Shown here piece after piece: positions 1 to 64,000 of a stretch of DNA of 64,000 bases. The DNA comes from Temnopleurus reevesii. Taxonomy: Eukaryota > Echinodermata > Echinoidea > Temnopleuroida > Temnopleuridae. The translations under genes and the position numbers were made by a program. The notes beneath the pieces were generated by a model. The model ran no database searches and was not told where the DNA came from. It worked only from the letters and a program-made list of their open reading frames with translations. How positions within the stretch are numbered: the stretch's first letter is position 1; each line of letters opens with the position of its first letter. Location of the stretch: positions 50,408 to 114,407 of the forward strand of contig BQKZ01000077.1 of NCBI GenBank assembly GCA_036244855.1, read 5' to 3'.

Positions 1-222
1 TGTGTACAAAGTGAATGGAGAGTTCTCCATGTTGGCAGCCATTTTGTGCCTGTACGTTTGCCAATTTAAGGAGCCCATGAGGGGTGTAAATCAAAACTTT
101 GAAAACTCATAACTTTTGAATGGATTATCCGATTTTGCTCACATTTTCAAAGTTTGTTCATCTTATTTTTCTTCATTTAATGATGGCAATTTAATGTCTG
201 AGTGTAATTCCCCTTTAATAAT
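1..222. mobile_element. Right half of a long inverted-repeat element
   Basis: Matches 47697-47892 over its full length, including gtgtacaaagtgaatggaga and the ending that resembles tgtctgagtg...cccctttaa. Only one terminal-repeat arm lies inside the window, so the element is cut by the window edge. Confidence 0.65.
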
Positions 223-235
223 AATAATATACAGT

Positions 236-414
236 GAAACCTGTCTACAGAGGCCACCCCAAGGGAATCAGAAAAACTGGCCACTGTAGACAGGTGGCCT
301 CTATATACAGGTTCTATAACATGCATTTTCACCTGGAGGGAATCGATTTAAGTGGCCACTGTAGAGAGGTGGTCACTATAGACAGTGGCCACTATAGACA
401 GGTTTGACTGTATA
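236..414. repeat. Imperfect repeat of ggccactgtagacagg units
   Basis: Alternating copies of the words cctgtctacagaggcc and ggccactgtagacaggt in both orientations form a compact inverted and direct repeat ending tttgactgta. A diverged relative occurs at 5940-6130, between FAM81-like exons 5 and 6. Confidence 0.55.
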
Positions 415-464
415 GCAATCAACACATCATCTCTGTCATCACCTATTCAGAGACGTGAGACAAA

Positions 465-600
465 TGATCTCATATTATTACCCGGCCATATCATAGCTGT
501 CAAGAAGGTGCTTTTGCGTTTAAAGGAATAAATTCCTGCAGATATCCATTCACCTCACCTGGGGCGAGTGCAGCACAATGTGGATGAATCTTAATTAATG
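465..600 (-). mobile_element. Fragment of tRNA-derived SINE, reverse orientation
   Basis: The stretch around 540-590 is the reverse complement of the body of the SINE at 36955-37225 (words tcatccacattgtgctgcac and ccaggtg). The tRNA-like head is missing. Confidence 0.5.
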
Positions 601-3194
601 TTCTCTCATAGAGACAATGATCCCATTTGAATAACCTCACCAAATTTAAGCTGACTCATTTTCCTTGATGATCCAATTCTGTATATTTACATATTAAAAT
701 CCTTGACCCCCAAAATGTTTAGACACACAAATCAACCTCCTAGGGAGAGTAGTTATATAGGCAGCCAATTTTGGCAGCCATTTTGAATTTGGGGCTGTAA
801 TAATTGTTCCTGGGATTTTTGCGCGGTACATAGAAGCTTCTTTTCCATAAAAAAGGTTTAGGATGCAAAATCCACTGAGAATAAAAGGTTAAGAGAGGTT
901 GGTCAAGGAGCCTCCCAAAATGACTCTACTATAGTATATTTCTTTTCCAAGCTCATTTGAGCAAATTAATCTTCATTTTGCTCTTCTTTTCTTTTATATT
1001 TTGAGACTTGTGATGGATCTGTATACATGTAAATATCATTGCTTATCATTTTTATGAATCCATAATATTAACAAATATGATATTTCAGATGCTTTCCTTT
1101 ATACAAAATATTTTTAGGAAGAATTAATTCATTATCAAATGAAAGCACACAAAATTTTAGCATCGTGATAACAAGTACAAGCCAAGGCACCAATATGTAC
1201 AAATAGCATCATTTGAAAATTGGAGGTAAACATTTCAGTATCAAAATATATTTGTTTAGAGCTGCATTAATACAGTTTGTATTTTATAAAAATCTGATAA
1301 AATAATTAAACTCATAATAGGAGTTCTTATTGAGATTGAATGAGTAGTTAATAGCACAAAATTATAGAGTTGTTCAACAACTTTAAAAAGTAGCACAATA
1401 ACATAACAAATTTTTACAATGGGTAAAACACAGTTCAGGACGGAAACAGTTTGAAAAGTACAACAAAACCTAGATTGTTTGTTTTCGTCCTGTCGAACAA
1501 TGCTATCAATATACATGTATATTTTTTAAATGAAGGAAATATCAATTGCATGTCCTAAATAGCCCACTTTCCCTCCCCCTAAATGAATCACTTTACTCAT
1601 CCTATTCATTGTGAATGCACACATACAAAAAAAAATTGTATAGCTTAAAAAGATGAACTTTTCTCTTCTTTTCATTGGATAAATAAATGTTTAGTGTAAA
1701 ATGTTAAAAATTGTTCACTTTAATTTGATCAGCTTATGAATCAATAATCAAATTTGTTTCAATATTTTGTTCTGTACTTTATACTTCTATTGAAAGTATA
1801 ATCCAGAGCTGCAAACCTTATATCTATATAAATCCTAATTCAGAAAAAATATCTTATTCTCAGCTTTCATGCAATTTTCAACACTTTATCTCAATGATCA
1901 GTTAAAGAAGACTTGAATCTATTTACGATCGAATGAAAGAAAACAAGTTCAAGAAATTGTCATGAAAATAAAACAAGAGCACTGCATAATTTTACAAATA
2001 TACAAATGAAAGCACTTACATATAAGCATATCAAAACCATCTAATATTTCATTGATTACTTCAAATATTGACTTCTTCTATTGATGTTCCTCATATATAC
2101 TTAGTATATATATATATATATATACATAAATAGATGAACATGTATGTTATATAAAGTTATTTTCATATATACCTTGATTCCCAAGCTATGTAGTTGGTTT
2201 GTAGGATTGCATTTTTGTGATTTAAGTTGCAGGGCTTCCCAGGACAACAATTTGTCAGCCATAAAGGGAGCTCCATATCAAAATAAAGTAAAGAAATGAA
2301 CAAAATAGATTTTTTATTTTCCTCAATGAGTTATAATAAAACCAGGTGTTTACCCTACAGGCAGGACTAAGAGAGTTGTGCTGGAGAGTTGTGATAAGTT
2401 ACGATCAGTTGCCAGTTACAGTTGATCAACATATACAAATTAATATCCTTGTTCTCATGCATGTCTTATTAGGAGCGCAGACGTTGCACGAATAAAAATG
2501 CACTTTTAATCTTAACACAGATTTAATGTTGATTTACATTTTATCTAAAATTTCAAGCACCCCCCCCCCCCCCTTTTGTAGGCCATGACCTGCAGATAGT
2601 CAACTTTGAATTTAAAAGTTCTCCTGACTCACATTATAAAAAAAAAAAAAAAAAAAACAATAATCACAATGTCAATATTAGTAAAGTTACTCAAGTTCCA
2701 CAATGATTTCTTTAGGGTATTTCAGAGAGCTGTTGGCTTTTCATGCTCCCAAGGGTCTGCTCCTTTAGATTCCCAGTCTAAACTCCTTAATCTTAAGTCA
2801 TCAGTATTAATGTACCTACAGCCTACCTTGCCTAAGTCAACCTAACATAAGAAGAATAAACTCCTTCTCTTTATATTATATTGTTTTTATCCCTCATAAG
2901 TAAAATTTTGTCGAAGTCGAAGCTATTTCTCCTGTCCCAAAAGATTCAACTTGAGGTTGACTGCATGATCAATGTCTTCATGTAGCAATTTCTCCCGGGC
3001 AATATATGCCTTGACACTCTAAAAGCAGACAATAGAGCAGTTGGCACAGACGAACTGAACAACATGGACATGAGAAACTGGAGGATCCATACTAGGTCTC
3101 AGCGGCTAAGCCAACCAGGTAGGTAAGCCAAATTTTCTCAAAATGAAAGCCGTTTCCTCAGTTTCAACAGATTTCCTCGACTGGAGGTTGACTG

Positions 3195-3410
3195 CATGAC
3201 CACTTTTTTTAAGTTGGCAATTTCCCCTTGAATCTCATCAGCAATGAAACCTCTTCTTGCTTAGTTAGTTAACTACATACAATTTCTTTATGTTGGCCAT
3301 ATCTCCTTGAATCTCTTCCGCAATCAGCATCTGTTTTCCTTTCAGAACTGCCCTACGGCTTTTCTTACTGTGACCAAGGGATTTCAACCCCATTGAATTA
3401 TAAAGGTTAA
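3195..3410 (-). pseudogene. Decayed fragments of FAM81-like terminal exon
   Basis: Two pieces (about 3205-3260 and 3285-3410) match the 3' half of the exon at DNA level, including the stretch corresponding to the glutamate-rich EEIRGEMANMKK region and the region for SLGDSMKS, but with indels and a lost frame. Confidence 0.55.
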
Positions 3411-3441
3411 ATCTTCAATCAGCTCTAATTTTTAGTTACTG

Positions 3442-3651
3442 CTAAGTAACAACTACTAATTTCTTCATGTTTGCCATTTCTCCGCGAATCTCTTCTGCAA
3501 TCAGCGTCTGTTTTCCTTCGACAACAGCCCTAAGGCTTTTCATACTGTCACCAAGAGACTTCAACCCCATTGAATTCTCTATCCTGTATTCCTCGATCAG
3601 CGCCTGCAGTCTGCGCATGACTGGTGACCATTTCTGCTCCTCAAGAGTCAT
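3442..3651 (-). pseudogene. Third, partial copy of FAM81-like terminal exon
   Basis: Encodes RRLQALIEEYRIENSMGLKS through MKKLVVVT-stop with a few substitutions (for example AVVEGKQ for AVLEGKQ). Similarity to the true exon stops at about 3620 and unrelated codons precede it, with no acceptor visible. It is an intact-looking but 5'-truncated exon fragment. Confidence 0.75.
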
Positions 3652-3669
3652 GTGTATCTCTACAAACAG

Positions 3670-3910
3670 TTTTACGAAACAGGTTCAAGGATTGCCCCAC
3701 AGCTTTTCATGTTATCACCGAGGGATTTAACCCTATAGAACTCCTAAACTCCTAAATCGATGCTTATAGCTTGTTCTTGGGTCAGCTCTAAGTACATGAA
3801 AGTACCACCAATTTCTTCATGTTGGCAATTTCTCTTCTGATCTTTTCAGCAATGAAGGTATGCTTTCTCTCCAGGCCTGCCCTTAGGTTTTTTGTCTAGT
3901 GATTTCAACT
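3670..3910 (-). pseudogene. Further decayed FAM81 terminal-exon fragments
   Basis: Two weak copies (about 3680-3740 and 3805-3900) retain words such as aatttcttcatgttggcaat and the region antisense to the GDSMKS codons, but are riddled with changes and encode nothing continuous. Confidence 0.45.
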
Positions 3911-3950
3911 TCCAGTTCTCTTGTCTAAAATTCTTAATCTTACGTCATTG

Positions 3951-4251
3951 CTAAGTAACTACAACTAATTTCTTCATGTTTGCCATCTCTCCCCGAATCT
4001 CTTCCGCAACCAATGTCTGCTTTCCTTCAAGAACAGCCCTGAGGCTTTTCATACTGTCACCTAGAGACTTCAACCCCATTGAATTCTCTATTCTGTATTC
4101 CTCGATCAGCGCCTGCAGTCTGCGCTCCAAATGGACCTGTTCGGTCTGGAGTGTCTTCTCAAACTCACGTCTCATGTCCTTCATCTCTGAGGAGATGTGT
4201 GACTTGGTTTCTTTCTGATCAGCCTCAAGCTGCTCCAAACGCTTCTCAAGA
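3951..4251 (-). pseudogene. Second, truncated copy of FAM81-like terminal exon
   Basis: Nearly identical to the 3' 300 bases of the complete exon, with an open frame ending MKKLVVVT-stop. It is cut exactly at the N at 4252, at the codons for LEKRLEQLE, so no acceptor is present. The truncation at an N makes an unmerged allele of the complete exon more likely than a real paralogous exon. Confidence 0.8.
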
Positions 4252-4395
4252 NGAGCTGTTGGCTTTTCATGCTATCAAGGGTCTGCCCCTTTAGATTCCC
4301 AGTCTAAACTCCTTAATCTTATGTCATCAGTATTAATGTACCTACAGTCTACCTTGCCTAAGTCAACCTAACATAAGAATAATAATTCCCTTCTC

Positions 4396-4401
4396 TTTAT
4401 T
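4396..4401 (-). promoter_or_regulatory. Candidate poly(A) signal of the FAM81-like gene
   Basis: AATAAA on the minus strand about 580 bases past the stop codon. It is the first canonical hexamer I noticed downstream, but it lies inside the duplicated block and is unverified. Confidence 0.25.
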
Positions 4402-4794
4402 TTCTATTGTTTTTATCCCTCATAAGTAAAATTTTGTCAAAGTCGAAGCTATTTCTCCTGTCCCAACAGATTCAACTTGAGGTTGACTGTATGATCAATG
4501 TCTTTGTCTTCATGTAGCAATTTCTCCAGGGCAATATCTGTCTGACACTCTAAAAGCAGACAATGGAGCAGTTGGCACAAACGAACTGAACAACATGGAC
4601 AGGAGTAACTGGAGGATCCATACTAGGTCTCAGCAGCTTAGTCGACCGAATAGGTGGTAGGTTGGTAATTTTTCCGTGAATCTTGTCAGCAATATTAATG
4701 TCTGCTTGCTAAACAACTCAATTAGAGCTATTCCTGAATCACTGTTCGTTGACTACACACAATTTAAACCATCAATCGACACAACTTTTTAGTC

Positions 4795-4945
4795 ACTGCT
4801 AAGTCACCACAACTAATTTCTTCATGTTTGCCATTTCTCCACGAATCTCTTCTGCAATCAACGTCTGTTTTCCCTCTAAAACTGCCCTGCGGCTTTTCTT
4901 ACTGTGACCAAGGGATTTCAACCATATTGAATTCTCCAGTTTAAA
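4795..4945 (-). pseudogene. Decayed copy of terminal exon next to the functional exon
   Basis: Matches the last 140 bases of the FAM81-like terminal exon and also the fragment at 3285-3410, sharing with it the diagnostic cggcttttcttactgtgacc. This shows that the pair of neighbouring copies already existed before the larger duplication marked by the N at 4252. Confidence 0.6.
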
Positions 4946-4979
4946 TCTCCAATAAAATCTGACTACATCTTAGTCACTG

Positions 4980-5318
4980 CTAAGTAACCACAACCAATTT
5001 CTTCATATTTGCCATCTCTCCCCGAATCTCTTCCGCAACCAATGTCTGCTTTCCTTCGAGAACAGCCCTAAGGCTTTTCATACTGTCACCAAGAGACTTT
5101 AACCCCATTGAATTCTCTATTCTGTATTCCTCAATCAACGCCTGCAGTCTGCGTTCCAAGTGAATCTGTTCGGTCTGGATTGTTTTCTCAAACTCACGTC
5201 TCATGTCCTTCATCTCTGAGGAGATGTGTGACTTGGTTTCTTTCTGATCAGCCTCAAGCTGCTCCAAACGCTTCTCAAGAGCTTCCATTTTCTTCTTGAA
5301 TGTTTCCTCCATGTCATC
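4980..5318 (-). CDS. FAM81: FAM81-like terminal exon 6 (complete copy)
   Basis: Acceptor ctgtatag, then DDMEETFKKKMEALEKRLEQ, a heptad-rich coiled coil, the SLGDSMKSLRAVLEGKQ block, and the end MKKLVVVT followed by TAG. 113 codons including the stop. It is the only copy in the window that has the 5' part of the exon and an acceptor, so it is taken as the functional one. Confidence 0.85.
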   Translation of the reverse strand, partial: DDMEETFKKKMEALEKRLEQLEADQKETKSHISSEMKDMRREFEKTIQTEQIHLERRLQALIEEYRIENSMGLKSLGDSMKSLRAVLEGKQTLVAEEIRGEMANMKKLVVVT

Positions 5319-6723
5319 CTATACAGAAGATATAGAAAATTCAATAACAAAAAAATGAAGAATATATAGCATGTGTAATGAAATGTCTTTTCAAAAATCA
5401 TTTCAGAAGATGCTCAGATTTATAGATACTCCATAACCATGTCTATCACGTGCCATTTACAGAATCAATTTTCATCCACGCCTGGGTGAACACCGACTGA
5501 TTATATCCAGGGTGTCAAGAATTCCTTGCGCCAAATGAACACGAGGTGGTCTCAAAAGGGCAATTGCTCCCATTAAAAGGAATTACTCCCAACATTTTTG
5601 TTGATTTTGTACTCTTTTTTAAAAGAATCAGAATTGTCTGCTAAAAAAAATTTGACTGTAAATATTGGCCTGCTAAAAATGGAACTAAAAACAAGTATGT
5701 TACTGTCAAACCAGTCTAAGGGGGTGTTGTTCAAAAGTTGCAATAGATCGCAAATCAACTGCAAATCAATTGCAAATAGTAATGCGTATTTTCATTTGCA
5801 CAAGAAATGCGCTTCAATGAAGACGCGCATAAAGCAATGATTTTGATTGGCTCAGATCAACTGCAACTTGCGTTCGATTGCAACTTTTGAACAACATCCC
5901 CTTAGTTACCATCTATAATGCTTCCCTCCAGATGAAAATATGTATTACATAATCTCTCTATAGAGGTCATTTGTCTAAAGTGGTAATTTTTTTTCTCTTT
6001 TCCTTAAGTAACCACAAGAAGAAGGCTTGACTATCAGATGTTTCAGGAAGTGCCAAAAGAGGTCATCTGTCTGGAGTGGCAACTTTTTTTCTCATTTTCT
6101 CTAATAGATGGCCACTGAAGACAGGTTTGACATAATTTACCATTCTCTTGTCCCGTTTAGATCATGAAGATTCAAGCGAAAAAGTCATATCATTCTCCAA
6201 CTTCAACTGCGACGACACCCCTTGAGAGCGAATGGACTCTACCGTCTGTTGAGTTTCCAAAATAAGGCTCTTCAACTTGGCGTCTAGTTTGCCCAATGCT
6301 TGCTGAAATGTATCATCTGATGACTTCAGTTTCGCACTGTAATCTGATCGGTGCTGCTCACTGTTCTCTCCCAAATTTGAAATCTGAAATTGAGATAGTT
6401 GGAAAAAGAGGTTGAAATAGATTAAACTTTGCAGCATATTTACAAAAATATCTGAAGTTTGCATAAATAAAGCCCATGCCACTGCTTTTCTAAGGGCACT
6501 TGAATGCCTAGTGTTTTTTTTTGTAATTATAGTATACAATGATTGTGTCTTTGTGCACATTATTTTTTTCTTCAATCAAAGCATTTGACATGTTTCCACT
6601 CTTACTTTTTACGAGTTACTAGCTGTTCCCTGATTCACCATTATCATCATCATTACTATTATCATCACCATCATCATCATTATCATCACCACCTCCATCA
6701 TCATCATCATCATCATCATCATT

Positions 6724-6755
<32 letters not shown>

Positions 6756-9401
6756 TATCATCATCATTAATTTAACAATCCTGATCATGCGTTTTCATAA
6801 GCATCATCGTCACCATCATTTTTACATTATCAATTCCCCACCTCATTCTTCATCTTCTCCTTCTTCTTCCTTCCATCTGTTTTGGTCGTCTTCTTGGTCA
6901 TTAACATTATCATCTTCATCACTATCACCATCATTATCAGCACCACCAACATAACCATCACCATCATCATCATCATCATCATCATAAACCCCATAATCAT
7001 CATCATCATCACCCTCACCATCATCATCATCATCATCATTGTCACCATCGCAATCACCATATCACCATCATCATGATCATGATGATGATGATTATCATCT
7101 CACCTTCTCTTCCAGAATCTTTTCTGTCCGTGTTTGGTTGTTCATCACAGTTTGCATCTGCATCATCAGAGTGCTCAGGGACTCATACATCTTCCTCATG
7201 TCTCCTGAGAGAACCGAGATGTTTGCATCACATCTACGAGAGATGAAAAAAGTACAAAATGATAACGAATTCATACAAGACAAGATAAAAGTTTAAAAAA
7301 AAAAGGAATTTGATACTAAAGGCAGGCATGAAAGATACCACCAAATTAAAGCAAAGCATGCTCAAGGAGCCATTGATCTGCCCTATGTCTCCAGAGACCT
7401 CTTAAATATTACCATCACATCTGCATGGCTCTGTTTGAAAATGAAATTAGGATGATAATAATGATGATGAAACTTTTACATGCCCAAGAAATTGGGAAAT
7501 GGTAGCATAATGATACAATAAAATGATGATGATGAGAATAAGATATCCATTAAAAAGTGATGAGACAAAAAAAAAAGCACTTTACACCTTAACTTGATTT
7601 AAAAGTTAGTTCAGGAATAAGTGGAGGAAGCTGTGTTTGCTCCTGTGAAAATCCCCCAAATTAATGTCATGATAGAGGATCAGACCTACATTCTAATTAA
7701 AACATGCAAGTCTAATAACCATTACGACATGCGCTTCAACACAAAAAGCTCTCCAAGTCTGTTACAAAATGGAATAGAAATCAATTATGATCTTAATTAT
7801 TACCTTGCGACTCGAGAACGAAGATCATTGACTGATGTGGCTTGCTGGACCTCTAGACTCCTCATCATTGTATTGCTCATAGCACTCACCTGGTCCCTGC
7901 CACTGAGCTGGCTCTCCAAACTCTGGGGAGGATCATGCAAATATAATGAAGAAAATGCCATAAATAGCTGTTACTCAATGCCTATCTTTTCACTGATGCC
8001 ATCAATGAGATGAAAATAATGGCAAAATATCATAGGGAATTTCATCTGTCTCCTTCACCTTATATTTCTCATTCACATTCTTTATATACATAAATCGGTT
8101 ATGAACAGTCATGTATATGCATCACCATTTGTCATGTTTAGGATTGAAAAAAAAAAAATTTAAAAATTAATTAAAAAAAATACAAAAAAAAAAAAATAAA
8201 TAAACAAAAAAAAAATAATTAAAAAAAAAACAAAAAACAAAAAAAAAAAATAAAAAAAAAAATAAACAAAATTATAAAAAAAAAAAAAAAAAACAAGAAA
8301 AAAAAAAACAAAAAAAAAAAAAAAATAACAAAAAAATATTAAAATAAAAAATTTTTTCAGTTCAATATCTACAGTATTGTGAGATGTCATTTGATATTGC
8401 CTATTGTCGGTGGCGAGAATTTTGCTGACCCGTTAGAGTAAATGATATCTCAGCCCCAAGACTTTACAATTTAGCATTTGGGCACACATTTTTTGTTAGA
8501 CTAGTTGTTATATTGCATGAATTTGTTGGGTTCCTTTTGGGAATAGCAGTATCCATAGAAGAGCAGCCAATTTACGGATGAAAAATATTCCTCTAATATA
8601 GATTTGAAAATATCATATATAAGTTATTCTAAAAATAAAATAGCAACACTAACCTCAATATCATGACCAAGCTGTTTCACTGCCGATGTCACAACATGGA
8701 GATGCTCCTGCAACAGCGCCCTCATGTGACGATCGTACCTCATGCCAGAATACCCATCATCCTCCAGCATCTGAGCAACGATGGAGTCCTTTAACTCAGA
8801 CGCACGCTCAATCAGCATCCGAGAATTCCGGGAGTTACTCCTTGATTGGGAATCCTGCAGCAAATTTAAACACTTCAAAATTTTATCAAACCATACAATA
8901 ATACATGAAGCAAAGTTAGTGCAACCGTGTATATGCAAGCAGAGAAAGAAGGTATCACATATAGCCAATATTCAGAATCTCTTTTCATTCATTCACACGT
9001 AGAAAAAAAGTTTTGCTGTTGAAAAATAATTATTATGAATATTTTCTCTCAAAACAGAAAAGTTTAATAAAAAGGAGCGAATTGTCAATTTGTGAACATT
9101 ATATTGAAGAGCAAACCCAAGAGTGACTAAAAGTATCTAAAGTCATTCAAAGGTACATGTATGCATCAATCTAAACAAGACTGGTGATCCTTTCTCTGTT
9201 ACACTGTACAACATAGTAGTTAGAATTCAGTGCAGGAGAGGGTCACCAGTCACATGTTACACTAATGTACAAACAGCTTTATGAAACACTACCCAAATCA
9301 ACAGTAAGTCTGTAGTTGAATTTTGAACAAACCTGAATACTATCCGACGGTCTCGCAACATTGCTCCAATTGGACTGTAGAGGGGGCAGTCTGCTGGCCA
9401 T
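4980..9401 (-). CDS. FAM81: FAM81-family coiled-coil protein, six coding exons, in-frame TGA in exon 5
   Basis: Six minus-strand segments join with matching phases and GT-AG sites: 9401-9333, 8854-8654, 7922-7804, 7233-7104, 6383-6141 and 5318-4980. The conceptual product is 366 residues counting one TGA position, against about 368 for human FAM81A from memory. Recognisable FAM81 blocks are VTSAVKQLGHDIE at the end of exon 2, RVARCDANISVLS across exons 3-4, and the SLGDSMKSLRAVLEGKQ region in exon 6, matching the C-terminal SIGSLRQVLEAK block of FAM81A. The whole protein is predicted coiled coil without membrane segments. FAM81A is a synaptic coiled-coil protein in vertebrates; the role here is unknown. 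An in-frame TGA at 6164-6162 would stop translation after 246 residues and remove the last 119. It may be a real stop, an allele, a base error or read-through. Family assignment is firm; integrity is uncertain. Confidence 0.85.
5719..5902. mobile_element. MITE-like element, family ggggtgttg
   Basis: Starts ggggtgttgttcaaaagttg and ends caacttttgaacaacatccc, an inverted terminal repeat of over 20 bases. The interior has repeated caactgcaaatcaa words. It sits in FAM81-like intron 5. A second copy is at 36645-36821 and a partial one near 28527-28630. Confidence 0.75.
6141..6383 (-). CDS. FAM81: FAM81-like coding exon 5, contains in-frame TGA
   Basis: 81 codons from an atttcag acceptor to an ATG/gtaaat donor, phase 0 at both ends. 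Encodes ISNLGENSEQHRSDYSAKLK, then a stretch aligned to the middle of FAM81A. After SLESS comes TGA (6164-6162), then seven codons SKRDKRM and the donor. I found no good donor upstream of the TGA that keeps the conserved alignment. The exon boundary at 6141 rests on phase and on total protein length, so it is less certain than the acceptor. Confidence 0.65.
6633..7100. repeat. CAT/ATG trinucleotide microsatellites flanking an A/T-rich core
   Basis: Long runs of cat/tca at 6640-6770 and 6900-7090, interrupted by single-base changes. They lie in FAM81-like intron 4 and reach within a few bases of the exon 4 donor. The His-rich and Met-rich open frames here are by-products. Confidence 0.9.
7104..7233 (-). 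CDS. FAM81: FAM81-like coding exon 4
   Basis: 130 nt; the first base completes AGA (Arg), followed by CDANISVLSGDMRKMYESL, aligned with CDASIARLS of FAM81A. Ends at EEK in phase 0 with a gtgaga donor. A long CAT/ATG microsatellite begins just beyond the donor. Confidence 0.85.
7804..7922 (-). CDS. FAM81: FAM81-like coding exon 3
   Basis: 119 nt after a ccag acceptor, ending AG before gtaata. Encodes SLESQLSGRDQVS through DLRSRVA, which aligns with the LEQ(I/V)RARDN...LRGRVAR segment of FAM81A. The last Arg codon is split with exon 4. Confidence 0.85.
8150..8355. repeat. A-rich low-complexity tract
   Basis: About 200 bases of almost only A broken by single T or C. Located in FAM81-like intron 2. 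Any open frame here is an artefact of composition. Confidence 0.9.
8654..8854 (-). CDS. FAM81: FAM81-like coding exon 2
   Basis: 67 codons, phase 0 at both ends, acceptor ctgcag and donor gttagt. It contains the conserved LLQEHLHVVTSAVKQLGHDIE stretch of the family (its last residues are VKQLGHDIE). An Arg/Ser-rich start precedes the first coiled coil. Confidence 0.85.
9333..9401 (-). CDS. FAM81: FAM81-like coding exon 1
   Basis: Encodes 23 residues starting MASRLPPLQSNW. The ATG is at 9401-9399; an in-frame TAA lies about 27 bases upstream with no ATG between, so this start is the best choice. The exon ends CAG before a gtttgt donor in phase 0. Confidence 0.7.
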
Positions 9402-10534
9402 CCTGACAGGCTTGCTATCGTTGTGTTAGACTACATGTAAGTTGCATGAAAAATGAGATGTCATCTCTGAGTTGTCTATCGAGCATGGTGAGATGTCAGT
9501 GACTTTTGAGTTGTACCATGAAGTGTATCATGGCTTGTTTCAATGATGATCCATTCTTTTGAATTGATCCATTCTTTTGAAACGGTCAGATCTGTATGAA
9601 ATAAAAAAAAAAACATATAAATATAATAAAATGAAGGATATGCATGATGTACACCAGATAAGAAAGAAATTGCAATTTACTATGCGTATCATTAACATTT
9701 TAACATTCACGCCTGAAGAAGAAAGAGGATCAATATCTAAAAAAAAACATCGAAAAGCCATGACTTCTGGCTTCTGCTGCTGTGCTAGAATTTCAATGGA
9801 GACAGTTTGTAATTGAACATCTTAGTCAGACTGACTTGTAAAATGTAGCTTTTAGTTTTTATAGGGCATACTACATGTTATTTTCGACAGAAAATCCATC
9901 AGCTTGTTGAATTAAAAAAAACATTTCTGACAAGAAATGTCTTTTCCAACAATGCTGAAAAAAAACCCTGAAAGTCTCCATATGCAGTGTCTGCAGTGTA
10001 GGGAAGACTTCTGCAATGATATTATCCGTATTTTCACAAAGTGATGGGAGCCAAAGGGCATTGTTGCATAAAGACAAAGAAATCCTGACATAGCACCAAT
10101 TCAACGGACATCCTAACAAACAAGGTGTTAATAATATAGAATCACACGTTTCACTTTCTTTCAATGTATTGGCAACTCATTGGTGTAATCGCACCCTCTC
10201 ATTCCCGTCACTTCGTGAAAACATGGATGATATGACACTGTCCCTATTCTGTTTATGGTCATAATAGTTGGCACTATCAGTTACACATAACTGAATGTGT
10301 TGTCAAGACTTCAATATGGAGGAGCCAGTTCAGTGTCAGAAATTTTAAAAAAATCTCCTCCAAGTCCAACCTGATTCATGATTGATTTTTCTGTCTAACG
10401 ACTTGGTAAATGGGTAAGACGTACTTCCTTAGGCTTATGAAGTTATGTAGAACTTACAGTTAGGGCTAAGCCTAGCCCCGAAGAAAATGCTTTTTCTTTT
10501 CAAATTCTTGTTCACAAAGTGATTCTAATGCTTT

Positions 10535-10650
10535 CGCACTTGTGTGGCCCTTTCCGGGCTCCATCGTGTGGGACCCCGGGCGCGGGCCGAGCGAGCGCCG
10601 GGCCGCTGTCCGTTGTGATCACAGACCCCATCCCCCACACAGGTCACAGC
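10535..10650. promoter_or_regulatory. GC/CpG-rich island, possible promoter of the FAM81-like gene
   Basis: An abrupt GC-rich patch with many CpGs (for example ccgggcgcgggccgagcgag) in AT-rich surroundings, about 1.15 kb upstream of the FAM81-like ATG. Such an island could mark a start site with a non-coding first exon. No TATA box or splice link was established. Confidence 0.3.
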
Positions 10651-11274
10651 CGGAGTTCGCATTCATGAATTATATGATGTTTTAAAGCACAAAAATACTC
10701 GAAATCAATACATCAAACATTTTTGTAGTTACATCTTGTCGAAAGATTTACAAATTTTTACCTTAACAAGGCACAATCATGAAAATAACATAAGAAAATT
10801 CGTCTGACGCCGAGCAGTTTCCATGGAAAACAAAGTCCCCGAAAACACGCTGTATCTTCAAGATGACAAAGAGAAATTGAAAAATTGCAAAATGAACGGC
10901 TTGAAGCTTCAAGAAATTTCAATTTTATTTTATGTTCATCTATTTATGATGATGTTTGAACGGAGTTGTTTATTTTTCCAAAAATCCTTTGTGCCCTTTG
11001 CTCTAGCTTACATAATATGAATTTTCGAGTATCACTACAACTCTTCAAAAAGAGAAGATAAAGTTTATAAATTCATTGTTGTGGCGTCCAGCAGTAGCTC
11101 AGAGAACTTGTGTCAGTTTCCATCACGTGTCAATTTAACTCACCCGATTTTATCTTGCAGAATTCGTTAAAATCATCTGTCGAGAGCTAGAGGAATAGTG
11201 ATTTCTGCCATCTTCTGAAACATTTAACTACTCGGATTCACAAAATTCGTCAGCTGAGGAGCCTTACAGAGTTA

Positions 11275-11515
11275 GAAGGCCTACTCACACCTTTGCGCTT
11301 TTAGCCTGCGTCGGCCTAACGTTTTTGAAAACTACAAATACGCAAACTAACGTCAGTCCACCTTCTGATGAGCGCAAATGTGCGCTCGTGAAGCGTTTTT
11401 AATTTGCAAAATCGCTGGGCCGATGCAGACTTAAATCCCGTTCACACAATCGGCTGCAACAAAACGCTGTGACATCTCGCAGCGTTTTGTCGCTCCTGTG
11501 TGAACGGACCTTCTG
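11275..11515. mobile_element. Fragment of an inverted-repeat element plus a palindrome
   Basis: The left part (11275-11425) resembles one arm of the element at 52964-53211 (actcacacctttgcgctttt, cctgcgtcggcc). The adjoining 11439-11512 is its own hairpin: cccgttcacacaatcggctg pairs imperfectly with the end ctcctgtgtgaacggacc, and cgctgtgacat/cgcagcg words form the inner stem. Confidence 0.5.
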
Positions 11516-12532
11516 CCTTTAACACCAACCGTGTATCCATACTGTGTAACTTAAGAAAAGATTCAGATCAACTTTGTTCAATAAGATTGGCTTATTCCCA
11601 ATATTTAAAATGTAATCAAATTGAAATGAGTAGGAATTTTAGAAGACATTATAAAGTGAAAGAAAGAGACACGGGTTGGGGGGGGGGGTTACAAGAGAGA
11701 GAAAAATATCATTGAATTGAAGTGGTTGAAATATGCAAGAATGGGTGGGATTAGGTAGGCCATACCGCATGAATCACATATGTTTTAAGATTGATCATCG
11801 AACTATTGAACTTCCTTATGTGATAATGACAGTATATTGAACAGTGAGAAGATGAATAAACATGTCTTGAATAACAGGTACCATTTACAAGGATGGCGCT
11901 TCTTACACTGTTCTATTACTATTTTAGTATTGCACAATATATTAGGTAGCATACAGACTTTTTATTAGAGTATGAGCCCCCCCCCCCCCCCCCGATATTT
12001 TATTACTTTTTATAAATGGAGATTGAATACATCACGATGTTAATTAAGAATACGGGATAAAGAATTGCACCCATTTAATATTTGTTCTTTCAAGTCGCTC
12101 CTCGCTCTGAAAATGGGTAACTTGAACCACTTTGGAAAGTGACTGGGGGCGGGTGCTGCCACAGCGGAGCTGTGTTGTAGTTTTGTAAGTATATTGACGT
12201 AAAAAGTCCGGGGGCTACAGCAACCGGCATCCCTCCCCCATGTTCCGCGATCCGTGGGTTATGCTGATGGTATTTATGCTCAGTACTCCAATTATCGTAA
12301 AGTTTTCGTAAAATTTACAAAGTATTTCGTTTCCTTTGGATACTGCATGTTGAGGGTAATTGCTTTCTTCATAATAATAATAATGATAATAATAATAGAT
12401 GCGATTTATAATGCGCAGAATCCATCCTGTTTGATGCTCAAGGCGTAGTAGAGAATTGTGTTGTAAATATATTTTCTTAAATAATTTTCAACTATTTTTA
12501 GAAGAATCTGCGTTTCAACAATGCATAGGGTC

Positions 12533-12713
12533 CAGGGGTAGATTGCTCGAAATGATCTTAGCTATCCTCTTCTTGCTAAGGCGTCTTAAGCTCTTGTGCC
12601 ACCCTCTTAACATATTCGTATCAACGCTATTGTCTATGTTACGAGGATAGCACAAAAGTCAAGACGTCTTAGCATGAAGAGGGTAGCTAAGACCATTTTG
12701 AGCAATCGGCCCC
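12533..12713. mobile_element. MITE-like palindrome, family cttagctatcctctt
   Basis: A near-complete palindrome: the left arm tgatcttagctatcctcttc pairs with gaagagggtagctaagacca at the right, and cttgtgcc...ggcacaa words lie in the arms. The same family, closer to perfect, is at 49621-49802. Confidence 0.75.
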
Positions 12714-13477
12714 AGATGTCAGTTTGGCAAAATTGAATGATCGAATCGTTAAATCGTGTGACAGCAATATGAAATTGGCTGGAAAAACCTTTAGTATTCT
12801 AATGCATTTTAAAAGGTACAGACATGGGGAACTGACTGAATAAAAAGATATGAAAAGGGAAACCCCTTTTGTGAACACCTACAAGTTGTATTCATCTGTC
12901 AAACTTTTGTTGTATGAATCCATTAAGAGGATATTTAGTCCTTAATGCCAAAATCACACAAGAGAATTACGCTGTACCTTTTGTTCCCTATTGTGAATAT
13001 TATCCTAAATTGTTCCTTTTCATACTTTGGTGGGGAGGGAAGGGGAAGGGAGACGGGGGTGTTCGGCTCGCAGCTCACGAGAATGCACGCAACCTCCCTC
13101 CCCCAAAGAATAATCTTAATAAAAATTGACAATTTAGGGACCATGATGATGATGACGATGGAAATGAAGATGATAAAGAAGATGATAATGACTTTATAGG
13201 CGCTTTTCAAAAAATATTTTATTCTAAAAAATGTAATGATATTTATAATTCCTGAATGTGAATTTCTGATTTATGATACAAAAATGTAATATCACATTTC
13301 TGTATTTATGTTATTTCTCTATCTCTCTTCCGCTTCACGTATTGTAAACAGTCTCAAAGGCCATTATTACTTAATAAAGCCCAACAGGAACTGCGAAAAA
13401 TTTTGAGAAGTGTTCAGTTCAGTTCTATTTATTTAAATACGTATGGAAAAAGAAATGCTTTAAACTTCGCTTGCTGT

Positions 13478-13552
13478 ATTTCAGTATGTATGTGCGTGTA
13501 TGTGTGTGCGTGTATGTGTGTGCGTGTATGTATGTATGCGTGCGTGTGTGGA
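13478..13552. repeat. TG/TATG microsatellite
   Basis: Alternating gtgtgtgcgtgtatg units for about 75 bases. Open frames rich in Cys and Val here reflect the repeat. Confidence 0.9.
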
Positions 13553-13695
13553 GGGTTAGGGGCAGTTCGCAGGTGTATATTCATTTTTATAGTCTAACAG
13601 GTATTAGCTGGAAAAAAAGTGCCACGCCCCTGGTTCCACAGTCCCTGCCAGATAAAACCAGGACAAAACGTGCCTTTCCCGTCTGTCTGCATATC

Positions 13696-13857
13696 AATAG
13701 GGACCTTTAGCATGTACAAGACGGTATGGCTGATCACAACGTTAGCTCTAAGGTCCGTTCCAGAAGGGTGCACCAACACAACACTACTTCTTGAATGGAC
13801 CTTAGAGCTAACGTTGTGATCGGCACTACCGTGTTGTACATGCTAAAGGTCCCTATT
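13696..13857. mobile_element. MITE-like palindrome, family aatagggacctttagcatgt
   Basis: Left arm atagggacctttagcatgta and right arm tacatgctaaaggtccctat are exact inverses; the inner arms cacaacgttagctctaaggt and its inverse also match. The loop is only about 40 bases. Only one copy was noticed in the window. Confidence 0.8.
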
Positions 13858-14335
13858 ATAATCATCATCACGTCTGTGTGAACGGGCTTGTACTTTGAGA
13901 TTAGGGGAAAGAAGAAATTTGACAAAGCAATAAACATCGCATTCAATAACCCTAAAACAGCAATAGTCAACAACAAAAAAATCGTGTTTTTTTTCCCTTC
14001 GATTCAGCAATCAGACGCGTCATTTGATTAAATTTCTTTGCAGATTAACGAGGGAGGAAACGCTAGTGTACTAAACTAACTGTGAATGCTTGAATGGGAA
14101 ACTCCTTGGTTCGTCCAATTTCTTTTTATCCCATTTCAAAGTGTTTTCAATGAATCATTGGTCGATATATGCGCTGCATTGTTTGACTGAGGCCGCCGTA
14201 CAATAGGCATAAAACATACAAAAGGTGTGCGAAAGGCAGCTGGACCGTTTCCTATTAGTGCGGCTTTCATTATTCGCTACAAGTACAAGGAACAATATTG
14301 TATACCGCGAGCTGGCATAATATATCATATTCAAC

Positions 14336-14338
14336 ATG
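14336..14338 (+). CDS. Calmodulin-like exon 1 (start codon only)
   Basis: AACATG followed directly by gtaagt, a consensus donor. Calmodulin genes typically carry the first exon boundary right after the ATG, and the next exon (GCG GCT CAA...) then reads in frame. No other upstream ATG plus donor in this position was recognised, but a mini-exon like this cannot be proven from sequence alone. Confidence 0.55.
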
Positions 14339-17300
14339 GTAAGTCATTTCTTTCATTTAATCATTAGGAAAATGTAGTGTTTAGCACGAGTCATATTACC
14401 AATAGTTGTTTGATATATATGCCTCCTTTTTACATGGGAACACTTTTCATCAAAATCAAAATATCATATACGTTTTGAACTGTGGAGCAGTATAGTGGAA
14501 TATAATTATGATGTGCCACCATTTAGAAAATGTACATAATTTCCCATTGTTAAAAACATTATGTACATCATCATCCTGCCACATTCATATATTAATACAT
14601 TATGCACATAGTTTCAATTACAATCATAGTCCTGTGTATTAATACATCAACAGGTATTTTTTTTTCAAACAGTTGTGTCGAATTGAATGTCCCGGGAAAT
14701 ATGATTTATCTTTTTTTATATTTAGGGTTTTTTTAATTAGAAAATCATAAAAAATAACAGTAATTACAAATAATTTGAACATGATTAGAAAACAAACTCG
14801 CTAAGGAACAATAACAGTAAAAAGTTATTATATTAGTATATAGCGTATTTCTATTGAGCTGGCTAAAGATCCTCTAATAATTTAGTTACTTTGACAATTT
14901 TGAATCGTATATTTGTTGTTAATTCAGAAGAACATTTCACTATTTTTTCAGAGGAATGTTTTGAATTACTAAATGAACTCATTATCATTGATAAAAAAAT
15001 TAATTTAAAGCGTTTTATCATTCATTACTGTATATTCACCCCATATACTAAGCCCTACATTTGTTATAGTTACAAAACACTGTCGGCGTTCCGCAGTGCT
15101 GATTTAATATCATACAAATATCTTTTCATTCAGTTTCAAGGCTATGTTACAGCATGGATGATTAAACACATATTCATTTTGAAAAACAAAATAATTGCTC
15201 ACGACCTTCACAATATATGACGTATATTTTGGACAATGAAGGACGATGCAATGTGCCTATTTGACTTTCTGTTTACCGTGTGAAATATATTCCGGGGCGT
15301 GTAACATAAAAAGATACGATCAATTGAAAATGAATCATATTATTTATTTTATTTATATATTCATTCACCACTTACGGGTAGGATTACCTTGTTCAGCCGT
15401 GGGATGGTTTTTCAAAGGGGTTAAATTATGGTACATGTTTTTTTTCCATATAGACTTACGATTAATATTTATCGTAAGTTTCATTGCATCTTTTGTGTTA
15501 CAGGCCCCAGGACATATGGAGTGTCATGTTACAGAAATGCGGAATCTATGATCATCATTTAGAATATTGATATAGCGATAAATTATTGCAATAAATTACG
15601 TATTTTAGACCCCGAACTTCCGTAACAACCCCGACGAGAAGCCCTTTCTCACATAATTCTCATGAACAATTTGGCGACATTAAACAGCAGAAGAGGATCA
15701 GGAAGGGGGGGGGGGGTGAATTTTCTGAAAGAAAAGAAAATCAAGCTTGTACCTTACATTCCGCCGGCAATCTGACAAAAACACAAACAAATTACCAAAA
15801 TCATCCAAGGATGAATATGACATACGTTGGGTTGTGTAGAATTTACCATCCATATAATTACAACATGCTTTCTTCCCATTCGGGGGGGGGGGGGGGCATA
15901 AATTCTGAGGTGGTGCATTAAAAAAAGATTTTGTCACTTGTTTTGTGTTCTCCCAGAGTGGTAATAGAAATACGTGATCTATGAATAGATTAATCATAAT
16001 AAAATTCATCCCATTAGTATTTCGAAACAATTAGCAAATTCTCTTTCCGTGCAACAAATTACTCTCTCGTACGTCAATATCGAAAGGAGATGACACAAAA
16101 AATAAAAATAAAATTCTCACACGCCATGAATGATGAAGGTTACCAGTAGTGTCAGTCATAGAAGTTCAAATAAAACGGAGACAACAGAACAAAAATTGAA
16201 CAAGCAAATCTATATTTACTCAGTAAAGAGAGACATGATGACTCTTGAGTGCCACGCCCACTTTTATCAATAGGCAACCTTGGACGCGTGAACCTTGTCG
16301 TATATTTTGAATGCTGCTATATACTTTTATGTTATATATCGTTTTTTAACAAAGAGAGCTGTGGAAACTGCTTATCCGATAATGGAGAAATGTGGAGTAA
16401 AATGAAATAAAACAAGAGCTTGAGCTTTCGGTAGTAGCAGAATCTTATAGAAAAAATATGACAAGGATAAAAAAGTGATTTTTTTTGTAATACTTTAAGA
16501 TTCGTAGATCATTCACTCGTTCACTCATAGAGCACACCAGGATTTTTACTTGAAGGGAGGGTGGACGTGTTTAACAAAAATTCTGACCAATGGAAAAGTC
16601 TTCACCTCCGAGCGATGGGCCGACAGGAAAAAAAAAACTAAAAATATCTTTTTTTAAAGACCTCAACTTCTTTGAACCAATCTATATTTATTTTTTTCTT
16701 CTCCATTTTTTTACGGCGGGGGGGGGGGGGGGGGGGTTCCCTTTCACCCCCTTGCTATGCACTTGTACACTTTTAAAAGGTTTCCATTTTCTCAACAGTC
16801 TCCCCAATGCCTTAAACAATATTTTTCTTGGGGGGGGGCAGGTTCGATGTATCGATGTAACCCTGTTAAGTCGGATACCTCCATCACTGCGTGAAGTTAC
16901 TCGCAAAATCTTCTTTAACTAATAATACAAAAACTAATTATGTTTGCAAATACTCCCACTGGAACAACTTTACCTCCTAAGAATTGCTTAAAGTATAAAT
17001 GAATTAGATTTAAAGTGTACAAAGAAAATGTGCGTGATGAAATGATGGTTTTTTTTAAATTTGAAAGCTACAACCACACAATCTCCAGTACCCAGAACAT
17101 TTGGTATTTGACTTAACGTATCGTATGCACACTGCGTCCCGATTGTTAGAATGGCCCATCTCTTTGTAATTCCCAAATTGTAATGCGATTTTATGAGATC
17201 ATAAAGATTATGTATAATGAGAATTACAAGTGACGTAATCATTTTCTCTTTGCTTCTTCCTCAATCTTTATTTTCTTTTCTATGCCCCCCCTCACTGTCC

Positions 17301-18425
17301 CCTCTTCCCACCCACCCGGCTCTCTGTCCTTCTCTTGGTCCTTTTCCCCTCTCCCCCAACCCCGCTCTCTCCTTGCTCTACCCCTCTCTCATCCTCAGAT
17401 ACCTCTATGCCCATCCCCCCCCCCCATCTTCTCTCTACATCCTTTCCACAACTTTTCTTATTTATTTCTCTTTCTCCCCCCGCTCCCTCTGGCCCTCTCT
17501 CTCTTCCCCGGTCCCTCTTTGCCCCTTATCTTTCCCCCCCCCCGTCCCCCCTTAAAAAAAATTCTCCCCCCCCCTCCTCCGGCTCTCTCTTTCTCTCTCT
17601 CTCTCTCTTTCCGGTTCCCTCCATGACCACTGTCTGTTAAATCTACTCGCCCATTTTCAATACCCTTTCTCATTTTCTCACCCCTTCCGCTCCGGCTCTC
17701 TCTCTACCCCGGTTCCTCTATGATCCCTGTCTATTAAATCAATCCACCCATTTCCAATACCCTTTCTCATTTACACCTCTTCCGCCCCCCCCTTTCCTCC
17801 GGTCCCTCTATGTCACCTATCTTCTCTATACCCATTTCTCATATCCTTTATCATTCATCAATCTTTCTCCTTGATCATATCCTGCCATTTTCACGACTAC
17901 CAGGCGGCTCAAAATGACAGTCAAATGAGAGGTAAGCGTAGTTTAGTTTATTCATTTCTGACAAAGAAAAACATATTTTGGGAAGACAAAAAGGGTCAAA
18001 AGAAAATAATTTTTTTTACAACAGACGAGGGATTTTTTTTTTGATAGTCCGTTTTTGCAAATGGTACATGCATTTTAAAGATATGATAAGTTTTTTTTCT
18101 AATTCTTCTCGCGTGTGTACACTTATCCTGATGTCTCCCTTGAACGACCTTATTGTAGGATCCAAACTTATTAATAAAAATGAAAAATGGGCAGCGTATT
18201 GTAATGATGCTACCATTGGATCCAGAATTGGCCTNGTAATGCGATTTTATGAGATCATAAAGATTATGTATAATGAGAATTACAAGTGACGTAATCATTT
18301 TCTCTTTGCTTCTTCCTCAATCTTTATTTTTCTTCTATATGCCCCCATCACCCCACAACTCCCACCTGGTCTCTGTCTTTCTCCTGCCCCTCCCCCCCCA
18401 ACAACATCTATTTTTTTCACTTACC

Positions 18426-18459
<34 letters not shown>

Positions 18460-19262
18460 ATCGGTCTCTCTTCCCCTGTCTCTCTTTGTCCCTTATTTTC
18501 TACCCACCCCTTTACACCGTTTCTCATGTTCTCACCCCCTCTTCGGCCCTCTCTCTTCCCGGTCCCTCTCTGTCACCTATCATCTCTACCCATTTCCCAT
18601 ATCCTTTATCATTTATCAATCTTTCTCCTCGATCATATCCTGCCATTTTCACGACTACCAGGCGGCTCAAAATGACAATCAAATGAGAGGTAAGTTTAGT
18701 TTAGTTTATTAATTTCTGACAAAGTAATAAAATGTCTCGAGAAGACAACAAAATACGTTGTAGCAACCCGAAAATGTTTGCATCCTGGAAGAAAAATATA
18801 ACAAAATTTACAAATATAAAAGCAAAATAGACGAATACATGAATGAGAATGCTTAAGACTACACGCTACAACAAATAATCATAACAATATTGCACATGTT
18901 TATGGCGGTAGATCAAATCAACCGATTATGTAAGGTGTTTTTGGAGGGATATTTTAAATGAGGAAAGTGTATTTTGGTTGACAACAGATGAGGGGAGTTG
19001 ATGCTATTCATTCGTGGTTTGGAGATAAAAAGGGTTTTAGAATAATCCGTTTTTGCAAATGGTGCATTCATTTAAAATATATTATCAGTTCTTCCAATAG
19101 TATTTTTCTCGCGTGTGTGCACCTATCCTAATGTCCTATATCTATCATCCCGTGAACGACTTTACATGTAGTAGGATCCAAACTTATTCATAACAAATGA
19201 AAAAAGGCGGCGTATTGTAATGATGCTACCGTTGGATCCATAATTTGCCAATGAAGGTTGGT

Positions 19263-19308
<46 letters not shown>

Positions 19309-20003
19309 AAACACTTGCCCTTCACACCACTCGGCTGAGCTGAAAAGCAAAAGAAGGAGAAACAAAACAAACACTTTCGTTGGCTCTTACCCTGAAGCCG
19401 ATTAAATTGGAATAGTGGTTAAGGGACCGCCATTAAGGGACGAGGCCGCTCCCGGATCCGCCCAAAGGAATCATCTCTCTTCCGGTATTTGGAACTGTTA
19501 CAATATTCAAACAGTACAGATGAAGCTGAAGTGGGTCCAAACTTTTAGACCGGTTTCAAAGATCAAGACAGAAACCCTGAAATTTATAGTAAATCGTACG
19601 ATAAATATAGGAAAGTTATGAATATTATATACAATGGTATAACTGAACAGTGCTTCTTATGCAAGTTAGCAAAGTTTGGTCACGTGATACGACGTATGTC
19701 ATGCACTTCTCTGCAAGCAAGTTATCATATTGTATTGTTTTAAAACCCCTCTTTTCAGACCTTTAACGCAGAGAATATTTCCTTTCCTTTTTTTTCATCG
19801 AGCAAGATTGAACCTTTTCAATATCTATATGCATTTTGGGATTAAAACGGATTCTTAAAAACAATAAGATACCAAGCAAAATGTGCATGACATACGTTAT
19901 AACACGTGACCAAACTTTGCCAATTTGCCTGAAAATCACTCGTCAGTGATACAATTGAAATTATCCAATACCCGATTCACTTCAACCCCCCCCTTTTTTT
20001 TTA

Positions 20004-20035
<32 letters not shown>

Positions 20036-22575
20036 AATACTTTATGCTTAATATAGCGCATAATACAAGGGTCGCTATATGCGCTTAACAAAGTAGAATA
20101 CAATACAAAATACCATATTATGTTGATCCGATTTTGGTGCTTTAAATTAAAACAAGAATTTTCTGTCCCAGCCGTCAAAAATTGCGAGAGTCAATTAAAT
20201 GAACAGAACATTAAAATTTCAACAGCATCAGTTTTTAGAAATGGCATACATTTTTAGAGAGATAAAATGGTGATTATATAAATGTATGTAAAATAATTTC
20301 ATATCCAGAAATTCAGGAGGCATTCGGTCTTTACGACAGAGATAAAGATGGCTTCATATCGACAGACGAACTTGGAGAGGTCATAAGGTCATTAGGGGCC
20401 TGCCCAACAGAAGCGGAAGTGGAAGAGTCCATTAGCATGGAGGACCCTCATGGTAAGCTTTTGGGTCCGATATTGTTTTTTAATCAACGTAAATGATAAG
20501 CTAAATTGAATGAATAGTGAAACATGTACAATTGTGAATGTTCAGCTGTGTTGGTCGAAAATATTAAAAATTAAACTTGTGTTCACAACACGAGCATCAT
20601 CATATCTTTTTTTATTTCTCTTAATAAGCCTAATTCTTTTACCTTTTTATCCTTTTTGAAAATGCCGAATAAATAATAAAAATGGTAATAAAAAGTTAGA
20701 CAAACTACCTCGAAATTTTCAGCTCCATCTTTCAGCCTGCAAAACAACAACAAAAATGATTCATGATGGGCGCTTTCGGGTCCTCCACTTTTGCTTGTAA
20801 CCTGCCTGTAAAATTTGGACTGGGTCCCGGGTTGTAAAATCGAAGGTGCGCGCATTAAATTGTTAGTTGGGAATAACGTTTCTAAAATTCAAATTTCAAT
20901 AACTTTGTTCGTTTTTATTACAGGGACACGCAAGATAGACTTCAATACATTTTGTAGGATCATGGCACAACATATGAAACAATCATCGCTGGATCCTGAG
21001 GAGTTTCGAGATGCATTCAGGTTATTTGATAAGGATGATTCTGGAACAATAAGGTACCAGTGACACAATTTTCGGTAACAGTTACATAGAAAACGTAGAC
21101 GACGGTGATAATGATGGTGATGATGATGATGATGATGATGTTGATGATGGTGATGATGGTGGTGGTCTCTTGTATAGCGCTGCGCTCAATTACCCAAAGT
21201 AATGTCTTAGAAATTCACTAATCAGTTGCTATGATTCATCTTTCAGTACAAGAACTACCAGTGGTATGATTATTCCTGTAATTAAAAACTTTTAGAAGGA
21301 GAAGGGGCGCAATGTGGAACCGTTTTATTCTGTATTTGGAGTCCTCACATCAGCTCACATTTGGAGCCCCTATGGCAATTTTGGCGCCCCTTTTACCTCA
21401 AATTGGCGCCCCATAGCCTCGCCCCACGATGTGCGCATGTTTAAGGTGCTATTGTGCATCAGCCAATGCTGGGTTAAAGAAACTTTTGATGAGGGATAAG
21501 GTTGGAAGGAGCTATCTATAAGTGTTTGAAGCCCGTTGCGGACAACATATGTTAGCTATGTCTCGGTTTTGCTTACTTGTAAAATCATGAGAATCCAATA
21601 AAATACTTGTTTGTAATCATTGTATTCTCATTGTTATTTCTATACATGTATGCATTTTGTTTGTCTGTTCTGTATGTTCTGTATTTTATTCTACCTACCC
21701 TAAAATGCGCTTTGAATCTTACAAAAAGGCGCTTTATGAACGCAAATTATCATTCTTATTACCACCAAAGCATTACTAAATTATGCAGTGGGACATCCAT
21801 TATAACACACGATACATAGATGAAAATGGAAAAAACATTGCCTTAGACCTATTGGTATGCTACAACAATAGCAATTTCATCATAATTTGTTTTCCCGCTT
21901 TCTTTCATTTGACCAATCAGCGCAGCAGAGTTACGTCACGTGATGACAAGTCTTGGTGAGCAGTTAACGAATACCGAGGTTGAAAACATGATTCAAGAGG
22001 CTGATGTAGACGGTGATGGGCAAATTAAATATGAAGGTAAGGCTTCGAATTTGGCATCAGCTCCATTCACACGGCGTTCCCTTTAATTAACATTTTTGAA
22101 AACCCATGTGGATCTGGCAAGCAAATCCATAGTAATATTGTACAATTTCACCAGTTTTCCGCCATTTTAATCTAAAAGTTGATGCCCCGAGCTCCCCATG
22201 AAGCGAGAATGCATTTTGCATTTGCCACAAATCCATATGATTCGCGTATTACGTGTAACTTTCGCTTTATCTGGGGGGGGNTATAGTTGTCTTGATTGAA
22301 CATGTTTTCCTTGATTTAACTTCATACTAGGCTCAAAGTAAAATCAATTATTTGCCCCTTGGCAAAAAAATTCTGTCTGGCCGACCTTATTAAAAATGGG
22401 ATTCAAATCACACATAAAGTTTAAAAAGAAAGGTTGTTTCTTTTTGGCGTGCTGGGGGAGGGGATGGATTAAGCTAAAATGATGTCAATTTTAATATCTC
22501 GTGAAATTTGGACTTCATTCTTTTCTTCTTATCTTTGCAGAATTCGTTCAGATGATATGTCAGGGTGCACAATGA
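14336..22575 (+). CDS. Calmodulin-like protein, 151 residues, three intact EF-hands
   Basis: Exons: ATG 14336-14338; 17904-17931 (or its duplicate 18662-18689); 20309-20452; 20924-21053; 21921-22036; 22541-22575 (TGA). All use GT-AG and join in frame. The product has four EF-hand loops at residues 20-31 ([12 protein letters not shown]), 56-67, 94-105 ([12 protein letters not shown]) and 130-141 ([12 protein letters not shown]). Loops 1, 3 and 4 keep Asp/Ser at positions 1, 3, 5 and Glu at 12. Loop 2 ([12 protein letters not shown]) has His at 3, Arg in place of Gly at 6 and Thr at 12, so it should not bind Ca2+. The [13 protein letters not shown] block is almost pure calmodulin. The ATG-only first exon and the 144-nt third exon match calmodulin gene structure as I recall it from vertebrates. 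Probably a cytosolic calcium sensor; partners unknown. It is too diverged to be the canonical calmodulin. Confidence 0.88.
15690..15910. repeat. Homopolymer G runs
   Basis: Runs of ten or more G at about 15705 and 15884, in calmodulin-like intron 1. Similar runs occur near 16720 and 16834. Confidence 0.85.
17230..17900 (+). repeat. Long polypyrimidine (C/T) tract before exon 2
   Basis: About 650 bases dominated by C and T (for example ctctctttctctctctctct), directly upstream of the exon 2 acceptor. The allelic copy at 18300-18640 has a pure (CT)n run near 18425-18456. Open frames here are compositional. Confidence 0.85.
17904..17931 (+). CDS. Calmodulin-like exon 2, copy A (28 nt)
   Basis: Acceptor gactaccag, codons A A Q N D S Q M R plus one base, donor gtaagc. 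Aligns with the ADQLTEEQIAE exon of calmodulin, one codon shorter. Preceded by several hundred bases of almost pure pyrimidine. Confidence 0.65.
18662..18689 (+). CDS. Calmodulin-like exon 2, copy B (28 nt)
   Basis: Same as copy A except AAT (Asn) for AGT (Ser); donor gtaagt. Only one copy can be used because 28 nt is not a multiple of three. It belongs to the duplicate block 18236-19246 and is probably the other allele. Confidence 0.6.
19261..19306. repeat. Poly-G run of about 45 bases
   Basis: An almost uninterrupted G tract in calmodulin-like intron 2. The length given by the assembly may be inexact. Confidence 0.9.
19664..19928. mobile_element. Inverted-repeat element with caaagtttggtcacgtg ends
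   Basis: Left arm gcaaagtttggtcacgtgat and gtatgtcatgcac; right arm gtgcatgacatacgt and cacgtgaccaaactttgcca. The interior of about 165 bases is unrelated AT-rich DNA. Non-autonomous, in calmodulin-like intron 2. Confidence 0.75.
20003..20098. repeat. TA and AAT microsatellite next to a short interspersed repeat end
   Basis: (TA)n then (AAT)n lead into a block with agcgc words (tatagcgcataatacaaggg). Similar AAT-run plus gcgc blocks occur at about 12370-12430, 21700-21745 and 58317-58400, suggesting one dispersed family. Confidence 0.5.
20309..20452 (+). CDS. Calmodulin-like exon 3, EF-hand 1
   Basis: 144 nt between atatccag and gtaagc. Encodes [20 protein letters not shown] and on to SISMEDPH, that is EF-hand 1 and the first helix and first loop residues of EF-hand 2. 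Confidence 0.92.
20924..21053 (+). CDS. Calmodulin-like exon 4, EF-hands 2-3
   Basis: 130 nt between ttattacag and gtacca. Encodes [20 protein letters not shown], the central linker SSLDPEEF, and [14 protein letters not shown]. The last Ser codon (AG/C) is split with exon 5. Confidence 0.92.
21103..21165 (+). repeat. GATGAT microsatellite
   Basis: gatgatgat units with occasional ggt, starting about 50 bases after the donor of calmodulin-like exon 4. Confidence 0.9.
21921..22036 (+). CDS. Calmodulin-like exon 5, EF-hands 3-4
   Basis: 116 nt between accaatcag and gtaagg. Encodes [20 protein letters not shown] and [17 protein letters not shown], nearly canonical calmodulin C-lobe. Confidence 0.93.
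22541..22575 (+). CDS. Calmodulin-like terminal exon 6
   Basis: Acceptor ctttgcag, then [11 protein letters not shown] and TGA. It replaces the EFVQMMTAK end of calmodulin and adds two residues, including a free Cys. Confidence 0.92.
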
Positions 22576-22629
22576 TTGAAGGATGACTATCCTTAAGCAG
22601 AGACATTTGCAAAGCGAATCGTCACTATA

Positions 22630-23395
22630 AAGCCGACCACACGCGCCACGACTCAACCACCCTACGACTGACTTGCGATTCGATGATGTCACTGAATCAT
22701 TTGCCAGTCGTAAGCATTGCCACTGCACACCTTGCGATCTGATCCCACGATTGCGCTCAAATTGTTATTTTTGCTGGTATCTTTCTAGCTGGGCAGTGAA
22801 ATTTACATTGGTAAATGTGAAATTTACATTGTGAGGACGTGAAATTTACAACGGGACGCTTGACACACGTGTATTTTTTCATCTTCATAGTGACGTCACA
22901 ATCAATATGCTTGTGTGATTGGATGTGAGCTTCCAATGCAGTTGTAAGGATTCAACTTGCCAAATTCCCGCGACTTACCTTCTGATTTACATCCAACTGT
23001 TTGCGACTTACATCCTCACAAGATTCATGACGTCACAATTTAACTCACTCGGTCGCAAGCTGGTCGTAAGTTGGTCGTAAGTTGGTCGTAAGTTGGTTGA
23101 GTCATGGCGAGTGCAGTGGGCTTAAAGCTAATATCCCCCGCACACTTTACGACCCGTTTATGATCCGATTTTTTAAAGAAAGAGTAATAGTTTCTCTCAG
23201 AAGCATTGTAATAGTTTCTCTCAGAAGCATTCAAACACAAAGATAATCTTTGATTGTGATTCTGAATACTAAGATTAATAAAAAAATTGAGATAACAAGA
23301 ATTAGTTATGCGTTCTTTGTCAAAACACCCATATTGATTACTACACTGATCTATTTGCCAAATCGAGTCGTGACGTGTGTGGTGGACTTAAGACT
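22630..23395. mobile_element. Two adjoining diverged inverted-repeat elements
   Basis: First element: gccgaccacacgcgccacga at 22632 against tcatggcgagtgcagtgggc near 23102. Second: cgcacactttacgacccgtt near 23140 against aatcgagtcgtgacgtgtgt near 23362. Both share the idea of cacacg...gacttgcgat words. They occupy the presumed 3' untranslated region of the calmodulin-like gene. Confidence 0.5.
23277..23282 (+). promoter_or_regulatory. Candidate poly(A) signal of the calmodulin-like gene
   Basis: AATAAA about 700 bases after the stop. It lies between inverted-repeat elements inserted downstream of the stop, so its use is uncertain. Confidence 0.25.
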
Positions 23396-23468
23396 TCTAT
23401 AAACACTTCCTTCTATCTGTTTTTGTTTTGTAAACATGTTTATCAGTTAGACTGTCAAATATTGCCTA

Positions 23469-23622
23469 TACACACAAAAAACAAGAACTCATGGATCTGA
23501 GTAAAGTCGCAAAAAGTGACACTATAATGACACACCGGTGAGTATATCAATGAAAATACTCCACTGTGTGTCATTATAGTGTCACATTACTCAAATATGT
23601 GAGTTCTTGTTTTTTGTGTGTA
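23469..23622. mobile_element. MITE-like palindrome, acacaaaaaacaagaactca arms
   Basis: acacacaaaaaacaagaact at the left and agttcttgttttttgtgtgt at the right are exact inverses; inner arms tgacactataatgacaca and tgtgtcattatagtgtca also match. Total about 154 bases. Confidence 0.85.
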
Positions 23623-25364
23623 CATGTATTTGGAAATTCCACATGAGAAAAATCAGGAAACATCTTCTTAAAAGTGCCTCTAATATTTCTCGGAGACAGT
23701 AAGCTGCGGATACCTTGCCTAGAATTTGTTGAGTAAGTACCATAGTTTGAAAAGCTCTCTTCTGAAATATGCTACATTTATAAATGTTTTCAATTGTTGG
23801 ACTGTTTAATGACCCAAAACGGGCAAGTTCTCTGATGTAATTCCGTTACCGATATTCTTGATACCTTGGAGCCTTCCAAGTAGACAATGTAAATGTTTCT
23901 ATCTTTCCATATAACAATTCATTCTCCATTCTAAGAGGTTTGCCGGCTTCCAAGCCAAAACAGAAAAATGTAGCAACTAAAATTCCGTAATTCCGTTATC
24001 GCCCGTGTTGAATTGCGTACTTTATCAAAAGGAACACGTCGTAAAACACATTGATCCTGTAAAAAAATATAAAACTAGTATCTCATTCAAATGTTTCATC
24101 TTCTGCATTTGTGCAATGTATAATTCTACTTTTGATATAATTGCTGCAACAAATAACCTAGCTTTATATGCAAGTAATTTCAAGTTAACAGATTCAAGAT
24201 TCAAGGCTGTTTATTGATTAAAAAAATCGTTGAGTACAGTACAAAATAATTCAATTGGTAATCAAACTCGAGCACAAATGTTTGTTTAGATAAAAAGTAC
24301 GGATAGGTAACTGAAGAAAAGTGAAACAGGAACCAATAAGAAGAAGAGATTAAATGTATTGTAACGTAACAGATATTATAACTTTAAAAGTACTGTCGTT
24401 TCATCACTCGTTTTACGAACCGGTCTAGACCTCGATTGACTATAAAGACAATTTTGCCTCCGAGAAAATCGCCTGTAGTTGTAATTTTTACAAGCTGGTA
24501 ATCCACTAGCGATTTTCTCGAAAGTGGTTTTATATTCAATTTAGGTTTAGCCCGGTTTGTAAAACCAATGAGGATTTTTTTATACATGTACCCATGTGTA
24601 GAATTTATTTATTTCTGTTAAAACTGAAGAATTATTAAAATAATTGAAACGTGCTTGCCTGGATTATTTTCTTTATTTCATCTTTAATAAATTATAATCT
24701 TAATGAATGCGACACAATACAGCCCACATTTATATTCAAACGGTTGATAATAGTTAATAGATATTTTAAAGTGCTCAAATGTAATGTTTTCCAACGTATT
24801 TTCGAGAAACAATGGCAAATTTATTAATGAGGAAATGGAACAAAACTCCATAGTGATTATGAACGGGTGTTTTTCATATCTCATGAAGGTAGCATTTCTT
24901 GTCAACATGTTCAGTTTTTTAACACTAATGAAAGCAGTGGCATAAATTGAGACACACTCTTTTAAGGCCATTGACGACTGAATTTTGTAATTCCCGTTGT
25001 CTATGTGCAGAGATAACCCCGTTTCAGTAGTCAACGGTTTAGTATTGTATAGAAAATTAGCACCTTAAATTAATTTCGTTGATATATTATGGTTCAGTTA
25101 GATATAGTGCTATGTAAAGGTGCATCATTGTGTATGAAACGCTTTTAAAGTATTATCTGATAAAGCTTTCTTACATTACGAAGGATTGGGCTGGCTTCTG
25201 AGTTAAAGAGGTAGATTGTTCAAAAGAATTGCAGTGAAGGCCGATGTTTTTTACCCGTATTGCTTGGTGCGTGCATATGGGGCTTGAAGGAGGAGGAGAC
25301 TTTACGAACGGAGAGTGCGAGGAGGATTGTGCCACTAACGCGATATAATCTATTTTCGAAAAAT

Positions 25365-25535
25365 TAAGTCGGACACCAATTCGATGCTCCTTGTAATGCT
25401 ATTCAAATTGTTGTGTCCGCACAGTTCAATACATGGCGTACGGCTCTATTGTCCATGACCGACTTTATTTTACGGAGATGTTTTATATCGTGCTGACTGG
25501 GGAAGTTCGAAGACATAAACAGGTGCAGGTCCGTG
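25365..25535. repeat. Dispersed repeat, copy 1
   Basis: Contains attcgatgctccttgtaatg, gtgtccgcacagttcaatac and gaccgactttattttacgga. The same order is found at 41278-41575 (with a MITE inserted inside) and inverted at about 40555-40690. Confidence 0.6.
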
Positions 25536-26867
25536 GAGTGCTTTTTCTTTTAATGAGGAGAGTCTTGAACGTGCTTGTCTATGGGAAACCAGGTTAGAGT
25601 GTGTAAAATGGCTCATGACGCTGTTAAAGGATTAGTGCGTGTAGTTCAATAGGCTGTGTATGCTGTGCTGTATGATATCTGTATACTTTCAACAAAAGCA
25701 GAATTTCAAGTTTGTGAAATGGCCGGGCGTGAGAGCTTCTTTGAGGGAGCGGAGACCAACTCTAAGATTGTAGCCCAGTATATGGTTAATTCGTAGTTTG
25801 TAGGGGATGTAGGACCATGTACGCACCGTGGGGGGNTTTTTTGCATGTTTATCCAGCTCAGCTCCCCGGGACGTCATATTTGAGCACAGCCCCCGGGTAT
25901 AAAAATTCTGGGTGCACGCATGAGGGCAATGGTGAGGGGCTGGTGTCATTTCGGATACTCGCATGAGGGAGCATGCACCTTCTGGAGCCGCGTATGCACA
26001 GAATCCTTGAAGTTTGTGAAGATATGGCGTTAATGAGTCTGTTCTACTGTTTGGATTTGCGCCATCTATAGCCAACTTTAGGACATATTTTCTGAGAACA
26101 GGTATTGTCATTCGCATTTATCTCCATATTTTTTTCCCCGAAATATCATTCTAAGGTAACAATGTTGCTTTCCAATTGAAAATTTTAATCTGTATAAAAA
26201 CGGATCCTAAAGGTTATCTATAATCGCAATATGAAATCAATTACGGGATGAATTAATGAAAATATATTTGTTTATGCCAATTAAGTCTTTAACGCTTTCT
26301 AATGATACAACGAAACAAGATGTGCAATCTCATATCCTTTACCAAAGTACTATCTAAGAGTCGATTTACGTAATACTGCCAATTGGATATTGCATCGCGA
26401 CCATGCAGACATTTTTCGAAAATCTTTATAACTGTGGAATTTGTTCATGTTTTGGGGGTAAAGCAAATTATATATTGCATCTGGGTAGGCAAATTTGTTT
26501 TAAGAGGGGCGAAAATTCTTTCCAGCAACATCAAACCATTCATGATCTCCAAAGCATACATAAAAGGATAATCATATCCACTACGAGTAACGGTCTCCAT
26601 GGAAACCCCTGTTTGACATTAATAATGTCTATATTTACCTAAGTAAATTGATTAATTCATGTACATGTAATAGCATGATGCTAATGCACTTTCCAATCAT
26701 GATGTACTAGTTATCTCCGTTAAGTTCAATTACCGTAATCAGAAATATACATGACAAGTTTATAATAGAGACAGCGAACATTATATAAACACAGCTCCGA
26801 CCAGCGAAGGCTGTATGTTATTTTAGGTCCATTCGCAGTTATGAGAAAACCTTTAAATAGGGTAACA

Positions 26868-27184
26868 AGAACAAGAACAACAACAACGGCAACATCAGTA
26901 ACAACAACAGCAGCAACAATAACAATGATGTGTTATTGTAAACGAAAGTGGAAAAATAAATTCAAATCAAATCAAATCAAATCAAACAAATACTACTACT
27001 ACTTCTACTAATACTCTTGTATTCTTACTAATCTTATTAGAATTTCGTATCAATACTTCATAATTTGAACAACAGTTGTATGATGATGATAATACTGACC
27101 ACCACCACCACAATGAATAAATAAATATAAAAGCAACAAGAACAATAACAAGAACAACAAGAACAACAACAATTACTACTACTG

Positions 27185-27226
<42 letters not shown>

Positions 27227-27257
27227 TTACTACTATTACTACATGTACTACTAGTAA

Positions 27258-27298
<41 letters not shown>

Positions 27299-27312
27299 TT
27301 ACTACTACTGTA
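26868..27312. repeat. Cluster of AAC, TCAAA and ACT microsatellites
   Basis: Runs of acaacaa (26868-26932), caaatcaaat (26960-26988), aacaa again (27130-27170) and a long pure-ish (ACT)n from about 27172 to 27312. Confidence 0.9.
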
Positions 27313-27417
27313 CTCTGATATTCTTATGAAATCTTATTAGAAATGTGATAATTACTATTTCTTCATAATGATAATAATTATGATAACGAAATCCACAACT
27401 ATAATACCAATAACAAT

Positions 27418-27500
27418 AGTATATAGTATTAATAAGAGTAATGATAATAATGATTATTATAATAATAACAATAATAATGATCATAATAAAAATCAATCAA
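27418..27500. repeat. AAT-rich microsatellite
   Basis: Repeated aataat and tgataa units without coding potential. Confidence 0.75.
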
Positions 27501-28526
27501 TTAATATTGTTTCATAACATTGGTATTTTATAATCATAGAATCTGGTTCAAATGGTTGGAATACAAACCGTTCAAAGATTTATTATTATTATTATTATCA
27601 TTTTTTTTTGAGGGGGGGGGGGTTGGGTCGGGCTACAACCTCCTTGTTAATGAATTTAGATGAATTTATTTTACTGAAGGAAATGAACGTGAAGCATGGG
27701 ATTCTTCCCGTCATCTTCTTGTCAATAGCCAAGAACGGTTCGGAATACATTATTTTGTTCTAATCATAATTATCATTCATCATTTAAAAAAAAGGTAATT
27801 GTTACTTATGCATTTATCTATCCATTACTTTGTAAATTTGAATATTGTTTGAAGGTTTCACTCGTGGAAGAATGCTGAGAATGATGCTTCACGGTACAAC
27901 GAGTTATCTTTCTTGGAAATGTGAGTGGTCCTGAAAAGGACCTACCCACTCTCGACGTTCAAATTTGTAAATTTGATTATAATTGAAAATCCCGAGTATT
28001 GAGTAATAGATACGATGTGCAGGACATGAATGTGAATACAGCATAATAACCATTACTGATAATAACTGTAAGAATTATAAATTTTACGAGGTGAAAAAAT
28101 GGATAAAGCTCAATAAAATACTCTCATTCACTCAATCAATCACTCACTCACGCATATAATTCTGTCTGCATATTCATTCATTAAAACAGTTTCTGCGGCA
28201 TTTATCAATACAACAATTACATAGATTTACTCCATCAGAAGTCGACTATGCCTTTAAGCGATATAGCACATTTATACGAATTAGCGCGACAAACGACAAC
28301 ATGCGCACGATCGCAGCAGCCACTTGTGCTTTTTGTTCATTGGGATGTAATGTTGTTGCTAGGCAACGTGTATGACGGCACTGCACGTGGCTAGTCTGCA
28401 ATCACATACCCCAATTTGACACGGTGTCAGAAAAGGATATTGTCCTGACAGTGACAGACGTTTAGCTCAGCTAGCCATTGACTATGTCAATTTCAGATGA
28501 GGGTGATTTTCTACATCTCATATCTA

Positions 28527-28630
28527 TGGGCTTGTTGCTAGAAAGTTGTAATTGATTAATTGCAAGTTGCAATTGATCGGAACACGCCAATGAATCTCGT
28601 TGTTTCAAAAGCACATCTTGCTAGAGATGC
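28527..28630. mobile_element. Partial copy of the ggggtgttg MITE family
   Basis: Shares gcaagttgcaattgatcgga and cgccaatgaatc with the copy at 36645-36821, but the ends are degraded. Confidence 0.5.
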
Positions 28631-30484
28631 ACATCATGTGAGAATAAAATACACGTATTTCAGTTTAAAGTTGATTTTCGAGCAACACCACTTAGTCTCT
28701 TGACTGTATCCCTTTTTATCATACACCCACCTTGAGATGTCCACGGCGCTTTAGAATCAAAGACAAACAAAAAACAGTTCGAGAAAGCATGTACAAGATA
28801 GAAAGAAATACAACTAATTTAGAATCTCTTGAAGGAATATTTTTTCTGCAGCACAGGAAGATGTAAGTAATAAAATAATTAGTCAGGAGAATACAGACAG
28901 TGCTTTCAGATAGGCCCTGAAAGCTAATTGGTTCCAAAGGTTTGATCCTATAATCAACCAAAAATCATGATCCCCATCCGTGTTTTTATCGAGGTATATT
29001 CAAAAGTGTAGCATAAGATTATGAACGAAAAATGCGTGTAGGTTGATATTTCGAAATTTGTAAAACCGAAGCAAATGGTCTGTTTTAGCAGACTAGGCTG
29101 GGGTGGGGGATGCGGACGAGGAGGTAACATATGGCACGGAGTTCGAGCGAGATGAGATGCTGAACGGTAGAGGAGAAGGAGGATGAGGATGAAGGGGGAT
29201 GATAAGAACCCGAGGGATAAAGGGCATTCGATGAAGATGCTTTGCTGTTTTTATCCAGTAGACTCCCGGGGGAGGAAATGTTCTGTGGTTTGTTTTCAAC
29301 CATTTTAACCAGAGGCGAAATAGACGCATGAGATATGAATATGACGACGGTAAGGGGAAACGTAACACAATACTACACGAGGGAAATGAGGAAGATTTAT
29401 CAATCTGTTCGAAATGTGCGCCATAATTCATTTAGGATGTTTCCACGAATTTTCATTAATCTTTGTCGGAGCAGTGCCTACATTGTAACAACGAAAATAA
29501 AAAAAAATTAAAAAAAAGACATTAGAATTTTGACGCACATTATCATTTTGAAATTGAAATTAAAATTGAAATTTATTCATCACTTCAATAAAAAGAAACA
29601 TACAAAATTACAAAACAGAACATTATTAACCAAGAGAAATAAATTACATAAAAAAACTATGAAGTGACTGGATCATCAATAAAGTTAGAAAAAATTATAG
29701 GGTGATGATCCTTACAAATTTACATTTAGTTTCATTTTTTATCATATTTTTCTTCAAAAGACCTTTTTTGTAATTTATAATTTCTTTTCAAGTTTGCATC
29801 ACACGACATATGTATTCAGCTGTCAAAAATAATGAGAGTACAAAGGTCGGAATGCTATTTGCATACATCAACAATGCTAAGTATAAGACAGACGTTGTAG
29901 CTTGACGAGTCTAGCAACAAGCAACTCAGGCTACCCACATATATTTTAGTGAGAGACAATCATTTTATATCAGGTGAACAAATAGTTTGTCATGTTGCGT
30001 TTTGACAAAGAAGTTCGCATAAAATTCGAATACATTACGAAAGTGGTTTATTGGAAACCGGCATATTTGGACATATTCTACACAATTAATGGTTAAATTT
30101 TGTGGAAATACAAAAGTATGTGGTGTCGCAACTGTTAGGTGAATAGATAGGGAAGCTACTTTCTGTTATGGTAATGAAGCTATGAGAAGCTGTTGTTGAA
30201 TACGTTATAGATATAGTGTTTAATTTTGATTTATTGTATTTACCATGACAATCATATGATTGAATATAACCATACAACCACATGGTTGTAGTTAAGCATA
30301 TCATATAAGTCATGGTAACTGCTATGTAATATAATTGAACACGGCTGTAGTTCTTCAACTAGGCCTGCTATATTTATGTCCCTTCTGATCAAGGGCCGTT
30401 TATCGCGAGATAATTTCTTACAGGGTTCTTTCATTAAAAAGAAATCTGACATTGATATTTCTGTTAGAGCATAGATGGTTAGAG

Positions 30485-30800
30485 GGATGCCGTTAAGCTC
30501 CGTTACCCCTGACACGTCATCTCATTGGGATTTATTTAATTATATGATTTCAAGAACGTCATGTGCTCATTAGGGGATCGTGACAGATGATGTCAGAGAT
30601 GACGATGAACAAGATGATGGTGGTGGTGATGGTGATGATGATGATAATGGTGATGGTGATGGTGATTATAGTGAAGTCTGTGGTGATGCAGATGATAATA
30701 AAGATGAAGTTAGTGACGATGATGGTGATGATAATGGTGATTGCGTTGATGAGGGTGATGAGGATGATAAGGATGGGGAGTGTGATAATGATGATGAGTG

Positions 30801-30833
<33 letters not shown>

Positions 30834-31854
30834 GGATGCTTATAATAGTGATGAGAGATGATTAGAAGAAGTTGGTTAATAGTTGATATACCAACTTACC
30901 CCCCTGGCCAGTGATTTATTTTTTAAAGATCTTCCTTCTCTTCACTTGCACAGCAGGTGTGAAGTTTAGCTCTGTTACCTCTGACACTTCATCCCAGTAA
31001 GATTCATTCAACCACTGGATGTCATGCACGTCATGAACTCGCTATGGGGTCGTTAAAGAGTGTGTGTTGACGAAAGTTGATTATGATTATAGGAAATGAT
31101 GACGAAGATGATGAGGTTGATTATGATTATGATAACGATGATGTTGACGAGGATTATGATAATGATGATCGTATAATGGTGGTGATAGTTATGATGTTGA
31201 TGATAATGGTGGTGCATGGTGAGGGTGATGGTGGCGAAAATGATGGTGGCGGTAATGATGATTATGACGAGGGTGGTCAGTGGTGGTGGTGGTGGTGGTG
31301 GGGATGTTAATGATGATGGTGATGATGATTGTGATGGTGATGATGATAAAGATGAAGTCTCCGGTGGTGAAGATGATATTAATGACGATGATGGTCATGA
31401 TAATGATTATCTTGGTTGTGGTAATTATGTGAGATGAATAGAGGTAATTGAGCTTTGTTAATTTTCTCTCTTTTCTTGCCCAGCAAGGATACTGTTGAGC
31501 TCTGTTACTTCTGACACTCCATCCGGGATGGAGTGTTTCCCAGTAAGATTCATTGAACCGCTGGATGTCATGCAGTGGTTGACGACAATTGAGAATATGA
31601 TGTCGGGAATGACGAAGATCTTTGTTGTTGTGGTGATGATGGTGTTGGTGATGAGGGTGATGATGTCTATGATGATGATGGTGGCGGTGGTGGTGACGAT
31701 GGTGGTGACGGTAGTCGTGGTGGTGGTGGTGATGATGTTGATGGCAATGATGATGATGATGCTGAGGAGGAGGAGGAGGAGGAGGAAAAATAAGATGATG
31801 ATGATGATGATGATCATGATGATGGAGATGACGACAACTGCCTATGCTTTGCAT
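30485..31854. repeat. Three compound units: conserved 100-base block plus GAT/GGT microsatellite
   Basis: A block with gctctgttacttctgacact and then cagtaagattcattgaaccg and tggatgtcatgca occurs near 31495-31575, with diverged copies near 30970-31035 and 30495-30575. Each is followed by 250-300 bases of gatgatggtg-type repeat. The acidic (Asp-rich) and His-rich frames in this region come from the microsatellite. Confidence 0.8.
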
Positions 31855-34543
31855 ACATGGTTTAGGGAGTTAGCGGAAAAAATAAAATAAGAAAAGATTA
31901 GAAAATATTAGGCAACATAAGAAAATAATATTATTTGTCTTTATCTTTCCTTCTATTTTTCAGTGTGATTAATTTTCTCAAAGCCTTTTTTTGCGTCATA
32001 CATGATGCCAACAAATACAAAAAGACGACTTGGAACAAAATTAATAAAACTCCACCAAAACTAATTAAAAACATCAAACTTTCTTAATAAATCCAGATTA
32101 ACAAAATTTGCATTATTTAAAGGACATTTTTGTCTCTTTCTCATTCCTGCGCCGAAAATGCAAAAATGTGATGGGATATTCATAATTAATCCCCAATACG
32201 GTCAACCCGTACCCGTCTTAAATAAGCAATTAAGCCCACTATGGCGTCATCTGCGTTCATCAGTACATAGTAATCAATATCGTCACTCGACCATCTAATT
32301 GCACTTATTTGCTCAAACAGTTACTTAGATACCATAAGTAAACCTCTATTAACACGGCTGAGTATCTGCAAACAATTGAAAACGATTTATCGAAATTGAG
32401 CTAGTTTGGGTGCGTTTGGTTTTCTTGACCTGTAGATTTGTGATAATTTACATGATTGTTCATTCTCTCATGACTTTTGATTAAAATTTCCCCAACATCC
32501 ATGGTCACGACGTGGAGGGAGGGGGCGGGGCACACTTCTGGGACTCAAGCACCCCGAGCCAGGGGCAAGGGCACAATACTCAAGGTACAAAGAGCGCCAA
32601 GATTGGGGGGGGGGCGTAAAATGACACATTGTTAGGGGACCTCTTGTCTTCAAATTCTGGTTGCGCGTATGACAGCTGTGTTATTAAAGGGGAAAATAAT
32701 TGCGATGTGAAGTATTATATTGTTCGATGTTGGGTAATGTATGACTAATTATTTTAAGGTTGAATATTAAGTGGAACATTTTCTAAAATAGTTCGAGACG
32801 TTGACATCACTAAATCCATGTATTTCTCCCAATAACAGTGATGTGTGTTCGAAAACGTGCAAAAATGGGCGAAATAAGAACATAGGCAGACGATAAAACA
32901 GTGATGTGCTAGAGATTTATCGCATTATAATTACAATTCAGAGGAGTTGAATTGGACTATTGCTATGGTAACCCTTTAAACATGGAGTATATTCGTTCTC
33001 CTTTTTTCTATAACCTCAAATTATTGGATTGAAAAAGGGATCATTGCTCAAGCTTAGGTACCTACTTACCAGCCAAAAATAACTCTGCCCGATTAATTTT
33101 CCACACATCCGATTTGCCGCGAAGCACCCTACATCATTATGCCGACTGCAATTTGATCGTGCCTTGCGGATAAGCGGGTGACGTCATCGGGACGACCTGT
33201 TCGAGCTGATTGACTAGTTTAGAATTGCAGACCCTTATAGTAATATTGCACATGTACATGTTTTGGAAAAATGTTGTAATGCGCGTCGAAAGACAATATA
33301 GTTTGAGATTAAGGTATTTTTTTTTAATCAAAGGGTATTGTTCATTCTTGCAAATGTATTCAACATTAATAAGGTACTATCAATTAAACGCAAGAATATA
33401 CAATATGCTAAGCGTTGGAAAGATGACAAATAAACACACTTACTTCCCAATTTCTGTCCAATGATTTCCGTTCTCTTAATTTACATGAATAAAAGATCTC
33501 TTTATTTAATTCTGTAATTTATACTCTGAGCCTACTTTTTACTCATTCTAGATATAGCTTCAAATAAAAGTGTTCAAAACAACTTTGTCCTAATAACATA
33601 CACAGCAAACGCATTGTCGGAACAGAAAACATTTGCAAAGAGATTTGATTTGACAATAAACAATTAACCTAAATGTTAATTGATATCTTTATTCTATCAA
33701 ATTTTGGGGAGTACTTCCATATTAGCAATAGGCTCTTTGAAGGCCATTTTCTCTCAAAATCAATTTCTGAAAATGCAAAATGAAAAAACATCTTATTACT
33801 ATTTTTCCATTTTAAAAAATCTATCCACGAACACATAAATTAGCAATTTACAAGTCACAATCACTTTAAGATAAAAGCCATTATAACTGACGTGTTAAGA
33901 ATCGTTCCTAAATGTCTCCTCCATATTTTCTTTATAAAAAAGAATAAGGCATAAGAACAGGAAGGAAAGGGAGAAAGGGATAGAAAAGAGAGAAAGGAAG
34001 AGAAAAAAATTCAGAGGCACTATCGTTTTACTCAAAATTCATTATATCTTTTATATCCTCACAAAAAAGCAATCTCGCTATCTGTCCGCGTAAGAAAATC
34101 TAGTCTTCAAATTTAGACTACACCTAATCGTTGGCTTGTGGTTTTGTGTGCGCAGGCGACCGCCACAGTACAATGTACAGTGAACGCGAATGCTATCTTC
34201 ATGAGATGCTGAGTTGTTTACTGAAAACCACCAGCTCATAATCACCGTGGCGTTTTGTTCTTTTCCTCATCACCAAAGTCACCATTCTTTCTCGAAAATA
34301 CACTGGAAAATATCAAAATTGGTATATGACGCACGACTGGACAGAATAAGCGTTGTTTTTGATTGGATTGTAATTTCTGTTGGATAATACCGTTTTCCAT
34401 CTGTTTTTGAGGAGCGCATCTGTTGGAGGAGAGAGGAGGGTTGGATACACAGAGAGAGGCATAGCGAGGGAGGTTCGCGGGCTTTTAAGTCGCCAGTGCT
34501 CAGATTGTGCAGGGAGTATATAGCATTCACGTCTGCGATAACC

Positions 34544-34894
34544 ATGTTGGTCGTGGGTAACAGGGCTTCAAGATGGCTGACTTTGGCCGGCTTTCTGGTA
34601 GCGATGCTCGCTGGCATCGCGCCGCGGGAAGCGTGGGCGGAGGGGATCCGGGCTGCCGACGCCATGGATGCAATCAGCTCGGGCAGGCAGCAATTCTTGA
34701 AGGGGCTTAGGGGGGCCCTAGCTGCCGTTGCTGCTCAGAAGGATAATCTGGTTGAGGAATTACTGGCTGATGTTGAAGACGAGGGAGATGAGGAAGATGA
34801 AGTCGAAGACGAAATGGAGAAAGAACTCAATCTCTTAGATCCGCCGAATGTAAAGACAGTGGAGATACGCTTACCGGAAGCGGAAATCACAGAG
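34544..34894 (+). CDS. PAM-like exon 1: signal peptide, acidic segment, start of PHM
   Basis: 117 codons, phase 0, donor gtgtgt. The frame is open 48 bases further upstream but the first ATG is at 34544 (context aaccATGt). Hydrophobic core WLTLAGFLVAMLAGIAP, then AWA as a likely cleavage site, a short helical Ala/Leu part and a run of Glu and Asp (EDEGDEEDEVEDEMEKE). It ends in VKTVEIRLPEAEITE, aligned with the FALDIRMPGVTPKE start of PHM. Confidence 0.85.
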
Positions 34895-37800
34895 GTGTGT
34901 AGCATTTATTTAATTGAGGTGTTTATTTTTGTCATCAGTTGAGTTGCTTATTTATGTATTCAATTCAATTCAATTCAATTCAAAATAACATTCATTTTAT
35001 TCCTTCAACATAAAAGATAAATCAGTGTTGTACAGTGTCAATTTACAATTGTAATAAAATTATAGGGTAATTAGAACATGAATCATTAAGATACATAAAC
35101 GAAATTGAAGGAAAAGGGCGCAGATCCAGAAGCAGAGCTTGTGTTGGATGCACTGACAAATGCAACAACAAAGATAATACAATACATATACAATACAATT
35201 GAGTTGTTTATTTTTGTATTAAGTTGAGTTTTTTTTATTCATGTATTCAATTGAGTTGTTTATTCATGTATTTAAATTCCGTTGTTTATTCATGTGTTCA
35301 AGTGATTTGTTTATGTATACATTTCATAACAAGCATATTCATTCGTAGAGGTGTACATAATAAACATGTAAAAACACCCAGCACTGATAACGATGGAAAA
35401 CTCTGTATATTCTCATTCACCATGAAACCGAGAATCCATATAACTAAGGTATTTTTGCATGCCTAGATGATTATTGATATTCATATTTGAAAGCCTTTTA
35501 AAGACTTTCAAAGCGTACTAAATTAGAAGCGTACTAACACAATAACATGCTCAAATGTACTTTTTTCCTTGTTTAAAGCGAGTAAAACTTATATCCGTTG
35601 TAGATTTAATCGCACGATACACATATTTGTTTTTCTTTGTAAATTATCATTTATTCCGAAACATGGAATATGCGAACATCGTACAGAGCATAATTTACAA
35701 GTATACAGATACATTAAACAATATACAATTTGAAACATTACATGAATACTTTATAAATCAGATATGTAATAGAAAGTCGGCTACCGACTTGTATAGAAAA
35801 AAAGTAAATAGAAACAACAATAAATCAAACATACAAAAGATATGCATTTTTTAAACAGCGATAATGAAACACCACCGCGATTTCAAAAATTTAATTGCAT
35901 TGACAATCAAAATGAATTACCGTATGGTGCAGCATGCATAAAAACGGGTTTCTTGAAAAGATGTGTTAGCATGGAGATGTGTCTACTCAAACTGTAGATA
36001 TGAATGTATAATTAATAAAACAAACAATGCATCAACATTTTCTCGTAAAAAAAACGACTGTATCCAGAAATGACTTTAGGGGGCGGAAGGAGGATACCGT
36101 TGACGTGAAAAATGATATAAAACCAAATAAGTGATGTAGAAGGGCAAAAAGAGGCTGTCACTGGTTTGACAAAAAGCAAAGCAAAAAGAAAAAAGTCCTC
36201 ACGTCTAGAAAAAATAATGAAGGACGGAAGGGTGGCCGAAAGTGTAGCAAACAAACAACCCTAAAATCTTAATTTGTGTCCAAGGTTTAAGGAGGGGGGG
36301 GGGGGGGAATAGAAAGGGCAGCTGGTGGTGTGTCCGTCAAACTAAACAAGAGAGTTTTTTGATCAATTGCTTTTTGCAAAAGCAATTGATCAGGGAAAAG
36401 TGAGACCCCTCCCTTTGTGCACCACCAATAGATGCTCCCCCCGTGTCCCATTATGTTACCAGAATTCACTTTCCCCATTTTCCACATAATTATGTACGAC
36501 CTGTCTTTGTTAAATGTGAACTTACTCCAATACACACACAATCACTTCGCGACCACTGTAACTATAAACTCTTTCTCATAACGCGATTCACAGTAATCAT
36601 TAGCTTCTCATAATACGCTGTAAAAATTGACGTTAAAACACCATGGGGGGGTGTTGCTCAAAAGTTGCAATTGATCGCAAGTTGCAGTTGATCGGAACGT
36701 GCCAATCAAAATCATTGTTTCATGCGCGTATTGTTAAATGCGCATACCGTGCGCGAATGAAAATGCGCGTTACAATTTGCAAAGTTACAGTTGATTTGCA
36801 GTTGATTTTGAGCAACACCCCGCAAGAGAAAGAGAAGAGGAGAGAGAATTTACATGTCACGTGTTTATTGCAGTGGAACTGAACCCATTACAACCCCCTC
36901 CATTGAAAAATAAGAAAAGGGTCACAACTTTCGTTAAAAACTCGCGCTTTATATGGGGGCGCCGTGGTTTAGTGGTTCTGATTCTCGTCTTTCAACCATA
37001 GGGTCGTAGGTTCGAAACTCACCCATGGCGTTAATTCCCTTCAGCAATAAATTCATCCACATTGTGCTGCACTCAGCCCAGGTGGGGGAATGGGTACCTG
37101 TTAGGAATATTATTCCTTGAAATGCCATGTACGCTAGTGTACGCCGGGCTAAATCCAGGGTAATAATAATGCAATGTGCCTTGACTACTCCGCAGAGTGG
37201 ATACTTGTGCTATAAAAATTGCATTTATTACTATTTATATGCGCTGTGACCTCTATTGCCGCTGGATTTGCCCATGGATCTCGTTTTCTCTAGTTGTCTT
37301 TGTTAGATGTGAACTTACTTTGATGTATAGTCGTGGTCACTTCGTGAGCACATGACTAGAAAATAATTGTCCCTTAAACAAGATTCACCGTAATCATTAG
37401 TTTCTCATATACGCTGTAAAATTTGATGTTCAAGAGAGAAAGAGGGGTAGGGATTTTATTGAAGTGGAACTGAACCCATTACATACAACCCCATCCACTG
37501 AAAAAGATAGAAAGTGTCGTTACTTCCGGTAAAAAAACGATTAGGAACAAAATGGCTCTTATATCTCGGGCTTTAAACTTGATTCGCCTATATGGAACTC
37601 GTTTTTCTCCATATCACTTGTCTTTGTTAGATGTGAACTTACTCCGATGTACTCGTGGTCACTTCGTGAGCCCATGACCAGAAAATATGTCCCTTAACAC
37701 GATTCACAGTAATTATTAATGTCAAAACTTGATTGTTCTTGAAGTAAGGTGATTGCAATGGAACTGAACTCTTAACAAGCCCCCTCCCCTCCATTAAAAC

Positions 37801-40800
37801 CAAATAGATGAAAAACAAAAGGTCGTAATTTTTGCTAAAACAAGATCATGATTATGTGTTTCACAATTCTGATTATTCTGAGTGAAATATTTATTTGTCA
37901 CTGTAAATGAATGGGATTTATCTTTGATGACAATAAATTATGTACTCGATTTAAGCAGTTTAAGGGGGATAACCCGATTTCAGAGTGAAGTATATTTCAT
38001 ATAGTTCACTCCGAAAAGAGCGGACTTTATAGAATTAGATGAGATAAGACACCAAAATGTCACAAACTAGCCTCTTCATTTAGAACTACCCAACTACATT
38101 TTGGGAATAATATTTGAAGAAAAAAAACCATATATTTTTATATTCATTATTATTACATTGATAGGGTAGAAATTGGCAATGAACATATATTACCAAGTAA
38201 TTGAATATCATATCGCACACTTAACGAGGATCGGATGAGCTTGAAGGCCCGTGTTAATATTGATTCGGAGAAAGTTCTGGGTGCAGTCATTGTGGATTAT
38301 GCCTGTTAATATCACATCAATCTACAGGTTGATCTAGACCGCTTCACGGTTCGCGGTAACACACCTTTTTGATGGATTGAATAGAACATTTATTTCCTTT
38401 TGCAAAATACGTAATAAACATACGAAAATACAAGATAACAATTAAAGGAGGCGAAGACCCTTGTGCCCCGGTCACATAGGGCCCCGAAAGCAACACGATT
38501 CACCCCGACTCTTTGTTCTGAGGCAGTTAACTGTGAATTAACAAAGAGTCGGGGTGAATCGTGTTGCTTCCGGGGTCCTATGTGACCGGGGCTTAAAAGC
38601 AAAGCTTGTGTCGGGGTCGCCTTAACAAGGAGCAAACAAGAGACAATATATATTTTTTTTTATAAACAAAACGAATAGACGGATACATGTATTTGAAAAT
38701 AATAAATTAAGTGATACAATAAGATGTGAGAGAGAAGAAGGGAGTGGTGTTCAACTGAAAGACAAAATATCACCTAAATATAAAAATGGTATACATGCAC
38801 ATTTATTTATCTATTTATTAGATGTCTATTATTCACATAGAGCGTAGATCATACGGCCGCCTTTTCCCCGCCCCATCTCCCGACCCCAGTCCTATCCTAC
38901 CTTTCCCCCTTTCTTCTTCTCTTCTTTATTAAGGTAATTTTATGATTTACGAATATGTTTAGTTAAATATTTATTTCTAGGGACCAGCGTCTCACAAGCG
39001 CTGCTTCCTGCTGGTTCCAATTTCAGTTTTTGCTTTACTTATTCTCTTTCGATGACATATCCGTACTTCTAAGTTTATGAATCTTTTCGTATTGGATGTA
39101 TATATCGATGAATACTATTGTGTGAATGAAAAATGAAATAAAACGAATCTTGAATCTTTAATCTTGAACCTTAAAGTGTATTTTGAAGCGGTTCGGGTCA
39201 ACATTTTGGTGCTTTTATGAAACCAACCAGTCTTTAGCCTTGCTGATCAGCTCCGACAGATAGCAATCTCATCAATGACAATTTGATTATTGTCGATGCA
39301 AACAAAATTAATATCAAATTTGACCGCGACACACTCAGAAAAAACGGTTCACAAAGTGTGAATTTGTTCGCGGAAAGGTGCAATATGCGCCAAAAAAATC
39401 GAAAATGTGCAGGTGCATACTTTTGACGTACACGTTCAGCAAAAGGTTGTGCCAGGTATAATGAAGTATTTCAAAACCCTTTTATAGTGGTAAAAAAGGT
39501 AATTTCTAATTGTTCACATTTAGCACGTATGCTCTAGCCAAAATTATGAACAGTGTAAATAATCACAAATGAATGACCCGCGCCTTTAAAACATAGATCC
39601 TTACTCTCATGACAAAAACAAACAAGACAAATCAAAATACATTCAAATTGGCATTTTAAACGTGTTGCTTGTCAGTCGGTTGGGTATGATAGCACAGTCA
39701 CATCAACAGACTGATCACACCCTGCTCTCAAACCAAATCAACAAAATTCCAATTATTACCGTCTTCTTCCATGTGAAATTTCTTGTTTGAAGGTTTTTTG
39801 TTTTTCTTAATCTCAATTGTGCAAATTCATTGATTCAACAAAACATTAATTTATAATCAAGAGTTCGAATTTGAGAGAATTTCGTTTGGCAACAGGCTGG
39901 GATCGGCCTCTAGGTGTGACTGCTGCATTACTTCCTCTCTATATATGACGGGAAAGGGTGTATTGAATCCAAATGAACGCCTCTAAATCAGAAAACCTTA
40001 AGCAATATTGACAGAACAGAGCGACGTTAAGAGGAGCCACACAGTTGCGTTTATAGACTATACGTAAGCCCATAGTGTTAATAGATGCTAATTCCTTGCG
40101 TAGCACAAAGTTGTTCTTGGCAACCTAAAAGCTTGCCCGAGGCTTGCCCGACATAGGAACAGGTAATGTATGCAAACGGGATAATCGTTCAATAGACCGG
40201 TTTACTAATTAACAGACTCAAATTTATTCACGTTTCTTCTCAACGAACAAATGTACGATAGGCGGGTTTACTAATAGTGAATTTTATGAATACTAAACAT
40301 ATTATTTTAATGCGTTAATCAGCTGTATACCTGGTATACAAGGGACAAATTAGTTTCCAAATCGTAGAAAATCCTGAATCTGCTCTGACTTCCGACTTGA
40401 AGTTTGACTCTGAGGAAATTCAGCGTTCCTTCAGGCGAGAAATCTTACATTAATATGCAATTTCTTTCGATTCTTTTCTCTAAACTGAGTAGTCAGAATC
40501 TCAATAAAATATCTTCTTCTTCTGAAATATTTAGTTACACTAACACGGTATAAACTATTTCCGTAAAATAAAGTGGGTCATAGATATTAGAACCGCGCGC
40601 CGTGCATTGAACTGCACAGATACAACAATCACAAGCTAGAACCGATTTGAATAGCCTTACAAAGGATCATTGAATTGACTTTTAACTTAATTTTCGGAAA
40701 TAGTTTATATGGTGTTCACTTTATTTAAAAAATCGGATCGTAAGCCAGCCGAAATGTTTGCGATGGGCTTCTGGCTTGCGTTATCCATAAAAGCAAATAT

Positions 40801-43800
40801 GTGACCGGGCTTTTATATACAACTATCGACATAATATGCGGAGGCGGGTAGCTAGATGGTCAAAATTGGAGCCGGGGCGGAAAAAAGGTTCGTTCGACCT
40901 TCATATTCATCAATATGACTCTCTGACATTTCGAGACCAGAGAATTTCACGGTTGCAAAATGGCTGGTGACGTTTTACAGATGTAGACGTATTCGTGTCA
41001 TGTATTCAGAAACTGACGTTTGATCTTCAAATGCAATGCGATGGGATGAGAATAAATGGCAGTTGTAAAGTAATGTTATACAAGTAACATGCAATATGTA
41101 TATTCGTTCACAATGCAAATGTATTTGTATTTTATTTCCCAATCTCAAAAATGATGAAAACACATTTTTCTAATAAACGGTGGTAAATATTATATTAGAC
41201 TATTTCATGCGTATAAATTATGACAACTAGCATTTTAAAATATATGTTATTTTTTCATAGAATTGGGTCGAACGCAAATTCAATGCTCCTTTGTAATGAT
41301 ATTCATATCGGAACCGGCTTGTGATTATTGAGTCCGCACAGTTCAAGTACACGGCGTAAAGCCCCGGTCACATAGGACCCCGGAAGCCACACGCTTCTCC
41401 CCGACTCTTTGTTAATTCAGTTAACAAAACAACGAGTCGGGGTGAATCGTGTTGCTTCCGGGGTCCTATGTGACCGGGGCCTAAGGATCTTTTTTCTCAT
41501 GACCCAGTTTATTTTACTGAAATAGTTAATATCGTGTTTGTTGCTCTTCCCTAGGGTCCAGGAACATAAGATTTAGATTGTGATATGCATTTATATACAC
41601 ACATTCTGCATGAGAAAACCAAGTGTTAAATTCGCCTGGTATCAGATCAGCCATAATTATGAAAATAACTCTCTGACATTTTGAGACCAGAAAGTTTCAC
41701 AGCTGCAAAATGGCTGGTGACCTTTTAGATGTAGAGTAGGGATATTGTATTCGTGTCATAATATGCAAAATGGAACAAGATTAATGACGAGTATATAAAG
41801 TTGTAAAGCTATGTATAATATGTATTAAATTCATTTTCACTCTCATCTTTTTCTCTCCCACCATCATCCTCATCTACATCCTTTTCCTCTTCATCCTCAC
41901 CTCCATCTCTTTAAGATTGGCAAAAATCGTCGTATTAATTCTGCGCATCGAAATATCATACTGATCAATCATATTAGTTTTTCTCAGGGTTGTCTTATTT
42001 TTTTCAAGCAATTTGCTTACAAAATAATCCTTCTTCTATGATTTACATGTTATACAGTGTATGTTGACAAATTGTCATCACAGTTTAACGTATTTGATTT
42101 TATAATTATGTTCATTTTTGTGATCTTTTGTCAAAATGATATTCTTGAATCATGTTATTTTTGCTGTACTTCGAAATTATGTTGTATGCAGAAGAAAAAA
42201 ATAAACTAAATTAAAACTAAACTAAATATACCATATACACGCTATTATACTGAATTACGTAATTTTGATTAAAAAAGCTGGCTTTGATATATATATACAT
42301 TCTGCACCGTAAAAAGTGTGTTAAATCAAACCGGTCCTAGAGAACAGTATATATTTTTTAATATGACGCTTTGACATTTTGAAGCTAGAAAATGTCACGG
42401 TTGCAAAATGGCTGGCGACGTTTTAGCGGTAGAGTAGGGATTGTATTCGTGTCATGATATTCAAAATGGAACAAGATTCATGACGAATTCATAAAGCTAT
42501 TCAGGTATTCATGTATGTATGGTATCACAAAAAAATGGATTTTGATTAAAAATACTGGATTTGAAATACATACTATACAGCAAAACAAAAGGTTCTACTT
42601 ACAAACGTAAACAGTAATTTTTCATAAATCATAGCAAACCACATTCTCGATAAGTACGACCCATATAAACACGATTAAAATAGCACATCTTGTGCAACTG
42701 GCTCGAAATCCACGAGTAATCTCAATACTTCCGGGTATAATTATTTCTTTCCTTACACATGGGTCCCATGTGACAAAATCGTTAATTATAAAATGAATTA
42801 TTGGAGAACAGAATCTCCAATATTAACGAATGTTTCACCTTCTTTGTTATTGATATGTGCACGGCGTTGATTTATTCGATGGTGATGATGTTATATTAGG
42901 ATGGTGACGGAAAGGTGGGAAGCGGTATTAAATTTTAGATTTGAGCGTCAGATAAAAGAAATAAATCAGTTTTTACCTCGAGGAACCAGTTAACAGTATA
43001 TACGTGAATTACGCGCTGTACTGTCATGAAAATGCTTCTATATTTATTTTCTATTTAAAATAAAATTGCGTTATTTCATTCCAAAACAATACTATCGAAA
43101 AATATGTAAGCTATCTTAATTTCATTCATTTATCGTCATTATCCCTCCCCTCCAATTGTTTCACGATCATGATGTGGAGGAATGCAACACGCCCGACACT
43201 TTATTTTGTTACTTTGACTATACCACGCGATAAAAGACATACAAACACTTTTATCAAACATTTTGGAACAACTTTACTACATCAACACGAATATCAGATC
43301 GTTAAGAAAAAATGGAAAACATGATATCAGAATTTTGTATGTAACATTGAACGTTGAACGTTCCAACATATCCACACACGAATTAATGTATTCAGTAGGA
43401 TGCTATGTCATGTACGTTTAAAACCAACCCTTGTATAAACATGTATGGAATTGAAATATCACATGTACGCTTAAAACTGACATGTATGCCCAACATGTAA
43501 AATAAAATGCACTCCCCGAGGATTAGAAATTCTTATGGGGAAACGTTTGATTAACACTAATGAGCAGGCAGTATCTAACAATCGTTTAGGAGTCGAATTA
43601 CGAGGGTTTTTTTTGTGGGGGGCGGGCGGGGTGGGGTTCCTCATTACGGTATTGTACATGCCTAAGACCCATGGGAGTGCATGGACCCCTACTTTGTATG
43701 GTACTGGAATAAATAATTAATATACTGCAGAAGCAGCCAATTTTGTGTTAAATAATTTGTAAAATGACCCAAATTTCCAAACCCGACTCGGTGTATTACA

Positions 43801-46800
43801 AAGAGTTCGCCTCATGCATAATGGATGTTTTATGAATGCACAGCACACTAGACGTTCAACCCAATAGAGCCATTGTCCAATAGATTGATTACTGAACATA
43901 ATACCGTATTTTTTTTATCAGAGTGCATATACTGTACTTATGTACACCCCGGACATAGCGACATTTTGAAATTGCACTTCTTTGATTCTACGCTTCTTTA
44001 TTGATTTGTTTTTAAATCAGTTGTTTGTGTATTCATTCATTACAATGAGCATTAATTCTGCACGATGTAACCCAATCGCCAGGATTTTTTGGGGGGCAAA
44101 ATTAGGGACCACGTCCAATCGAAAGCAGATGCAGATTCTTTGTGTATTTATACTGGTACACGAGGGTATAATAGCCCACACAATCCGATCAGCGGTAATT
44201 TTAGAGATTTTATTAACGGTGAACATGACATGTGAATACTGATCCAAATCATATATAATACTAAAATCCAGCGTGGAATTTAATATATTTGATTAAAAAT
44301 AGTNCTAAACTAAATATACCATATACACGCTATTATACTGAATTACGTAATTTTGATTAAAAAAGCTGGCTTTGATATATATATACATTCTGCACCGTAA
44401 AAAGTGTGTTAAATCAAACCGGTCCTAGAGAACAGTATATATTTTTTAATATGACGCTTTGACATTTTGAAGCTAGAAAATGTCACGGTTGCAAAATGGC
44501 TGGCGACGTTTTAGCGGTAGAGTAGGGATTGTATTCGTGTCATGATATTCAAAATGGAACAAGATTCATGACGAATTCATAAAGCTATTCAGGTATTCAT
44601 GTATGTATGGTATCACAAAAAAATGGATTTTGATTAAAAATACTGGATTTGAAATACATACTATACAGCAAAACAAAAGGTTCTACTTACAAACGTAAAC
44701 AGTAATTTTTCATAAATCATAGCAAACCACATTCTCGATAAGTACGACCCATATAAACACGATTAAAATAGCACATCTTGTGCAACTGGCTCGAAATCCA
44801 CGAGTAATCTCAATACTTCCGGGTATAATTATTTCTTTCCTTACACATGGGTCCCATGTGACAAAATCGTTAATTATAAAATGAATTATTGGAGAACAGA
44901 ATCTCCAATATTAACGAATGTTTCACCTTCTTTGTTATTGATATGTGCACGGCGTTGATTTATTCGATGGTGATGATGTTATATTAGGATGGTGACGGAA
45001 AGGTGGGAAGCGGTATTAAATTTTAGATTTGAGCGTCAGATAAAAGAAATAAATCAGTTTTTACCTCGAGGAACCAGTTAACAGTATATACGTGAATTAC
45101 GCGCTGTACTGTCATGAAAATGCTTCTATATTTATTTTCTATTTAAAATAAAATTGCGTTATTTCATTCCAAAACAATACTATCGAAAAATATGTAAGCT
45201 ATCTTAATTTCATTCATTTATCGTCATTATCCCTCCCCTCCAATTGTTTCACGATCATGATGTGGAGGAATGCAACACGCCCGACACTTTATTTTGTTAC
45301 TTTGACTATACCACGCGATAAAAGACATACAAACACTTTTATCAAACATTTTGGAACAACTTTACTACATCAACACGAATATCAGATCGTTAAGAAAAAA
45401 TGGAAAACATGATATCAGAATTTTGTATGTAACATTGAACGTTGAACGTTCCAACATATCCACACACGAATTAATGTATTCAGTAGGATGCTATGTCATG
45501 TACGTTTAAAACCAACCCTTGTATAAACATGTATGGAATTGAAATATCACATGTACGCTTAAAACTGACATGTATGCCCAACATGTAAAATAAAATGCAC
45601 TCCCCGAGGATTAGAAATTCTTATGGGGAAACGTTTGATTAACACTAATGAGCAGGCAGTATCTAACAATCGTTTAGGAGTCGAATTACGAGGGTTTTTT
45701 TTGTGGGGGGCGGGCGGGGTGGGGTTCCTCATTACGGTATTGTACATGCCTAAGACCCATGGGAGTGCATGGACCCCTACTTTGTATGGTACTGGAATAA
45801 ATAATTAATATACTGCAGAAGCAGCCAATTTTGTGTTAAATAATTTGTAAAATGACCCAAATTTCCAAACCCGACTCGGTGTATTACAAAGAGTTCGCCT
45901 CATGCATAATGGATGTTTTATGAATGCACAGCACACTAGACGTTCAACCCAATAGAGCCATTGTCCAATAGATTGATTACTGAACATAATACCGTATTTT
46001 TTTTATCAGAGTGCATATACTGTACTTATGTACACCCCGGACATTGCGACATTTTGAAATTGCACTTCTTTGATTCTACGCTTCTTTATTGATTTGTTTT
46101 TAAATCAGTTGTTTGTGTATTCATTCATTACAATGAGCATTAATTCTGCACGATGTAACCCAATCGCCAGGATTTTTTGGGGGGCAAAATTAGGGACCAC
46201 GTCCAATCGAAAGCAGATGCAGATTCTTTGTGTATTTATACTGGTGATACACGAGGGTATAATAGCCCACACAATCCGATCAGCGGTAATTTTAGAGATT
46301 TTATTAACGGTGAACATGACATGTGAATACTGATCCAAATCATATATAATACTAAAATCCAGCGTGGAATTTAATATATTTGATTAAAAATAGTGCGGTA
46401 TATTAAATCCCGAAACCGCATATTTAACTAACAATGGATAACTCGCACATGGGCATTGAAAATTTTCTTCGTCATATTTGTTGAAATGTGTTGTTTTCTA
46501 TTAAACGTTGACTCGCACCTTTTTGTTTATAGCCAGCGTCTGCCTAGTGTTGATGACGCTGCGTCAACGCGAATCTATGGAGGAACGTCTTTTACTTCAC
46601 GCTTATTGTGTATATGCACGTCGAGCGCTGGACGAACGCCTTCAGCGTTGGTCAAGCATGTTTCCTCCCTATTTCTGCGATCACTCAGAGCCATGACCGT
46701 AGGGCAGATCATTGGTCATAAATGCAAATGTGTAAGTCATCCTTCAGAAGACCAATTGTCTGCATTTAAATCAATCTACGTGTTCTCGCCTAAACTCTAA

Positions 46801-49800
46801 TATATTATCGCATGATTTATCAATTTTTTTCAAATCGAATAAGCATTACAAAATTCATATTTTATAAAACAGGAGCCGTTGTTTTACCTTATTCATGACG
46901 TATATGTTTCCATAGGAGCGAAGTGTTTGATTGAAAAACATCTCGAAAATATTAACATTACGCGGGGCACAATAAATCTTTTATGAGAACCCCGAAGTGT
47001 TCTTAATACAATTTCAAGCACATTTTACTGTGCGAGGGGTAGACTATAACATCACGCTTTTATGCATGTGATTGAACAAAAATGTGTATACATGTAAATA
47101 TTACACTTGAAAATAGCATTTAACTGGTACATTGAAGTTTGTAGAATATCTAGCTACAGTTTAATAAAATCAAGTGATTGTATTTATCTTTGAGCCCTCC
47201 CCCTAAAAAAAGAGAAAGAAAACTACTACTATTTAGCACATTGACTACTAGAACCGGATAGTACCTACACAAAGTCTATGAGAATTACAGAATTCAGGAG
47301 TCGATGGGTGAAGATAAATGTATAGATTAAAGGAGAACTTCACCCAGACATTGATGTGAGCTCAGTGGATGAAGAAGAATACAATGGTCAATCTGTGAAA
47401 ATTTGAGCAAAATCCGACAATCCATTCAAAATTTATGAATTTTCAAAGTTTTGATTTACACCCCTCATGGGTTCCTCAAATTGGCAACGTACAGACACAA
47501 CATGGCTGCAACATGGAGAACTCTCCATTTACTTTGTACACAGAATTTCACATTTTCTTCTTTTTCTAGAAATGTAGACATAATTGTACTCTTCTCTTCA
47601 AGTATGATATGGGCATTTCGATTATGCATGCATTTCTGAATGAATTTTGTTGATTAATTGTCTATTTTTCTAGAAAAAGAAGAAAATGTTAAATTCTGTG
47701 TACAAAGTGAATGGAGAGTTCTCCATGTTGGTATCCATTTTGTTTCTGTACGTTGCCAATTTAAGGAGCCCATGAGGGGTTTAAATCAAAACTTTGAAAA
47801 TTCATAACTTTTGAATGGATTGTTGGATTTTGCTCAAATTTTCAGTTTGATCACTGAGAGTGCATCAATGTCTGGGTGAAGTGACCCCTTTAAGAATGTA
47901 TTCGGTAAAACATTTATTATATCAATATTCCAGTCCATCATTACTACTTGAAGCATGTATCACAAGCATTGAATCACAAGATATATAACATCCAATTTGT
48001 ATATAAAAATTAAAAAAAAATACCTTATGAAAAAAAGATAGAAAAGTTTTACAAAAATTCAACGTATACCATTTGTTTTATATCAAAATCGATATACATA
48101 AAAATTACGTATGAAGGCCTGTGTATTACGAATTTAGCTTATTTTTTCATAACTCAAACTAATGTAAAGAAAAGATAAGTCCTTGAATGGAAATATTTCT
48201 AACAGATGAATATTTCTGTAAATAGTCCGTTATACCACCTTCTTTTAAGACGTATTGTCTTTTTTTTTTCGTCATAGAAGTAAATGTTTATGTATACAAC
48301 TTTACTTAATTCGAGTAAATTTTATAAATATCCATATAAGCGAATAACCGTGGTAACTCTAAATCACAAACATGTCAATTTGAGTCTTTAAGATTTAATA
48401 AAAAAAACTATAAGAGACGGTTGCTAGGGACCAATCTGTTCGGATTCAATTCACATTTTATTAGTTTGAGCATACTGCAACATGTTTTAATTTGCACTCG
48501 AACATTACAATACTTGTGATGTATAAGCCATTTAATTACCATAATTATTCCAAATTTAGAAAGCAATTAGTTAATTGACACTCTGTTTATCTCGCATCTC
48601 TTTCGACATAATTAGTGAGATTAAAGATCTTGATGTTCTCGTTTTTCGCCCACACTGCTAAATCAATTTGGAAGGCATGCGTGTGACCAAGGCAATGTTT
48701 TTAAACTAGCTTGCATTCTAAAAACTCAAATGTTGAATTAAAATATAAGCGTTGGAGGTGTGACAACCATTTTAAAATGGTGAATTTGCATTTCAAACGT
48801 GTTGGAGCTAACCGTTGAAGTGTTGATCCAAAACATTCCGTTCCGGAATATGCATGTGGTCAACATTTTAATGTGAATACCACAGCAGATGAACAACAGT
48901 GAAAGTAAACACAACAATGGTAAAAAATAATTTTATCCATGCATTCACTTGCGATGAAAGCCTTGAATTGTAATAAAAATAAACCTCATGTATTTTCAGG
49001 AACTCTTGGCATCTCTGCATACATGCTCTTTTCCAGCCCTTGAAATGTCTGAATAAATCAAAATCTCCAGTAGATATTGAAGTATTCCCAAAGGAATGTT
49101 CCATCCTAACACCTTACCACAAAACGGTGACAAAAGCTCGAAATATACCAAACAGTGCGTGACTCGAATACGAGCGTGCGAATTGGAGAAATGTCATAAA
49201 TTATGACGTCATGCCGCTCTGTCTCGCAACCTACCTGTCAATTTTGAAGGGTTGGTCAACAGCATGACATTTTTTTATCTATACCTGCGGAGTCCGGTAA
49301 ATTACTTACGTCATACGCGAACATAGAGTATAGAAACTGGATTTGCGCAATAGCTAGTATTTTCTTTTCGATTTTTACCCCTTTTTTTGCGTAAAACTTC
49401 AGTGCGCAGACAAATCCTTTTCATGTCACGCATTCATTTTATTTTGTGGAAAAGATATGGAAACCATTCATGTCACAACCCCAAAACGCATAAATATTAT
49501 TTAGACTTTCCTTATGAGTCTAAAAGGAGATGGTTAATTTGTCTAATAATTTACAAAATGTAGATAATGCAATCTTTTCTTTTTTTTGGGGGGGGGGGGG
49601 TGCAGCGTTGAGATGTCACCAGGGGCCAATTGCACAAAATGGTCTTCGCGATCCTCTTCTTGCTAAGATGTCTCAACTTCTTGTGCCACCCTCTTAACAT
49701 AGACATATCAGAGTGTGTGTCTATGTTAAGAGGGTGGCACAAGAAGTTGAGACGTTGTAGCAAGAAGAGGATAGCTAAGACAATTTCGTGCAATTTGCCT

Positions 49801-52800
49801 CTGAATCTCATTATGCAGTGCAAGGACGTGGACATGGTTTTAAGCAACTTACTCTTTTATCATACATCTCGTCGGTCTATTGTAGTCCATTTTTCCATTC
49901 ATTTCATTTAGAGTATGACATATTGTCTCAGATATCTGCTTCTTCTTTTGTTCTTGCCTTGAGTGTATAATCAATGGTTGGAAAGTAGGATTGGGCAGTT
50001 CCAAACAATACCAATATAATGATTTGCCGCAAGCTTCGAGAAAAGTCGTTTTGATTAGACAGACACTAATAAGTTTGACATAAACACGTCATAGTTTACT
50101 ACGTAATACTACTGTCGATAGGCGTTTAAAACCATGACAATAAGAAGAATCTGAAAGAAGTTTGATTGCTTCCGTAAAATGCTGCAAATTTTCTGCTTTA
50201 ATATCTAATTTCTTTAAAATATTTTTCATATAGAATTTAGATATTCTGTAAAATGTTTTGGTGATTTACCAATAGGGTGATAAACAGTTCTCAAATAGAT
50301 ATTCATCATGTTTTATTTCTTTTAGCTGAAGCTAATAGTAAACGACTTGTTTTAAAGGAAAAGTAGGGTTGGGCAGGTCCAAGCAATACCAATATGATTT
50401 GCCGCAAGCTTCATAATAAGTCGTTTTGATTAGACAGGCGCTAATCAGTTTGGCATGTAAACACGTCATCATGGTCATGGTTTACTACGTAAATCTGCTC
50501 TCGCTAAATATTCAATGCCAGTCATGACAAAAGCAATAGGGTCTTTGTGTTCAGAAGGAAAATTTGAAAAAGAATACTGTACTGCTTAATATTTGATTGC
50601 TTTGAATACATTTACAAATAAGATGCCAAAAATATCAAATGTATTCAAATCATTTTCATTGATTATTTTTTTAGCAGGAGACAATACTAAACGCCCTTTT
50701 TCATGATAAATCATCATAAATTTCCAAAGAAAATTGTCAGATTTTCAAAGACAGATAGACCGAAATATATGTGGAAACAATATATTGTATATAAAATTAA
50801 CATCTTGTCTTATTAATGATGAAATTGGAAAATGTTCATATTCTCAAGTTCATATTCTCAACAGAGAGCGACAATTGTAGATTACCTATTTTGTTTGCTC
50901 CGCTTTTTATTTTTCTACAAGATAATGCTGCAAGTTAAAAATAAAGGCATTTAGACTTATTCTTCAAATTTTCCCATACCCATTAATCATGGGGTACATA
51001 ATTGCATACAAAGTCAACCACATTTTGTAGCCGTTATTCTAGAAATAGGGTTCAAATTTGAACGTTGGAACCCCAGATAATTATCAAATAGTTGTGTGCC
51101 AGTGTTGGGGAAAAATATTCCCAACTTAAAAAAAAAAGATTGTAAGGAAATATAGCTTTTTAGAAAGTGCAATCCTAATAACATCTCTCTTATTAAATTC
51201 CCAATTCCGTGATAAATTAATTTTTATCCCAGTGGAGACTGTAAATTTGATAATAAGTGCGGATGTACTTTGTTACTTACATGAATTAGAAATCATTTAT
51301 TACAAAGGATATCCTATGTTATTCTTGTATCCTGCAGTGGTGTTAAAACCAACTTTTGTTAGATGCCGATGTGGTGTCGAAATCAACGCGGATATCACCA
51401 TGGGTGTAAGTTTTAACACGATGCTGGTATATACATTGAAAAACACCAGCTAAGTTTAACACCGCTGTCTTTTTTTTTAATGTATTTAACTGCCAATATT
51501 TTTGAAGCAACAATAAAGTCGTTAGAATTTATTTGTAAAGATACAGATCTCTCCTGATTTTGATTTGCTGTATGTCATCTTGATAATAATCAATTATAAT
51601 GTTCTTGTGGTTGCAAATATATACAGTTCAAATCAAATGTTTTCTGAGAGGAGCTACATGCAAATTGCTTCTCATCTTTTAACTCATTTACTTATTTTTT
51701 TCCCAGTTCAGTTAAATGCAGTATAGTTTTTCTTTTAATTTGAGAGGACAATTACTCCGACATGGTGAAATTTTCGAGATAAAAAGATTGAAATCTTATT
51801 TCAATTGAACACATTGTAAGCAGCATTACAGACACCATGTAATGTACACAAACATAAAAAGACATACGGTATGGAACAAATTATTCTGCGGCATACTGAA
51901 TAACCATGGCAACAGTGAAATGAGCGGTGAAAGGCAGCGGTTCGACATATTTCCGCTGGTATATGCAATAACATTGATGTTATTATGTACTTTGCTTTCA
52001 ATAAGCGACGTATTTCTTTATATTTCCAATAAACCTCTCAGATAGAGGGTGTACTAAGATTGAAAGGATAAAGGAAGTAAAAAGACAGTAAAAGACAAGG
52101 AAAAAAGGGGAACAAAAGAAAAGGCATTTACTTCATTATCCGTTCTTATATGGCGTTTAACACTTTATCAGCAGTCCCAACAAACGCTCTTCCATATAAC
52201 ATAATCACAGTGGCATTTGCAGTGCAGCTGTTTAGCGCGCTGTGTTTTAAGTAATTCATACTTGCCAGATATCCATTCACTTCATCTGTGGGTCGATGCA
52301 GCATGGTGTGGATATTTTTTTTACAGCAGGAAATCAAAGCTATGGATGAAATGATGTGTTCATTATCATTTATCATTATCTAAAAATTTTTCTCGAATGG
52401 GATGAAAAATGTTGCAGTTCCTATTTGCATTTTGAACTGAAATCATACAAGAATATCTCAGATTTGTTAAAAAAATGTTTGCATAATGCATTGCCGTCAA
52501 CTTGCGGAGAAATTGGTCCCTGAGATATGAACATATCTTTCTAAACAAAGCTCTATCGTCTTAATTGACATGTTTACCATCCGTCATCGAGATCATCCGC
52601 CGTTGTTTAAAGAAACACAGTATGACAGCGCCGTCGCTGTCATCATGCCACGCCATTGGGTGATTTGCCGTATCACGTGACAAATACGCCACCAAAGTCG
52701 ATCGATTTGCGCGCGCTTCTCGGAGATCGGCGCGAAATCCTCTTCCCATTTCCACCTCGAATCTGCAAGGAGACGAAATGTTGCCATCAGACGGACAAAC

Positions 52801-55800
52801 GCCTCTCCATGAATGCTAATTGCTTGGATTTGTATTATGAGAAGCATTTCCAATTCAGCAAATTGCTCGTCGAAGTCGTTTGACATTTTGGTTGATTCTT
52901 TTATTTAGGGCAAGGCTTTGGGAAGGGGATTGTTGCGTGCGAAGAGCGCAGACGTGTCTTTTCTGAAGGCCGACTCACATCTTTGCATTTTTTGCCTGCG
53001 TTGGCCCACCGTTTTTTTTTAATTTGAAACGCTCCCGAGAGCATAGTATACGCTGACCGGACGGTGGACTGATGTTCGGCTTGCGTTCAAGGTGCGTACG
53101 CCTGACATCAGTCCAACGTATGACCTGCGTCTTTGTGCGTCCAGGGAGCGTTTTTCATTGAACAAAATGATGGGCCGAAGTAGGATAAAAACGCAAAAGT
53201 GTGAGTTGGTTTTCATGCAGGCGTTTTTAAGTTATCGCCTTCTCCTATTGCATATTATGCAGTCATGGCAGTTTATGTGCTTCTTAGCACCTGAATGAAT
53301 TTTAAAAAGGGGGAAATACCGAGCTGGAGGATAGATAAAGTGTTCCCAAGATACCTTCACGTGCTGCTTTTTATTGTCAACATTAAGCATAATGTAAACA
53401 AAGCTTAGTTTGTGGATATCGCTATATTTACGCTTATACGGTGAACGCTTATACGCTTATACGGTGAACAGACAGGTACACCTAACCCTTGTTTCAAGCC
53501 ATATCAGACAATAAAACATGGGCTCAAAACAGTCACAATTCCATAACAAATAAGTATTCACCGGGTGTTCACTTTCTAAACACCGCGGGTAAACACCGAG
53601 TAAATGGGGTATGATTGGCGGATTGCTAGTTTCTGATTTGTTATATACTGTCAACAGATAATAAACATGCTGTAAAGAAACCTCAGTTTGTTGATTCGTG
53701 TTTGCTATCTATCCACGCTTGCTTGCCAACACTTTTTCACGATAGACTTAATAGAAAGGAGAATGAAAGAGAATTGGAATGCGCAATCACCTGAATTGAA
53801 ATACCTGCATTGATCCACATATTTTCTTTTGTTATTTACAGAACCAGCTCTGAAACATGATCTAGAAAGGTGAACAAACTTGACTCTTGTGATGACACAA
53901 CCTGATTGACATTTGAAAGAAATTTTTAGGGGCGTTCCCAACTAAGCCAACATAAAAATGAAGAAAAAAATATTATAAAATATATGAAACACATTTGGGC
54001 CCTCTTTCACTGAAAAGGGTATTGATAATGGTATAATACATCAATACAGATCAACTTGTATTTTCATAATAGTGGACCTTTAAATAATCATTTGGCGTGG
54101 TTCCAGATACGGAAGTGTTTGAAAAGGTCCTATTGGGAAAGTCTGTAGTTATAATAGAGCGGTGTACGACGGTTCTCCAGTTAGGGAAGATGAGGACAAA
54201 AAAAAAATAATATAGGTCCCCTCCCGCTCTCCCCCCCCCCCATCCCTCAGCTGAAACACCCTTGGGCATCAATTATCATTATTAAGTCATGTCTTCTGTG
54301 GAATTTCTTAATACACGTAGGAGAGGAATAATTTTACTAATGTTATTGCTTTTGAAAATGTTCGCAAACCTCGTGACTGTGGTTTCGATATTTGTTACAA
54401 TCAAAATAATTGACTTTAAAATCGATATTTAGGGCAAAAGCGTTTCAACAATCAATTTAAAACGCCAGGTCAATACCTTAAAAATGAGGTGCATTTGTTA
54501 AAAAAAAAGGGAGATATGACGAACAGACTCACGCACATACACACATATGCTTATTTTTGTATTCATATGGTTTATTGATTTCATGATTACAAGTCGCAAG
54601 AACATTATTATAAAGAATTTAATGAGAGATAACCTAGCGATAGAAGAGCAGTGGTTAATAAACAAATATTATTCACGTTACCTGTAATCGAAGAATCTTC
54701 CCAATCAGATAATTTTTTTTCCCGCAAGAATGATGTTTATGACTTAACGACCTTACGGCATATCATGCATAATCATGAATAATGAAGCTATAAACACATC
54801 TATCTATGGGGAGCATATAGAAGCACAGGGATGTTGATGATACAAAAAACAAAGAAAAAATGAGAGGAATTGCGCAAAAGGTGAAAAACACTATTGTATT
54901 TGCTCCCTATATATATATCTTTCTCAACTTATAGGCGCATATCCGGGAAGAAAGAAAAGAATTGCAAGAAAAAGAGTTGAAAATATGCCAGACTTTGCCC
55001 TTGGCAAGTGATAACTTTTTTTTTAATTTCTATTTCTATTTTTTTTTCTTTGCTCATTAGAAGAAAAATCTTGAAACACACTTTGCCACCATTTAGGTGC
55101 ATTCCTGGATACGCGCCTGAGCAATATCTGGATTTATTTTCTCTCCATAAGTCCCGTGGATGATGATGATGATGAATAATTTATCCTTTCTGTTTTGTTA
55201 TGCAGAGTGGCAGCACGCTATGTACATCTACGTCATTAACAGAGGCCCTGCAAGACATTGGTGAGTATATGTAAACAGCTTTATGGTTTCTCTGTAATAT
55301 AGCGAGGGGTAATTTCAAGACATTATGATATTGTTTTTGCTGAAAACATTCTCGACTGCAAACATTCTCGACTGCCAGATCCTAATAGGCGGGTTTACTT
55401 ATGTATTCAAATTTATGTGCGTTTAACGTAGTTACGTGGTATTCCATAGACCGGTTGATAACAATAAGACTACAATAATTGGAATACAGTTTGCATACAT
55501 TACTTGTTGCTATGTCGGGCAAGCCTCGGGCAAGCTTTCGGGTTGTAAAGAACAACCTTTGTGTTAGAGGCATGCATAAAATTTGCATCTATTAGTCAAC
55601 CCGCCTATTTCTAGTAATGGTTGAAGGTGTACATAAACAAAGCTGTGAAAATATTATGTTTGAACAGCAACGATTAGTGCTCGGAAAAAAAAACCTACGG
55701 AACTCCAAATATATTGCCTACATAATAGACACAGACACACTGCGCAGGAATAAAGGGTTTGTGGTATATTTTATTTCATTTTCATATCTTATTTGTGCCT

Positions 55801-58800
55801 GTATAACTTCTTTCTTTTAATAAATGCATTCTGTGTTGTTTTCATCATTCTGAATGTAATGTCATAGGTTATACTGCTTGATTTGATAATTTTCAAAGAA
55901 TAAAATCATAATGAGTGACAATGTCTTGAAAGCAGTCAATATGAATTTACGCAAATCACTAAGATTGAAAGGGTTGACTGGAAGTTTATTCATATGGATA
56001 TCAAGTGAATTATATCTATGAAACTTACAAAAATAAAAAAATAAAGGGGCTGCGGCTGCGAATAATTACTGTAATCTATGATATGATTCTTTTAGTATGT
56101 AAATGTGTTGTGTTGCCTATGCAATATAATGCTAAAATAATTGTTGTTAGGACTCCTAGAAAAGAAGACACAAAGAAAAGAAGTACAAACTAAACTGCAG
56201 ATTTATCCATACTCAACAATTACATTATCTTTTATGTTCATTTGTTTGTATTCACTCATTTGTTTTCATCAATTCGTAAAGATATTAATATTGGAATTAC
56301 AAAATTTAGTCGGTACAAAATGTAAGTGCATACATTGTTTTATCAATTGCGAAATTTCAGTCTCAAATATTTTGTTTTACGAATGCCATCCCATTATTCT
56401 GAGAGCTATGATATCGTTTACATTAAATCTTTTTATGCTCACAAGGAGCAGTTTGTTTTCTGACATTGATCCATTATTTAATACGCATTTGTAAGAAATA
56501 GGAAATAAAATATTTATATACCAAATACAATAACACTACTTTGAATTATTAATTCGTAGAGTGGTTCATAATTAAATTCAAACGAGTCTCTTAATCGTCT
56601 CATTTCTGCCAAGTCAGGCAAGCAAATTTCAAGGTTGCCATGGTAATGCCCACCAGAAACACCTTGTGGCGATCAATATAACATCACATCGCGATCGATA
56701 CTGCCCATCGCACTTTCTGTTGCCAAGGTAATAAAGGCAATGCGTCCGGGGATCTTGCGAAATTTGTTCAGTTGGTTACATGATATTGTTGAAAACAACA
56801 TTTCAGTGCTATATTGAGAGTATGAGTGAGAATATGAACCGTCGCATTGAGGTACAGTGTGGTGAGAAAATGTAGAGGCTTCCAAATTCTACGTTTTATC
56901 AAGTTATTCTTAAAAATTTGTATCTTTGTGTATTTATAGAGTTTTAGGCGCGACCAACACAAGCTGTGTTTTCTTGATATGCACCCTTTGCTTTTATTTT
57001 ATCATACTTAACGATTCATTGGACTACTTTTTAAAGCATTTGCTTCTTATTTTGAAGGTTTTTAGTGATTTGTCTATGAGAAGGTTTTCTTGTCATTGAA
57101 GGACGAAGATGATTTTATTTGAATTTGAATTTAACTGATTTTTTTCCTACAAAGTAATGCAGATGTCATGAATTTTTGCTGGTGTGCTTTCATATATAGT
57201 TTCATTAAAATTTATTATCAATATTATAATCATCGTCGTAATTGATAATGTTATTATAAATATTCTTGTTCATATAATTGTTATTCATCATTATTATCAT
57301 CATCATCGTCATCATCATCATTATTTATGTTGTTTATTATAGATATTATAGATATATCTGCATACATAAACGAAAATCAATATCATGCTATATTATGCTC
57401 ATAAAGATGTTGTAGATTTTTAGATTTTAATTCCTTAACTACTACCTTGGAAGATGAAGCATTGATTATCTCAAGTCGTATGAATCACTCATCTCATTTC
57501 CACTTTGACGATCCTCAAATTGGCCGCATCCAAGTGTGAAATCGTCCAGTCGGAATAATATTAGTCTTCGTCTTTTCCCTCCCCAGTCGGTTTCAGCCCG
57601 CTGATCAACCAAGACGCTGTCACGCACATGGCTCTCTACGGCTGCCCCGATCAAGCGGCCCGCAAAGAAGACTACTGGTAATGATAGATGAATAATTGAG
57701 ATCGCTCTCTATCCCATTTTCCTTATTTCAAGGCAGAATAATAAGATTTTCTCTTCTTTTCATATTTTGAATAATTATCTTCAGGGCATGATATCATGAA
57801 GGCCACTGTGATGATAAGATCGTTGATTCCAATAATGTTATACATGTAATTCTAAGAGCTTGTTTGCCAAGGGGTTACTTAGATCCATTATCAGGATTTC
57901 AGAGAGAGAAACAAACATTTTCTCCTTGCAAGTTTGAAAATAAATTCTTCGTGAATGAAAAATTAACGAAAATGAAATGCATTTTCAACTATATATATTT
58001 TCATGTATCAACGGAGAGCCCACTAGTAACTAATTGAAGGAAAAGTGGTTTAAAAGAGAAATTGACAAATCTGTTGATAGTATTATTCTTAAAGTTTGGA
58101 TTCAAATGGATAAAATTTATGCATCAAACATATGATTAATTCATTAAAAGCCATAGTGTAATATTGAGACTACAATCAATCATTTACACATGAAGCACTT
58201 TCTCTTTGCGACCCTGTGCTTTCTATAAGACGTTCCGCGACTGTGGATTAGGTTGTGGATACAAATAAGGTGTTATTTAAGAGAGAAAAGATAATTTTTT
58301 TTTCAGTAATGTACTTAATAATAATAATGATAATACATAGCATTTATTAGGCGCTAAATACGGATGTTTCTAAGCGCACAGTATTATGATTTTGAAAAGA
58401 TTAACCGTTAAATTAGGTGAAGAAAAAGAGGAGGAATTATGATATGGAAATACACTTCCCATATTATTTGCCCTTCATCCACACACCAACCTTTCCAAAC
58501 ATTTTAAATGATTCGTATGTTTTTACATTGTTCCTTAAACCCTAACATTTTCTTAATATCAACAGGTCTTGTACAGCGAAAAACACAAGTGGTATATGTC
58601 AAGGGCCCGTAGCTGTGATGTTTGAATGGTCACGTGATCGTTGTGAACAAACTCTTGCCATGGGAGATGCAATTACCGTTGGGGGCGCTTTCATGCATAA
58701 TGTTGTTTTGTTGGTGCAATACAAAACGGGTAAGTAAATATAACTTATTTATTTCAAATTCAACCACAATTTGTTGGATATTTGATGCGGAGGTTTGAAA

Positions 58801-60869
58801 ATGTATTTTATGTTTTCACATATTTCAGCAAAAACAAAACTACTAAAATAGTTTCCAATCAATAAAATTTCTGAGAAACTTATTTGCAAAGACCCACAAT
58901 TTGAAAACAACAAACAAACAACAACAATGTTTAGTTTACATAAAAGCATTATTACAGAAGAACTTGATTGAGACTTCCAATGAATGTATATTTAAATTCA
59001 GAATCACCAATTACCCCCCCCCCCAGGGAATCTATTTTGAGCTACATGTACTACATGTAACAAATTTATTTGAATTGTAGAATCATCTTTGTTTTTGTAC
59101 GCTATTATTATTATTTGTGAGTTCAAGCAATCAAATTGATCTTATTGCATTGTGAATCCAAGAGAACGTACAAGTTTAATTAAATGTTTTCACTTGCTAG
59201 AAATTTAAGTGTCAAGTTTCGGAAAAAATTATGCTGATATGACCAATAATTCATTACGATATTCATGATATATCATACTTTTTTTAGAGTGGATATTTTT
59301 CTGTCAACAATATGCAAACAAATATGACAGGTTACATTATGTTCATGTATACTCTCACAAGGTTACTGAAATGTTTGTCTTTAATCTTTTTCGTAGGTGG
59401 CTTTGCAGACGATTCTGGACTAGCACTCAAGATAATGCCTTCTAGGTATGAAAGTTTGTATTCTTTTTCATATCAACTTCTTTCTGAACATCAACAAAAA
59501 CATTTTTGCTGCAGATTATTTTATTCATTTATTATGTTTTATTTACGTCATTAGAATGAAAAAAAAAGATATTGAAACATACGAAATGCGAAAGAAATAT
59601 AATATATGTAATTGTTAAAAAAACATGTGGCGCTTATATTATTTGAAAATGATTATGACATTGCCATAATCAAGACTAAACAAGATTATTATATAAACAA
59701 TTAAAATGGTATTCAATAGATGGTTTAATTATTAAGCTTCGCTAAAATTTGTTTCATTCTCAAATTCATCATCATAATCATCATCTTTATGATAATTGGG
59801 TAAGACTTCCATATGGAAGTCTTTCCGATAATTGTAGTACAAGCTTATGTGTCAGATTTCACATAGATAGTGTGAAAACGAAATCATCATCCTTTTTCCT
59901 CCACATTCCAATTATTGATATCATCATATTAATCAGCCCCACAATCCCCCTCTTCGTATTACTATCATAATTATCCTTTTAACCCGTCTCTTCCTTCCCA
60001 CCATCATCTTCATCCTGTGCCACAACGTCATCACTCATCCTCCTCATCCTTACCCTCTTCATCGCGCTCCGTTCGCCCGGAAAATTACCCTCACATAGTA
60101 ACAAAGAACGAGGAATGTTCGAAATAAAAGAAGCCGAACTCCGAACCCATTCAACTCCACGGCGTGAATGTTAACGAAGAAAAACGAAAGTTGATTCGTC
60201 AGACCCGGTACTTTAATTTCCTTGGTAATTTGTCGAGGCTAGAGGAAAATCAAAACACATCATCCTTGCAATTTATTTTTGAGCAATTTTTAAGCAAAGA
60301 AAAAATTCAATGAATACCTCCTATCGTGACAATAATCATTATAACCTTTCTGACTTCTTGTTATTTACGCAAGTCTAAATTACCTATATAATGGTAAGTC
60401 ATAAACGATTTATTTTACAGTTAGAGACACATATGTCATCCCGGCAGTGGCATACTAATCAAGGGCTCTCAAAAACCAAATTCATCATTACTATCATCAT
60501 CATCATCATCTCTATCACTTTGTGAACGTCATCACACCACATTCGACATCACTATCACCACCACCATCATCATCCTCATCATCATCATCATCATCATTAT
60601 CATCATCACAATCATCATCATCATCACAATCATCCTCGCCATCACCACCACCACCACCACCATCATCATCATCTTTATCTGAGTGTCCTCTACTAAATTA
60701 TATGAACAAAAATGTCACCAATTACCAAATGATCCGATGTCTTCTTTTGCAGTAAGGGTGACAAAGATATCATCCGTGCAGTGAAATACTACTCAAGGGC
60801 TCTCAAACACTTAAACCATCATTACCATTACCATTACCATCATTAATTACCTCGTCATCACACCACAGT

Positions 60870-60917
<48 letters not shown>

Positions 60918-63482
60918 TATACTCATAAGCTACACCACCACCATCCCCACCATTACCACTCACTTCGAAATCATCATCATTTCCATCATCACAACCATCA
61001 TTGTCATCACCATCATCATCATCATCAACAACAACATCATCATCTGAGTCTTTTTTATAGCCACTTGTGCAAAGATAAAAACAATACCCAATAATCTGAC
61101 TTATTCTTTTGCAGCGACGGTGACAAAGATGTCATCCGGGCCGTGGAATACTACTCGAGAGCTCTCAAAAACCCAAACTGCGAAACCTCAGAATCTTCCA
61201 GCTCGAACGAGCTCGACAATGACGTCGCCTTTAGCAGCTCCGCGCTGGCTGTCGAGGAGGAGATCGGGAGTGACTATTCCGCCATCGACTACCTGCAGTC
61301 GATACTGGAGGCCAACTCTGAGTGGATGAGTAGTAGCGAACCTCGATATGATTACGGCGGAGAGCCTTCGTATGAGCAATATGGCGGCGTTGATTCGTAC
61401 ATCGACAACGCACTCCCTGAGGAATCAGTTTATCCTAGCTCTGCTTCCGACTGGTCAATGAGGCTACAGGTGGGTTTATGATTACTTTCAGTCATTATTT
61501 ACTCTTCATTGTTTCATTACTTAATTTTTTTTATCTCCTTTGATTTCCTTCATTTTGCATTTTTTCATCCTTCTTTTACTTTTCTTCTTATCCTTTTCTC
61601 TTTTCTGTTCCCTGTCCTTTCCCCCTTTTTTTTTCTTATCCTCCCCCTTTTTGTTGCTTTTCACCCCGTTTTGCAAATTAACTTTCTTTTTATTCTTATC
61701 CCCTGTCCTTTTTTTCTCTTTTCTTCTTATTCCCTGCCCCTTTCCCCTTTTTCTTACCCCCTTCTTTTTCTATATTTTTCCTCTTCCTCATGCCCCTTTC
61801 TTCTCATTCATCTCATTCCCCTTTTCACCCCGTTTAGCTTATATTCATTTAATTGTATTTTGCGTTTTCAAATATTTATTACCTCTCCTTTGTCCTCATA
61901 TTTCCCCTCCATTCATGATTAGTGATCTCATCTACTAGACTCATGATTCAATTTCGCGCCACCCTCTCTTCTTCTCTTTTACTTTTTTTTAATTTACCTG
62001 CTCTTTCTTTTCATTAATTCCCAATCTCCTATTCATCCCCACCACTCCTACATCTTCAAACTTCTACTTCACCATTCCATAAGTGAAGGGTATTATGAGC
62101 ATCATGTCAACATTTTATAATCGGATTAATCTGATAATTTAGCTGATAATTTATCTGATAATATATCTGATAATATATCTGATAATTAATCTGATGGTTT
62201 TTATAGCGCAGCCACTCTATGGACATACTGCACTCTGATGTTAGGGTCTGTGGATATTGTTATAATAGAATAATTCATACAATACAAAATATTACAGAGA
62301 AGCTTCATGAAATAAGTAAGTTTTCAACAACCTTTAAAAACAACTACAAACGGAGATAAGCTTATTCTGAAGGTACAAATAAGGCACTTCAATAGTATGA
62401 ATGACGCTCAAATGAAAAGTAGTGATTGTTTTATAATTAATTCCTGCTAACGCTCTGTTTCAGGACCTGTGGGATTCTGCGAGTGCACTTGCATATGGTA
62501 TGATCCTCCGGGGTTGGTGGCCGCGTCAAGGGGACCGCGTTATTGGCCAGGTAGCTGGGATCGCGACCGACTCTTCTGGCCAGCTCGCTCTGATACATCG
62601 CGGAGATAGGCGCTGGGAAAATAGGTAAGAAATTATTATTATCATTTTTTATTTTCATTATGGATGATATTTGAATGGAAATTATTTATATTGAAAACTA
62701 GAAAATATATATGTATGATTATTTTTCAATGTTGGTATAAAAGTAAGAAGATGATTTACTTAGTCAGTGCAAGATATTGCAACACAATTTACTTTCATCT
62801 GGTATGAAAAAAAAACCCACGATAATAAAAGAAAATAAAGATAATTGTACAAAATAAAGCATGTTGGAAACAGGGACAGATATGTCTTGGCGTTGATCGC
62901 TGAGAATTGCCAGAGTTCCAATCTATCTGCTATAATTTTCAATGTAATATCATCCACAGGCGTTTTAATGATATTTACACAATCTCTATATTAAATACAG
63001 CAGCGCTACAAAAGTCAGGTGCCCATGCATTAACTAGTTCAAACATCATGACTACATAATTGTAAAAGCCAGTTCTGATTTCAGTGGGAATACAAAACAG
63101 CATTACATTGCTTTCCAATTATTTTTTTAAATCAACCCTAGAAAAAATAGAGCGTTCTTTACTTGTATTTGGAACCATTAGAGGTGCCCTAAAAGATTTA
63201 ATATTACCTTAAACAGCCGATTTTCAGGTTCTTCATTTTCTTTAACATGCACAAAACTTTTAGGATTACAAAAATTGAATGCTCAAAAGCAGGACATGGG
63301 TTCCACTTTGGATGGTTCGATATACTTGTTTTATGTTATCCATGATGATATTTCTTTGCATTTTCTTTCAGTGACTTTGATGAGGAGGATAAATTCACTC
63401 TGGAGGATCCAATCTCTGAAGAACTCATCTTGACCCTTGACCCTGCCACCGGGAATGTCCTAGACTCTTGGGGAAGTGATCT
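34544..63482 (+). CDS. PAM-related protein: half PHM domain (no CuM lobe) fused to PAL, 3' end outside window
   Basis: Eight exons join in frame (34544-34894, 55206-55260, 57587-57677, 58566-58729, 59397-59445, 61115-61469, 62464-62624, 63372-63482) and give 445 residues, still open. Residues 1-32 look like a signal peptide ending AWA. An acidic stretch precedes PHM at about residue 101. PHM N-lobe: VEIRLPEAEIT, DAVTHMALYGC (145-155), SCTAKNTSGIC (167-177), TVGG and VVLLVQYK. Relative to rat PHM, His107 is Thr148, His108 is kept (His149) and His172 is Gln217. The half with the CuM ligands (HTHH motif) is absent. A Ser/Glu/Tyr-rich linker (238-355) leads to PAL, recognised by GQVAGIATDSSG and IHRGDRRW with the active-site Arg. 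Likely secretory and perhaps a lyase; peptide hydroxylation is not expected. Confidence 0.82.
36358..36391. repeat. Perfect short palindrome
   Basis: ttgatcaattgctttt and aaaagcaattgatcaggg around a tgc loop, with fully complementary arms of about 15 bases. It would form a stable hairpin in DNA or RNA. It has no U-rich or gene-end context. Confidence 0.8.
36645..36821. mobile_element. MITE-like element, family ggggtgttg, best copy
   Basis: Starts ggggtgttgctcaaaagttg and ends gttgattttgagcaacaccc. The interior is built of cgcaagttgcagttgatcgg and gcgcgtattg words. About 177 bases, no coding capacity. Confidence 0.85.
36955..37225 (+). mobile_element. tRNA-derived SINE
   Basis: A head with a polymerase III A box (tggtttagtgg) and, 36 bases on, a B box (ggttcgaaact) is followed by a tRNA-unrelated body (tcatccacattgtgctgcac, acgccgggctaaatccaggg) and a tail ending attattactattta. 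Fragments of the same body, reversed, are at 465-600 and 52235-52315. Confidence 0.8.
38465..38592. mobile_element. MITE-like palindrome, gccccggtcacatagg arms
   Basis: Left arm gccccggtcacatagggccc and acacgattcaccccgactct; right arm agagtcggggtgaatcgtgt and ggtcctatgtgaccggggc. Near-perfect hairpin of about 128 bases. Confidence 0.85.
40070..40280 (-). mobile_element. Inverted-repeat element, family taataggcgggttta, reverse copy
   Basis: Shares in reverse ttgcccgaggcttgcccgac, atagaccggtttact and gataggcgggtttactaata with 55384-55610. Confidence 0.6.
40555..40690 (-). repeat. Dispersed repeat, copy 2 (inverted)
   Basis: Reverse-complement relative of 25365-25535: ccgtaaaataaagtgggtca, gcattgaactgcacaga and ttgaatagccttacaaagga. 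Confidence 0.55.
40905..42500 (+). repeat. Three direct repeats with core gcaaaatggctggtgacgtt
   Basis: Units near 40905-40985, 41663-41790 and 42360-42500 share ctctgacattt-gagaccag, tttcacggttgcaaaatggc and attgtattcgtgtcat; the last two also share caaaatggaacaagatt. Spacing is about 700-760 bases. A fourth at 44450-44590 is the copy within the 2.09-kb duplication. Confidence 0.75.
41361..41480. mobile_element. MITE-like palindrome (gccccggtcacatagg) nested in a dispersed repeat
   Basis: Same family as 38465-38592. The flanks (cacggcgtaaa and cctaaggatc...gacccagtttattttactg) continue one another when compared with 25430-25480, so this element jumped into an existing repeat copy. Confidence 0.8.
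42217..46394 (+). repeat. 2.09-kb near-identical direct duplication with N at the junction
   Basis: Copy A 42217-44303 (2087 bases) and copy B 44305-46394 (2090 bases) start ctaaactaaatatacc and end gattaaaaatagt. I noticed only two differences: one base near 43959 versus 46044 (acatagcg, acattgcg) and a 3-base insertion in copy B (actggtgatacacg). The N at 44304 marks the joint. Very probably an assembly duplication. Confidence 0.9.
46505..46698 (+). other. Small open frame of unknown nature
   Basis: An open stretch following ttatag, reading for example MEERLLLHAYCVYARRALDE and SSMFPPYFCDHSEP-stop. Its base composition is more coding-like than the flanks. No family recognised; may be a transposon remnant. 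It sits in the large PAM-like intron, just after the duplicated block. Confidence 0.15.
47329..47892. mobile_element. Long inverted-repeat element, complete copy
   Basis: Left arm starts aaaggagaacttcacccaga and right arm ends gtctgggtgaagtgacccct; about 200 bases of each arm pair, including gaggggtgtaaat-type and ctccatttactttgtaca words. The central 130 bases contain a short ttcttctttttctaga inverted pair. The window start (1-222) has one arm of a second copy. Confidence 0.85.
49621..49802. mobile_element. MITE-like palindrome, second cttagctatcctctt family copy
   Basis: Arms ccaccctcttaacatagaca and tgtctatgttaagagggtgg are perfect inverses, as are cacaagaagttgagacg and its partner. Ends ggggccaattgcacaaaatg and caatttcgtgcaatttgcct. 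Confidence 0.85.
49980..50500 (+). repeat. Direct repeat, two units about 370 bases apart
   Basis: Units 49985-50110 and 50360-50500 share aaagtagg-ttgggcag, aaacaataccaatat, gatttgccgcaagcttc, agtcgttttgattagacag and aaacacgtcat. Confidence 0.75.
52235..52315 (-). mobile_element. SINE body fragment, reverse orientation
   Basis: Contains cagatatccattcacttcat and gcagcatggtgtggat, diverged reverse complement of the body of the 36955-37225 SINE. Confidence 0.4.
52593..52886 (-). other. Open frame of 97 codons, unknown
   Basis: Begins at an ATG (CCAAAATGT) and reads MSNDFDEQFAELEMLLIIQI, then DSRWKWEEDFAPISEKRAQI and RLWWRICHVIRQI. GC content rises above the flanks and the amino-acid mix looks protein-like. 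No family recognised. It may be a remnant transposon gene or a small intronic gene; a MITE follows upstream at 52964. Confidence 0.25.
52964..53211. mobile_element. Inverted-repeat element with gccgactcacatctttgc end
   Basis: Left aaggccgactcacatctttg and cctgcgttggccca; right gggccgaagtaggataaaaa and cgcaaaagtgtgagttggtt. Inner arms ccggacggtggactgatgt and acatcagtccaacg also pair. Confidence 0.7.
53430..53468. repeat. Short tandem repeat cgcttatacggtgaa
   Basis: Two and a half units of cgcttatacggtgaacgctt. Confidence 0.7.
55206..55260 (+). CDS. PAM-like exon 2
   Basis: Acceptor tatgcag, donor gtgagt. Encodes SGSTLCTSTSLTEALQDI; the Cys aligns with rat PHM Cys81 (TYFC). Small and separated by 20.3 kb from exon 1, but phase and alignment fit. 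Confidence 0.75.
55384..55610 (+). mobile_element. Inverted-repeat element, family taataggcgggttta
   Basis: Begins aataggcgggtttactta and ends ttagtcaacccgcctatt; contains gggcaagcctcgggcaagct. It lies 120 bases after PAM-like exon 2. Confidence 0.7.
57587..57677 (+). CDS. PAM-like exon 3, CuH-site loop
   Basis: Acceptor ccccag, donor gtaatg. Encodes GFSPLINQDAVTHMALYGC and PDQAARKEDY. Aligns with MDTVHHMLLFGC of PHM; the first of the paired histidines is Thr. Confidence 0.88.
58566..58729 (+). CDS. PAM-like exon 4
   Basis: Acceptor caacag, donor gtaagt. Encodes SCTAKNTSGICQGPVAVMFE, then WSRD, ITVGG and NVVLLVQYKT. Matches the C-x(4-8)-C, YAWARN and RVGGETGSKYLVLQVHYGD blocks of PHM, with Gln in place of the copper-ligand His. 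Confidence 0.9.
59397..59445 (+). CDS. PAM-like exon 5, end of half PHM
   Basis: 49 nt between tcgtag and gtatga. Encodes GFADDSGLALKIMPS, aligned with NHKDCSGVSVHLTRVPQ of PHM; rat Cys186 is Asp here. Its phase fits exon 6 directly. Confidence 0.75.
60409..60475 (+). pseudogene. Decayed copy of the start of PAM-like exon 6 (oldest)
   Basis: After a ttattttacag acceptor the sequence tgtcatcccggcagtggcat and aatcaagggctctcaaaaac matches the first 65 bases of exon 6 with substitutions that destroy the frame. A CAT microsatellite follows at once. Confidence 0.7.
60482..61050. repeat. CAT/CAC trinucleotide microsatellites
   Basis: Two blocks (60482-60680 and 60815-61050) of catcatcat with cac and tat variants separate the three copies of the exon 6 start. 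Confidence 0.9.
60741..60830 (+). pseudogene. Second copy of the start of PAM-like exon 6 (frame still open)
   Basis: cttcttttgcag acceptor, then codons K G D K D I I R A V K Y Y S R A L K H, parallel to DGDKDVIRAVEYYSRALKN of the real exon. The frame runs into a CAT/TAC repeat and stops at TAA. There is no donor, so this copy would act only as a terminal pseudo-exon. Confidence 0.75.
61115..61469 (+). CDS. PAM-like exon 6, linker
   Basis: Acceptor ttttgcag, donor gtgggt, 355 nt. Starts DGDKDVIRAVEYYSRALKNP and continues as an acidic, Ser-, Glu- and Tyr-rich low-similarity region. No PHM C-lobe motif is present. GC and codon use are higher than in the surrounding DNA, as expected of coding sequence. 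Confidence 0.85.
61490..62060 (+). repeat. Pyrimidine-rich intron stretch
   Basis: About 500 bases of mixed T and C right after PAM-like exon 6. Long open frames rich in Phe, Leu and Ser follow from composition. Confidence 0.75.
62120..62196 (+). repeat. 12-base minisatellite, atctgataatat units
   Basis: Six or so units of tctgataatttatctgataa type with small variation, in PAM-like intron 6. Confidence 0.85.
62464..62624 (+). CDS. PAM-like exon 7, start of PAL
   Basis: Acceptor tttcag, donor gtaaga. Encodes DLWDSASALAYGMILRGWWP, then GQVAGIATDSSGQLALIHRG and DRRWEN, aligned with WPGVYLLPGQVSGVALDSKN and FHRGDHVWDGNS of rat PAL. Confidence 0.92.
63372..63482 (+). CDS. PAM-like exon 8, PAL
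   Basis: Acceptor tctttcag, donor gtaagt. Encodes DFDEEDKFTLEDPISEELIL and TLDPATGNVLDSWGSD, aligned with PIEEDTILVIDPNNAAILQSSGKNL of PAL. The reading frame continues beyond the window (next exon not present). Confidence 0.9.
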
Positions 63483-64000
63483 GTAAGTTTCTATCTATTG
63501 TATTATTTATCTAAGCCGTTACCAATAAAAATAATCAAACAAACATAGCAAACTGATGAAGAACGAGGGAAAGAGAGAAAAACCAACGCTAAGTAGATGG
63601 AACTGACAAGGTTTCGAAAAGGCAAATCAGTGCATATAGGTTCTCATCTCTGCAGCCCTTTCATTCATTTTGAATTTTATAATCTTAATGGTGATTTGAA
63701 ATTGAAAAAATTAAATGAAGACATGGGATTGATACCTTTAAATTGAAGTCTAAATAAATTAATTAATTGATAGCTAATGGAGATATGGAATTAGTACCCT
63801 TGATTTGAAATCTAATGGAGATATGGAATTAATACTTCTTTTTATTGAAATCTAATAAACATTTTGAATTAGTATTATTGGAAATGAATTGTAATACGGA
63901 AAAAGAATAATTACACTTAAAAAAAAGAATTAAGAACCAGCATATATTTGGAAGTAGCACCCTTGAATTTGAATATAATCAATATTTGGATTCAATATCC

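Follow-up and report, generated by a model that had tools for sequence, protein, structure and literature searches.

We report here a gene of the sea urchin Temnopleurus reevesii whose product joins a single lobe of PHM, in which two of the three copper-binding histidines are replaced, to a complete PAL. In the 13-exon model, which runs on the + strand, the 692-residue product starts with a hydrophobic N-terminus and an acidic coil, continues with the CuH lobe of PHM and an acidic linker, and ends in a complete PAL propeller. The window, that is, the whole 64-kb stretch of DNA analysed (C77:50408-114407 of a 558-Mb assembly), holds exons 1 to 8 (Table 1). The PAL exons beyond it (C77:114962-121684) are open, in phase and terminated by a stop codon, and hence not broken by stops. 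The explanation that we consider likely, drawn from sequence comparison, is that the protein is an ancient PAM paralogue that would work as a soluble PAL, with its copper-free half-PHM as a structural or docking module.

Table 1. Exons and residues of the half-PHM-PAL gene within the window (window positions)
Feature	Position	Strand	Content	Support
Exon 1	34544..34894	+	start codon, hydrophobic N-terminus, acidic helical region, first half-PHM strand; residues 1-117	
Exon 2	55206..55260	+	half-PHM residues 118-135, with Cys123	splice scan, matches P0001-P0003
Exon 3	57587..57677	+	half-PHM; Thr148 and His149 stand where CuH ligands were	model and urchin proteins
Thr148-His149 codons	57622..57627	+	positions of rat PHM His107-His108	
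Exon 4	58566..58729	+	half-PHM with Gln217 (His172 position) and extra Cys192	
Gln217 codon	58717..58719	+	position of rat His172	
Exon 5	59397..59445	+	final half-PHM strand	
Exon 6	61115..61469	+	conserved segment after the half-PHM, including Cys259, followed by the acidic linker; CuM lobe absent	
Exon 7	62464..62624	+	start of PAL propeller; Arg401 at the position of rat Arg533	
Exon 8	63372..63482	+	PAL; gene runs on past the window to C77:121684	

Exons 1 to 8 could be rebuilt at the coordinates given earlier, with GT-AG sites throughout and compatible phases; exon 2 was chosen by a splice-constrained scan and then confirmed by three urchin proteins (P0001-P0003). For exon 1, which the P0002 and P0003 models do not contain, 114 residues align with Lytechinus P0001 at 70% identity, and the hydrophobic N-terminus that it encodes resembles a signal sequence by eye. 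The nearest proteins over the aligned part are those of S. purpuratus (LOC587198, P0002; 80% identity) and L. variegatus (LOC121416351, P0001; 76%), and a Diadema setosum protein (P0003) is 51% identical to the product over its aligned part. Residues 108-218 match PF01082 with 31.8-32.7 bits against a curated cut-off of 30 (E 9.9e-8 at 32.7 bits), and in a sequence search of the PDB the half-PHM part is matched by PHM chains (best E 4.2e-6). Together with the exon model, these matches bear out the original prediction of a PAM-related half-PHM fused to PAL by an acidic linker. Within intron 1, two 2.09-kb blocks (42217-44303 and 44305-46394) that are 99.8% identical flank a single N and are probably the same stretch joined twice by the assembly. 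Further repetition was seen in C77:113700-122500, where PAL exon 9 is preceded by two additional incomplete copies, 93-95% alike and spaced some 190 bp from one another, and fragments of exons 9-12 are repeated around single Ns (at 885-1482, 2219-5107 and 6028-7490 of that stretch); the recurring pieces look like two joined haplotypes, and the partial exon-9 copies are out of frame for splicing.

Copper and PAL residues were compared across 12 aligned half-PHM proteins (11 ambulacrarian and one from amphioxus) and 12 selected PAMs, using for the CuM ligands (His242, His244, Met314) and for PAL the residue numbers that we take to apply. All of His107, His108, His172, His242, His244 and Met314 are present in 12/12 PAMs. 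Every one of the 12 half-PHM proteins was seen to have at most one of the three CuH histidines; in the Acanthaster model the part with the first two is missing and the third is Gln. The histidine retained is His108 in urchins and sea cucumbers and His172 in crinoids and acorn worms, and there is none in the Asterias and amphioxus proteins. In T. reevesii the site reads T, H, Q, not the three histidines of PAM, and the predicted Thr148, retained His149 and Gln217 were all recovered in the rebuilt exons. The CuH numbering (His107, His108, His172) follows an excerpt of PMC6123673, in which alanine at any single CuH histidine is stated to give an inactive enzyme. Arg533, His585, Tyr654, His690, Arg706, His786 and Asp787, as well as the four PAL cysteines, are found in 12/12 half-PHM proteins, and the zinc and catalytic residues that were to be sought in the downstream exons are also intact in the T. 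reevesii genome itself. That the T. reevesii protein would carry out no hydroxylation and is probably a lyase is thus well supported by its residues. Since it is mainly the CuM lobe that grips the peptide in PHM, the remaining lobe is unlikely to bind peptides as PHM does.

A separate PHM or PAM gene had been predicted for the same animal. A PAM gene is present on contig C1584, with an HH motif, late PAL exons, and membrane and tail exons, and its tail is 94% identical to Diadema antillarum PAM; however, the part that should hold its CuM lobe and early PAL (C1584:54705-75141, 20 kb) reads N, and that its PHM is intact is therefore inferred from the PAMs of D. antillarum and starfish. Another contig, C4479, which ends soon afterwards, carries a two-lobed PHM-like paralogue (L048; L046, C4479:36000-45900, at 1279-9901; L047 at 1-250) in which HH has become QN, His172 has become Gln and THAHS has become AVTQE, so that the CuM histidine pair is lost, with the Met kept; judged by these ligands it is another dead PHM. 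A third gene, on C3730 (L001, L049-L051), encodes a two-lobed copper type II monooxygenase that by eye resembles DBM/MOXD. Genome searches with PF03712 and PF01082 matched mainly this last gene and were not exhaustive, since they missed exons of the half-PHM gene and of the C4479 gene.

The original prediction had also held that no trace of the CuM lobe is left, and neither CuM exons nor a sequence gap were found at 59445-61115. Exon 5 ends and exon 6 starts in phase 2, there is no N in between, and the five Ns of the window are all single, the last lying at 44304. We searched the window and C77:113700-122500 by tblastn with seven ungapped PAM CuM lobes, and none of the best 14 matches fell in 57587-63482. 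The best match (E 0.003, gapped, 23% identical) lies far upstream, at 15631-15882, and we read it as chance. The same queries matched the CuM exons of the C4479 gene with E down to 2e-22, which serves as a positive control. A PF03712 search of the genome matched only another gene and is weak evidence, as it missed the C4479 CuM exons too. The T. reevesii protein thus differs from PAM in having no CuM lobe (PF03712; His242, His244, Met314). Exon 6 might at most keep the last CuM strand (a YY...Cys motif), where a profile found its best match in 4/7 PAMs; the scores were not above those of shuffles (fraction of shuffles as high, 0.15-0.54), and in the predicted model the YY...Cys region is a helix.

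The point of truncation is informative. Both borders of exon 5 agree with intron positions and phases of the C4479 gene, so the ancestral gene had an intron just where the truncation falls, in keeping with a loss of the CuM lobe along exon boundaries. By eye, introns 1/2, 2/3 and 3/4 agree in place and phase with those of the C1584 PAM gene, and introns 4/5 and 5/6 with those of the C4479 gene; the N-lobe has one intron fewer than in either. The CuM exon phases of the C4479 gene (2-1-0-2) would allow the in-frame loss of three exons.

The architecture is not confined to T. reevesii. Protein searches with P0001 and with an alignment, considered over the best 120 of 946 and the best 120 of 1466 matches, listed half-PHM PALs from at least three urchins, two sea cucumbers (one of the two assigned by its position in the tree), two starfish, two crinoids and two hemichordates, so that the arrangement which the original prediction proposed to look for in related species is found across echinoderms and in hemichordates. 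A more degenerate half-PHM PAL occurs in amphioxus (P0128). Acanthaster has both a half-PHM PAL and a full PAM, on contigs of the equal size of 780,615, which suggests a single scaffold. A second Apostichopus model (P0009), which is without the half-PHM and has a low-complexity insert, was excluded from alignments and counts, and the comparison with PAMs covers the 12 selected rows. In a tree of the PAL columns without the gastropod Babylonia PAM, the 12 ambulacrarian half-PHM rows, including T. reevesii, form one side with support of 96/96, and the hemichordate rows adjoin those of echinoderms. A tree that retains the long gastropod row gives 77/70 for 11 ambulacrarian rows, and its drawn fork is weak. 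Amphioxus P0128 groups with PAMs in the PAL tree, and a single origin that includes it gives a p-AU of 0.17, no rejection, with the gastropod row and 0.049, a borderline rejection, without it.

Taken as a course of events, our preferred explanation would have a PAM paralogue already present in the last common ancestor of echinoderms and hemichordates, from which the CuM lobe of PHM would have been lost at an exon boundary, the CuH ligands being lost too. The product would most likely be a soluble peptidyl-alpha-hydroxyglycine lyase, dependent on zinc and either secreted or lumenal, and the hydroxyglycine peptides that it would cleave would come from a separate PHM or PAM. What is left of PHM, the CuH lobe, would persist as a folded module without copper, probably secured by an additional disulfide between Cys192 and Cys259, and it may serve folding, granule sorting or the docking of a partner. 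Many PAMs have a membrane span and a cytosolic tail, and soluble forms exist. The T. reevesii protein has no PAM-type span and tail. No dibasic site was found in the linkers of 13 proteins, and a crude pattern found no TM-like run in the last 60 residues, the protein ending soon after the last PAL strand; it is therefore probably soluble and stays in one piece. More tentatively, and with somewhat less than even expectation, we would extend this explanation to a second lyase family that is ambulacrarian-wide, possibly deuterostome-wide, in which truncation of the hydroxylase at an intron left one lobe that lost its copper and gained a new disulfide; conserved in urchins no less strictly than PAL, this lobe would have taken on a new non-catalytic job in amidation, for instance by directing PAL to its destination or by tethering it to PAM or cargo.

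The half-PHM might instead be a passive relic, a slowly decaying N-terminal spacer before a working PAL. Each lineage shows its own drift of the copper ligands, and the PF01082 score, 40.4 bits in Saccoglossus, falls to 21.9 in Asterias P0006, below the cut-off of 30, while a search at E 1 listed no match for the half-PHMs of Ptychodera, Anneissia and amphioxus. Between T. reevesii and the other classes and hemichordates, moreover, the half-PHM is less conserved (31-44% identity) than PAL (47-54%). Within urchins, however, it is as conserved as PAL (half-PHM and PAL identities of 87 and 85% with S. purpuratus, 85 and 83% with Lytechinus, and 69 and 70% with Diadema), and all 11 half-PHM rows that span the two PHM N-lobe disulfides retain their four cysteines. 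A fifth N-lobe cysteine and one after the half-PHM are likewise present in 11/11 ambulacrarian database rows, although the fifth aligns a few columns off in the two crinoid rows. None of the 12 PAMs has a cysteine at the fifth place (six vertebrate PAMs carry a different extra one), and amphioxus P0128 is without the pair. These two cysteines (Cys192 and Cys259 in T. reevesii) probably pair and would tie the following segment to the lobe; the segment with Cys259 has low model confidence (block means of 61), and in a fold search the matches were filled by the PAL domain, so that they do not cover the half-PHM. Because conservation in urchins equals that of PAL and the extra pair is common to Ambulacraria, the half-PHM looks maintained, and we regard a mere spacer as rather unlikely.

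Three further explanations concern the protein as a whole. Were neither domain catalytic, the protein could be a pseudo-enzyme such as an extracellular scaffold, as the dead half-PHM, the acidic linkers and a separate PAM able to provide PAL activity would allow; we hold this very unlikely in view of the seven zinc, calcium and catalytic PAL residues kept in all 12 proteins. PAL also acts on ureidoglycolate, and the lyase might work mainly on this or on other hydroxyglycine amides rather than on neuropeptides, which would account for the retention of an extra PAL where a full PAM in the same phylum and genome leaves no need for a second PAL on PAM's own products; the catalytic residues are, however, the ordinary PAL set, and we judge this unlikely. 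An artefact, with CuM exons left out of the contig or passed over in the exon model, has in its favour the 2.09-kb copies around the N at 44304 and the duplicated PAL exons near single Ns. Yet from beyond 44304 to the end of the window there is no N, none of the best 14 CuM matches lies in 57587-63482, with the control gene found by the same search, and the exon 5/6 junction is crossed uninterrupted by three other urchin proteins as well as sea cucumber, crinoid and hemichordate proteins; an artefact as the cause of the architecture is thereby refuted, and we give it a negligible chance.

The soluble PAL with a half-PHM module that we favour resembles PAM (PHM + PAL) in its domain order, its N-lobe with the cysteines of two disulfides, its linker and a PAL with the full set of residues checked; unlike PAM it lacks the CuM lobe, the CuH site and the membrane span with cytosolic tail, and it has an extra cysteine pair and one N-lobe intron fewer. 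With the other copper type II monooxygenases (PHM, DBM, MOXD) it shares the PF01082 lobe, the PF03712 lobe and copper ligands being lost here. According to excerpts of the sources cited here, PAM occurs throughout metazoans, with separate PHM and PAL in insects and three PAM-related proteins in planarians (PMC6529398), and scorpions have PAM plus PHMm and PALm (PMC6669573). In being a lyase without a working hydroxylase, our protein is like the monofunctional PALs of insects, planarians and scorpions (PALm) and Drosophila PAL-2; the same excerpts describe scorpion PALm and planarian PAL as soluble and many insect PALs as retaining a membrane span (PMC6529398, PMC6669573). Scorpion PALm consists of a signal peptide and a catalytic domain (356-366 residues; PMC6669573, in part), whereas a conserved half-PHM precedes PAL in T. 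reevesii. In Lymnaea, PAM has a single PAL behind four PHM domains (an excerpt of PMC6669573), which shows that animals differ in how many PHM units precede PAL: PHM was multiplied there and cut to a dead half here. A half-PHM PAL was not found in the titles and abstracts of the open literature searched, outside which most subscription papers lie.

Echinoderms and hemichordates thus have a third conserved arrangement beside PAM and separate PHM + PAL. Two questions can be put to this natural test case: whether the CuH lobe of PHM is able to fold and function once its partner lobe is gone, and why a second, soluble PAL is retained beside PAM in the same animal. Automatic annotation may assign to these proteins a hydroxylase activity that they cannot have; their database labels are 'uncharacterized', 'Copper type II ascorbate-dependent...' and 'PAM B-like'. 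Elsewhere in the window, an open frame on the + strand (20812-21060) has an EF-hand-like stretch and, by eye, is probably an exon of calmodulin or troponin C type.
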